In this document: one piece after another, positions 1-64,000 of the stretch | How positions within the stretch are numbered: position 1 is the stretch's first letter | How the letters are laid out: each line of letters starts with the position of its first letter | Made by a program: the position numbers and the translations under genes | Source of the DNA: Fragilaria crotonensis | Taxonomy: Eukaryota > Bacillariophyta > Fragilariophyceae > Fragilariales > Fragilariaceae | Reading direction: 5' to 3' | DNA length: 64,000 nucleotides | Assembly (NCBI GenBank): GCA_022925895.1 | Contig: JAKSYS010000209.1 | Coordinates: forward strand, 1 to 64,000 | Notes under the pieces: generated by a model | The model's input: only the letters and a program-made list of their open reading frames with translations | Database searches by the model: none | Told to the model about the DNA's origin: nothing

Positions 1-1
1 C

Positions 2-29
<28 letters not shown>
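2..29 (-). repeat. 3' oligo(T) tail of LINE-A (coding sense)
   Basis: The plus strand reads 28 consecutive A before the 3' UTR of a minus-strand element, so the element RNA would end in U, not A. The other four copies also end in 6-9 T in coding sense, so this is a property of the family. Confidence 0.85.
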
Positions 30-32
<3 letters not shown>

Positions 33-58
33 CAAATCTAAGTTAACGTGCTGCCGCT

Positions 59-77
59 TCTTTCGTGGTATAAAAGG
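59..77 (-). other. 3' UTR stem-loop of LINE-A
   Basis: In coding sense a stem CTTTT/GAAAG with a 7-base loop lies directly after GTCGA and directly before the GCGGCAGCACGTTAA box. The outermost pair (C-A) does not form. The position is the same as in the other four LINE copies, with different stem bases. Confidence 0.6.
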
Positions 78-145
78 TCGACTCGCACGACCAGATATGA
101 TCCGAGTGGGACCACGTCCAGTATCAGTAATTCGCTGTACGGTAT

Positions 146-3100
146 TTACCGCACGGGTTCAAAATAAGACCGTATCGATCTCACCCCTGCTATCGCTTTC
201 TCCTTTGCTCGTTTTGCGCTTTCTTTGAAAATTGGTACATTCACCGTTAGCCAATTCCGAGTTACCCATAGTGGCTTATGCATATGTTCGTGTTCTTCAC
301 GAAGTAATAGTTCGCGGACTCTCGGTTCATATTGGAGACGCTTGCCATATACTTCTCGCAGCTGCGCTGAAATCTCTCGCTTTTCCCGCATGGCACGGTC
401 TGCTGCGTCGCTCCCGTGTAACTCTTCGTTCCTTATCTTCCATAGCTTTTGCCATTCCTTCCATATCAAACAAATCAGTTTAGTTTGCCATCGGTGACCG
501 CTGCGCCTGTCCTGTGTGCCTCGTTGGGACCGCAACCTTGCATAATGGTCGTCTTGAATCCGGCTCCATTCCGCACTGAACCTCCCGTTGATCGTTTGGC
601 GCCAACCGATCGAATTTTGCTGGGTGATCAACGCTCGAACATCAGTGGAAAAGAAAATTGGCGATGCTTGAAACTCGACTTCCTCATTTGTGACCATCCA
701 GTCTCTTATTGTTTCGTTCCATAAATTGCGAAGTAATGGATTTGTTTCTTCTTTAGCGTGGAACTCATCAATGATGTGATGAAAACTGTCCCTCCAATTC
801 TGACGACTTGCGGCCGTACACTTAAGGATATGGTCCCTTTCCCGGCATGTTCCACAACCTGGGCACATTCGTGTTCTGCTTTCTTGCTTGTTTAAGCGTT
901 CAAGAGTGGGTAAGCACTCGTGTACCAGTTTTGTGATGTGTATCCGTTTCTTTATCATCTGTTTCATCGCCTTTCCATGCGCCCGCCAGTTAATCGTAGC
1001 CATAGTTGCTTCGGTGTACCCATACTTGGCTTGAATGTATTCTCGCAATGGTCCTATTGTCGCCCGGTGTCGGATATCTTGCGCATACTTCGAAGTTTTT
1101 GTTCCTCTGGATAAACAAGAAATGCTCCTGTATTCGGTGTCATGAGTGCATATGGATGTGCGCGTCCATATTGATCTTGATACCTCCCGCTAAATCATCA
1201 GCGTCGACGTTTAACTGCGCCCGTAGAGTAAGTCTATTGTACGCCTTCTTCTTGTCCTGGTGGCCTTTAACATAGACCAGTTTGACTCTGGCATATGTGT
1301 AAGAGCATATCGGATTTCAACGAGTAAATCCCATTCAGGTATCAAAGGATCAAGGGGTGAGATTCTGGGAAGTGCAGTCGGGGCAGATGCCGCAGGGCCC
1401 CGTCCCGATCTCGTCCGAATATTGTGTCAAGCATGCTTTGACTATCTGTCCCGATTGTACCGTCCCATGGTTCAATCATGTTTGTATATTCAGACAGCCT
1501 CAACAAAAATCGCAGAATTGACAGCATGCCACTGCATTCTGCTCGGTAGGAGTCCATTACGTATCCTTGATGGTCCCATTCCGTCGCTACTCGTTCGCCT
1601 TGGGATGTGCTAATCATCCATCCGAATGATCCGTCGGTGCCATACTTCTCGGAACCATCGCTCCCGGCTTCAAATCCTTGGTGTAACTCTAAACATGCTG
1701 TATACGGATCCACAAATAAGTCTGTATGCCGCAGGAGATCGACCTCCCATGCATCAAGCTGTTGAACGTAGTCGTCAAACGTAGCCACTGGTAACGGTCG
1801 CGGTTGGATACCCGAGACAGCTTGTTGATTATTTCCCATCGATGCATTCTTCCTGCCTGCTGAATTTCCACGGGTACTGCCATATTCGGAATCTCCCTCT
1901 TCGATATTGAGATTGCTTTCTCTATACATTCGTTGAGTGTCTTCAAGCTTCCGACATTTGACATATTCCCTCCCATTCGTCGCACGTATAATGTCGATCT
2001 GTAGACGTAAGCAGGGTAAGATATCCGACTTTCTGTGGTAGTTAGTAACCAAGGCCCCAAGGGTTGGACCAATGTGCCGTCGGGATAGCTCCATAGCGCA
2101 TTTGCTTTTTTCCATAATTTCCATGATACTGCAGATGGTAACTCTTGATGCACCTTCATCCACCTCGGACGATTGCTGAACAGTGATTCTTGACCCGTGA
2201 GTTTTGCTTGATCTAACTGCGTTCCCTCTGTCGTCGCCAAATCCGATATTGTCAGCGCTCCCAGGTATAATCGACAATAATTGATTCGCCTGATTTCATT
2301 ATCGCTGAATCGACCTGATGCTAATATCCGATCCATAATGAATTCATCGTGACGTCGCTCTAGTGGTGCAACACCCGTGTAGTCCAACTGTATTCCTGCT
2401 TTGATAAAGGCCAAATATCCACGCAGGGAACTTAACCATTTGGATTCCAGATGCGGAGATTATCGTACACATTTTCCATCAACGGTAGTGAGGTCCCAAC
2501 ACAGTATTGTGCCCAAGCTACGGCACATCGGAGTAGCCTTCCTGCTGTTGTCTTGTTGCGCCAATGCCTCAAGAATAATTGAACTTGTCCGATACCTTGT
2601 TGGTCATACAATCTCCTGAAATTAGCGCCGCCGTATTCCAATGGACCGTATATGATAGCTCGTTTTGTGTTCCGATTATATCCACATTTCGCAATGATGA
2701 TTGACATCGCTTTCCGTTGAATATTGTTTAATTGAGCTGCCGTGAAGTGTGAATTTGCGAGGGGATAACCGATACTTGGTAAGTAGCACGCGTAATAGAA
2801 CGTCCATGCTTCTTCTGGGGTCAATGAACATTGATACAAAAATTCGACCGAATTATCGCTCTTGGATTTCAGTTGTCGATATTGTTCGCGCTGTGTGCCC
2901 GCCGGATCTTTGTAGTGACCCAAGGTTTTGTGTGATGCATATGGAGACAAGTACGTGAGTTCTTGATCGATTCCTGATGCGGGATCTTTTACGCGGACTC
3001 CTTTGAACTGAGACGAATCCGTCATTAGGATAGGGGCTCCTGTTACCGTGAATTGCCAAGCCATAACGTGATACGAGCACTTCGATGGTTCTAATGCTCC

Positions 3101-6073
3101 TCCAGAAATCCCAAGCAGTTCCGCCCAGAGTTGTGCGTTATTTTCCAACTGGGTGATAATCTGATGGCGTGCATTTTCCGTTTCCTCATGATCGAACAGG
3201 TTGGTTTGCCCGTTTGAGTCATCGACGAAGCCGACCATACCGAGTTCCACTGTTTCTGATGTACTTGGATTTTTGTAAGTTGCCTTTGCTGCTTTCTGGT
3301 CATAGCAATCGTAAAGTAGACTCGACAAGAAACACCATATAGCAGGAGAATTACCACTTCCTTGTCCTGTTCCGTATATTGGGTGAGTATTGCTATGCGT
3401 GTAGCTCTCTTCTGCTAATCCCATTTCGGTTCTGATGTGATATCTTGCGTGCTTTAGCGTCCGCGCGTTTGACGCTGTCACTGAAGGGGGCACTCCAAAT
3501 GTCTGACTTGCAACCATTGCCAAGTTTGGAACAATCCGGTCGTAGCACGAGGCTGCATCGTAATTCGTCTGCACCAATGTTTTTCTTGTTAAGCGGAAAT
3601 CTCAAACTGAAGTTCTTCGATGAATACTGGGTCTATTGCATTCCGATGAGGTCGCGATCCATATTGGCCATCGTTTAGAAGTGATAGACTCTCTGCGTGA
3701 TACAATGCTGATCGCCATTTTAATCCCATCGCTAGATTGTAATCTGCTTCATACAGATGGATAACTCTGGTACGATGGATCCGAATGTTCCCTGGTTCTT
3801 TGAACAGTATACTATTTGCCACTTTCTGCCACCGGCGATAGGAGTATCCTCGAGTCAGGGCGTAGTTTATCAAGTGCAAATGAAGTTGGAACAAATCGGA
3901 CTGCATTTTGTCAAGTTCTTCCCGATTGGCTTTGTGTTCTTCATCTTCATCTTCTGGAATGTTGGAATATTGATGCTTTGCTATCAATGCTTTGTAATGC
4001 CCGAGATGTAATCCTGATGGTGAGGTCGCAGTGGATTCTCGCCATACTTGTAGTTTACTCTTCATCTCGCCCTCGGTTATGGAGGCCATGTGTTCCATTG
4101 TCGCTATTTCTGCTGATTGTTTCAAATGATCTAACAACAGTCGAAGATTGCTTTGCATTTCCGGATCGTGTTGGTAAGTTCCTGTTAGTAGTTGTTTCGC
4201 TGCCGAACGCTGGCCTGTGAATCCAAGGTCTGTACTCAACGGTGGAACAGTGAACGGAGTCCTTGCGCTTGTCCGAAATGCTTCTGATTCCGTGTCCGAA
4301 GATGATGCAAAACTTGAGTTGGGATATCAATCTGTTGCCACGAGGTGCACTCTTTTGGATCCATCGTCAAATCTGTCGGTATTTCGATACGTGTAACGCC
4401 TTGTCGCTCATGAGTCAGTCGTAATCGTCGCAACTTTGAGAAGAGTTGGTTGAGGGCTTCCGCTTTTTGTAGATGTCGCAACCTTGTAGCTTGATCCTGA
4501 TCACTTGCAACCGCCGATGCTGTCAATTCGTCGATCTTTTTTCTTCTTTCGCTTGCCCTTACTTCGTAACTGGATTTGACCAATTCTTGAACTTGGCGTT
4601 TCAATTCTTTGAGTAATTCTTTACACGCTTGTGTGGTTCTGGGCATCTCTTCGGATGGAAAAACGTCCTGCCACTCGTGCTGTATGACCTCCCAATTATC
4701 CAATCGTGTCCTCGCCATTGATAAGCACTTATTCACCACTTGAACTTTTTTCCTAGCTTGTGCTAAGTCGACTGACCAGAATGGTTTGTCGAAGTGAGGA
4801 ATGGTTTGTTCAGCTGCAAGGCTCGCCGCTTCTACATCTTTATCGAGTCTTTCTGCAAATCGATGTCTATTCCCTGGCAATTCTAAGCGTTTCATCCTGT
4901 CGAAGACGTTATGTGCATCCAGATACTTGTGTTTTGCTTTGATGTATGCCGTCACCTGTTTCAGATTGTTTGCCTTCAACACTCGTGGCTCGTATTTTGA
5001 TAATGGTTGAATCTGAATTCCGAACAACTTGTCTGTCGAAAGATCCACAAAATACGTTCGATGGTCCGTTTGGTATCTTGCGTTGAATGCTTCATACCCT
5101 GCTTTTTCCACTGCATTAATTACATGCGGGGTGGCGAGGGCGTAATCCAAACATCTCTGGCCGCGGGCGTAAGTTGCTGGAAGTCTGCCTCCGTGCCGGT
5201 GCTTCATTACATCAATTAAGCCAATGTCGTCTACTATTTTTGCATGGAGTCTTGTTCGTCTCCGATTTGCTCATTGAAGTCGCCGACCAAGAGAATTTCA
5301 TGACGTTCGCTGCGACATTGCTGAAGAAACCGTTTCAAATCTCGCCGAAAAGCCTCTCTGGGGGCGATCACCGGATCTTGTTCTTGGATGAGAAAACTTT
5401 GTTGTTGAGATGCCGCTGTCATCAAACCTTTGCCTGGACTATCTGTAACGACTTGATAAGCTGAGATTACTGTAAATATAACACCTGCTCTTCCCTGAAA
5501 TGTTTGACTTGTCCATCGACCCCATTTGTCTTGTGATGTAGACTTGATTCTGCCTGTAGCGTTTCCCATTGTCATCATGAATGTGCCGCCTGGTTTATAT
5601 AAATTCTTGAAGACGACGGGGGTGTTTAAGTTAATCCGTGACCGTTGCCAGTACTTACGTGTAGTATCGAATACTATACTTCGAACTGGTGATTGCATGG
5701 AGTCGAGGTTGTGTTCTTGTCCGCACGCTATGTCCGCCTGTACTTCTTGTAAAGTTGTGCAATATGTATCGAATTGTCCTCCTCTGCGATCCAGTGTAAA
5801 TCCGTTGACGTTTGCCGAATAAACTCTGAGTATTCCGTCTCCTTTATTTTCCATTTCATCGCCCCATATATGATTATTTCGTTGATTCGTTGTCGACAAT
5901 TGTATCTCTCTGTTAACCCGAGTCGTTCCTGTGTCGTCTATAGTTTGCGTGAAAATCTTCCTCCATTCTGTCTGTGCGATATTCAGACGGTCCATAGGCG
6001 TTACAGAATGCGTCCTGTGAACATTTCTATCATGAGCCTGCCTGATATACGATCCTGGATTACTATTAATCAT
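146..6073 (-). pseudogene. LINE-A ORF2: endonuclease, RT, RNase H, zinc knuckle (broken)
   Basis: Decayed ORF2 polyprotein. It starts at ATG 6073, which overlaps the end of ORF1. The frame to 5234 holds the N-terminus and APE-type endonuclease (GRWTSQTF, LVGDFNE); TDHRTYF follows after a one-base loss in an A run near 5230. RT pieces lie at 5207-4236, 4239-3589 and 3577-2432, with motif A NYDAASCYDR, motif B YGTGQGSGNSPAIW and catalytic GFVDD. Pieces at 2414-1689 and 2277-1342 give the RT C-terminus and RNase H (GSDGS, AECSGM, GTDSQS); the last RNase H Asp survives near 1200 in another frame. The piece at 1048-146 has a zinc knuckle CPGCGTCRERDHILKC and the shared C-terminus GVRSIRSYF. At least six frame breaks. 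It would nick DNA and prime cDNA synthesis on the target; this copy cannot. Confidence 0.9.
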
Positions 6074-8116
6074 TGTGGTTGTCGTGTGCCTCTGTATCCA
6101 TGAATGTTTCCGATGTCGAGGACTTGTTGCTGCTCTCAATGCCAGAGCCTTGCTTATTGAAGTCATTCTCTCCTGAGTCCGACTTGTTGTCTTGTTCGCC
6201 TTCTTTATTCTTGGCGATTCCATTGTTTTGTTTATTGATTTGCGCTGAGCTCGATTTATCATTCCATAGGCCATCTTGGTGGTCGATCATCTGGGCTGCT
6301 AACTTTGTTGGTGTCATACACATTCTTTGGTCTTCATTTTCGACTCTCGATTCTGACGTTTTCTCGGTGTTGCTTTGTTATCCCATCTTTTAGCTCCTTC
6401 GATGTGATTGCTTTGTACCTTTTTTATATCATCGTCATCTGGCTCGTCGATTTGTGTTGCTCTTCTTTTGGATGCATTAGACGACATCTGTGCCATCATC
6501 ATTTGACTAAACATTGTTGTCATGTCATGAGTAAAGACTCTGAACTGTTCTTGCAAGGCCTGCGATACCTGACTTTGTACTTTTTCTTCGATAGTTGCTT
6601 GGTCTTGTGCTTGCTTGCCTTCAATCATGGCTAACCTCTCTCGTAACGCAGCAACCTCGTCTCTACTTTTAGCGAGTTCCTGTTGTAGGAGTTTGTGTTG
6701 TTCCGACTCGACTGTGGAAGTCTGCTCGCTTGATGAGTAAGTTTGTGATCCACGGACTTTATCTGCCCACGATGCTTTACCGACGTATGATGAATTAGCT
6801 TGGCTGCCTCCTAGTGTAGATTCGTCTGTAACGCTCTGTTGTTCCTTGCGATATATGAATGTAGGTGGACTTTCGTTTGAGATATTCGAGCCGATTGACA
6901 TTGCAGTATTAATACTGATTGTCAAATAAGAATGATCGCCTTGCGAGATGCCATCGGATTCAATCGGCGATACTGCTGGAGGTCCAGGGTATCGATCTGC
7001 CGAAACTTTAGCATCTGGTTCGACGTGTTCTTCGTACCACTTTGGAATCGCCTCTTTCAATACTTCCCGTACCTGATGATAGTTCTTTTGATGGACTAAT
7101 ACTTTGTATTTTCCATCCTCATTCACGGATCGACACGGTAATAGCGAAATGACACCCGATGTAGCGATGATGCGTTCGGAAAGGTAGTGCATTGCATCTT
7201 GTCCAATGTGATTCAACACGATAACGTAGTTTGTTGCTAACGTTCGAGTTTGTGCTTTGATGAAACGCTCGAATGCATCCGGGTGACGAGATCTCATTTG
7301 AAAGGGTACAAAGGTTCCGCTTTCTTTGTATGCTTCTTTCAATTGTTTGCTAAGCTCGTCTCGATCTGCTCTCAAAGTTTCCACTGCGTACGCTTTGGTT
7401 CTGACGATGCGTCCTTTCGCTGTTTTGATCTTTGGGGAACAATACACCAATCTAAATTTGGGGATCTTCATCCGCGGTAACGCCTGACGTAGGGTATTGG
7501 TGAACTTGGTTGTCGCTTGGTCAATGTCATAGAACTGTGGGTCGAGACCATAGATAAAACCGAGTTGTGTCGTTTCCCAGTCCGTTTCGCTCCAACGATG
7601 TTCGTTCACGTAGAAATTATGTTCTTTCATCAACTTGAAGATTGAATTGGTTGCCTTTAGTTCGCTCAAGGAAACCACCGAACGGATTCGATGAACGATA
7701 TAAGTCGAAACGCTTTTGTGGTCCTGACTGTTGTTGGTGTACGTAGTATTCTTGTGCTGGCGAGTGTGACGATCGAAATGGAGATGAAACTGCTGGACAT
7801 GCATCTCGGGATCAATACGAAGTGGCTCGATCTTACTGACTTGGCGATTTCGATTATCGAAGAACTGAATCTTATCGCTACCGAAGGCCATAATAGCTTC
7901 ATGCATCCAATTTGCATGAAGGATTGCTGGATGAATGTTGTCGTTGTTTTGAGATGGAACAAAACGAAATCTAAGCGTTATTTCGACGCTAGACTTGACA
8001 GTTGACTTTGAACTTTCTCCACGGTTAGGTGTAACTACGGTATCGTCGTCATCGCATGGAAGATCGCTTGTTGCTTGAAGGCGTCCGGTGGCATGATGAA
8101 CGGAAGGGTCCATCAT
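6066..8116 (-). pseudogene. LINE-A ORF1, RNA-binding-type protein (frameshifted near the end)
   Basis: ATG at 8116 opens 600 codons to 6314. The end is probably restored by a shift into the 6323-6066 frame, which runs to just past the ORF2 start. The first 400 residues match ORF1 of LINE-B and LINE-E in blocks, for example TQLGFIYGLDPQFYD and FVPFQMRSRHPDAF, so this is the conserved core; I recognise no named domain. Residues of roughly 470-550 are rich in E, Q, K and L with heptad-like spacing, a likely coiled coil. By analogy with other LINE ORF1 proteins it would coat element RNA; that is inference. Confidence 0.8.
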
Positions 8117-8131
8117 CGTCGTTGAAGCGCA

Positions 8132-8172
8132 GGTACCAAGACCTACTCAAGATTCACGTAGAAAAACCTAGT
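8132..8172 (-). promoter_or_regulatory. Conserved 5' UTR box of the LINE family
   Basis: In coding sense this holds TTTCTACGTGAATCTT then GTAGGT and TTGGTAC. Nearly the same block occurs at the same place in LINE-B (44526-44563) and LINE-E (55419-55456), although the start of ORF1 just after it differs. A retained untranslated block may be an internal promoter or RNA signal; function is not shown. Confidence 0.5.
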
Positions 8173-8204
8173 GGGCTTACTATTTTCTCCTAAGTGAAAA
8201 TTCT

Positions 8205-9600
8205 AAGAGCACAGTCTTAGGAACAATTTGTGACCAGGTGTCAAATGGAAAGGAGAATTGATCGACAACAATGTTTCCGATTTCATCAAGAGTGGTCTTC
8301 CTTCGTTTTGGGAGTCGACGATGCATTTCACGAATTTGCCGGAGCATCGGTGACAGAGAATGGAGAACGTGGGATCTTCGTACAGCAGTTAAAAGTGCTG
8401 GACCATGTGTTGAGAATGCATCTTCTGTATAGGAACAAATAACAGAACAAATGGCAGCTTTCAATATTGATGACACCTTGGCAAAGATGGAAGATATGGT
8501 GTCGCACGAGATCATTTTGATTTTTGAACCATTTTTTTCAATGCAAAATCCTGACATCAAACAGAACTCAACTGCAAGGGGATGATGTTCCACTGATGCC
8601 GGGATCTCAAGCATCAGATTGGCCAAAAAGTACGCAATTGCAAATCCGTCGTTGGTGTGAAATGGCTTGCGAGAAAAGACACCTCGTCGGTATGCAAATG
8701 ATAGAAGCTTCTTGAGTTCAATGAGGAGAGTTGTTGGATCATGTTGCATGGTATAAATGGTGCGTTGCGAGATATCATCCACTTCACCGCCTTCAAATGT
8801 TTGCAATGCGGCACGAAGATTTCCGGGGACCATTAAAATATTCTTCTGGGCATACTTCAGAAGCCAGATTTCGGCTTCTTTATGGATGGGTAGCAAAAGT
8901 GGCTCTTGTGTTCGATTTGGTAGAGTATGGATGGCGGCAAAATCTTCTTCAATTTTCTGAACGAATTGTGCAGCACCCCCACATTGAGATATGAGAGGGG
9001 TAAACATATGTGTGTAGGTGTGGTCGTCTTTTTCACGGTTTGGTAGGAACAAGATGAGTGCCGCTCTTGCCTCAACGTAATCAAATTGTTTCGTAATGTG
9101 AGGTGGCATGAAAAGGGATTCGATTTGACTTGAAGACACGTATGAACCGCAACACAGCTTAGTGAGATTGACTTGCTGTAGCTTTGTTGGGTCACAGCCA
9201 CCCTTCTGACAATGCCGAATGGCACTATCCTTCCTTAATTGAAAAACTTTCCCGCAAGTACATGATACACCCTTGTATGTGACATCATCAACACGATATG
9301 GTTCAATTGAGCGATAACGCTTGACTTCCTCAATTTGTGTTTTGAAGCTTTCCAAAAGGGATTTTGCAGTAGAAATCCCGCTTTCCATTCCATGTTTTTT
9401 AGATGGATTTGAATGCTTCTCAGATTCAATTGAATCGTTACCGATTTCTTGCACATTCGACACCCCAGACCAAATGGCGAGAAGTTGAATGGTCCACAAC
9501 TGAACGCAAGAGGAGAAACTACTGGAGCAACACGATCCTGCCATGGGGAAATCTCTGTTGCTGCTTGTCTTTTTTTTGGTGTGGGAGTGATTGGGAACAT
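8205..9600 (-). pseudogene. Unknown host gene, frameshifted and cut by LINE-A
   Basis: I do not recognise this protein. The likely start is ATG 9600 (MFPITPTPKKRQ). About 69 codons in one frame carry CGPF...CRMCKK, a possible metal site. A run of six A (coding sense, near 9395) then forces a change of frame; the second frame continues to 8205 with CTCGKVFQLRKDSAIRHCQK, KGGCD and KLCCG, again Cys/His-rich, then about 300 residues without clear motifs. The stop at 8180 lies inside LINE-A, so the last seven residues are element-derived and the true C-terminus is lost. No membrane segment or signal peptide is evident. It could be a DNA-binding or transposon-related protein; that is a guess. Confidence 0.55.
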
Positions 9601-9936
9601 GGTCGCAGCATCAAAAGCAAACAAATGTGATGTTTCATTCCGTACTGTGTGTGTGATGTACCGACGGATTGGAGGTCCGCGCCATATTTTTGTGGCTGAT
9701 CCGCGCCTGCCATGCTGATGATGTGATGACGACGATTATGGAGCCCTACAGCGGAGCTCTGTACCACCCGATGAAGAGGTTGCGTATCTAATGGTACCAC
9801 CCAATGCTGAAAAAGACACACCCGATGCAAGTTTTCCCATATTAAATTCCCACCCAATGTATCAAGTAAAAAAATACATCCCTGAAGTAATTTTATATAG
9901 AAATCGGACCGCCCCCTTAGGGGACATGAAGGAACC
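9601..9936. other. Gene-free stretch with an iterated 10-mer
   Basis: Region upstream of the unknown minus-strand gene and before LINE-D. The motif CCACCC[G/A]ATG or a one-base variant occurs four times on the plus strand, at about 9764, 9797, 9818 and 9850. No ORF of note. It may be promoter sequence of the disrupted gene, or remnant of an older repeat. Confidence 0.4.
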
Positions 9937-12900
9937 TTGACAGTAGCAAACCAACACCGCAGCCTTTTACTCCATTCTCAAGACACCGTGAGTAATCCAT
10001 GGTCAGCATTTCGCAGGGATCTTCTTGAGGCGTTGCGCATTCATAAGACTGCGGGTTCTGAGATTCTCCTTGTGGGTGATTTCAACGAACCATTCGGATC
10101 AGACCCGGACGGCCTGAGTTTTATCGCTGGGGAATTGTCCTTAGTTAACCTTTCTGTTACGAGACATCCGTCCTTGACAGCTCCCGCAACGTATTCCAGA
10201 GGAACAAAGTGCCTCGATTACGCCATTGGCAGCGCAGGCATCCGGGATGCCATGATTGCTATGGGGTATGATCCGTTTAATGCGCGTTTATCATCTGATC
10301 ACCGTGATTTTAATACGGATAAATTGTTTGGGAGCCCGACCGCAGATCTTGCAAGTGGGAAGAGGCGTATGCTCAAAGCCAACAACGCAGCTCAAGTCAC
10401 CACGTATATAAATAAAATGTACGAGTTTCTCCTCGCACACAATGCTTTTGACAGGGGAATGCGATTAACTTATCCGGGCAACCGCCACCAGTTTGCTGAG
10501 CGTCTCGATCGTGACATTCTCGCAGCAAGCCTTGCAGCGGAGGCAGCTATCCCTCAATTTGGCGAACACGCATGGTCCATCGAGTTATCAACGGCACGGC
10601 GTCGTGTGCAATATTTGCGGAAATGTTTATCAATGCTTCGAACTGGCCTCGACTCTTCCGGTCTTCTATGGAAATTTGCTATTGCATTTCCGGATCATGA
10701 ACTACCAAATAATCCAAGTCAGTGCTCTCGTCTACTTCGGTCGGCAACCCACGAAGTTCGCCGTATAGTTAAGCACAGTTTCGTTATCCGAGACGAGGAA
10801 AGTCGACAGCGGATTCAAGAGCTGGAGAAGTCGTTCCGAGCAGCAGACAAACATACGGCTAGAAGGCTACGCCGAATTCGCAAAGCCGAAGATATCAAAG
10901 CGGTTATGTCCAAATTACGCCATGTGCGAGGTAAGAATCATCGCTCTGGGGTAGTGCGATTAGAGATTCCGTTGCACCGCGGGGAAGATCCAAAAACATG
11001 TACGGAGTGGACTCAAATCGACGTTCCAACCGAGATTGTCACACTTCTTCAGGAGAGGAATCGGCTCCATTTCGGTCAAGCTCATGGAACGCCCTTTACG
11101 ATCCCGCCTTTGTCAGACCTTTTGGGGTATACGGGTATTGGTACTGCGCAGCAACAGATACTGAACGGCAAGTTCAATACCACTGGATATGAAGAGAGTG
11201 TCCAACTCCTTTTACAACATCTTCAATATACTCACAAGTGGTCCGAAGACATGACTCGACCTACAATATGCGATGATGACTTCTGCGCCAAACTACGCCT
11301 TTGGTCCGAATCTACTACGACATCTCCCTCTGGAATGCATTTGGGGCATTACAAGGCTTTGATAGCAAGACATTCATACTCGTCGGAAGCATCGGACGAC
11401 GAAGTGACTCTTGAATTCAAAGCGAAACGTGACGAGCTCAATTACAGACAAAGAGCGTTACGTCAGCTTCGATTGGATATGCTCAATTATGTATTGGAAC
11501 GTGGCTACTCGTATCAACGTTGGCAAAAAGTGGTGAATACTATGTTGTTTAAGGACCCTGATAATGTGCGCTTGCATCGGACGCGAGTCATCCACATTTA
11601 CGAAGCGGATTTCAATCTGTTCTTGGGTATAAAGTGGCGCGCAGCGATGCATCAAGCAGAGGATCTCCGTCTCCTCAATGAAGGCCAATTTGGCTCCCGA
11701 CCGTTTCGCAATGCAACTGATCCCGTGTTTATAGAGGAACTCCAACTGGAAATCTCGAGGGCTACGCGAAAACCACTTATACTCACGAACTACGACGCCA
11801 CTGCGTGCTACGATCGGATCATACCAAATTTGGGAATGACTGTAAGCCAGAAGTATGGAGTCCCTGCGAGCGTCACTGCAAGTAACGCGACGACCCTGGA
11901 AAATGCTGAATTTCATGTACGAACTGAACTTGGAATCTCCCCCTCGGAATATCACCACGATCCCGCTTTCCCGGTGTATGGCACCGGTCAAGGTAGCGCA
12001 AATTCTCCAGCAATTTGGTGCTTCCTATCCAGCACGCTGTTTGATTGCTATGATACCCGAGCGTCTCCTGCAACCTACTTGGACACGCAAGGTGATACGA
12101 GAGTTCAGCTAGGTCTTATTGGGTTTGTCGATGATTGCAACGGTCAAACGAACGCTTTCGGTTACGATGGTTCTACAGACACAGTAAAACGAATTGCATC
12201 ACAAGCCCAATCAAATGCTCAATGCTGGTCCGATCTGTTACACGCTAGCGGAGGCGCTCTTGAATTAAGTAAATGCTCAACTCATGTTCTCCAGCACATT
12301 CTGCAGCGGAAGTATCCATCAAAGTGTGGGATCGACAAGAAGAAAAGGATCAACACTTAAAAGTCCTCTCGGCTTACGCAGCACATAAGACCCTCGGCCA
12401 TTACAAAGACCCTGCAGGAACCCAAAAAGAACAGTATCGGCAGTTGCTAAAGAAGAGCGATTCTGTTACCGCCTTTCTGTGGGAGACACCGTTAACGCGT
12501 CTGGAGGCATGGACTTTTTATTTTGCATGCTATCTACCATCAGTGAGTTACCCTTTGGCAAGTTCGTCGCTCACACCGAAACAACTCGACCGTGTGCAGA
12601 AAAAAGCTATGTCGATTATTGTACCACGGTGCGGATTTAATCGGAACACCAAAAAGGCAATTCTTTATGGTCCTCTTGCATTAGGAGGCGCCAATTTTCG
12701 ATCTCTGCATGTACAACAGGGTGTCGCTCAAATTCTGATGTCCATACGACACTGGCGCAAGAATTCCATCACCGGCAAACTCTTGCGAATTTCAGTCTCG
12801 TGGTTTCAGGCTCAGGTTGGAGTCTCGTTTTCCATACTGGAACACGTCAATCATCCACTGCCACATCTCGAATCAAAGTGGCTCCGTTCGCTCAGGTCGT

Positions 12901-13544
12901 TTTTACACAGTATCAATGCCAAGCTTCGTCTCGACATCCAGTACCTCCCTGTTCTCCAACGACTGCACGACGCATATATTATGGACGTCATCCAATCCTC
13001 AGGAATATTTTCACCGGCGGAGATCTGCAGACTAAATTATTGCAGGCTTTATTTAAACGTCGTTACTTTATCGGATTTGACGATGATCAATGGACGTAAA
13101 CTGGACACGCATAAGTTAACGGGACATCATTCTCTCCTGAGCAGTACGACATACGGCACTGCAATCCATCAAGAAAGACCATCGGAGTCCTCGTGGAAGT
13201 TGTGGCAGAAAGCGAACGCATTGTGGAGTCGACCTGATGGTTCTCTCCTTCAACCGTTAGGCGATTGGGTTCTCCCTATTCATGCGATGCGCCAGCGTCA
13301 CCCGGCTTATTGGTTTGGAGGTCGGTTGTGGGTAAAAATCCAGGAACAGTACGTTAAATGCTACTCTGAGTCTGCTTGGGTCTCCCGCGAGTCGTCATGG
13401 GTGATCGATTGGGCCTCGCTCCCATCGCAGGCAGTTCCGATGCTGGCAACCCAATCTGCACCAGGCTTGTGGAGCATCTCTCATCTAAGTCATATTCTGG
13501 AAGTCAACAACCCCCCGGTCGCTGGAACGTTCCAGCAATTTATC
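9937..13544 (+). pseudogene. LINE-D 5' part: truncated ORF2 (endonuclease C-term, RT)
   Basis: 5'-truncated LINE, plus strand; similarity starts inside the endonuclease at TVANQHRSLLL, so ORF1 and the endonuclease N-terminus are absent. One frame runs 9937-12360 with endonuclease GDFNEPFGSD and SSDHRDF, the pre-RT block SPSGMHLGHYKALIARHSY, RT motif A NYDATACYDRI, motif B YGTGQGSANSPAIW and FVDD at 12124-12135. A small lesion near 12290 moves the frame to 12273-13589, which holds the RT C-terminal part (AHKTLGHYKDPAGT, CGFNRNTKKAILYGPL). At 13544 the frame is cut by YR1 copy a; the tail beyond is YR1 sequence. It resumes at 19880. No promoter is visible. Confidence 0.88.
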
Positions 13545-13850
13545 GAAATAAATTCCGAGTCTTGTCCAAATTTCTCTAAGTCCGTTTAGTCGGATGAGTC
13601 GTCTGCTTCGTGGTTTCGTCGTACCGTTGTCTCGCGCACTGTCGCGTCGATTCGTGTGTTGTCTGTGGTCATTCTCGTTTCTCTTTTGTGCTCGTGAGAC
13701 TAGTAGAAATAAATAGATGGCATCGGAATCTGGTCCTAATAGTTTTGTCTCTCTCTCCTGGTTCGTCTCGCGGTGTCGGTCCCGTGATAGTTATCTAGCG
13801 GGGTCCGTCGCGCGATTGTGAGTCGACCTGGTTTCCGCCATTTTCCGGTT
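13545..13850 (-). repeat. YR1 left terminal region
   Basis: About 300 bases shared with 34694-34992 and 35231-35530. It is the 3' terminal region in coding sense and lies after the recombinase gene. It has no ORF of its own. Confidence 0.75.
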
Positions 13851-15000
13851 GTCGTTCGTCCGCAGAATCTGGGGCGATCGTGTAGAAAGATTGTCGACTC
13901 GTCATGCGTGCGGCTACCCGAGTGTCGAGTCCGGCACTTGAATTCGAGGTATCTCATGAACGTCTGGCTTCGCCACCTCCCCACCATCTGAATCGTCTCA
14001 CTTGGAACTCCGGCGAGGTGCATGGCCATCGCGGCGCCTGATCTGATCGAGTGAGTGCCGATGCCACTCGCCTGGAGGCCAAGCCTCTCCTCCCCTGCGA
14101 GTCGTCGCCATCCTGAGCTGCCTCAGTATGGACTTGGAAGAGATGTGTTGGGGTTCGTCTGAGTCCTGCGTCCTGACGGCGTTAATCTTCGGGTTCGTCC
14201 GTGAATGGCAATCGTAACTCCGTACCTCGTCGTCAGGTCCGCTAGCACGCGGACGGGGCAGATGTCCGTTTGTCCCTGCCTGTCGTTTCGATGCTGAGTC
14301 ACTGTCGCGCCTTTGTCCCCGTTCTTTTGTCGCCGGAAGGTGATCGACACGGTGTCGGCATTCTCCAGTTGTCCTCGGTCGGTTGTCTGCAGGTCCTGTC
14401 CTTCTGTCGGAAACGAACGTCGTCCACTCTGATCACTGATGTCGTCCGTCGGCTTCCGACATCGGAATATTCGCACGACCTCATGGCGAAAAAGAACGCG
14501 ACCACCACAAGTTGTCCAATAGCGATGTCCGTCTCGTTTCTTGCCCAGGATCGAACCTTTCGAATCACCTCTAACGGCAGCGCCTGCTGTGGGGTAGGTC
14601 CTGGGTCCTCGTCGGCGTAACGTTTCAGTTGTAAAGCCAGAAGGGGTCGAGTCGTCCGGCGGCGTCGTGGATTGGGCTCTCAAATTTGTTAAGCCTGAAG
14701 GCCTGAGCCACACCGTCGAGGGTGGCACGAATGGAACCGGACAAGGGTCCATTGCCAGCTTCCTGAGGTTGTCGGGAGCGAAGCCGTCCGTCCCGAAGGG
14801 CGGCGGCGAAGCAGGCGAACGTTTCTGCTTTCGCTTCTCGTCCGAGTCCTTGAGAAAAGGCTCCTCCGACTCCGTCGATTCGTCCGAGGAATCTTTCGTA
14901 ACAGCGCCAGCTGCTATCGCGCTTGGCACGGGTTGAGTCGGCAAGAGCTGCGTTTTGGGCAGCAGCTGCAGCCAGCCTCCAATCTGCGAAATAAGGGCTG
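13800..15000 (-). pseudogene. YR1-a tyrosine recombinase (broken)
   Basis: Site-specific recombinase that would insert a circular cDNA. Pieces in different frames: N-terminal SAM-like part ADSTRAKRDSSWRCYERFLG (about 14995), VAFFFAMRSCEYSD with the first catalytic Arg (about 14480), the block TDICPVRVLADL (about 14250), then AMHLAGVPSETIQMVGRWRS and the nucleophile Tyr in FMRYL (about 13960). The same blocks are better kept in copy b, which shows HSIRSG before AMHLAG. Several frameshifts separate the pieces, so it is inactive. Confidence 0.82.
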
Positions 15001-17480
15001 GCCGCAAAGGGATGATCCTGAAGTTCTGTGGAACAAACGGTGAGCAGTTTTTCGTGATCAAGTCTGTCAGTGCCGCGTCGTCTAGAGCGAAATCTCGGGA
15101 GAGCATGTCCGCCACCTTGTTCTCTTTCCCGGGGAACCACTGCGTGTAGTGGTCTATCTCGTGCGTGAGGCAGAAATCAGCGAACGCTCGGGCTATCGTC
15201 AGGTGAAGCGGACAATCGTCGTTGAAGTTCGACTTAGCAAGCCATCCCGCTGCTGAGGTGCTGTCTCCTGACTGAGCAGAACGTCTTCGTCCGTCCACGC
15301 GGCCCCTTCGTGGAATTCCACGATCATCCCCACAAAGGCAGCAAGGAACTCGAGAGTGTTTAGGGTCGCTCGCCCCAGCAGGTGCTCTGGTAGCTGATAT
15401 CGCCACGCCAGGCCGCTCTTGAGGCAGTAGCCTCCGATGCCTTGTGGGCATGCGTCCACCCTCACTATGCGCGTCGGCCACCGGCAAACCAGCCTGTTGA
15501 TCGAGATACCTCGCGACGCCTTCTGAAGGAAAGCCTTCCACAGAATCAGGTCGTCCAGTTGGGGTTTGGTCAGTCTCGCCTTCCGGCCTGCTTCGAACGC
15601 TCGCAGGCCTTGTATAGCCTTCCCATAAAGTGTCTTGCGTAAGGGATGACGTAGGCGGCGTGGCTAAAACGTCCGAGGGTCGTCTCTAGGTCTCGTCGTC
15701 ACGAAGGCATGTCTGTGCGTCAGCATCCTGTCAACGGCTTGCGTCCAGCTCATGTGCTTATCGTGAGGCAGTGCGACGACGAAGCGGCGTGGTCCACGAT
15801 CCATCCGAGGATCATCTTCCTCTCGGATGGTTTGGCCTCGGCCAGGAACTTTGGGATCGCAAGGATATCGTCTCTGGGAAAAGTCTCCTTAACCTCGGGG
15901 TCGCAAGGCCTCCCGACCAGGTGGAGCGCCAGCGGGATCGCGGCAGCGCTCTTTCTGCGTCGCGGGGTTGAAGGCCCCAAAATGTCGTCCAGGTAGCAGT
16001 CGAAGCGAGGGAGGTCGTCGTAGGGTGGATAGTTCACTGCGAAGTAGTCCGCCTTGCCGAAAACACTCATTTTGTCGACCGACCCTTTGTCATTGTCCAC
16101 TGCCCTTCGGTGTCCAGGAGGTGCTGGTGCGGCGAGTGGTAGACGCTGATCCCAGTCGTCCCTGCGGACAAGGTCGTTTGCCAAGTCCGTGATCATCTCC
16201 GACACGTCGCTCCATTGCGATGGGTTTGGCGCTCCACCGAACGTCATCCTCAGCGCCACTAACAGCAGGTCGTCGATACTCGTGCAGGACTTCATGGCTG
16301 TGGCTGCTTTGAGATGGATTCGTCTGTAGGCGGATTTGCAGTCGACCTTCGTCATCCAGATAGGCTCGTCTGGCCATAGTTGGCGCAGGAACGAGATGTG
16401 GTACATGAGTCTGCTGAATGCTTTTCCGAAACGTGCTTCTGTCAGTTGGGATGTGTCCACGCGTTCATTTACGCTTCGTCCTGCCACTCCGCTCGGGCTG
16501 AATGACTGGTCATGTGTCAGTCGGAGTTTCTCTATTGAATTTCCTTTCTCGTCGATCGACGTCTGCGCGACCATCCCCAGAGGCGCGACCTCGCATCCCT
16601 TGATCTCTAAGGCTTCTCGCGGCAGTGGTAGCTGCCAACCCCTTGAGGCTTCGTCCTTCAGCATGGATATCAACTTTGCCTCGTGGCCTCGGGCCGATTT
16701 GTGATTGCCGCGAGCTAAGTTGGCGCGCACGTCCGCGAGGCGGTCAGAATCGAGATCTCGCGAAGCGGGAACTCGGCCCCTTCGGAGATGCGCTCCTGAA
16801 AACGCGGCCAGAGGGGTGGGCGGACAGGAGCGGGGCGAGAAGTTCGGTGGGCGAAACTCGGATCCCGGCGTCAGGGCGCTGAACGGCTGGGCCCGAAGGG
16901 CGGCGTCGAGGTCGAGGGCGTACCGTTTGAGCACCGCGAGGTTGTGGCGGGCGGCGTCGTGCGTCCAGTCGAAGCGAAACTCCGTCGCGTGGGTGCGCGG
17001 TTGGCCGGAGTGCAAAATAGTGGCAAGGGCATCGGCCAGGCGTGGTTCGGGAGTCGGGAACGGCGAGTCGACGTTCGGGAGCGGATCGTCGGCAATGGCA
17101 CCAACGATGGGAACTTACCGGGAAGCGGGCGTGGCGTGTCTGCGAGGGCTGATGTCGGCGCGTCGTGGGCGTCTCCGGGCGACAATGCGCGCGCCACGGA
17201 GTGGTCGGTCGGTGGCGAGTCGAGGGCGGAGCGTAGCGCTCCAGGCCCGACTTCGTTTCGTGACGGGTCGTCGCGGGCTGGCGAGATGCGGGCGTCGGCG
17301 ACGTGGCGGGGGCGAGAAGGTTCGTGCGCGTGGGTTCCCGCGGGACTGTCTCGGGCGGCAGATTCCGATAAAGTCCGGGGCGTCCTACGTGGCGTCTGTT
17401 GTGGAACTCGGCCGTCGACCGTTCCTGGTCGAACGCCCATTGCGACGGCTGTGCGACGAAGGCGGGCTGGAAGTAAGCAG
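15000..17480 (-). pseudogene. YR1-a reverse transcriptase and RNase H
   Basis: The frame 17015-15750 holds most of the RT: motif A TKVDCKSAYRRIHL, motif B MTFGGAPNPSQWSDV and the catalytic FDCYLDDI. RNase H follows: VDACPQGIGG (first Asp), TLEFLAAFVG (Glu), GDSTSAAGWLAK (Asp) and KVADMLSRD (last Asp). The last blocks need a frame change near 15250 and another lies near 16800. RT of this kind copies element RNA in the cytoplasm or a particle to a circular DNA. Gag is upstream and the recombinase downstream, partly overlapping in frame. Confidence 0.85.
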
Positions 17481-19685
17481 ATGCAGAGGGTCCTAATTTT
17501 GTTTTCTTGCTGGGCGGCGTCGCGTCGGACGAGGGGCGGCGCATGCGCGCCCGGCACTGCTCTATCCACGCTCGTACGGCGGTCGTCTGTTCGGTCGTGA
17601 GGGCGACGTGCGAGGCGCTCAAGAAACAGCTCTTGACGCACTTCCCGTTTAGGTGCCACCTGCAGCACATGTTCGGGATCGGTCCACTTCGGACGTGATC
17701 GAGGAACACCTGCCAAGTGTCGTTCGCGTCTCTCGGGAAAAGGTCCTGCTGTGGGTTTGTGACTGCGTCCGCGGGTTGCCCGCGACGTCCGGCTCGAGCG
17801 CTCCCGGCGGCGGCTACAGGCTGCGAGTCGCCCTTTTGGTCGACTCCACGTCCCAGCCGCTCCTTGAGGAAGTCGCAGGCCGGGAAGACAAAGGCGCCGT
17901 CCTCCAACTGCTGCCGGGTGGACCTGAATTCTAGGAGTGCTGGGTTGATCTCGTCCTCGTGTTCGACTCCAGCGCAGAGAACTAGGTATTGTTGCATGCG
18001 TTTTCGATGAACCAACCTAACCTGCACGCGGCTGAGGGGTCAGCGTGCGCTAGCTGGCGGAGCGTCGCCAGTGTGGAGCCGACCGCCCTGGTCAGGAAAC
18101 GGCTCCACTCGTCCAACATGTGTGTGAGCGGGGAATTGGCTCGAAAGGAGCTCCAGCACTCCGCTCATGTTCTCGATAAGCCGCGCGAGTTCGTGAAAAT
18201 CTTTCGGCACCGTGAAGTTGAGTTTTGTCATGCTCTTGATGTCCTTCTCCGAGAAGCCCGTGGTCGTGTCGGTCGTCTTGAGTTGCATTTGCACAAGGGT
18301 GCTGGCGTGATCAGAGGCTTCTCGCCCGATCGCTGCTGCTCGGGCGAACGTCTGGGGACCGCAACAGAAGAGGCTGAAGGCCCCTGGCCGGTCAGGTGTG
18401 TCGGCCGTGAAAGAAGCGGTGCGGATTGCGCAGAAGCCCATGGGAATGAACGCGTCTCGACCTTTGGTGTTCCTCAAGAAGTGGTGGATGTGGTTTTGTA
18501 CGTAGGCCACGTTGCTAAGCGTCAGGATGTCCGAGAAAGACTGGACCGGGCGGCTGCGAATCATCCTGTCGGCGTCCCTTTCGGACACGAAAAGGACCAT
18601 TCGTTTCGTCGACGGCGGAAAGAGTCAAAGCCTGTCTTCGACGTTTGGGGGACGAGGTCGCTGCGTTTGCTGCCTGTCGCTCCAGTAACGTTGACAGGTT
18701 TCGAATGGCGTCCTCTGTGCGTCCTGGCGTGCTGGCATGGTCGTCCGTCCGAATGAGGCTCCTAGCTCTGACCGCCAGATGCTTGAGGTGTAGCGATTTC
18801 GCCCATTCGTCCGATCGTTTGAGTATGCGTTTGATGCCGCCACCCTCGCTTTGTCGGTCCCGGGTCCTCCTCGAGTTTACCGCTACGCTGAGGACCCACC
18901 GCGGGATGTAAGAGGCTGCCTCCGCGCGGATGGTTGCTCTGACGGGTCTGGGTCCTCGCTCGCTCTCTGTTTAATGGCGTTGACGATCAGTAGGGCGAGC
19001 TCCTCTGGCGCGGTGACGTAAGTGTCCATGATGGCGGCTGCGATGAAGGCCGGCACCGGGACGGTGGGCTTCATCGTGAACCCGACGACCGTGACGTCGT
19101 CTGTGTCGTCCTCGCTCGCTTCGACTGGCTTGCTTGGCTTCGCCCGGTGCTTCGTTCCGCTTCCTTTCTTCGGTCGTCCTCTGGTTGCAGTCGGCAGGGT
19201 GCCGGCTGGCTCGGCTTCGCGCGTGGCTCCGGTGCTGACGCCTGGCACCTGGGCACGTGTCGTCAGAGATTCATTGATCGCCGCCAGTACGTCCGACGTA
19301 GAATTCCACGAGAGCATCCTCGACCAATCAAAAGGCGTTCCGATGTGTCGCTCTACGACCTGTTTCGTGTCGACCGCCATGGCGGCGGCGAAGCCGCCAG
19401 CCCCATCAGTGCCCAAAGGGCGTTCGTCCCGTCGTTGAGTCCATCGTCAGCGTCGTGGTGGAAGTGGTGAAAGAGTCGGATGACTCCGTGCGTGTTTACC
19501 ATAAGGTGGGCGACTTCCGGAGAGCACAAGTGTACGAATCCTGTAGAATTTGTACTGACCGAGTTCGTCTTCGAATTCAAAGCGCTGAGCTTTTCGACGA
19601 CCTCCCACTGGTCGAGCTTCCTGAAAACGTCCAACCACGTCAAGGTCATCGTCATCGGTGAGCGAGCGTCGTCTGACCCCTCCAT
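17470..19685 (-). pseudogene. YR1-a gag-like ORF with CCCH zinc finger (frameshifted)
   Basis: Start near 19685 (MEGSDDARSPMTMTLTW), matching copy b at 41424. Pieces 19685-19353, 19416-18883, 18600-18040 and from 18027 align in order with copy b. Shared blocks include STGFVHLCSPE, RLFHHFHHDADDGLNDGTNALWAL and TVVGFTMKPTVPVPAFIAAAI. A late C-x7-C-x3-C-x5-H finger, CRWHLNGKCVKSCFLSASH, lies near 17650. Role by position: nucleocapsid-like protein. At least three frame breaks. Confidence 0.75.
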
Positions 19686-19721
19686 TGCGTCTGTGGTTCA
19701 AGTCGGGTCGGGGGAGAGGCC

Positions 19722-19879
19722 AGATTAACTAGAGTAGTGTCTTTGTCGATTCGAGTTCGTTCGGATTGTGAGCAATTCGTATCTTGTGTTGTGTTGTGTC
19801 GTGGTGTTCGTCTGTCTGTGTCTCGTGTTCGTCTGTCTGATGGCGACTGCCCGTCCTTTCCCGATCTTCGGACATGCCA
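19722..19879 (-). repeat. YR1 right terminal region
   Basis: About 150 bases starting GATTAACTAGAGTAG and ending CGGACATGCCA, shared with 35081-35230 and 41489-41639. It is the 5' terminal region in coding sense and carries two copies of GTTCGTCTGTCTG. It is not a repeat of the left end, so there is no LTR. Confidence 0.78.
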
Positions 19880-21624
19880 CGCGTCTCTTCCCTCATGGGA
19901 GATGGAGTTATTGCAACACGTGGAAATGTCGGAAGATCCATTTTCAGTTGCCCTGGCATTAGAACATGGTATTCGGGCCGTCAGTGACGGGTCTGACTGG
20001 CATCAAATCCAAGGTGCATTTGGCTGGGTAATGAGCACGGATTTGGGAAACCGGTGCGCCTGCGGAATGGGCCCCGCGCGGAGTGCGTCGCCTCACGCCT
20101 ATAGGTCTGAAAGTTACGGTTTGTTATCGTTGTTGTGTTTTCTTCGTCGTCTCGCGGAATTCACGGGAAAACATGATCAATGGGTCGGAATTATAGCCAC
20201 CGACAGTCAGAGCCTGGTTGACACGGTTCTACAAACCCCAGCACCTCTTGGCGCCCCCGGCGGGGTCTCCGATTTATCTCAGGGGGAGACAGAGCGTCTT
20301 ATCAAAAGTTTCCCTTTAGAGCCCACCATCCCCGAATGGGATATTGTCCGAGGTATTCAAGATCTGCTTCACATTATGCCACACGTCCGACTGCAACATG
20401 TAAAGGGTCACCAAGATCGGGAGCTTCCATACCATCGTCTCTCCCTGTTGGCTCAATTAAATGTGGATGCGGATACGCAGGCGTCGCGTTATCAGCGGGA
20501 CTTCGGGTCCTTCCAACCCAACGTACTTCTCACCGAATGGGCAGGAGTTCATTTAGAGTTCCCAACTGGTACAGTAACATCTCATTTCGAAACGGCTTTG
20601 CGGTTTCAAGCAACGGCACCTGAGCTGAAAGCACACATGATGGCGCGATATTCATGGACACCGCAAACATTGGCGGCGAGTAACTGGGACGCGCATGGCA
20701 AGGCCTTGCACCGCCATCTAACTCGACGAACTCACCTCGTGAAGTTAGTTCATGGGTTGCTTCCGACGAACTCACGGATTCATCGGCATGATCCTGGTAA
20801 ACGCACCTGTCCTAGCTGTCGTCGGGAGTCAGAGACGTGGCAACATATCTTGAGGTGTTCTTCAGCGTCCCGTGTCAAGTGGAGGACAGAGATGCTTTTG
20901 AAGCTCGATCAGCAATGTGACGAATTGGGTCTTGCAGGCTGTACGTGATTGGAGTGGTCATACAACGTCCGAAGACTGCGCGTTTACAATGAGTACGCCG
21001 GATGCACCAATCGGTATTCGACGCCTGGTATATCAACAAAATGCTATCGGATGGGAACACCTGTTCCTGGGTAGGTTCAGCAGCGAATGGAGCTCTCTTC
21101 AAGACGAGTACTATGCTAGGCAAGCTCAAGCCACGGAAACCAAACGACAAACGGGGCAACGGTGGCAGATCGCAATTATTGGTGCTATTTGGAAGCATTA
21201 GTTTTTCCTCTGGGACATGAGGAACAAAGAGATACATGGCGCGGATTCCCGCTCACGAGCACTGGCAGAGCGACGCGTCGTCGATCGCACGCTGATAGAT
21301 ATTTACGACGTCCGCAATCAATTGGAGCCCAGCGTGCAACACCTTCTACTTCAGGACATTACCGATCATTTTACGAAAACGGTGACTTACAATAAAAATT
21401 GGATCGCAGTTTACGGTCCGTTAGTTAAGAGGAGCATCAAGCGCGCAAAAGCCAAGGCAATCCAAGGTGTCAAGTCGATCCGCCATTATTTCGGAGTACG
21501 GTGATCAGTTTCTAGAGAGTCATGCTGGCCGCTACTGGTATACGGTAGCGTCTAGTCGTGTGGGTCGAGTGTTTGTAGTCTGAACACAGCGGCAGCACGT
21601 TAATTAGGTTTGTGTCTTTTTTTT
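19880..21624 (+). pseudogene. LINE-D 3' part: RNase H, zinc knuckle, C-terminus, tail
   Basis: LINE-D resumes at ASLPSWEMELLQHV. RNase H blocks: VSDGSDW (Asp), RSESYGLLSLL (Glu), IATDSQSLVD (Asp) and QLNVDADTQAS (Asp), with VKGHQDRE between. A zinc knuckle CPSCRRESETWQHILRC lies near 20810. A frame break near 20940 moves the frame to 20917-21201; a TAG at 21199-21201 then interrupts it and the same frame reads on to 21504 with the shared end AIQGVKSIRHYF. The 3' UTR has the stem-loop, GCGGCAGCACGTTAA and eight T. The right flank CCGAAGTG is not found at the 5' end, so no target duplication is seen. Confidence 0.87.
21569..21587 (+). other. 3' UTR stem-loop of LINE-D
   Basis: GTGTTT, a 7-base loop, then GAACAC, directly after GTCGA and before AGCGGCAGCACGTTAA. 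Six pairs, one of them T-G. Confidence 0.65.
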
Positions 21625-22523
21625 CCGAAGTGTGTGGCTTCGTACGATCGCGCCTCTCGATCGCCCTGGTCCGCTCCGCGAGCCGCTGCCTCCGCGCCGA
21701 TCGCAACCCGATGCGCCGAACCCCCTTCCCGATATGGGACAGCGGAGCGGGCCTCGGCCTCTATCGCATGTAATTGATGTGCCCCATTGCCCCTGCCTCC
21801 GCCCCCGCTGCCGAACGACGCATTCCCATGGAGCACGCCCCGGATTCTAGTTTTTCGGATGTATAGCACCGGCGCACCGCTACACGATGCCTACGGCACT
21901 GTTGTACCGCACCTTCTCACACCGTCCCATTCATTCATACACACTTCCCTAGCCTAGTAGCTACACGTAACATACATAGCACCCAACACACACACACACA
22001 CACACTCCAAATTTAAAAAGGAGTAGGATATATGACGTGTGACGTGTGCTCCCTTGCTGTAAATAGGAATCTCGCAGGCGACGTGACAGGTTGACAGGTG
22101 TCAGCATCCGTTCGTATGACATGTTCTTTTCCGCTAGGTCTACTTTGCTACTGTCATCTGTCATATGAACTCCATTTTTTGTACGTATGTGACACATGAT
22201 ATTCATATTTCATATATGCATACTTCTCCGTTATCGCCAGAACAGCAGAACAACAACACTACAGAACAAGCTGATTCCCTTCCGGTAGAACTGTACCAGG
22301 TAGCAGGTACAGTACATGTAGCAAACTGTTATAGAAAATGTACGATATCGATATGTATGACATATGACATATTGACATACACGATCATCTCAGAATATGC
22401 ACTCTACGTTAGTACGACTAGACCTACCGTAGTATAAATCGTCCATGTCATTTGTTCAGGTGTTCAGGATTATATCTTATTTGACCATCACAGAATCTGA
22501 GTTTGGATGCACGATTCAATATG
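21625..22523. other. Gene-free spacer with an (AC)10 microsatellite
   Basis: GC-rich at 21640-21860, then AT-rich with many CATATG/ACATAT steps at 22170-22400. (AC)10 lies at 21986-22005. No ORF with recognisable content on either strand. It is probably old host intergenic sequence; its right edge (ATTCAATATG) is the left target flank of the YR2 array. Confidence 0.5.
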
Positions 22524-22992
22524 CGGTACTCTGAATCGTCCCGCCTCAGTTGTCGCTCGTTACGTGGCAGGGCGGATGCAGTGAGGTTTTACTGTAGGAG
22601 TTTGTACGGTGAGGTGGTGGTGGTAACGATGTCCTTACTAGGTTACCCCTCCCACCACGGTACTAGTGCATAGTAGCGACTCCAGTGTAAGTTGCTCGGA
22701 GTGGGCGGGTGGGTACGTTAAACTAAACTCAGGTCTCGCGATGTGCAAGGCGCCTTGGCGGTGACCACTATTGTGCTTTGCTTATGCCGTCTGAGTGCGG
22801 TGCCGTTGCGCCGTATCCAAACGAACAATGAGGCCTGAGCGGGTATCTGTTCACGACACCAGAATTTTCTCTTTGTTGTTTTTATTACGTAGGGCTACTA
22901 CTCGCTGGATGACAACGTCATGCGTTGCGTAGCCGATGTGTAGTGTAGCATGTGTGCCGCCCTGCCTTCACCTACTACGCAACTACTGACGG
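22524..22992 (-). mobile_element. YR2 unit 1: terminal-only mini-element
   Basis: 469 bases made of only the YR2 left end (22524-22702, starting CGGTACTCTGAATCG) and right end (from about 22713, ending CTACTGACGG), joined through GTGGGCGGGTGGG. No coding part remains. It abuts unit 2 head to tail at 22992/22993. Confidence 0.8.
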
Positions 22993-24369
22993 CGGTACTT
23001 GAATCGTCCCGCCTCAGTTGTCGCTCGTTACGTGGCAGGGCGGATGCAGTGAGGTTTTACTGTAGGAGTTTGTACGGTGAGGTGGTGGTGGTAACGATGT
23101 CCTTACTAGGTTACCCCTCCCACCACGGTACTAGTGCATAGTAGCGACTCCAGTGTAAGTTGCTCGGAGTGCCCAAAGGCCAAAGGCAGGAAAGGGTGGG
23201 GGGAGCGGAGCGACGCGGGTGGGAATTAACCGGGACCGAGGCGGTAGGAGCCCCCGTGAAGCATGGAGGTAGAGAGGCCAGTCATAACTGGTTGCGCCTG
23301 AACGTGGAGGTACCGGTAGAGCTCGTCGGAGCGCCAACGGCCGACCATTTTGATACGGTCGCTCGGGACGCCGGCGCATAAGAGAGCCAGGGCGCCGCCG
23401 GCGCGGGTAGACCGGGCGGAGACATCGGCGGGCATGAAGGCGGGATCGGGGTAGATAGCGAGGGCCGAGCGAAGGCGGTGAGTGAGGTCGTGGAAGGACA
23501 AACTGAGGGGAGCGGGGGGCCGAGGCGAAGGCGCTCAACGGGTGGTCGGGGGCAAGAGAGGACTGTAACGCGCATGCACGGGCAGCGAGTGCAAGGACAG
23601 GGCAGAGGGTAGGGTGTCCCGAACGGCCATGGCCGATACGTTCGTTCCGGACGCCATTCTTCTGACGTGTAAACGTCAAGGTGGCGAAAGTGGCCGCGCG
23701 TAAGTCAGCGATGGGGCACGTCGCAAGATCCAAAGCCCGGCTCCCAATCCACAGGTGGAGGTCTTTCAAGCGAAAGAGATTGTCGGCGGGGGTCGGGACG
23801 CCGAGATATTCCCCTGGCCGCAGCAAAAAATAGAAGCCAACAATGAGACAGTCGGCGGCGGCGAGCGCAGCAGGAGTGGCCTCCACCGAGGCGAGGTGGA
23901 CCGTGTTGGTCAAGAGGCCAATGGGGAGGGGTTTGACACGAGATGGAGGGTCGTCGGCGGTGGCCCAAGATCGGTAGAGGGCGCGGAGCCGAAAATCCAA
24001 CTGGCCGTGGTTGCTCAAGCGACGGTCCGGGGCCCCCATGCCGGCATACGTCTGGCCCACCGCACGGATGGCATCTTCCACCGTGCGAGAGCCGACGGTT
24101 GACGGCTGGGAGCGATGGATCCGGCGCGGAGGCGTTGAGCGAAGACTTGGAGGAGAGGAACGGGGTCGGAAGGAAGGGAGCCGGGGTCGACGCCCAAACC
24201 GTGGCAGAAGGCGACCCACAGCTGCCAAGAGCTGGAAGTGGATGTGATGCGTCGCGCCGACACGGGCTACTACTCGCTGGATGACAACGTCATGCGTTGC
24301 GTAGCCGATGTGTAGTGTGTAGCATGTAGTGTGCCGCCCTGCCTTCACCTACTACGCAACTACTGACGG
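22993..24369 (-). mobile_element. YR2 unit 2: internally deleted copy with recombinase
   Basis: Left end 22993-23169, then recombinase sequence to about 24267, then directly the last 100 bases of the right end. Gag, RT and RNase H are missing. The recombinase part is a close duplicate of 24549-25650 in unit 3, with a cluster of small indels at 23490-23570. The blocks GVPSDRIKMVGRWRS and ELYRYLHVQ are present. It abuts unit 3 at 24369/24370. Confidence 0.8.
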
Positions 24370-24603
24370 CGGTACTCTGAATCGTCCCGCCTCAGTTGTC
24401 GCTCGTTACGTGGCAGGGCGGATGCAGTGAGGTTTTACTGTAGGAGTTTGTACGGTGAGGTGGTGGTGGTAACGATGTCCTTACTAGGTTACCCCTCCCA
24501 CCACGGTACTAGTGCATAGTAGCGACTCCAGTGTAAGTTGCTCGGAGTGCCCAAAGGCCAAAGGCAGGAAAGGGTGGGGGGAGCGGAGCGACGCGGGTGG
24601 GAA

Positions 24604-25727
24604 TTAACCGGGACCGAGGCGGTAGGAGCCCCCGTGAAGCATGGAGGTAGAGAGGCCAGTCATAACTGGTTGCGCCTGAACGTGGAGGTACCGGTAGAGC
24701 TCGTCGGAGCGCCAACGGCCGACCATTTTGATACGGTCGCTCGGGACGCCGGCGCATAAGAGAGCCATGGCACCGCCGGCGCGGGTAGACCGGGCGGAGA
24801 CATCGGCGGGCGTGAAGGCGGGATCGGGGTAGATAGCGAGGGCCGAGCGAAGGCGGTGAGTGAGGTCGTGTGGAAGGACAAACTGGAGGGGAGCGCCGGG
24901 GGCCGAGGCGAAGGCGTTCAACGGGGTGGTCGGGGGGCAAGAGAGGGACCGTAACGCGCATGCACGGGCAGCGAGTGCAAGGACAGGGCAGAGGGTAGGG
25001 TGTCCCGAACGGCCATGGCCGATACGTTCGTTCCGGACGCCATTCTTCTGACGTGTAAACGTCAAGGTGGCGAAAGTGGCCGCGCGTAAGTCAGCGATGG
25101 GGCACGTCGCAAGATCCAAAGCCCGGCTCCCAATCCACAGGTGGAGGTCTTTCAAGCGAAAGAGATTGTCGGCGGGGGTCGGGACGCCGAGATATTCCCC
25201 TGGCCGCAGCAAAAAATAGAAGCCAACAATGAGACAGTCGGCGGCGGCGAGCGCAGCAGGAGTGGCCTCCACCGAGGCGAGGTGGACCGTGTTGGTCAAG
25301 AGGCCAATGGGGAGGGGTTTGACACGAGATGGAGGGTCGTCGGCGGTGGCCCAAGATCGGTAGAGGGCGCGGAGCCGAAAATCCAACTGGCCGTGGTTGC
25401 TCAAGCGACGGTCCGGGGCCCCCATGCCGGCATACGTCTGGCCCACCGCACGGATGGCATCTTCCACCGTGCGAGAGCGGACGGTTGACGGCTGGGAGCG
25501 ATGGATCCGGCGCGGAGGCGTTGAGCGAAGACTTGGAGGAGAGGAACGGGGTCGGAAGGAAGGGAGCCGGGGTCGACGCCCAAACCGTGGCAGAAGGCGA
25601 CCCACAGCTGCCAAGAGCTGGAAGTGGATGTGATGCGTCGCGCCGACACGCGCTGCTGTGTCGCTTGCAGAACAGCGCTCCAATCAGCGCTGAGCTGGTG
25701 GCGGGTGGCACCGTCCAAAGGCGCCAC
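24604..25727 (-). pseudogene. YR2 unit 3 tyrosine recombinase (one frameshift)
   Basis: The N-terminal part starts near 25727 (SADWSAVLQATQQRVS, STSSSWQLWVAFCHGLGVD), typical of the core-binding domain. Near 25480 the frame changes, after which one frame reads to the stop at 24604. Catalytic domain: GFYFLLRPGEYLGV with Arg I, ATLTFTRQKNGVRNE, HPTLCPVLALAARACA, then ARSTRAGGAMALLCAGVPSD, KMVGRWRSDELYRYLHVQ with the Tyr. The usual HxxR motif reads RSTR, so the His is replaced by Arg; unit 2 has the same change. It would catalyse insertion of circular cDNA. The RNase H gene lies just upstream. Confidence 0.8.
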
Positions 25728-25729
25728 GG

Positions 25730-26218
25730 TTATTCCTGTCGGTAAGTAGTGTCAAAGTGAGCAAGGAAAGCAGCATCGGGCAGGTGCCATAAACGGGAGG
25801 CGTCGTCGGCCATCACGTTAGCGGTACCCGCGATGTGTGAGGTAGTGGGCACATAGCGATGGCAACGTTGGTGCAAGGAGTTGAGGCGTAGCAAATACGC
25901 CCTCGGCCCCAAGGATGTGGAGGAGCCTTTGGAGGACCAGGACATGGCTGCCACGTTGTCGGTCGCGACCCAGAGGGTGCGTTCGGCCACATTGGCATGG
26001 TGGGCGAGGACGTCCTTGTGGCCGATCAACGCGGCGAGCTCCAGATCTGAGATGGAGATTGTCCCTTAAGGGTTGTCGGAGGTGACGAGGGCCCGCTGTA
26101 CCTGCTTGGGGAAAGCCATGCGCCATACCGTGGGGGGGAAGGCGCCGGTGGCCTCATTACTGGAGCCGAACCACACGCCTCCCATCCCGACCCCGCTCGC
26201 GTCACTCGCGCCAATGTA
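25730..26218 (-). pseudogene. YR2 RNase H (C-terminal to RT; has a stop, cut by LINE-C)
   Basis: From the LINE-C junction: YIGASDASGVGMGGVW with the first Asp, then SDNP, an in-frame TAA near 26069, then ISDLELAALIGHKD with the Glu, LWVATDNVAAMSW with the Asp, and GTANVMADDASRLW with the last Asp. The order of blocks matches RNase H of DIRS-like elements. The RT that should precede it is at 49374-50916. Confidence 0.8.
26202..26218. repeat. LINE-C target duplication, left copy
   Basis: TCACTCGCGCCAATGTA, 17 bases, identical to 49357-49373; neighbouring bases differ on both sides. It brackets LINE-C and everything nested in it. Confidence 0.92.
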
Positions 26219-26252
26219 AAAAAACTGAACTCTAGATTAACGTACTGCCACG

Positions 26253-26271
26253 GTGTTCATACCAGGAACAC
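26253..26271 (-). other. 3' UTR stem-loop of LINE-C
   Basis: GTGTTC and GAACAC around a 7-base loop: six perfect Watson-Crick pairs, at the same place as in the other LINE copies. Confidence 0.7.
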
Positions 26272-26373
26272 TCGACCCACAAGGCGAAACCTTGCCTTTC
26301 ACTTCAGACAAGCCCCCGCTTCCATGCACTTTCATGCATCCTTTACCTATGGTACCAGTGATATCAAAAACTG

Positions 26374-28990
26374 TCAAATAGATCTTGTGCCGGCTCGGAT
26401 CCTCGTTGCCACGCGTTTCAAATCCGCTTTGATCACTGGTTCATGTATAGCAATCCAGTTTTTATTAACCCAATTTGGGCGATCATAATGCTCCGTTACC
26501 TCTTCATACATCAGGTCTTGCACAGCGGTGCTCAACTGCGCCTTGAGGTCATACAGTTCCCTCAGCTTCCTCTGTAATTCTCGTGTCTCTGCCTGCGCTC
26601 GGGAGCGTTCATCAGCCCCATGTAAATCTTTATTCCGGCTTTCCCATACTACCCACCATTGTTCCCACAGCAGCCCGATCATTGCAACTTGCCACCGGTG
26701 TCCCGTTTGTTTCTTTGTCTTCTTTTTGGTATGTGCGTTCTCAGCTGCTTTCTGTGCATAGAAAGTGTCTTGCAGGTCACTCCATTCGTTGCTGAAGCGC
26801 CCTAGGAACAGTTGCGGCCTCCCCAATTCGTTCTATTGTTTGATCAACCGATGGACGTCGGACGGATAGTTGCGGAAGTCCAGGATGTAATCATCTGTGT
26901 CGTGTGTAAGCCATCCCGTCAAAGCGTCGCGCAGCACCCTTTTTAGGAGGGGCCTCGTACGAAGGGAATCACATTTCTCGACCACGGCAGTTACAGTCTG
27001 GACTCGCCAAGTGGCGTGGCTATCGTGTGTACATTTCAATATGTGGCTCCAGTCCTCCACAGCGGTGTGGCATAAGGGGCACTTATTCCTGAGTTGATCA
27101 CCCCGATGTATGTTTTTGCATGTCGGGAGGATTCCATGGACCAGTTTCGTATAGTGGGTCTTCCGTTTGATGTTTAGCCGAAGGCACGCGCCATGGGCTG
27201 ACCAATTTACATTATTCATCGCCTTGGTCGACCATCCGTATCTCTCCTGAATATACTTCGCGAGACCGGGCTGTGTCGCTTGGTATCTTATGGAGGTTTC
27301 GTAGTTTTTGGTTGTGCTCCCGTTCGGTGTGACCAGATGTACGCCAGCTGTCTCCGTGAGGAGTACCACTGGTCTAGACATTCCGTTCTCGCATTGGTAT
27401 GTCGTAGCCATCAAGTCGGCATCGACATTTAATTGCGCCAATAATGGAAGACGTTCGTACACCGTTTTTCTATCCTGATGCCCTCGAACATATTGGAGCG
27501 TAATGCCGGGACAACGGTGGAGTTCTGTAAGAATACTGCTCAGCAGGTCCCATTCGGGGCCTTTCACGTCCAGATCTTTCACTCGTTTCAATGTTGTGTA
27601 CAAGGTCCCATCTGTTGCCTCGTCCATTGGTTTGACTGTGATCGTTTCTAACAGGCTCTGGCTGTCTGTTGCCAAAATTCCGCTCCATGGTTCCATTTGA
27701 GTCGTGAACTCTGACAACCGCCGGAGGAAACAAAGTATGGCTAACATGCCGTACGCTTCCGCGCGATAGGAGTCGACCTTCGCTCCGCGTGCCGGTCCCA
27801 TGCCTCGTGCTACTCTATCTCCCAAGTCGGAGCTAATCATCCACCCATACGAGCCCTGATTGTCTGTCCATACTGACCCATCACTGACCGCACATACACC
27901 GTGGGACAAGACATCACTTACTGTAAAGGGATCTTCAGATAGGTCAACCTGTTGAAGTAATTCAGCTTCCCATGGAGAAAGCTGACTCACGTATGCATCA
28001 AACGTAGCTGCAGGGCGCACTCGAGTCTCTGGGAAATCCGTTGCTGCACTATTGGTCAGATTCCACAATGTTGGTGCAATGAGTTCGACCGCGCTCGGTG
28101 GCGCTGCGTGGTAAGTTTTCCCATGTTCTGTACTGTGTAGTTTCTCGGTATACCCATGGGCTAGCAGTCTGGATACAGCGTGTATATGCCTCTCCTTGGA
28201 TTCGAACCCATAAAATTGTATCGGATCCGCAAAGTTCCTCGTGTTCGAAATATGCTTGGTGTTGTTGTCTTTGTTGTGGAGTTGGCAAGATCCAAGGGCC
28301 TAACGGTTCGCGCAACTTTCCATCTGCGTCGCTCCATAGCGTCTTGCACATTCGTTTCCATAACTGCCATTCGAGTAAAGACGGACGTTCTTGATAGATT
28401 ACATTCCCATGGGTACGGCTGCTGACCAATGATGTGGTTCCCGTCCACTTCGTTTTATCCAAGTAATCTCCAGTAATGACAGTTATATCGGCCAGTGTTA
28501 CGGCCTGCAGGTATAATCGACAGTAATTGAGTCTTCTGATCTCGGCGTTGGTGAACTGCTTTGAATCTAAGATAGCATCCATTAGGTGATAATCGTAACG
28601 TCGCTGGAGCTTTGGGATTGATGGGACATCCACTTGTAAATACATATTTGTCTCTGCAAGGAATTCTCGGAGGGAGCCAATCCATTTTGACTCCAAGTGC
28701 GGTAGCGCAGAGTGTACATGCTCCAATATCGAGTACGATACGCCGGTCTGTTGTTGAAACCACGACAACGCGACGCGGAGAAGTTTTCCTGCTGTTGACT
28801 GTAACCTCCAATGCCGTACGAACATAATAACTTGGCCGACTCCTTGCTGAACGTATAGGTGCCGAAAATTTGCACCTCCCAATTCCAAAGGTCCATATAG
28901 TATTTCCTTCTTTGTATTCCGATTATACCCGCATCTGGCTACTATGATTGTCATCGCCTGTCTCTGGATCATCTCGAGCTGTTTCTTTTT
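26374..28990 (-). pseudogene. LINE-C ORF2, 3' half: RT C-term, RNase H, zinc knuckle
   Basis: Frame 28972-28049 continues the RT after the LINE-B break (IQRQAMTIIVARCGYNRNTKK, YGPLELGGANFRHLYVQQGV). One frame break near 28060 leads to 28068-26833: RNase H VSDGSVW, RAEAYGMLAI, LATDSQSLLE, VRGHQD, QLNVDADLMA, then zinc knuckle CPLCHTAVEDWSHILKC. A TAG at 26833-26835 replaces a Gln found in LINE-D (YQQN); the same frame then reads on to 26374 (LFLGRFSNEWSDLQD, SRNKDLHGAD, IRAGTRSI). With one frameshift and one stop it is the best kept 3' half in the window. Confidence 0.88.
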
Positions 28991-28993
28991 TAA
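28976..28993. repeat. LINE-B target duplication, left copy
   Basis: GAGCTGTTTCTTTTTTAA, identical to 44589-44606. The last two A could belong to the LINE-B tail, so the true length is 16-18 bases. It lies in LINE-C ORF2, in the stretch encoding KKKQL. Confidence 0.9.
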
Positions 28994-29029
28994 AAAAAAA
29001 GACCTAAAATCGTTTAACGTGCTGCCGCT

Positions 29030-29049
29030 GTTCTCACTGACTAGAAAAC
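29030..29049 (-). other. 3' UTR stem-loop of LINE-B
   Basis: In coding sense GTTTTC, an 8-base loop, GAGAAC; six pairs including one T-G. Preceded by GTCGA and followed by AGCGGCAGCACGTTAA as in LINE-E. Confidence 0.68.
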
Positions 29050-29120
29050 TCGACTCACACGATTGAACAGTACTCTATACGGGTACTGTCCAATAAAAAG
29101 TGCTTCCACAAACAATCAAA

Positions 29121-32100
29121 TCACGTGGAGACAAAATATGTACGAATCGACCGCACTCCTTGAATGGCTCGTGACTTAGCCCGACGCATACTGTCTCTTA
29201 GAATTTGTGCATTGACAGCAAGCCAGTTTTGATTCACCCATGTAGGTCGCTGAGCATGGTCCTGAAGAGTAGGAAGCAACAAATGCTGGATCTGAGGTTC
29301 CAATTGATGCCGCTGGTCATATATCTCTTCTAATCTCCGGTTTACCTCTCGGCGTTCAGCTACAGCGTGTGTTTGTTTATCAACCCGTGCACGTCAGCGG
29401 GACTTCCAAAGTTCATACCACCATTCCCATATGACCAAGATAAGTTGTCGCTGCCATCGGGCGCCGGTTCGCTGAGCTTTCGTGCCATGTTTCTTTGGGA
29501 CCACTCGTCGGTAATAAGCTTCCTGCCTGATGCTCCATTCGTTGCTAAATCGTCCATTGAATATCTGACGCCAACCGATAACATTCTGCTGAATAATGAT
29601 TTCTCGGAGCTCCGTTGGGTAAAATATTGGTGACACCGTCATATTGTCTTCCGATTGAAGCCACTGGAGCAACGCCTCTTGAAGTAAATGCCGGATTAGA
29701 GGGCTAGTCTTCTCTTGATCATGAAAAGTGTTTAAGCGTGTAAACAGTTCACGTCTCCAATTCGACCGAGCCTCTGCAGGACATCGAATGACATGATCGC
29801 GCGTTTCCGGTCACAAGAACATAATGGACACGTTCGTTTACCCGAGTCGATTCGATTTCGCATGCTGTGTGTTGGAAGACAGTCGTGGACAAGTTTCGAG
29901 AAATGAATGCGTCGCTTGATGGAGCTTTTCATGGTTTTGGCGTGAGCATCCCAATTAATGTGACGCATGATTGTTTCATTCCAATGGTTCTTGACTTTAT
30001 ATATTCGCGAAGTCCAGGAGCGGTGGCTGCATACCGAATTACTGCGTCGAAGTTTGCAGTGACCATGCCGTCGTTTAGAAGAAGATATGCTCCTGCATTG
30101 GGTGACATTAAAACATGTGGCCGTGACATCCCAAACTCTTCCTGATAACGAGTGGCCAGCTTGTCAGCATCAACATTGAGTTGAGACATGAGTGATAATC
30201 GTTGATAAGGAGTATCGTTGTCTTGATGTCCTTTAACGTATTGGAGTCGGATATCGGGTAGTCGACGTAGGGATGCTTGAATCTCGATGAGAAGATCCCA
30301 TTCAGGTGTCAAGACATCCAAGGGTTGCAAATGTGTCGCAACATACTCCAATGGTTCTTGACCTTCTTTCTGTTTCCCGAATAACCGATCTAGTAAGCTT
30401 TGACTATCAGTCCCTATCGTGCCCGTCCACTCACCAAACATTTCAGAATATTCGGCCAAACGAATAAGAAAACGAAGAATTGCCAACATGCCACTGCACT
30501 CAGCACGATACGAATCTACCGTGGCCCCCCTGGAGGGTCCGTTTCCACTTGCCATACGTTCACCCGTCGGAGCACTAATCATCCACCCAAATGCACCCTG
30601 AGTGTTATGCTTTGACGATCCATCGCAGCCCGCGAAAAAGCCATCTTGCAACTCCAGAACTGTCATCCGAGGATCATACGATGTACTCGTATAACGAAGG
30701 AGATCTTCTTCCCATGGGTCTAATTGCGCAATAAATTGTTCGAACGTTCTCGGGATAGGAAGCGATGGCTTTTCGGTTCTTTGAGTCGCTTTACTGAGAA
30801 GTTCCCACTCATCTGATGCTTCCAGCATTCGGACGGCAACCGGAGCGGCAGATCTTGGAAGATGATTATAGGATAATAGCTTTCCTGTCTCTTTTAATTT
30901 TCCATTTGTTGTATTGAGACATTCCACGTATCCATCAACAGTCCTAATGGCCACTTTGTTCCGATACCCATACGAGAAATACTCCATGCGTCGCTCTCGA
31001 TGGTCTCTCAGAAATGGTCCGAGGGGTTGTAATAGTTTTCCCGAAGAGTTACTCCACAACCGATTCGCCTTCTTCCATAACTTCCACGTCGGCGTAGACG
31101 GTTTATCCTGGTGAATTTGAATCCATCGAGTACGACTACTCTGCAAGGATGGGGCCCCTTCCACTTTAGACAAATCAAGATATGTCCCATCTACCGTCAC
31201 CAGATCTGAAATAGTAACCACTTGAAGGAATAGACGACAGTAGTTAATGCGTCGGATCTCACCTGCCGTGAACTTTCCAGAATGAACAACCCAATCCATT
31301 ATAAATGAATCATGTTCACGTTCTAAGTGCGGAACGATTCCCGAATCAACATGAATACTCGCACGAATGTTTGCCAAATAATGACGCAGAGAAGCTATCC
31401 ACTTGGAATCAAGGTGAGGAAGTGGGGTAATAACGTCTTCGAGAATAGATATCGAGATACCCGCAGCATATTGACACCATTCCAACAAGATCCTCAACAT
31501 ATCGCCCACTGGAGTATTAGATCTCCAGTGACGAAGAAACAGTCGAATCTGTCCAATACCTTGTTGATCGTACAAGCGTCGAAAGTTTGATCCGCCGTAT
31601 TCAAGAGGACCATACAAGATTTCTCTCTTCATGTTACGATTGTAACCACACTTTGCAAAAATAATCGACATAGCCTTGCGTTGAATTTGTGTTAGCTGCC
31701 GTTCAGTGAAATGGGAATTTGCCAATGGATAGCTCATACTTGGTAGATAAGTCGCGAAGTAGAAAGTCCATGATTCCTCACGAGTGAGATGTGGACCACA
31801 GAAAGATGTTAACTCCTTACTTTTGTCCTGTAATTTCTTGAATTGCACTCGTTGGGTACCCGCAGGCTCTTTATAGTGTCCAAGAGTTTTATGCGCCTCA
31901 TACGTGGACAAGTATTGAGTTCTTGGTCTTCTCCTGCCAGTGCATCTGGGACCGTGACCGTACCATAATTTTCCTGATCGTTGTATAACACCGGCGAGCC
32001 TGATGCAGTGAATTTCCAGGTTAGGACATGATAGGAGCATTTAGAGAGTTCGAGTGATCCCCCAGATACTGCCAACAATCTCGACCAAGCGGTTGCATTC

Positions 32101-34693
32101 GCTTTCATCTTCTGTAAGATTTGTTTCGGGGTATGTATCGTTTCTGGATCTTCAAATGCGTTCGTTTGTCCATTCGAATCGTCGACAAAACCTATCATCC
32201 CCAGTTCTGTTCGCCTTTCTCGATTTGGACTAAGATAGGCTGCTTTAAATGCGACTTCGTCATAACAATCATATAAGATACTTGACAAGAAACACCAAAT
32301 GACTGGAGAGTTGCCACTACCCTGTCCTGTTCCGTATATTGGCTGGTCTGACGTATGTTGATAACCTTCCGTTGCAAGTCCCAATTCAGTACGAATCCGA
32401 TAATCAGTGTGCTCTAACGTTCGTGCATTGGACAATGTAACTTCCCGGGGACTGAATCTCCGACTTGCCAACATAGCCAGATTGGGAATGATCCTATCGT
32501 AGCATGCGGTCGCATCATAATTAGTAAGTATCATAGTTTTCCGAGTGATACGTGACATTTCCAGTTGCAACTCCTCAAGAAAAACAGGATCAATAGCAGT
32601 CCGTTTCGGTCGCGAGCCGTACTGTCCACTGTTGAGTTGATCATATGCCTCCGCCTGTAGCAACGCAGATCGCCATTTCAAACCCAGCATCAAGTTGTAA
32701 TCCGCCTCGTAAATGTGTATGATTCGAGTTCTGTGAATCTTTATATTCCCAGGCTCTTTGAATAAGACCGAATTCGCCACATTACGCCATCTCATATATG
32801 AATACCCACGCTCCAATGCATAGTTCATCAAAATAAGATGAACTCGGAGAATCTCGCTTTGCATGAATGTGAGTGCTTCGCGTTGTTGTTTGTGCTCCTC
32901 ACTTTCATCTTCAAGTATCTCGGGAGTAGGAATGCTTTGCAATCATTGCCTTGTAATGGCCTAGATGCATTCTGGACGGTGAGGTCACGGTAGACTCACG
33001 CCAAGCTTTCAACTTTCCAACATAATCCTCTTTACTTATTGTAGGATATACTCGCATAGACGCGAGCTCGTCGGATATCTGTAAATGCTGTATCACTCGT
33101 TGCACGTCACTATCCATCCCTGCTGGGTACTTGTAGCGACCGCTGAGAATATGATCTGCTTCTGGACCGTCACCGCAATATCCTAACTGATCACGCAACG
33201 GCGCTACCGTAAACGGTGTTCCATCTGCCTGTCCAAAATGGCGACGATTCCTCTGCCGCAATTGCTCAATCACCTCCGTAGGAACATCAACTTGTCTCCA
33301 CTCAGTACACGTTTTGGGGTCCTGGTCTGGGTGCACCGGAATTTCTATCCTGGATATTCCACTTCTCTCACTTTTCTCCTGAAGACGGCGAAGCTTACCA
33401 AACAACCTGTTCAATGCCTCTGCTTTATGCAATTGCCGTAATACTTTGGCCTGTGCATGATCTTTACTTGATGTGGAGGCTTCGAGACACGTTATACGAC
33501 TCATTCTTTCGCTGTCCCGACGTCCGTATTGTTCTGAAATTATGGATCGTACTTGCTGACGCGCCTCTTTTAATTCTCTGGTGCATTCTTTCTCTGTCAC
33601 AGGTGGATCATTTGCAAGGCCAGCCTTGCTCCATGCAGTGCGGATAATAGCTTCATTGTTCAGACGAGTTTTTGCCATCGACAGACATTTTGTTAATATC
33701 TGCGCTTTTTGTCTCGCTTTGTGGAGAGCGACGGACCATGGCGCTGTACCAACTCGTTGAATGGATTTTTCTGCCGCAAGACTTGCTTCAACAACATCTT
33801 TATCCAACCTCTCGGCAAAAGCATGTCGATCTCCTAACCATGTCAATTGATCAATTCGTCGGAAAACATTATGATCTTCCAAAATTTTATACTTCCGTCG
33901 AATGTACGCTGTTACTTGTTGGCGATGGTTGGAGCGGAGAATTCGCGGTTCCAATTTCGAGAGAGGCTGGATCATGGTTCCGAATAGACTCGTGACAGAG
34001 AAATCCACAAAGTATGGTCTATGATCCGTGGTATATCTTGCGTTAAACGCTTCATATCCTGATTTGCGGACGGATTCCACAACCTTGGGTGTGGCAAGCG
34101 CATAATCCAAACATCGTGAACCTCGTGCATATGTTGCCGGCAACGTCGTTCGATGATGATGTCGCATAATATCAATCATACCCAAAGCGTTCATGACGCT
34201 TATCATGCCATCCGCTTCGCACCCGATCTCTTCATTAAAATCCCCCACCAAAAGAATCTCATGACCTGCCTGGCGACATTTTAGAAGGTATTTTTGAAGA
34301 TCGCGCCGAAAAGCCTGTCGTGGATGTATAACGTCATCTTGCTCTTGGATGAGAAGGCTGTGTTGTTGTGAAGCCGCAGTGGTAAGACCTGGAGCAGGAG
34401 TCTGTGACAACTTGGTATGCTGACACGATAGTAATTACACTACCAGCACTGCCTAGGAAAGACTGGCTTGTCCAACGTCCCCATTTATCCCGAAATCGGT
34501 CTCGAACACGAGCACACGTATCTCCAACTGTCAATACAAACGTTCCTCCTGGTTTATACATTCTCTGAAATTCCATTGGCGTGGTACTAAAATCAAGGCG
34601 AGAACGTTGCCAGTACTGTTGTGTCGTATGATACAGTGTACTACGAACATATGCCTTTGTGGTATCCAAGTTGTGTTCTTGTCCGCATGACAC
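29121..34693 (-). pseudogene. LINE-B ORF2: endonuclease rest, RT, RNase H (broken)
   Basis: Continues from 41640 after the YR1 tandem with SCGQEHNLD. Pieces: 34693-34334 and 34410-32911 (endonuclease KWGRWTSQSF, LLVGDFNEEIG, TDHRPYFVDF; pre-RT region with SPSRMHLGHYKAMIAKHSYS), 32942-31809 (motif A NYDATACYDRI, motif B YGTGQGSGNSPVIW, GFVDDSNGQTN), 32040-29929 (RT C-terminus; RNase H GCDGSSK, RAECSGML, IGTDSQSLLD, VKGHQDND, QLNVDADKLA). The zinc knuckle starts CPLCSCD near 29810 but is frameshifted. C-terminal pieces at 29672-29394 and 29303-29121 end GVRSIRTYF. About five frame breaks. It is the closest relative of LINE-E in this window. Confidence 0.9.
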
Positions 34694-35230
34694 CGAAATA
34701 AATTCCGAGTCTTGTCCGCATTTCTCTAAGTCCGTTTAGTCGGATGAGTCGGCCGCCTAGTGGTTTCGTCGTACCGCTGTCTCGCGTACTGTCGCGTCGA
34801 TTCGTGTGTTGCTGTGTGTGGTTTTCTGGATTCTCCTTCATGTTCACGAGGCTAGTGGAACTAAATAGATGGCATCGGAATCTGGTCCTAATAGTTTTGT
34901 CTCTCTCTCCTGGTTCGTCTCGCGGGGTCGGTCCCGTGATATTCATCTAGCGGGGGTCCGTCGCGTCGTTGTGAGTCGACCTGGTTTCCGCCCCATGCAG
35001 TGCATGGCCAGGAGGTAACCGGCGCCGGAGGCGCCGATGAACCTAGGCATCGGGCCAGGAGAGGAGGTGTGGGTGGGTGGGATTAACTAGAGTAGTGTCT
35101 TTGTTGATTCGAGTTCGTCCGGATTGTGAGCAATTCGCATCTTGTGTTGTGTCCGGGTGTTCGTCTGTCTGTGTCTCGTGTTCGTCTGTCTGACGGCGAC
35201 TGCTCTCCCTTTCGAACTTCGGACATGCCA
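34694..35230 (-). mobile_element. YR1 mini-element, first unit of a tandem
   Basis: 537 bases: a full YR1 left end (34694-34992), an 88-base insert not found in the long copies (34993-35080), and a full right end (35081-35230). The insert has two palindromes, CCATGCAGTGCATGG and GGCGCCGGAGGCGCC, and ends in GTGGGTGGGTGGG. There is no coding part. Its right edge CATGCCA joins directly to CGAAATAAA of the full copy. Confidence 0.85.
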
Positions 35231-35481
35231 CGAAATAAATTCCGAGTCTTGTCCGCATTTCTCTAAGTCCGTTTAGTCGGATGAGTCGGCCGCCTAGTGG
35301 TTTCGTCGTACCGCTGTCTCGCGTACTGTCGCGTCGATTCGTGTTGCTGTGTGTGGTTTTCTGGATTCTCCTTCATGTTCACGAGGCTAGTGGAACTAAA
35401 TAGATGGCATCGGAATCTGGTCCTAATAGTTTTGTCTCTCTCTCCTGGTTCGTCTCGCGGGGTCGGTCCCGTGATATTCAT

Positions 35482-36760
35482 CTAGCGGGGTCCGTCGCGT
35501 CGTTGTGAGTCGACCTGGTTTCCGCCATTTTCCGGTTGTCGTTCGTCCGCAGGATCATGGGCGACTGTGAAGAAAGTTTGTCGATTCGTCATGCGCGTGG
35601 CGACCCTGATCGTGGTGTCTGGCACTTGGATGCGTAGGTATCTCATGAACGTCCTGCTCCGCCAACGGCCCACCATCTGTATCGTTTCGCTTGGCACACC
35701 TGCCAAGTGCATTGCCATGGCCGCGCCCGACCTAATCGAGTGCGTACCGATTCGATCGGCCTGGAGTCCCAGCCTCCTCTCCCGATAGTATTGTCGCGGC
35801 CTCAGCTGTTCGAGGATCGTTTTCGAAGAGACGTGTTCGAGCTCGTTCGATGTTGTCGATACGAAAGCGTTTATCTTCGGGTTCGTCCGACCAAGTCGTT
35901 CGTAGCCTCTAATTCTGTGAATCAATTCCGCAAGTGTCCGTACCGGACATATGTCTGCCTGACCGGGGTTGTTGTTCCTGTGCTGCGTCACCTTCGCTCC
36001 TTTGTCTCCGTTCTTTGTTGTCGATAGGTGATCGTTACGGCGTCTGCATTTCGGGTTTGTTCGTAGGAGAAAGTCGTCAGCGTTTCGTCCTGTTTCCTGA
36101 ATCGAACGTCGTCTACTCTGACTACCGATGTTCGTCTGCCGCCTCCCACGTCGGAGTATTCGCAAGACCTCATGGCGAAGAAAAAGGCCGTGACCACCAG
36201 TTGTCCGACTGCCACGTCCAACTCGTTCCTGGACCAGGATCTCACCTTCCTGATCACTTCAAGAGGAATGGCTTGTTGTTGTGCGACTCCCGGGTCGTCG
36301 TCCGCGTACTTCTTCAATTGTAAAGCCAGAAGGGGGTCGAGGCGTCCGGCGGAGTCGTGGATTGGGCTCTCAAGTTTGTTAAGCCTGAAGGTCTGAGCCA
36401 CACCGTCGAGGGTGGCACGAATGGTACCGGACATGGCTCCATTGCCATCTGTCGCAGGCTGTCTGGAGCGAAGCCGTCCGTCCCGAAGGGCGGCAGCGAA
36501 ACACGCGAAGATTTCCGTCCTTTCGTTTCGTCCGAACCGGCGGAGAAAAGGTCGAGGTCGACTCCGACTCGCTCGAGGAATCGTGCGTAGCAGTTCCAGC
36601 TGCTGCTGCGCTTGGCGCGGGTTGAGTCGGCAAGAGCTGCGTTTTGCAGACGCAGCCAGTCTCCAATCTGCGAAATGAGGGCTGGCTGCAAGGGGATGAT
36701 CCTGAAGTTCTGTGGGACAAAGGGTGAGCCATGTTTCCTGATGAGCGAGGTGACCTCGTC
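35482..36760 (-). pseudogene. YR1-b tyrosine recombinase
   Basis: N-terminal domain ADSTRAKRSSSWNCYARFLE near 36620, then IRATLDGVAQTFRLNKLESP and VVTAFFFAMRSCEYSDVGG with catalytic Arg in the frame 36434-35988. After a frame break near 36050 the frame 36165-35482 carries ADICPVRTLAEL, THSIRSGAAMAMHLAGVPSE with HxxR, MVGRWRSRTFMRYLR with the Tyr, and a C-terminal tail. All catalytic positions of a phage-integrase-type recombinase are readable across the frames. It would insert a circular cDNA without duplicating the target, which fits both YR1 insertions here. Confidence 0.85.
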
Positions 36761-38981
36761 GTCGTCGAGCGCGAAGTCTCGCGATAAAATGTCCGCCACC
36801 TTGTTCTCTCGCCCGGGAACCATTGAGTGTAGTGGTCGATCTCGTGCGTCAGACAGAAATCAGCGAAACTCCTCGCGATGGTGAGGTGAAGCGGACAGTT
36901 GTCGTCGGCTGGACTTTGCCAGCCACCCTGCGGCCGAGGTGCTATCCCCTTGGCTTAGCAGGACGTCCGAGACTGGCGACCACTTTTTTCCTTCGCGGAA
37001 TTCGACTACCATTCCCACGAAGGCTGCTAGAAACTCCAACGTATTAAGTGTCGCTCGTCCCGCTAGATCTTCGGGCAGTTGGTATCGCCAAGCAATCCCG
37101 CTTTGGAGACCATATCCTCCTATCCCTTGCGGGCAAGCGTCCACCCGAACGATTCGCGTCGGCCACCTGCAGACCAATCTGTTGATGGAGATCCCTTGCG
37201 CCGCTCTTCGCAGGAAGCTCCTCCAAAGGCTCAGGTCATCGCGTTGGGGATTCGTCAGTCTCGTCTTTCCACTTCGTTTCGATCTCTCGCATGCCTTGTA
37301 GAGTCGCCCCATGAAATGCCTGGAGTACGGGACGACGTATGCGGCGTGGCTGAGTCGTCCGAGGGTCTTCTCCAGATCGTTCGTCGTTACGTGCGCATGC
37401 CTGTTCGCTAGGATCTTGTCGATCACTTTCGTCCATGCGTGGTATTTGTCCTCAGGCAGAGCGACCGTGAAGCGGCGTGTGTCTACCAGCCATCCCAAGA
37501 TCATCTTCCGCTCAGATGGTTTCGCCTCGGCCAGGAACTTCGGGATGGCAAGGATGTCGTCTCTGGGAAAGGATTCGTTTCCCTCTGCGTTGTGGGGTCT
37601 TCCCACTATGTGCAATGCAAGGGAATCGCTGCCGAGCTCTTTTCTGCGTCTCTTGGGTTGAAAGCCCCAAAAATGTCGTCCAGGTAACAGTCGAATCTGG
37701 GTAGATCGTCGTCGTTTGCGATCGGGTAGTTCACAGCGAAGAAATCGGCTTCTCCGAATTCGCTCGACCCGTCGATCATTCCATCGTCGTTATCTACGGC
37801 TTCGTCAGAATCAAGCAAGTGTTGATGCGGCGAGTGGAATACCTTCGGGTCCCAGTCTGATCTCCTGACGAGGTCATTCGCAAGGTCCGTGATTACTTCG
37901 GACACGTCGCTCCACTGGGACGGGTTTGGTGCTCCTCCGAAAGTCATCCTGAGTGCCACGAGGAGCAGGTCGTCAATGCTAGTGCAAGACTTCAGGGCGG
38001 TTCGTGCCTTTAAGTGTATTCGTCTGTAGGCGGATTTGCAGTCCACCTTTGTGAGGAGGATGGGTTCTTTCGGCCACAATTGTCTGAGGTACGAGATGTG
38101 GTACATCAGTCGACTGAAAGCCCTGCCAAATCGTGCGGTCGTCAGTTGTGACGTGTCCACTCTGTCGTTTACGCTTCGTCCTGGGATCCCGCTGGGGTTG
38201 AATGACTGGTCGTGTGAGCCTTAGCTTCTCGATGGTCTGTCCCTTCTCGTCGATCGATGTCTGTGCCACCATGCCCAAAGGCGCCACCTCGCAGCCTTCT
38301 AATTCCAGAGCGGCCTCCCCTCGGTAGGGGCAGTTGCCAGCCCCTTTCCACTTCTTCTTTTAGCATTGATATCAACTTCGCTTCGTGGCCTCGGGCCGAT
38401 TTGTGATTGCCACGGGCGAGGTTGTCGCGGACGTCGGCGAGGCGGTCGGCGTCGGAAATCTCGCGGAGGGGAAAATCCGCGCCGTCTGAAATGCGCTCTT
38501 GGAAGCGCGACCAGAGCGGGTGTGCGGAGAGGAGCGGCGCCAGGAGCGCGGCGGATCGAAATTCGGATCCGGGTGTCACCGCGCTGAACGGTTGGGCGTC
38601 CACGGCTGCCCCGAGGTCCAGCGCGTAGCGCCGGAGGACTGCCAGGTTGTGAGCGGCCGCCTCGTGAGTCCATTCGAAGCGGAATTCGGTCGGGTGCGTC
38701 GTCGGCTGGGGGGCGTCGAGGATGCTGGCCAGAGCATCGGCGAGTCGAGGTTCGGGAAGGCGCGGGAAAGGCGAGTCGACATTCGGAAGCGGTATCGTCG
38801 GAAGTGGAACCAGGGCGAGTGACTTACCGTTGGTCCTAGGACCCCCAGAGGGGGGTGTCCAGGAGTCGTGACGTGAGACGAACGTCCTCGTTCGCAGTGC
38901 CGGGGCGGTCAGCTCCGCGGCGGACGGTCGTGGGCGGTCGGGCGGGGCGAGGCGGTGTCGCGGCCGCGAGCGATGTCTCAT
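36700..38981 (-). pseudogene. YR1-b reverse transcriptase and RNase H
   Basis: Pieces 38981-38169, 38287-37979, 38160-37606 and 37615-36860. RT: upstream RGNHKSARGHEAKLISMLKE, DTSQLTTARFGRAFSRLMYH, motif A TKVDCKSAYRRIHL, motif B MTFGGAPNPSQWSDV, catalytic FDCYLDDIFGAF. RNase H: RVDACPQGIGGYGL, TLEFLAAFVGMVVEF, GDSTSAAGWLAKS, then ENKVADILSRDFALDD in the next frame (from 36823). Frameshifts lie near 38200, 37610 and 36890. YLDD is a less common form of the RT active site. Confidence 0.87.
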
Positions 38982-39136
38982 GCGTGGCGATCGTTGCCGT
39001 CGGGCGTGGTTGTGCAGCCGGGATTGCTATGGACGGACCCGCTATGGGTCCATCGGTCGGCTGGCGCGAGTCGCGGAAAGGCGGTGCGTCCCCTGTCGTT
39101 CGTCGATTGTGAAATTCGCGATGGGCTGCCTCGTGA

Positions 39137-41424
39137 TCAAAGGACCACCGGGAAGGCTGAGCGACGAAAAAGTTGTAGTGTAAGCAGATGCAGAGGTCCT
39201 AATTTCGTTTTCTTGCTGGGCGGCGTCGAGTCGGACGAGGGTCGGCGCATGCGCGCCCTGCATTGTTCGATCCATGCCCTAACGCTCGCGGTTTGTTCGG
39301 TCGTAAGGGCGACGTGCGAAGCGCTCAGGAAGCAGCTCCGGACACACTTGCCGTTCAAGTGCCAGCGGCAGCACATGTTCGGGAGCGGCCCGCTCCGCAC
39401 GTGATCGAGGAAGACCTGCCAGACGTCGTTGGCGTCCTTCGTGAACAGGTCCTGCTGCGGGTTCGTGACAGCGTCTGCTGGTTGTCCCTTTCGTCCAGAT
39501 CGTGCGCCGCCTCCTCCTGATGCGCTGGGGGCTTCCGCCTTCGCGGCAGCGCTGCCCCCGGACCCCATCCTGTCTTTCAAGAAGTCGCAGGCGGGGAAGA
39601 CGAAGGCTCCGTCCTCCAGTTGCTGACGCGTCGAACGGAAGTCTAGCAGATTCAGGTTGATATCGTCCTCGTGTTCCACTCCTGCGCACAACACCAAGTA
39701 TTGTTGCGTTTCTCGATGAACCAACCGAGGCGACAGGCGGCCGAGTTGTCTTCGTGAGCTAGCTGTCGTAACGTCGCTAAGGTCGATCCGACTGCTCGCG
39801 TCAGGAAACGACACCACTCGTCCAACATATGCGTCAACGGGGACCGCGGGCCGAAGAGGAGCTCGGCCACCCCGCCATGTTCTCGAGTAGTCGCGCGAGC
39901 TCGTGAAAATCACGCGGGATAGTGAAATTGAGCTTCGTCATGCTCTTGATGTCTTTGTCCGAGAATCCAGTTGTCGTGTCTGTCGTCTTAAGTTGCATTT
40001 GAACAAGGGTGCTTGCGTGGTCGAGAGCATCCCTGCCCGTCGCGTTCGATCGTGCGAGCGTCTGGGGCCCGCAGCAAAAAAGGCTGAAGGCTCCTGGTCT
40101 GTCCGAAGCGTCGGCTAGGAAGGATGCGGTCCGAATGGCTGCGCAGAAACCCATTGGGATGAATGCATCCCTCCCTTTCGTGTTGCGCAAGAAATGGTGT
40201 ATGTGGTTTTGGACGTACGCCACGTTGCTGAGCGCTAGGATGTCTGCGAAGGTCTGGACGGGGCGAGTTGGGGTCCTCCCAAGGCGTCCTTCTCCGAAAC
40301 GAACAGGATCATCCGCTTTGTCGACGGGGGAACGAGTCGAATCCTGTCTTCGGGATTTGAGGAGATGACGCGACTGCGCTAGCGACCTGTCTTTCGAGGA
40401 GGCTCGACAAGTTTCTGATGGCGTCGTTCTCTCGTCCTGGCGTTTCTGACTGATCGTCCGATTGGATGAGGCTTTTAGCCTTCACGGCCAGGTACTTCAT
40501 GTGTAGGACTTTCGCCCAGTCGTCCGCTCGCCTAGAGTAAGCTGACGAAGCCGCCACTCCCACTTTGTTGGACCGTGAGTGGTTCTGGTGCTCGCTGCAA
40601 CGCAGAGAACCCATCGAGGTACGTAGGACGCTGCTTCGGCCAACCTCGACGCCCGGTCGGGGTCCGGGTCCTCACTCGCCCTCTGTTTGATGGTCCTGAC
40701 TATCATCAGGGCCAATTCCTCAGGGTCGGTGACGTATGATTCCATGATGGCTGCTGCGATGAACGCCGGAACTGGTACTGTCGGTTTCATGGTGAAACCG
40801 ACGACCGTGACGTCTTCTGTGTCGTCCGCGTCCGCGTCGTTCGTCTTGTCTTGGTCGTTAGTCTCGTTAGTATGTTTGCTCGACTTGGATCTGCCTCTTG
40901 GGGCACTGCCTTCTTGGGGCGTCCTCTCGTCGCTGCCACAGGAGGTGGCTCCCGCGCCGGCGCCGATGCCTGTCCGGCGCTCGCTGACGCCTGACACCGA
41001 AGATCTCGTCGTCACCAATTCTTCAATCGCTCTTCGTACGTCGGACGTAGAATTCCACGTGAGCATTTTGGACCAATCGTAAGGCGTTCCAACGTGGCTT
41101 CTGACGATCTGTTTCGTGTCGACCGCCATGGCGGCTGCGAATCCACCGCCGCCGAGAAGTGCCCATAGGGCGTTCGTTCCGTCGTTTAGTCCGTCGTCGG
41201 CGTCGTGGTGAAAGTGGTGGAACAGACGGATCGTCCCGTGCGTGTTTACCATCAGGTGTGCGATGTCCGGCGAACACAGGTGTACAAACCCTGTAGACTG
41301 TATTAATCGAATTCGATTTCGTGTGTAATCTGTTGAGCTTCGGGACCACTTCCCACTGGTCAAGGGCACGGAAGACGTCTTCCCACGTAGACGTCATCGT
41401 CATAGGGGACGACATGTCGGCCAT
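39137..41424 (-). pseudogene. YR1-b gag-like ORF with CCCH zinc finger (broken)
   Basis: Start MADMSSPMTMTSTWEDVF at 41424, frame break near 41290, then 41369-40497 with STGFVHLCSPD, GLNDGTNALWALLGG and VVGFTMKPTVPVPAFIAAAI. Further pieces 40614-40309, 40223-39834 and 39913-39137, the last with LVLCAGVEHEDDIN, VFPACDFLKDRMG and the finger CRWHLNGKCVRSCFLSASH. Same block order as copy a, so this is one ancestral protein of about 700 residues. Likely nucleocapsid role, from position and zinc finger. Confidence 0.76.
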
Positions 41425-41488
41425 CCTATCTGCGTTCGTCGTTCGAGTCGTCGGTCGGTTGGTGGTTTGAGGGAAGAGGCCAGATTAA

Positions 41489-41639
41489 ATTAACTAGAGT
41501 AGTGTCTTTGTTGATTCGAGTTCGTCCGGATTGTGAGCAATTCGCATCTTGTGTTGTGTCCGGGTGTTCGTCTGTCTGTGTCTCGTGTTCGTCTGTCTGA
41601 CGGCGACTGCTCTCCCTTTCCCGAACTTCGGACATGCCA
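41489..41639 (-). repeat. YR1 right terminal region, copy b
   Basis: Same as 35081-35230, with CCC instead of C before GAACTTCGGACATGCCA. It ends at 41639, where LINE-B sequence resumes. Confidence 0.8.
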
Positions 41640-41964
41640 ATCGGCTTGCACTTCTTTGAGCACTCGACAAAACATATCATACTGACCTCCCATTCGATCA
41701 AGTGTAAATCCATTCACATTTGCACAATAAACCCGAAAAATATCCTCTCCTTTGTCCTCCAAAGCCTCCCCATTGTACATTTGATTTCATATTAGAGTGT
41801 GTTAGGAAAATTCCTGATTGACATTGATTCGCTATGGCCACGTTCCGCAGCGAAGAGTCTTTTCCATGCCGCTTGAGCTGTTGCAAGACAAGCAGACTCC
41901 TGTGGGGCATTCTGGTTGGGTGCCAGAACACCCTGTTCACGTTTACCTCGATGGGCGCACTCAT
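41640..41964 (-). pseudogene. LINE-B ORF2 N-terminus
   Basis: ATG at 41964 overlaps the ancestral ORF1 stop as ATGA. The frame reads MSAPIEVNVNRVF and, after a shift, FRVYCANVNGFTLDRMGGQYD and LKEVQAD, the start of the APE-type endonuclease (the N-N residues of AxNxNG are the usual first active-site block). YR1 interrupts after the Asp of KEVQAD; continuation is at 34693. Confidence 0.82.
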
Positions 41965-44510
41965 TTTGACTACATAGGATTGGTCAGCCCACGAGATTCC
42001 GATCGGGCCAACCGGGTTTGATCCTCTTGATTAGATATATCGCCTCTAGTCTCATCTCTGTGAGGTTCGGCGCTCGGGATCGACGTTTGTCGCGTATCTT
42101 GGTGTTGGGATGCAATATCTTGTAGCTCATCGCTACTAATGACGTCATCAGCTAGAACTCCTGGCGTTGATTCGTAATAAGAATGATGAATGGATGATTG
42201 CTCTATCGTCGGCAATTTGGCTCGAGTCAAACGACAACTCTTTGCTGCAATCGTGCAACGGGTGACTGGGATGGTCCGATACATCGGGCTCGGGGTCTTG
42301 CACGTAGGGATTTTCTGGCGTCCAGACTGTAGAACGATGAGTTGACCGAGATCTGAACTGCTGTGTCGCTTGTTCTTCTGACATGTCTGATTCGGATTCT
42401 GCAGTTTCGGGAGGTAAAGAAGCATGCGGAGGATACATTACTGGAGACGCCTGTTGTTTTGCAGGTGATTCACGAATAAATTGCCGTTTACGGCCGCTCG
42501 TCAATCGCCTACCACGAACGTCGTGCACTTCCAGGTCATCTTCCGTGGTATCGGCATGTTCACTGGCTCTTTGTACTGATTAATTCCAACATTAGGAAAA
42601 GATGTCGATTGTTGCATCATTTGCATCACCATCTCGGTTAACATTTGCATGTGCCGATTTTGAGCTGCCATAAACGTCCGAAAATCTGAGTCTGAATTTT
42701 GAGCAATGAATGATGTTGGCTGTTGACTCGGTCGCTGCTGGAGTATCGCTTCACTTGCTTGCCGATTCGCGATCCATCTCTTGCTGCTGAGTTGCAACTT
42801 GACGTTCAAATTCCTGTCTTTGGTTCTGCCAATTGTCGTTCCATCTCCATACGCTGTTCTGCCACCTGACTTTCAAAAGACGTTGTTGATCAGCCGCTTA
42901 CGTTCCAACTCTCGCTGTTTATTTTCTGCCTGACGTTCAAGCTCTAAGGCTTGTTGTTGCAGTTTTAAATCCATTTCGCGGCGTTGATGCTCGGCTTGAC
43001 GTTCAAGTTCACGTTGATAAGACTCTTTCGACACTTCGAATTGATGCAACTTCATTTTGAGTTCCTCTACTGCTCTTGACGCCAAGTCAGACATGTACTC
43101 TTCATCGTATGTGGTTTGCGATGTGGAGGGTGCTTCAGAAACCGACGCTTGACGAGAGGTTCCCTTGACTCGTTGTGCCCATGTCTTCGAACGGGAGCTC
43201 GATCGATCACTTGGTTCTTTGGCTGTCAAGTCAATAATAGACGGTGCATTATCCGATGCTGAATCCTCCGACATTGTTGCTGCGTACGACATTGCAGTGT
43301 TGATACTCGATGACAAATAAGTACCTTCGCCACTAGAATATCCATCAGAAAACAACGGAGCAACTTCGGTGGGGTCACGAAATCGCTCATTGATAAGTTT
43401 TGCATCAGCAGATACATGGGTTTCGAACCAATCTTGCAGTTGAGATATAACACTGTTTCGAGCCTGATGAAAGGCTGCCTTATTCACCAACACTTTGTGA
43501 CGTCCATCGTGTACAACATTTGAACCTGCAATAACATCTCTAATTCCAGGAACCGCTTTGATATGATCGGACATGTAATACATAGCATCTATACTCACGT
43601 TGTTCATGATGAAAACGTGATTGTCGTGCATGTGCTGTGTTTGTTGTCTGATAAACCGAACATAGGCCTCTGGATGCTTAGATCTCAATTGAAATGGAAC
43701 GAAGTCATGTGTATCGCTATATGCGCGTTTCAACGTCTTCAGCAATTCCATCGAGTCCAGTTTTGCGGTTTCGATTGCATATGCTTTCGTCTTGATGGTC
43801 TTCCCGCAATGTTTGATCTGTGGAGTGGTGAAAGCCAATTGAAACTTTGGAATTTTTGTCCGGGCCGGCAATTTACTCTGTATGTCTTGTCGCAATTTTT
43901 CGGTTGCGGTTGCGACGTCATAAAACTGTGGGTCTAAGCCCATGACAAATCCAAGTTGAGTGGTATCCCAGATATCCTCGGTCCATCGGTGCTCAGTAAG
44001 GAAGCAGTTGTTGTCTCGGAGAAGACGATACACTTTAGGTATGTTTTTGATTTCGGAAAGGGTTACAGACGTCCGAATTCTGTGAATAATCAACGCGGAA
44101 CCTTTCGGAGATGCGATATACTTCTGGTGTTCACCTTGGACAGTATCTCTGACTCTAGATCTTGAATTGGAGTGATGAATTTGAAACTGTTTGGAGTGCT
44201 GCCCTATGGTCCACCTCATAGTGTCTACAATAGGCATGGTTTGCCCATTGTTATTCATGATCTGAATATCTGCACCACAATATTCTTGGACTGCTTGAAT
44301 CCAATGAAGATGGATCTTGGACGGCGACACTGGTTCTCCATTGTTGTTCAGAAGAAATCGGAATTTCACTGTTTTCTCGACAAGGTGTTGGACATTTGTC
44401 CTTCCACCACGTCCACCGGGTGGCGTAACATCTGAGGCATCGTCTGAGATTCCTCTCACAACCGATGGTACACTCCCATCTCTGGGAGAGCCGACGGGGA
44501 GGTCGGTCAT
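41961..44510 (-). pseudogene. LINE-B ORF1 (frameshifted)
   Basis: ATG 44510 (MTDLPVGSPRDGS). Frame to 42873 is 545 codons: conserved core with TVKFRFLLNNNGEP, HRIRTSVTLSEIKNIPKVY, WDTTQLGFVMGLDPQFYD, FVPFQLRSKHPEAYVRFI, then a coiled coil from about residue 470 (ELKMKLHQFEVSKESYQREL and Q/E/R-rich repeats). Two to three frame breaks follow; pieces 42809-42501, 42528-42148 and 42425-41970 give NRHMQMLTEMVMQMMQQ, RKRQF and HPLHDCSKELSFDSSQIADD. A TAG at 41970-41972 comes just before the ancestral TGA at 41961-41963; LINE-E has CAG there. No zinc finger is seen. Confidence 0.82.
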
Positions 44511-44588
44511 GGTCAGTTTCGTTCAGTACAAAACCTACCTAAGATTCACGTAGAAATTAGTAAGGGTCTTACAATTTTTCCTAGAGCT

Positions 44589-44606
44589 GAGCTGTTTCTT
44601 TTTTAA
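44589..44606. repeat. LINE-B target duplication, right copy
   Basis: GAGCTGTTTCTTTTTTAA, partner of 28976-28993. Confidence 0.9.
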
Positions 44607-47600
44607 TGAGGAGCACGCGAGTGGATACCCAACACTAGGGAGGTAACATGCGTAATAATACGTCCACGCTTCCAATTTTGTCAGAGGACATGTCCACAAG
44701 AAGGCGAGTGCGTCGTCACTTTTTCGTTTTAGTTGGCGAAACTGTTCCATCTGATTTCCGATGGGGGCCTTATAATGGCCAAGGGTTTTGTGTGCGTCAT
44801 ACACCGATAGCATTTTCAAGTTATGGACTTCATTCGTTTGACGATCCGTGACTTGAAGTATATTTTGGAACTCCTCGTGGGAGGGAACTAGTACTGGTGC
44901 TCCTTGGCTAGAGAACTTCCATTGCATCACATGACTCGAGCATTTGGACAATCCGAGAGCTCCACCACTTGCAGTGAGTAGATCACTCCATTCTTGAGCA
45001 TTTTTCTGAGTTTGGGTAAACAGCTGTTCCACCGTTTCGGTTGACCCATCGGACGCGAATTTGTTTGTTTGACCATTACAATCGTCAACAAAACTGATCA
45101 TGCCCAATTTGACCACAGTCGGATTCTCTGAGGATCCCACATACAATGCCGGGGCGGCTACTTGGTCGTACCCATCAAGTAACGCGCTGGACAGCATGCA
45201 CCATATAGCCGGGGAGTTTGCACTCCCTTGACCTGTGCCGTATATCGGGAATGTTTCCTCATGTCGGTAGCCTGTTGGTGCTAAGCCCAATTCGGTGCGG
45301 ATGCGATATTCTGCAGTTTCAAGAGTTAGCGCGTTGGTCTGTGTGACCTCCAGCGGGACCCCGTATTTCCGACTGGCAATCATACCCACATTTGGTATAA
45401 TGCGATCGTAGCATGCCGTAGCGTCGTAATTCGTTAGAATAACTGGCTTCCTGGTTGCCCGCGAGATTTCGCACTGTAGCTCTTCAATAAATACTGGGTC
45501 CGGAGCGCTTCGGGCTGCCCGTGATCCATATTGTCCATCGTTAAGAGAGTTGCTATCTTCGGCTTTGTGCATTGCTTCTCTCCACTTTACTCCTAATGCT
45601 AAGTTGAAGTCTGCTTCGTAGATATGAATCACTCTGGTGCGGTGAAGGCGAACATTATCGGGATCTTTGAACAATATGGTATTCGCAATTGTTTTCCATC
45701 GACTGTACGAATATCCTCTCTGCAGCGCATAGTTGAGCATGTGTAGATGTAACTCAAACAATTCTTTCTGTTTGAGGTCAAGTTCGTCACGTTGTTGCTT
45801 GAATTCCTCCGTGAGCTCATCGTCGAATGCGTCCGTCGTGTAACTGTGTCGTGCTATCAGGGCCTTGAAATGTCCAAGATGAAGTCCTGATGGGGATGTT
45901 GTCGTAGACTCTGTCCATACTCGGAGCTTGCCTCTAAATTCCGCCTCTGTGATAGTTGGCTTAGAGGGGTTTTGGTAGATGTCCTGTACTTTTTCCAGAT
46001 GACTCAACAGACTTTGCACATTACCTGCTAATGCAGTACTGTCGTACTCGCCATCTAGTATTTGCTGTCCCTGAGCTGTTGCTCCGTCAAATCCTAAGTC
46101 GGTGGCTAGGGGCGGTATAGTAAACGGTGTGCCAAAGGCTTGACCAAAATGAGCACGATTTCTTTGCTGCAATTTGTGTAATACCTCAGTGGGTACGTCG
46201 ATTTGGACCCAGTCTGTACATGCTTTAGGATCTTCGCCCTCGAGCCTTGGAATTTCCACCCGCGTAACTCCTTGTCGGACCTGTTTTTTCCTCACATTTG
46301 CCAATTTTCGGAACATATTGTTGATATCCTCCGCTTTCTTGATTCGTCGCAATTTAATTGCTGTTTTATGATCCGCCGCTTCTATAGAATTCTCGAGATG
46401 TGTAATCTTCCGTTGGAATTCTTGGTCTCTGCGTTCCGTACTTGTTGCTATGAGATCTTTGATTTCCTTGTCAGTAACTCTCATTGCATGCGAACATGTT
46501 TGAATGGTATCGGGGAGAGTGAACGATGTGTCCAACTTCGCGATGTCGCAGCGTAGGACTTCCTGATGATTTAATCCAGTTTTCAGTGCTGTGAGTTGTT
46601 TCGTAAGAATAATCTTTTTCCTGCGTACCTGTGCTAAGTCGACTGACCATGCGGGTTCGAAGAATTTTGGAAGATCTCTTTCTGCGTTCAAACTTGCGTC
46701 CAGAACATCTTGATCGATGCGTTCCGCAAACATATGGCGATTTCCGGGAATAAAGAGGCGGGTCGAGCGTTCGAACGCATTACACTTTGTAAGCAGTTCG
46801 TGCTTTCGTCGTATGTATGCTGTTACTTGTTTATGGTTTCGTGTCGACAATTCCCGTTTTGTACGATTGACGAGCTTCTGAGTCTCGGACCCAAACAGCA
46901 ATTCGGTGTCAAAGTCCATAAAGTATCCCCTATGATCGGTTGCGATCTCCGTATTAAACGCATCATATCCTGCGTGAATAAGTGCATTGCATACAGTGGG
47001 ACTCGCGAGTGCATAATCTAAACGTTTCGATCCTCGTGCATACGTTGCTGGTGGGGTAGATGAGTGGCGGATTGCCATGACATCCATGAGCTGGTGGTCT
47101 CCTGCCAATTTACTCATACCATCAGGATCTGTGCCGAGGGGTTCGTTGAAGTCTCCAACAAGTAAGAGTTCATAACCCCGAGATTGGTAATCTATCAACC
47201 ACTTTGATAAATCGCGGCGGAACGCTAGTCTTGGGTTCGTAACGTCATCTTCAGAATTGAGCAGCAGACTGACATGTTGTGCTGCGACTGTGATCTTGCC
47301 GGCTACACCTCCTTTGACAATGGGTTGATACGCTGATATGATTGCGATGTTTCTTCCAGCCTGTCCTTGGTATACTTGGCTTGACCACCGACCCCATTTG
47401 TCCCGTTCTTGTTTGCATAAACGGCCAGTGAGCGAGCCCACTGTCATGACCATCGTGCCTCCTGGTTTAAACTGAGTTTGGAAGGGAATTGGCGACGTAC
47501 CCATAACGAGACGACTTCTTTCCCAGTGTTGATGAGCGGTGTCGAACATGATTTTTCGAACGGACGCTTGTGTCGTGTCTACTTTGTGTTCTTGACCACA

Positions 47601-47931
47601 AAACACATCCGCTTGTATCTCTTTGATTGAGCGGCAGACCGAGTCGAATTTGCCTCCTTTTGCATCGAGTTGGAGACCATTTAGATTGATTGCATAGACT
47701 CGCGTGATAGCTGCGGTTTTCTGTTGACGTTCATCGCCCCAAGGGTTATTTACCCGACTGTTTGCTGTACTTAATTTCGTTGCTCTTTCGACATACTGCT
47801 CTATTTCTGGTCCGCTGTGACGTAACGTAAGGGTCCGCCATTGAGCTTGGGCTCGCGTTAACGCTGTTTGGATTTCTGGGTTGATACTTTGTAATGGAGG
47901 TGGAGTCGTGAGGCCCGTACCACCTATTCAT
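44607..47931 (-). CDS. LINE-C ORF2, 5' part: endonuclease and RT
   Basis: One open frame of more than 1000 codons runs from the ORF1 stop (47928) to the LINE-B break and ends in LINE-B sequence at 44535. The ATG at 47931 overlaps the ORF1 TGA but is one base out of frame with the endonuclease, so the true start is unsure. Endonuclease: VYAINLNGLQLD, FCGQEHKVD, DKWGRWSSQVYQG, LLLVGDFNEPLG (47143-47157), ATDHRGYFMDF. Pre-RT block SPSGLHLGHFKALIARHSY. RT: motif A NYDATACYDRI, motif B YGTGQGSANSPAIW, FVDD at 45081-45092. All readable catalytic residues are intact. It continues at 28990. Confidence 0.87.
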
Positions 47932-49356
47932 GAGTCCGCCGCCCCAGCTGGACCCGTTTCGAATGTGTATTGGGGGTCCAGGGGAGCTGGTGGAGTGCAA
48001 CTCGACTGCTTGCTGTCGTCGTGTACAATCGAGCGAGTATTCGTGTTGGTAAATCGTGGTGTGACCGCATCAGGAGTTGGTGATTGAGTCATTGTGTAGT
48101 TGTCGGAATGGATATCATCTGTTTCGGTCGCTTCAAACCGATTGTTCAAATCGACACACACTTCCTCTTGGGATGAGAAGTCATATTCAACCTCTGCATG
48201 ATATGTCTCATTCTCGACGTCATCCTCGTTGTCGTCATCGATCGTCATATCACCAAGGACTAATGATTCTTCTGACTGGTCAAAGAGCATCGAGGCATCA
48301 TCCTGTTCGCTATGAGTATGGAGAAGTGTGACGCCTTCTCGAGTTCGCTTTGGTGGTGGAGATCGGATCATGCCTTCTGCTGAGGACCCTGTCGTTAGAT
48401 CACTCGTATGGTAACCGCTAGGCCTCATATTCGTACCCTGGGTTCCGCCTGGTATCAGAGTCAAGGGAGGTTGATGTGCCTGTGACGCATTCCGCACTGC
48501 GATGTCCTGGGCCATTAATCCGAATAGCCTTGCGCGTTCTGCCCTGATATCCGTCATCGAACTCGTCAGAATACTCACGTTCTCTCCCGACGCTACCAAA
48601 TGTTCTCCGATTTGTTCAAATTGTGTTGCGGTGTTGACTTGAATTGCAGACAAACTTCCCGAGATTTTACCTTAGGTGTCCACAGATTCCTCTAATTGTT
48701 TTACCACTTGCTGCAATTCTGACTGGACTTCTTCAATCTTTTTACTCGTATCTGTCGCAAAGGTCTGGAACTTTTCTTCGAGGGATTCTAATTGTTTCGA
48801 TGCTGCTCGCCCCGCGATTTGAAGGGATTCCAACTTTTTCTTTGTTGCGACTTCCAATTCTTTGAGTTTGGTTTGGTATTTGGAGTCCGATGCCAGTGTT
48901 AGAGATTGCGTGGATGCTGTACTGAGGTCGTCTGTGCCCACAGATAGCCGGCCTTCAAGACTTAACGAGTCATCTTCGCTTACTTGTTGGTGTTCTTTTG
49001 CTTTGTCGGACGAATTCTGATCTGACTGCGCCGGCGGAGTCGTCCATGCGTTTTTTGACTGCTTTGTCGGAAACTGTGTACTGATGTTCTTCTTTTTGTC
49101 CTTCCCTACTAACGACGAGGAGTGTGGCTTTCCCAGATATGTTGGTAGTTTTTGCCAAACATCAGCCGTAGATAAGGTATCCATGAACGAAACATTTGAA
49201 TCGGCTGCCGTTTTAATATGTATCTCATCTGGGAGATCAAGCACGCTGTCTCGGAATCGTGCTTCTCGATGACTTGGAGGCGAAAGCCTTAATCGGTACA
49301 ACCTCAACTCTTCCTTAGCTTGGTCAAAATACTGTGCCGGTACTAAAAGATATGCC
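47928..49356 (-). pseudogene. LINE-C ORF1, C-terminal part (one in-frame stop)
   Basis: 5'-truncated ORF1 starting at YLLVPAQYFDQAKEEL, equivalent to the VLVN...FHQA region of LINE-B and LINE-E. A coiled coil rich in K/E/L/Q is seen near 48900-48680 (LKELEVATKKKLESLQ). A TAA at 48672-48674 interrupts; the same frame continues (LSAIQVNTATQFEQIGEH) to the TGA at 47928-47930. The acidic C-terminal half has no recognised domain. The stop may be a mutation after insertion. Confidence 0.75.
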
Positions 49357-49967
49357 TCACTCGCGCCAATGTAGTGGGGCTCCCGGGGATGCAGTTCCGG
49401 CAGGCGCGTTGGGCGATCCTGTAGCGCGTCTGCTAAGTCGCGGAAGTCAGCTGCCATGTCACGTACTCGCTTCGTGATGCGCACGCGGTTACCACTCGAG
49501 GTGTGCAGAGAATGCTGCAAGATGGAGAAAAGCCCTTTGGAGCCCGGCAGAGCTGGCGACATGGAGCGCAACTCCCCCAGCAACTTGTGCCAGAAGGTGA
49601 CGGATGCACGTTTGCGGGGTGGGTCAAGGTGTTGGAGAAGGTCGTACAGACGCTCGAGTCTATGCTGCGGCAGCTGCATGGTGTTGGCACGGGTGTCGAA
49701 ATCCCATCCAAGAATCCGTTTTCGTGTACTCCAGCAGGCATCCCCTTTTAGCATCTTCTTAACGGATGCTGGCTCTTTGCAATGGAGGGGATCTGCTGGT
49801 TCCAAGGGGCGAAACACGTCGTCAATAGCTTGGAGTGTGTTCCGAAGGACGTTGCGTTTCTGGGGCTCCGTTTGGGCCATGAGCAAGAAATCGTCGACAT
49901 AGACGTCGACACGTGCTACCGGGGCCGCCCGTGCTGTGGCCGGTGCCGACAGCTTGCGGGCTGCCAT
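48672..49967 (-). other. Chimeric open frame: YR2 RT end fused to LINE-C ORF1
   Basis: A single frame of 431 codons. Residues 1 to about 200 come from the YR2 RT (VYVDDFLLMAQ, HKLLGELRSM, ending HYIGAS) and the rest from LINE-C ORF1 with its coiled coil. The joint is the LINE-C insertion site at 49356/49357. This is a by-product of insertion that happens to stay in frame. There is no evidence it is expressed. Confidence 0.8.
49357..49373. repeat. LINE-C target duplication, right copy
   Basis: TCACTCGCGCCAATGTA, partner of 26202-26218, in the YR2 codons for YIGAS. Confidence 0.92.
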
Positions 49968-50916
49968 GTGGTGCTTTCCTCAACGACGTCGGATGGGGGC
50001 GTTGCGGCGATTGCCTCCAACCGATGCATCGTGCTGCGGGGTCGCTCGTCGGTCGAGAGGCGGCGCAGGCGATAGTTGGAAAGATCACACGCGGTCTCGG
50101 TGAAAGCACAAAAGTAGGGTGGGGATTCCACCCACCCCATGGGTAGTGCCAAAGGAAACGCCACAAGGTGCGGCGCTCCAGTAGATGTTGGCAAAACGAC
50201 TCCTAATTTAGGTATGTCGCGAAAATTCAGCCATACACGGTAGAAACCGATGTCAATTTTGGACAGATAGACGGGTCCGTACCTGGGGTCACTTTCCACG
50301 ATGGTTTGGATAACCCGCTGCAATGCTCGCCCGAATTGCATCGCCTCCTTTGGAGCGAGCGCGAGCGTATCATCATTGAGGCAGAGTAACTGTAATCGAC
50401 GATCAGTCTCGGCCGTCGATCGCGCTGAGGTACCACTCCCAACGGCGACAAACGGAGGTTTGGCCACTCGCGGACGCTACCGTAAGGCAGAACTGCCCAG
50501 TATCCCTGGGAACAGAAGTCGAGTATCTCCTCGAAGACAAACTCGCGTTCCCCTTGCGAAGACTTATGGGGGCCCCTGTGCATAGCCTGGTCCCGTCGCT
50601 CCAGCGTCCACAGTGGTGTGGAGGTTGTTACATTGGCACCCCTCAGCCGTAGGTGGTTTAACAGGCGCGCGGCTTTGTGGGGGAGATTGCGCACGTGCGT
50701 TGCTATGTTGGACGCCCCCCGGGCACTCACGACGAACGAGGACCAGCCATGCGAACGAACAGACGATGCGGTGCTCTGTGCTAACTTACCGAGTGTGGCT
50801 TCCGCAGCTGAGATGGATGACGCTTTCCGTTTCTCTCTGATCGAATTGCGACCCCCACCTCCGTCTTCCTCCTCCGCCGTAGTGCGCCAAGGCGGCGCGG
50901 TGCGAAGCCAGGACAA
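49374..50916 (-). pseudogene. YR2 reverse transcriptase (frameshifted)
   Basis: Pieces 50916-50227, 50467-49916 and 49967-49374. Blocks in order: KSSQGEREFVFEEILDFC, RLSPLGVVPQRDRRPRLIVD, NDDTLALAPKEAMQFGRALQ, motif A region LSKIDIGFYRVWL, motif B FPLALPMGWVESPPYFCAFT, then the catalytic DVYVDDFLLMA after a frame change near 49930. The C-terminal part has HKLLGELRSMSPALPGSKGL. RT of this type is known from YR retroelements of oomycetes and other protists. Motif A looks two residues shorter than the form I expect between Asp and GFYR, which may be a defect. Confidence 0.83.
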
Positions 50917-50946
50917 CTCTTCGTCCGAGTCGTCCTGGCCTGCACG

Positions 50947-53134
50947 TCAGGCGGTGGTGCTTGCGGCTGGGGCTGCAACGTGATCGCGGCAGTAAGAGAG
51001 GAGCCGCGAACGTTCGCCCGGGGATGCGAAGTTGACGTGTGTTTGTGCTCGACCGCAGTTATCGAAGCACGCTCCCCGTATCCACCAGGCTAGGCAGAAC
51101 TCGTGTCCCGCGTCGTTCGTTGGGGGACGGTGAGCCCAAATCACCGGGCGTGTGCCCCCCGCTCGGACTACGATATTCGCGAAGTCGTTGTCCCGCGTTG
51201 GGTTAGCGACTCGCGTCGCTTGTTGCTCGGGTGCTGAGGCACGCGTAGTTGCTGTCGTGAGAGACGACACTCCGGTGCTCACGGTTCCTGCACTGCCCAA
51301 AGCGTTTGCGACTGTGCGTACTCCGCCTCCGCTGTTACTGGTTCGGGCCACCACGTACTCGGCCGGTAGTGGGATCCAGTTCGATGACAACGGAAAGGTG
51401 CCCCACTTGAGCTCGGTCACAAGTGTGCGGAATTCTGGCAGCTCAACGCCCGTGGTGTCGTCCGCCAAGTTAGTGCTTACAGCGTGTAAGTACTCGAAAA
51501 CGTTGACCTGCACGGAACGTACGATGCAAGGGAAATATACGTTTGCGATGTTTGGGTTCCCGGCCACCTGTTGGAAACGTTCGGTTATGTATGGAGTGGC
51601 GTTGTTGATGGATGCCGCCAACTGCCACACGCGTTCGACGAAAGGGTGGCCCGGTCCAACACCTTGGAACAACGTCTGGCACAGCACGGCATACCGCGTC
51701 AATGTAATAGCCACATCCACCGTGTCACGCGGAAACCTAACCTTTTCTTTTTCTTTGATGGTGGCGTAGTCAGTTAGGCTGGTGGACTGATCCCCTTGCG
51801 CCAGTTGATGGCTGATGCTTGCCACAGCCAGGGACTCTAGATGATTCGCCGTGCCCGAGTAAGCCACTTGAAACGGTTGGCAGCCCGAGCTCAAATCGTC
51901 GACGCCGTGCCCAACAAATAGGAAACCCACAATCATTTGCTTCAGACTGGTTGTGACAATGGGGGTATATAGTTCCGTGTCGAGGCCTCGTGCTTGGCAA
52001 ACCCGCTGGAACTCCTGTATGAGAAGAGTGTGTTGTTCACTCTTCACACAATTGGCCAGGCGCCCCCAAACGGGCGCTACGTCTTCGGGCGCGACACATT
52101 GTTGAATCGGAGGAGCGTTCGAAACGTTTCCTTGTACACGTCCTGGATGAGCTTGGGCTCTTTCACTGCGCGCTCGCCTGCTGTTGCTCCATCCGCGGCA
52201 CGTGCGTTGGTGAGAGTTCTCAATGCACCCGCCAGAGTGCCGGTTGCCTCAACAGTTGCAGGATCAGGCTCCCCCAGTGCCGGCAGGTCAGCGCGTACCT
52301 TGCTTATGAGGTACCGATACACCTGCTCCGGCAGATGCACCGCGGTTAATGGATATAGCACACTGGGCAAACCATTCTGCGCTCCCCCGCCACCGCGAGC
52401 GGTACATGCTGCCCTCAACCATGTGAGGACGTCCGCACATGCCACAACCTCGTCACATGCGAGCATGCTGCCGTATAGTTCTTGGTAGACTGCCTTTGCC
52501 GTTACCGCTCGGCGGTGGATGAGAAGCGATGCGTAATATCCCGGGATTAACTGGACGTGACGTGGTCGCACGACTTCAGTCTCTGGGGGTCCACATCAGT
52601 GTACGGTCCCAGGGGCACCGACGGATCTTCCCATGTCGGGAGGAGAGTGATCATGGCCGCCACTGTGGGGACGCGAACTGGCGTTTGAACTAGATGAAAT
52701 GCGGAACCCGGGACTTCCACCACGGGGTATTGATGTGGCATGATGTCACCATGAAGCCCCAGCACTTGGTCGTTGAATCCGGAGTCAGGTTCTCCCGGCA
52801 TGTCCATGTATCGCATTAGTCGATGGAGCACGGTGACCTCGAGAGTGTCACCCGGACCATTGGTGAGAACCAAAAAATTCATGGGTTGTCTATCGCACAG
52901 ATGGACCGTTTGATCACGTAGGAGTATAGGTGCTGGCACCGCGCCCGCGCCTCCGTCAAAGCGGTAGCCGAATAAATACGCCGCGATGCGGTCACGCGTC
53001 GGTCCGATGGCGGCGTCGCTCAGAAGCTCACGATACGTACGCGGGCGTATCGCAGCGCCCACCGGGGCCGGTGGCACCTCGGGTGCTACGAAGGGGGGGC
53101 CCGGTACATTGGGCGGTGGTACTGGTAGGGCCAT
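50947..53134 (-). pseudogene. YR2 gag-like ORF with CCCH finger (frameshifted)
   Basis: Start ATG 53134 (MALPVPPPNVPGPPF, proline-rich). Pieces 53134-52547, 52571-52077 and 52047-50947 follow each other in order with two frame changes. The last ends with a C-x8-C-x3-C-x5-H finger (CLAWWIRGACFDNCGRAQTH, residues 318-337 of that piece, about 51096-51037). The middle has no domain I know. The gag position before RT and the finger match YR1, although the sequences are otherwise unlike. Confidence 0.72.
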
Positions 53135-53175
53135 CTCAGGATCGGGCGATCGGTCCTATGAGTGTGCCCGGATAT

Positions 53176-53480
53176 GTACGTTAAACTAAACTCAGGTCTC
53201 GCGATGTGCAAGGCGCCTTGGCGGTGACCGACGCGATCGCGGTGACCACTATTGTGCTTTGCTTATGCCGTCTGAGTGCGGTGCCGTTGCGCCGTATCCA
53301 AACGAACAATGAGGCCTGAGCGGGTATCTGTTCACGACACCAGAATTTTCTCTTTGTTGTTTTTATTACGTAGGGCTACTACTCGCTGGATGACGACGTC
53401 ATGCGTTGCGTAGCCGATGTGTAGTGTGTAGCATGTAGTGTGCCGCCCTGCCTTGTCACCTACTACGCAACTACTGACGG
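53176..53480 (-). repeat. YR2 right terminal region
   Basis: 305 bases from GTACGTTAAAC to CTACTGACGG. Also found in unit 1 (from 22713) and in part in unit 2 (24268-24369). This copy has an extra 18 bases near 53228, a local duplication ending GCGGTGACC. It includes CCGCCCTGCC, the inverse of GGCAGGGCGG in the left end. Confidence 0.82.
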
Positions 53481-53934
53481 TTCCGGTTCCTCACCGGACA
53501 CAATCTCATACGGAGAACTCAGTACAACGATACGGATACGATTCAAATTCGTCCCGCTTTTCTGGTACAAGCACGGGTGCATTGCCTGCTATACTGCCAT
53601 CCTTCCTTTCATTTTCTTACATCTCAAAACGCAATTGAATCGAAATTTCCATTACGAGGTGGTGAGTACTCCCAGCACACTTTTATGGACTGATGGAGTG
53701 AGTGGGTATTCTTGACTTTTCAGCCTTCTGGCTCGACAGGACTGTGAGGAGTTGTCAATGTTGGCAACTTCGGAGCAGAAGTGCTCCAAATTCTTGGACG
53801 CCGTAATTCGCTGTCGCATCAACGGTTCAACTCACGTGCACACTGAAAACCGAAAATTCAAACTGAAATTACATTGTTACTGATCTACTCCAGTTCTCCA
53901 GTTCTCCTCTACAGGAAAGCAATTCTTTCTTCTG
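53481..53934. other. Spacer before the LRR gene, possible 5' exons
   Basis: No strong ORF. Splice-like signals are present: GTGAGT at 53664 with CTTTTCAG near 53721, and CTCTACAG near 53914. These could belong to upstream non-coding or short coding exons of the LRR gene. That is a guess from signal shape only. Confidence 0.3.
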
Positions 53935-55244
53935 ATGCAGGAGAATCGCGATCGCCGCAGAGCTCTAGAAGGTAACGCAAGTGTTGCCAAAAGGATTGGT
54001 CCATGCAGCACCACCGAGTGGACCAATCTGTGTACCCGAGTTACGAACGGTAGTCTCGTTGAAAACACCTCAGGTTGGTTCCGCAAGCAATCCAGACATT
54101 GATCCCGGAGCGATTCCAGTACCACCATCTCGAGTCATTGTCACAACTTGGACAGTCAGGCCTCCAAGTACTCAGGTTGAATTCTCCAGCGAGTTTACGA
54201 ATGAAGATTCAAAGCAGGATGAGGAGGTGCCCAGCTTTGCAGGAACGACTACTGGAACACCCGACGACAGTCGCATGCCTCATTATAGCGGTTTGTACAC
54301 TACGCAAGACCAAGGGGTATCGGATGTACCGCATGGAAATGAGGTGGGATCGACGATGGTAGGCGATGCCCAAAACGTCGGAACGCAATGGTATCAACGT
54401 CCCGTGTATCGATGGATTTTGGTGGGCTGTATCTTGTTCGTGTGCGGACTTGTTGGCGCGGTTGTTGCACTGGTTACAACTCTCAGTCGATCAGGGCAAA
54501 CTACGACTCAAGAAGAAACAATTGCATGCCAATTTCTTTCTATTCCGGATCTGACTGTTTGTCAATCGACTACATCGTTTGACTCGGTCAATACTGACGA
54601 CAGAACGACCGGTTCTACAATTCCAAGTGCGATCGGACTCTTGACACAGTTGACATACTTGGATTTCTACGGCAATCAGTTGACTTCCACGATTCCAACC
54701 GAGATCGGACGCTTGACAAGGCTGAAGGCTCTGGCGTTCTACAATAACTCGTTGACGTCCACAATTCCAAGTGAGATCGGACTCTTAACACTATTGACCG
54801 AGTTGTATTTTTAACAACAATTCATTTGCGTTCACAATTCCAAGTGAGATCGGATACTTGACACGATTGACGGGAATGTCGTTCTGGATCAATGAGTTGA
54901 CTTCGACTATTCCAAGTGAGATTGGGCGCTTGACAATGTTGACATTCGTGTCGTTCGCCAGAAATGCGTTGACTTCGGCAATTCCAAGTGATATTGGACT
55001 CTTGACACGATTGACGTACTTGGATTTCTCCGACAATTTGTTGACTTCCACAATTCCAAGTGAGATGGGACTCTTGACACAGTCGACGGTCTTGTTTCTG
55101 GACAATAATCAGTTGGGGGGGACAATTCCATCATCGCTCTGCTCACTCCCTTCTCTCAACTCGAAAATCTACGTCGACTGCGGTGAAATCGCATGCAATT
55201 CAGGATGTTGCTCGGATTATTACTCTGGTTCTTCTTGTGGCTAA
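53935..55244 (+). pseudogene. Membrane-anchored leucine-rich-repeat protein gene (frameshifted)
   Basis: Diatom-type LRR surface protein. The main frame is open from 53981 (no ATG there). A possible ATG at 53935 (MQENRDRRRALEG) is in another frame, so the N-terminus needs an intron or a shift. A long Ser/Thr/Pro-rich cytoplasmic region is followed by YRWILVGCILFVCGLVGAVV, one membrane segment at residues about 145-167 with basic residues before it, so type II. Then come seven to eight 24-residue repeats of IPSEIGLLTxLTxLxFxxNxLTST form. At 54808-54812 a T run has one T too many and stops the frame at 54814; the next frame completes the repeats to 55244 and ends CGEIACNSGCCSDYY. AATAAA lies at 55257-55262. 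Confidence 0.8.
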
Positions 55245-55369
55245 AAAAAAGGAACGAATAAATGCATTAATGAGCAAGGGGATGTGTGGAACAAGACAAG
55301 GCGCAGGAGACGCGTTGGTGTTGTTTCGTGTTTAAGTTTGATGGATCGGAAATGAACGATGGTATGATT

Positions 55370-55386
55370 AGTGTTGGCATGAATGG
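55370..55386. repeat. LINE-E target duplication, left copy
   Basis: AGTGTTGGCATGAATGG, identical to 63955-63971. It is 126 bases after the LRR stop codon. Confidence 0.93.
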
Positions 55387-55418
55387 AGAATTTTCACTCT
55401 GGAAAAACTGTAAGCCCC

Positions 55419-55456
55419 TTACTAATTTCTACGTGAATCTTAGGTAGGTTTTGTAC
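55419..55456 (+). promoter_or_regulatory. Conserved 5' UTR box, LINE-E
   Basis: Block with TTTCTACGTGAATCTTAG then GTAGGTTTTGTAC, nearly identical to LINE-B and recognisable in LINE-A, 16 bases before the ORF1 ATG at 55472. Confidence 0.5.
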
Positions 55457-55471
55457 GTGACGAAACTGACC

Positions 55472-58032
55472 ATGACCGACCTCCCCGGCGGCTCTCCCAG
55501 AGATGGGAGTGTCCCATCGGTGGTGAGAGGAAACCTAGATGATGCCTCCGACGTTACGCCACCAGGTGGTAGTGGTGCAAGGACGAACGGCCAACAACTT
55601 GTCGAGAAAACAGTGAAATTCCGATTTTTAGTGAACCAAAGCGGTGAACCTGTGTTACCGTCTAAGCTTCACTTGCATTGGATCCAAGCTGTACAAGAAT
55701 ACTATGGAGACGCGGTTCAGATAATGAACAACAATGGACAAACCATGCCCATAGTCGACACAATGCGATGGACTACGGCGCAGCATGTCAAACAGTTTAC
55801 AATCCATCACTCAAGCTCCAGATCAAGAGTAGGTGGTAAGACTCCAGGAGAACAAGAGAAATATTTTTTGTCGTCAAAATTCCTCGTTGGTCATTCATCG
55901 AATCAGAACTTCGGTCACCATTTCTGAGATCAAAAATATACCGAAAGTGTATCGTCTCCTTCGCAACAATAATTGTTTCCTTACCGAGCATCAATGGACG
56001 GAAGATATCTGGAACACCACCCAACTTGGATTTGTCATGGGACTAGACCCACAGTTCTATGATGTTACAACTGCGACAGAAAAATTGCGCCAAGAAACTG
56101 CAGCAGAAATTGCCTACTCGGTCCAAGATTCCGAAGTTCCAACTAGCCTTCACAACTCCACAGACCAAACACCGCGGGAAGACTATTAGAACAAAGGCAT
56201 ATGCAATTGAAACAGCGAAGCATGATTCAATGGAATTGTTAAAACAACATTTGAAACGGGCGTACAGCGATACGCATGAATTTGTTTCCTTTCAATTGAG
56301 ATCCAAGCATCCAGATGCGTACGTCAGGTTCATCAGGCAGCAAACAAAACATTTGGCTGACAATCACGTGTTCATCATGAATAATGTTAGCATCGATGCG
56401 ATGTATTATCTGTCCGACCATATTAAAGCGGTTCGTGGAATTAAAGATGTTATCGCCGGACCAAGAGTCCTCTATGATGGCCGTCACAAAGTGTTGGTGA
56501 ATAAGGATGATTTTCACCAGGCTCAAAACAGTGTCATATCCCAGCTGCATGAGTGGTTCGATCTTCATGTCTCAGCTGACGCAAAAATTATCAATGCAAG
56601 GTTTCTTGATCCACCAGAGGTAGCACCTTTATTTTCTGACGGATATTCAAGGGGAGAAGGTACTTATCTGTCCTCAAGTGTCAACACAGCAATGTCTTAT
56701 GCAACGATGTCGGATTGTGACACCGATACATCGCCCATCATAGATATGTCAGCCAAAGAACCTAGTGAACATTCTAGCAGTCGGTCCAGGACTTGGGCAC
56801 AACGAGTTAAAGGCAACCCCCATCAAACATCGGCTTCAGTAACGCCTTCCACATCACAAGTCACTTATGATGATGAATACTTGTCTGATCTGGCATCTAG
56901 CCGTGCGGAAGTTGAAGAACTCAAAATGAAATTGCATCAATTCGAAGTGTCGAAAGAGTCTTATCAACGGGATCTTGAACGACAAGCAGAACATCAACGT
57001 TGTGAAATGGATTTAAAGCTGCAACAACAAGCTTTGAAGCTCGAGTGCCAGGCAGAACTTAAGCAACGAGAGCTTGAACATAAAGCAGCAGATCAACAGC
57101 GTATGTTAGAAACTCATGTGGCAGAACAACGCACGGAGATGGAAAGGCAATTGGCAGTGCAACGGCAAGAATTTGAGCGTCAAGTAGCAACTCAGCAGCA
57201 GGAGATGGATCTTCGAATCACACGGCAAGTCGAGGCCGCTCTCCAGTTGAGGAATGTGCAACAACCCGCACAAGTTACAACTCCGGAACCAGATCCTGAT
57301 CTTCGGTCATTTATGACAGCGCAGAATCGGCACATTCAGATGTTGACTGAAATGGTTATGCAAATTATGCAACAACCTCAACATTCACATAGCATTGTTG
57401 GTACCTATTCACGACAAGGAGTAAATAACCATCCAGACGCTGCAGATGACGATCCTGAAGTGTCAGAAGTACCTGAGAAGCGAATGATTAGTGGACGGAA
57501 ACGGCAATTCACTCGAGCATCACCCAACAAGCATCCCGCTACTACTGAGACTTATCCACCGTATGCTTCATTACCCCGGGAGACTGCAGATTCTGAATCC
57601 GATATGTCCACAGGACACGCCACACAACCGTTGTCTCGGTCGAATCAGCGCTCTACGGTTTGGACTCCTGAAGATCCATATGGTAACGACCCACCGAGCC
57701 CAATATATCCCGACCACCCCAATCACCCGTTGCACGAATGCAGCAAAGAATTGTCCTTTGACTCCAGTCAAATTGCGGATGACCGAGAGCAATCATCTCT
57801 TCACCATTCTTATTATGAATCCACGCCAGGGATTTAAGCAGAAGATGTCATCAGTAGCGACCAACTACAAGACATTACATCACAACATCAAGAAAGGCGA
57901 CGAACGTCGATCCAGAGCGCCGAGTCTCACGCAGAGTTGAGACCAGAGGCGATACATCCTACTTCAGAGGATCAAGCTTGGTTGACCCGACCAGAATCAC
58001 AAGGGACAACCAACCCAACGCAGTCACAATGA
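55472..58032 (+). pseudogene. LINE-E ORF1 (two frameshifts, one stop)
   Basis: ATG 55472 (MTDLPGGSPRDGS), matching LINE-B. Frame to about 55880, then the 55833-56100 frame (VIHRIRTSVTISEIKNIPKVY, TQLGFVMGLDPQFYD), then 56059-57837. The coiled coil at about 56900-57240 is longer than in LINE-B: QAEHQRCEMDLKLQQQ and further 10-20 residue Q/E/R repeats. Later blocks: RHIQMLTEMVMQIMQQ, HPLHECSKELSFDSSQIADD. A TAA at 57836-57838 stands where LINE-B has Leu; the frame reads on (EDVISSDQLQDITSQHQ) to the TGA at 58030-58032, which overlaps the ORF2 ATG. Confidence 0.83.
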
Positions 58033-61000
58033 GTGCAAGCGTTGAAGATGACAACGCACGTGTTCTGGCTACAACTTATCAGAACGCCACAGGGGAGAGT
58101 GCATGCCTTCAAACCGCTCAGGAGGCGTGGAGGAAGATACTAACGGCGACTGGAAAACGAGAATCACAAGTAAATCGGGAAATATTTTTAACAAATTTGA
58201 ACATGAAATCAAACGTACCCTGGGGAGACTCACTGGAGGAAAAAAGAGATGATACCTTTCGAGTCTATTGTGCAAATGTAAACGGCTTTACACTTGATCG
58301 TATGGGAGGTCAGTATGATACCTTTTGTCGAATGCTCAAGGAAGTGCAAGCTGATGTGTCACGCGGACAGGAACATAATTTGGACATCACAAAGGCGCAC
58401 GTCCGAAGTATATTGTATCACACGACACAACAGCATTGGCAGCGTTCTCGTCTCAATTTTAGTACAACACCAATGGAGTTTCAGCGAATGTACAAACCAG
58501 GAGGCACCTTTGTATTGACAGTAGGGGATACCAGTAGTAGAGTTCGTGACCGATTTCGAGACAAATGGGGTCGCTGGACGAGTCAGTCATTTTTAGGAAG
58601 TGCAGGACGGCGGGTTATCACCATAGTATCTGCATACCAGGTTGTCACCGATTCACCGGTTCCGGGTCTCATTACTGCGGCCTCTCAACAACACAGCCTC
58701 CTTCTTCAGACGCAGGACGCAGTTACAAATTTCGGAGGGACCTTCAAAAATATCTACAAGAGTGTAGACAGGATGGTCATGAACTTCTATTGGTGGGCGA
58801 TTTTAACGAGGAGATTGGACGAGAAGTAGACGGTATGCTCTCACTCATACAAGCATTGGGTATGGTAGATATCATGAGGCATCAACATCCAGTCACATTA
58901 CCTGCAACATACGCAAGAGGATCGCGGTGCTTGGATTACGCTCTCGCTACGCCCAGACTAGCGGACGCAGTTCAAAAATCCGGATATGAAGCATTCAACG
59001 CAAGGTATACAACGGACCACAGGCCATACTTTGTGGATTTCTCAGTCGAGCTCTTATTTGGAATCACGATAAAGCCTTTCTCTACACTCGAACCGCGTAT
59101 CCTCCGTTCTAATAATCGTCAGCAGGTGACAGCTTATATACGGCGGAAGTATAAAATTTTGGATGATCATAATGTTTTCCGACGGATTGACCGGTTGACA
59201 TGGTTAGGTGATCGACATGCCTACGCTGAAAGACTGGATAAAGCTGTTGTCGAGGCAAGTCTTGCGGCAGAAAAATCAATTCAACGTGTCGGTGTTTCAC
59301 CGTGGTCCGTAGCCCTACATAAAGCCAGACAAAAAGTGCAGATATTAACAACATGTTTGGCGATGGCAAAAACGCGATTGCAGAATGAAGGCACCATTCG
59401 GGAGGCATGGACTAAAGCAGGTTTTCCAAATGATCCACCTACGACAGAAAGGCAATGCACTAGCGAACTAAAGGAAGCACGTAAGCAGGTGAGATCCATC
59501 GTCTCAGAACAGTACGGACGACGGGACAGCGAAAGACTCAGCCGCATTAGCCATCTTGAGGCATCTGCTTCCAGCAGAGACAAAGGACGGGCAAAATACT
59601 ACGACAGATCCATAAAGCCGAAGCATTGAATCGAATGTTTAATAAGCTCCGTTGCATGCAGGCTTGTACGGAGAGAAGTGGAGTATCGAGAATTGAAATT
59701 CCAGTACATCCAGATGAGGATCCCAAGACGTGCTCCGAGTGGAGAGAGGTTGACGTTCCTACGGAAGTGATTGAGCATTTGCGACAGCGGAATCGCCGAC
59801 ACTTTGGCCAGGCAGACGGTACACCCTTTACAGTATAGCCCCTTTCTGAGCAACTAGGCTATTGTGGCGACGGGCCAGAAGCCAGAAATATTCTCCACGG
59901 CCGATATCAGCATCGAGCAGGGATGGATAGAGATGTGCAACGGGTGATACAACACTTGCAGATTTCTGACGAGCTCGCACAATTGCGAGTTTACCCCACC
60001 ATTAGCGAGGCAGATTACGTTGGAAAGTTAAAGGCGTGGTGGGGAGTCTACAGTGACGTCCCCTTCAAGCAAAAATGCATTTAGGACACTATAAGGCAAT
60101 GATTGCAAAACATTCCTATTCCGATATACCAGACGAGGAAAGTGAGGAGCACAAGAAACATCGTGAAGCCCTAGACTTTATGCAAAGCGAGATTCTACGA
60201 GTTCATCTGCTTTTGATTAACTACGCCTTGGAATGTGGGTACTCCTATCAGAGATGGCGTCACGTGGCCAACTCGGTCCTTTTCAAAGAACCTGGTAACA
60301 TCAAAATTCACAGGACTCGGATTATACACATTTATGAAGCGGATTACAATTTGATGCTGAGTTTGAAATGGAGATCCGCCTTACTTCAGGCCGAGGCTTA
60401 CCAGCAACTTAACAATGGACAATACGGATCGCGGCCAAAACGGACTGCAATCGACCCAGTTTTTCTTGAGGAACTACAACTGGAAATGTCTCGGATAACT
60501 AGGAAAACAATGATACTTACAAATTATGATGCGACGGCATGTTACGACAGAATTATCCCTAACTTGGCAATGTTGGCCAGCCGGAGATTTGGAGTTCCTT
60601 TTCGAAGTCACCATGTCAAATGCAAGGATGTTGGAGCACACTGACTATCGAATACGAACGGAGTTGGGGCTTGCAACAGACCCCGGCGATCTGGTGCTTC
60701 CTTTCAAGCATCCTATACGATTGCTATGATGAGGTAGCGTTCACCGCAGATTATCTTAGCCCGGATCGAGTAAGGAGAACCGAATTGGGAATGATAGGTT
60801 TCGTCGATGACTCGAACGGGCAAACAAACTCCTTTGAGGAACCCGAGACAATACATACTCCAACACAAATCCTTAAGAAGATGAAATCAAACGCGACGGT
60901 ATGGACCAAGTTGTTAGCGGTTTCGGGAGGCTCACTCGAATTATCAAAATGCTCCTATCACGTTCTAACCTGGAAGTTCACTGCGTCGGGATCGCCGGTG

Positions 61001-63826
61001 TTATATAATGATCGGGATGAGTGTGGCGGCGTTACGGTACTTGACGCTACGGCAGGAGTTGAACACGAACTTCAATATCTGTCTACGTATGAAGCACACA
61101 AGACCCTCGGACATTATAAAGAGCCTGCGGGAAATCAACGAGTGCAGTTCAAGAAGCTACAGGAAAGGAGCCGGGAGCTCACATCATTCCTATGGAATAC
61201 ACATCTCACTCGGGAAGAAGCATGGACCTATCATTTCGCTACGTATTTACCACGTATGAGCTACCCCTTGGCCACCTCCCACTTCACCGAACGACAGCTA
61301 ACAACAATTCAACGTAAAGCTATGTCGATTATGTTTGCAAAATGTGGATTCATTCGCAATACTAAACGAGCAATCTTGTATGGTCCTCTCGAATATGGCG
61401 GATCAAACTTTCGACGGCTGTATGACCAACAAGGTATTGGACAGATTCGTCTGTTTTTGCGTCACTGGAGATCTAACAGCCCAGCGGGTGATATGTTCTT
61501 GGTGTCAATACGCGACGGGAATATCGGTTTCCATCCTGGAAGACGTAAACACTCGAATACCCCACCTCGAGTCTAAGTGGATTTCCTCGTTGAGACATTA
61601 TTTGGCAAGCATACGTGCTATTATCCAAATCGACTCCAATCTGGTTCCACCACTAGAACGTGAAAATCATGCATTTATCATGGATCGAGTGGTCCATTCA
61701 GGCCAATTTTAAGCAGCGGAAATTTGAAGGATCAATTATTGTCGTTTATTCCTTCAAGTGGTTACCATATCCGACCTGGTGACAGTAGACGGTGTATTTC
61801 TTGATCAGTCTAAACTGGAGGGTAACCCATCCCTATGTAGTAGTCGCACCAGATGGATCCATATTCATCAGGATAAACCGTCAATGCCTACGAGCTAATT
61901 GAACCCCTCGCGAAATTTTTGCGCGATCACCGAGTGAGACGCATGGAGCAATTTTCTTATGGTTACAATAATAAAGTGGCTATTCGAACGGCCGGAGGTT
62001 TTGTAGAATGTACCAAGACAACAACCGGTGCATTTAGAGAGACAGGGAAGATCTTAATGTACCATCATCTTCCGAGGCACGCAGTTCCTGTCACAGTCCG
62101 AGTAACGGACAATGCTCATGAATGGGAACTTTTAAGTATCGCATTCTTGACAACAAAACCAGTGAGCTTAATCCCGAGAACGTTCGAACAATTCGTAGCG
62201 CAACTGGAACCGTGGGAAGAACATCTCCTTCGGTACACGAGGTTGTCGGTGGATCCTCGCTCGATTGTTCTTGAGTTGCAAGAAAGTTTTGTCGCGGGTA
62301 GTGACGGATCTTCTAAGGAACATTGTACTCAAGGAGCATTCGGGTGGATGATCAGTTCAACGGCGGAAGAACGAATGGCAAGCGGTAAAGGACCTTCTCG
62401 GGGAGCTACGATAGATTCATATCGGGCCGAGTGTAGCGGAATGCTGGCGATTCTTCGGTTTCTTATCCGATTGGCTGAATATTCCGACATGTTCGGCGAT
62501 TGGATAGGCACCATTGGAACTGACAGTCAAAGTTTACTAGATTGACTCTTTGGAAAACCGATAGAAGGGCAGGCAACGCCACCAGAGTACAATGCAACAC
62601 ATTTACAACACCTGGACGTTCTGACACCCGAATGGGACCTTCTTATCGAGATTCAAGCATCCTTACGTCAGTTACCGGCTATTCAACTTCAATATGTCAA
62701 AGGACACCAAGACGACCATACGTTATACCAACAATTGCCTCTCATGTCTCAACTTAATGTCGATGCTGACGCGTTGGCCACAGAATATCAGGACGAGTTT
62801 GGGATGTCACGTCCTCAAGTCATAATGTCGCCTAATGCTGGGGCGCACCTCATTATAAATGAGGGCACTGTCACTGCCAACTTTGATGCGGTCGTTCGTT
62901 ATGCGGCAACTGCTCCGGGGACTTCGTGAGTACATCAAAGACAAGAATCACTGGAGTGAAACAATCATGTGCCACATACACTGGGACGCCCATGCCAAGG
63001 CCATGAAAAGCTCCATTCATCGTCGCATCCATCTCTCCAAGCTCGTACACGACTGTCTACCAACAAATAGTATGAGGAACCGCGTGGACTCAGGTAAACG
63101 AACGTGCCCATTATGTTCAAGCGACAGCGAAACGCGAGATCATGTTATTCGATGTCCTGCGGAGGCTCGGTCACATTGGCGACCTGCATTGATTTCACGA
63201 TTAAACTCCCTTCACAATCAATCGCAGACAAGTCCTTTACTCAGACATTTACTCCACGAGGCATTGCTACAATGGTTTCAGACGGAAGGTGATACAGTAG
63301 TATCGCCGATATTTTATCCAGTGGAGCTCCGGGAAGTCATTCATCAGCAGAATGATATCGGGTGGCGTCAGATATTTAATGGGAGATTTAGTAAAGAATG
63401 GAGTCTCGTGCAGGATGCATATTACAGACGAGTGTTACCACACCGTGGTGGTACAAATGTTCGACGAACTGGAGCTCGGTGGCAGCGTCAGCTTGCTTAT
63501 CTTGGCGATATGGGATTGGTGGTTCGATCTCTGGAAGTCTCGCAATGAGGACGTTCACGGAGCAGATCAGCGCACGCAGGCTGAAGCCCGGCGCCGAGAT
63601 GTGACTCGCAGATTAAGGGGAAATATATGATCAACGATCCCAACTGGAGCCACAAGTTCAACAATTGTTACTCCCTACCCTTCAGGACCATATTCAGAGA
63701 CCCACTTGGGTGAATCACAACTGGCTTGCAGTCAACGCCAACATTTTCCGAGATAGCATGCGTCGGGCCAGATCACGAGCAATACAAGGGGTACGATCAA
63801 CACGCACATACTTCAATCCCGCGTGA
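58029..63826 (+). pseudogene. LINE-E ORF2: endonuclease, RT lacking motif B, RNase H
   Basis: ATG 58029 (MSASVEDDN). Endonuclease: YCANVNGFTLDRMGGQYD, RGQEHNLD, DKWGRWTSQSF; after a small loss near 58735 LLVGDFNEEIG and TDHRPYFVDF. RT pieces 58565-59629, 59626-59838 (TAG at 59836), 60075-60644 and 60620-61576: motif A NYDATACYDRI and GFVDDSNGQTN are kept, but the motif B stretch YGTGQGSGNS is gone, joined LGLQQTPAIWCFL near 60680. RNase H: GSDGSSKE, RAECSGML, IGTDSQSLLD then TGA at 62543, VKGHQDDH, QLNVDADALA. Zinc knuckle CPLCSSDSETRDHVIRC near 63110. The end at 63826 reads GVRSTRTYFNPA. About ten lesions. Confidence 0.9.
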
Positions 63827-63898
63827 CTGGAATGTTTTAGTGACAAATTTCTTATTGGACGGTACCCTCGCAGAGTACTGTTCAATCGTGCGAGTCGA

Positions 63899-63918
63899 GT
63901 CTTCTAGTCAGCGAGGAC
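63899..63918 (+). other. 3' UTR stem-loop of LINE-E
   Basis: GTCTTC, an 8-base loop, GAGGAC; six pairs with one T-G. The third pair is C-G where LINE-B has T-A and LINE-C and LINE-D have G-C. Confidence 0.7.
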
Positions 63919-63954
63919 AGCGGCAGCACGTTAAACGATTTAAGGTTTTTTTTT

Positions 63955-63971
63955 AGTGTTGGCATGAATGG
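63955..63971. repeat. LINE-E target duplication, right copy
   Basis: AGTGTTGGCATGAATGG directly after the T9 tail. The 29 bases beyond are host sequence with no feature seen. Confidence 0.93.
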
Positions 63972-64000
63972 TTGTTAAATTCATAAGAAATGCTCTGAGT

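Follow-up and report, generated by a model that had tools for sequence, protein, structure and literature searches.

R2 elements carry a structured 3' UTR that is recognized by the reverse transcriptase (RT), and they combine a restriction-like endonuclease with a fixed target. The requirement of R2 for its 3' UTR is among the results related in the available part of PMC4176376. According to the same source, ZfL2-1, ZfL2-2 and UnaL2 possess a stem-loop near the 3' end, which is followed by short repeats; the ZfL2 stem-loop is needed for retrotransposition, and in ORF2 the region that binds it, which reads both stem and loop, lies between the endonuclease and RT domains (PMC4176376). In maize and sorghum, an L1 lineage and ZmSINE2/3 exhibit a variable stem with compensatory changes, a conserved flank (CGAG) and a tail common to the non-autonomous elements (Ohshima 2013, PMC3747384). 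The accessible text of that study also states that a poly(A) end is found in nearly all L1-clade LINEs of flowering plants, that p-SINE and Au-like plant SINEs terminate in poly(T) or in a short run of T, and that partner LINEs recognizing poly(U) had been suggested for the poly(T) SINEs and were unidentified as of 2013 (PMC3747384). Among stramenopiles, Thalassiosira pseudonana harbors an RTE-like non-LTR family, for which a 3' hairpin is not mentioned in the portion of the report at hand (PMC2806351), and oomycetes harbor L1 and Utopia non-LTR elements, described in an article whose available text contains neither "stem-loop" nor "3 UTR" (PMC5348765). The means by which a LINE protein selects its own RNA are understood only in part; the recognition experiments covered by PMC4176376 use zebrafish, eel and insect elements.

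Five LINE copies and their composite 3' module

The window, meaning the whole 64,000-nt stretch of Fragilaria crotonensis DNA that was analyzed, contains five LINE copies (A to E), in all of which the preliminary description had placed a stem-loop just ahead of a conserved box and the tail. The stem-loop, here called P4, indeed precedes the box in 5/5 copies, the box of copy C being a variant, GTGGCAGTACGTTAA, rather than the exact GCGGCAGCACGTTAA. By direct reading, the arms and coordinates were accurate for B (GTTTTC/GAGAAC, 29030-29049, minus strand), C (GTGTTC/GAACAC, 26253-26271, minus strand), D (GTGTTT/GAACAC, 21569-21587, plus strand) and E (GTCTTC/GAGGAC, 63899-63918, plus strand). 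In copy A the stem CTTTT/GAAAG is present, but the pairing occupies 60-76, and the span of 59-77 first given takes in an unpaired base at either end. The tail itself is poly(T) and not poly(A).

P4 turned out to be only one part of a larger module of about 86 nt, located 3' of the ORF2 stop and 5' of the poly(T) tail and the target-site duplications. Upstream of P4 lies a second hairpin of 33–36 nt, absent from the preliminary description, made of a six-pair helix (P1), an internal loop and another six-pair helix (P2). A short helix, P3, in which the linker CGTRY pairs with GYACG of the box, probably encloses P4. Coding constraint was rejected as a cause of the conservation, the module sitting after the ORF2 stop. 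Likewise rejected was an intrinsic terminator or Pol III end signal, with the T run 27–30 nt away from P4 in the window.

Copy E (plus strand) presents all parts of the module, at 63850-63934 (83.6 bits with the covariance model R1). Model match, direct reading and covariation all place its upstream hairpin at 63854-63886, with P1 at 63854-63859/63881-63886 and P2 at 63862-63867/63873-63878. The probable P3 spans 63887-63930 and joins the linker CGTGC (63887-63891) to GCACG of the box (63926-63930), a pairing that is suggestive and not significant over all helices. P4 (63899-63918), the box GCGGCAGCACGTTAA (63920-63934) and a tail of 9 T (63946-63954) follow, all by direct reading. The 3' target-site duplication, TTAGTGTTGGCATGAATGG (63953-63971), overlaps the last two T, and its 5' counterpart lies at 55368-55386, so that element E covers 55387-63954 between 19-bp repeats. 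Copy D, also on the plus strand, has its module at 21520-21603 (79.4 bits; upstream hairpin 21524-21556, P4 21569-21587, box 21589-21603) and 8 T at 21617-21624; a target-site duplication was sought for it and none was found.

The other three copies are on the minus strand. The module of copy B lies at 29014-29098 (85 bits; upstream hairpin 29062-29094, P4 29030-29049, box 29014-29028), its tail of 9 T at 28992-29000 and its duplication at 28976-28993 (3' copy) and 44589-44606 (5' copy). The diverged copy C has its module at 26237-26323 (54.7 bits; upstream hairpin 26284-26319, P4 26253-26271, box variant 26237-26251), 7 T at 26218-26224 and duplications at 26202-26218 (3') and 49357-49373 (5'). 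Copy A is found at 43-126 (74.4 bits; upstream hairpin 90-122, P4 60-76, box 43-57), and its tail of 28 T (2-29) ends one base from the contig end. LINE B (28976-44606 with repeats) sits inside LINE C (26202-49373) and interrupts it, so the stem occurs in the younger insertion and equally in the older copy that it interrupts. The absence of the stem from intact, recent insertions had been named as grounds for abandoning the proposal; the stem is present in B, C and E, each of which has target-site duplications. LINE B spans 15.6 kb compared with 8.6 kb for E, hence a further insertion inside B is likely.

Searched with R1 at E up to 1, the window yielded exactly these five places and no other, at 74–85 bits for A, B, D and E and 54.7 for C. 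The training rows of the model include D, E, a copy with the tail of B and a near copy of A; C was not included, and 18/18 of its modelled pairs are standard even though the sequence of its upstream hairpin is quite different. Genome-wide (62.1 Mb), there are 94 exact matches to the box and 257 when one mismatch is allowed, compared with 0 and 6 for the reversed pattern, so that the box is commoner than chance. Its GCACG part is rarely changed (20/163 one-mismatch copies): the A never, the second C once, the first C nine times (always to T), the first G seven times and the last G three times. UnaL2 and R2 RNA families are present in Rfam; none of its 4227 families matched any of ten loci holding the module (cmscan, E up to 1). 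At one locus (L069) two tails meet tail to tail with their boxes 35 nt apart, the forward tail being cut inside P4.

Coding region, T tail and insertion sites

The element is a non-LTR retrotransposon (LINE) with an APE-type endonuclease and a reverse transcriptase in one open reading frame. Its full-length relatives measure about 1,900–1,990 residues, in which the endonuclease is accompanied by a weakly recognized RT. PF03372 scored above the cut-off in 4/4 relatives scanned (P0003, P0014, P0091 and P0108); PF00078 did so only in P0091 (33.6 v 29.6), was below it in P0003 and P0014 and was absent in P0108. The frames at L064 and L066 also match PF00078 below the cut-off, P0114 is listed with PF00078, and some relatives carry zf-RVT. 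Searched against PDB sequences at E up to 1, a profile of the LINE proteins (A3) retrieved no RT chain; a single open reading frame used as query found nothing, and none of 47 pattern stretches in viral contigs was a relative. In prokaryote genomes, a relative 22–23% identical to the LINE protein was found on two contigs (L174 and L175) of one Nitrospirae MAG, which are probably eukaryotic contamination of the bin.

Across the genome, sense LINE coding sequence ends no more than 400 nt upstream of the box in 38/52 tails with long flanks. The LINE match itself ends 49–125 nt before the box in 36/52, the nearest few reaching the first bases of the module; at L064, for example, the module begins at 4932, after a frame that ends at 4907. 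A T tail of at least five T is present in 117/124 distinct copies (median 9, range 5–29) and lies 11–14 nt 3' of the box in 111 of these 117.

Insertion has left target-site duplications as well as 5'-truncated copies. Duplications of 11–24 nt, 24 being the longest length tested, were detected at 16/48 copies compared with 2 in the decoy; none was found at the remaining 32, many of which are cut by short flanks. The survey took in 48/51 tails, excluding L053 and L069- (no T run of five) and copy E (short of sequence after the tail), and copy A was not entered. At least one T precedes the 5' duplication copy in 16/16 cases, and the three preceding bases are ACT in 8/16, although L012 and L057, both counted among the 16, seem to represent a single insertion. 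This T/ACT at the junction suggests a short endonuclease target motif. The insertion at L063 consists of little beyond the module, with 82 nt to the end of the box and a 17-nt duplication. At four loci (L016, L027, L055 and L083) the similarity extends past the T tail into the first part of the sequence beyond it, so that these loci look like duplicated segments or part of a larger repeat.

Covariation of the paired arms

Covariation was assessed by an APC-corrected G-test and a helix score, in custom scripts patterned after R-scape. In the null, the changes of each column were dealt anew over a FastTree tree, with the tree and the number of changes per column kept. All sequences come from one genome, in which 93 of the 94 exact-box places were taken in (C714 was left out). 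The smallest test set covers 59 of 63 distinct tails, without L002, L052, L072 and L069+, which are joined to unrelated or cut 5' sequence. Alignment A1 consists of 35 rows chosen from 55 (the 59 minus L008, L104, L092 and L079). The 81-row set holds the distinct tails among 121, without L002, L015, L052, L069+, L072, L120, L131 and L133, and the 99-row set also omits L158, L159, L161, L162 and L168-L173.

In A1, 90.3% of the pair cells of a 23-pair structure are standard, compared with only 30–44% once partners are slid by 1–3 columns, and 16 pairs have changes on both sides. The minimum-energy fold keeps at least three pairs of P1 in 33/35 rows, of P2 in 29/35, of P3 in 32/35 and of P4 in 30/35; the mean folding z is -2.74, with 12/35 rows not below -2. 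Significant covariation, anticipated from the five window copies alone, held in all three larger alignments. Two column pairs reached E<0.05 with 59 rows (one in P4 and one in P1), three with 81 rows, where helix pairs take the first four places among 3486 column pairs, and two with 99 rows. All of them are helix pairs, at least one being in P4 in every row set. The outermost P4 pair, one of the three in the 81-row set, is open in 14/35 rows of A1 and standard in only 68% of the 81 rows, so its signal lies partly between unpaired states.

Whole helices were ranked as well. Among 2701 possible six-pair helices in the 81 rows, P4 came first, P1 second and P2 eighth, and those otherwise ahead of P2 were shifted registers of the same hairpins. 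The copies are related and only two to three pairs pass the strictest single-pair test, as would suit chance inverted repeats in a few subfamilies with seeming covariation from shared ancestry; however, P4, P1 and P2 each exceeded the best helix anywhere in 400/400 nulls (81 rows), and these nulls keep both the tree and the column change numbers, which makes chance the least credible of the explanations weighed here. For P4 no better null arose in any helix run with 81 or 99 rows. With 99 rows, the best four distinct helices were P4, P1, P2 and P3 in three of four alignment settings, in which 0 or 1 of 150 nulls did better than P1 and P2. At a gap cost of 2.0 the upstream hairpin was shifted and nulls did better in 143/400 (P1) and 387/400 (P2) cases, and at 3.0 it was misaligned and both helices were lost likewise.

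Another route to matching arms is hairpin-templated copying error, that is template switching during DNA or cDNA synthesis, in place of selection. Such events can alter both arms at once, and 45 of the 275 changed branches in P1, P2 and P4 pairs of the 81-row tree do change both sides (12, 14 and 19, respectively). Templated copying would not, however, leave the many G-U cells that are present: with the outermost P4 pair left out, G-U cells on the given strand number 346 compared with 446 after shuffling, and A-C cells 61 compared with 185. The depletion of A-C and the way P3 joins stretches flanking P4, G-U states included, also speak against copying errors, which we regard as very improbable. 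An A-C cell would read G-U on the opposite strand, and selection has therefore more probably acted on the sense RNA than on DNA or on antisense RNA. With phylogeny controlled and A-C cells much more depleted than G-U cells, the case for selection on RNA structure made in the preliminary description is supported.

In the case of P3, the 3' strand is fixed in most copies by their retrieval through the exact box, and the constancy of the box in A1 follows from this way of sampling. The covariation of P3 rests on one pair, the fourth linker base with the second base of GYACG. In the 99 rows this pair is G-C in 79, A-U in 14 and G-U in 6, never A-C and never broken, with both sides changed on three branches. 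Its score had an expectation of 1.95 among 3486 column pairs (about 6 in 10,000). At its own place P3 was surpassed in 39/400 nulls with 81 rows and in 16/400 with 99 rows; over all helices it was not significant, a better helix arising in 21–31 of 150 nulls with 99 rows and in 78 and 119 of 150 with 81 rows. When box variants were checked, 2/9 GTACG copies (L113 and L119) carried the complementary A in their linker; many more GTACG copies with a linker A were found among relatives of L113. With L119 as a DNA query, six additional places were retrieved (L168-L173), none with a box-like tail.

RT-less carriers, function and comparison with known systems

The module is also carried by an RT-less family of about 0.8–1.25 kb, which has its own 5' end, a repeat-rich frame and the LINE tail in two versions, NA1 (five copies: L003, L011, L020, L029 and L060) and NA2 (three copies: L028, L081 and L092). 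NA1 copies have their 5' end in common, measure 988–1242 nt from the target-site repeat to the end of the box and contain an open frame of 264–361 codons rich in a short repeat. No sense match to the LINE proteins over 1,700 residues was found in NA1 at E<=1e-4, nor any match to the ORF1-like frame of copy E. NA1 copies end in the same module and T tail, and have duplications of 11–18 nt in 4/5 cases, that of L029 being shorter and imperfect. The 5' end of NA1 has 12 genome matches, four of them at 77–78%, and three of these four are followed 0.6–0.8 kb downstream by the tails L028, L081 and L092. Between the bodies of L060 and L028, the only copy in which the NA2 body was seen, 175/232 ungapped bases are equal (first four blocks).

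Over the first 72 nt of the tail, NA1 and NA2 agree at only 59–64%; NA1 agrees at 74–79% with the LINE L059, and NA2 at 73–81% with B/E-type LINEs. One body with two LINE-like tails is what an exchange of partner would leave, and from these sequence comparisons we infer that the two versions arose by partner exchange between LINE lineages; parallel divergence appears less likely.

Two traits of a "stringent-type" element are therefore seen, a conserved 3' stem-loop with compensatory changes and a tail common to non-autonomous partners (NA1 and NA2). We consider it quite probable that the module is a stringent-type 3' recognition RNA, read by the ORF2 protein of the LINE to start reverse transcription. 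The ~86 nt that precede the spacer and tail of the LINE RNA would fold into a composite element, in which the P1/P2 hairpin is directly joined to the linker and a probable P3 then encloses P4, bringing the conserved strands GRGTCGA and GCGGCA together. The ORF2 protein would bind this module, and target-primed reverse transcription would begin downstream, on the short U tail, which would pair with the 3'-terminal A of the nicked target strand. RT-less elements would move by means of the borrowed module. Helix sequences may drift because only their pairing matters, and the linker and box may stay constant because the protein reads them; these conserved letters are the ones the protein presumably recognizes.

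Alternatively, the module might be conserved for a role in forming or protecting the 3' end of the RNA (termination of transcription, processing, stability or export), with the RT needing only the U tail. In the copies examined it does immediately precede a U-rich end, and the RNA of a non-autonomous element would likewise depend on a signal of this kind. On the other hand, a general host signal would not be expected to come in two forms, each tracking a different LINE lineage, and the 27–30 nt between P4 and the T run in the window are too far for a hairpin-plus-U terminator; we therefore hold a 3'-end role to be unlikely. For recognition by the RT, the RT-less family provides an independent argument, as its two versions of the module match two LINE lineages.

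More tentatively, and at somewhat less than even confidence, we propose a type of LINE whose RT reads a composite RNA (P1/P2, P3 enclosing P4, linker and box) and copies from poly(U) rather than poly(A). Such a LINE would be of the poly(U)-recognizing kind proposed for poly(T)-tailed plant SINEs, and its module would act as a swappable docking tag that RT-less elements exchange between LINE lineages. The diatom system offers a well-supported RNA fold, 99 distinct natural variants, autonomous LINEs with poly(T) tails and an apparent natural exchange of tails. With these fold variants and the apparent exchange, recognition by helix, by loop or by conserved letters becomes directly testable.

LINEs with a required 3' stem-loop and LINE–SINE pairs with a common tail are already known. 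A survey of the open-access literature (titles and abstract starts) retrieved no 3' hairpin of diatom LINEs and no poly(T)-tailed LINE among the matches listed, and among these matches the diatom case, the composite fold and the poly(T) end of autonomous LINEs are new. R2 is alike in its structured 3' UTR, whereas the diatom LINE differs in having an APE-type endonuclease. As far as their available texts go, the RTE-like family of T. pseudonana (PMC2806351) and the oomycete L1 and Utopia elements (PMC5348765) resemble the diatom LINE only as non-LTR retrotransposons in stramenopiles. ZfL2 and UnaL2 tails similarly have a stem-loop near the 3' end with short repeats after it, but in the accessible account most of the specificity of that stem-loop resides in the loop (PMC4176376), whereas the diatom LINE has two hairpins, a probable enclosing helix and conserved letters in linker and box. 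The maize and sorghum L1 lineage is similar in its compensatory stem changes, conserved flank and shared tail; in contrast to the composite diatom module, it is portrayed in the part of the study available as having one hairpin with a conserved loop (UCU), within the plant L1 clade (PMC3747384). Finally, the p-SINE and Au-like elements described there are SINEs with a T end (PMC3747384), whereas in the diatom the autonomous LINEs themselves end in poly(T). This likeness concerns the tail alone and implies no kinship, yet it shows what the LINE partner of a poly(T)-tailed plant SINE can look like.
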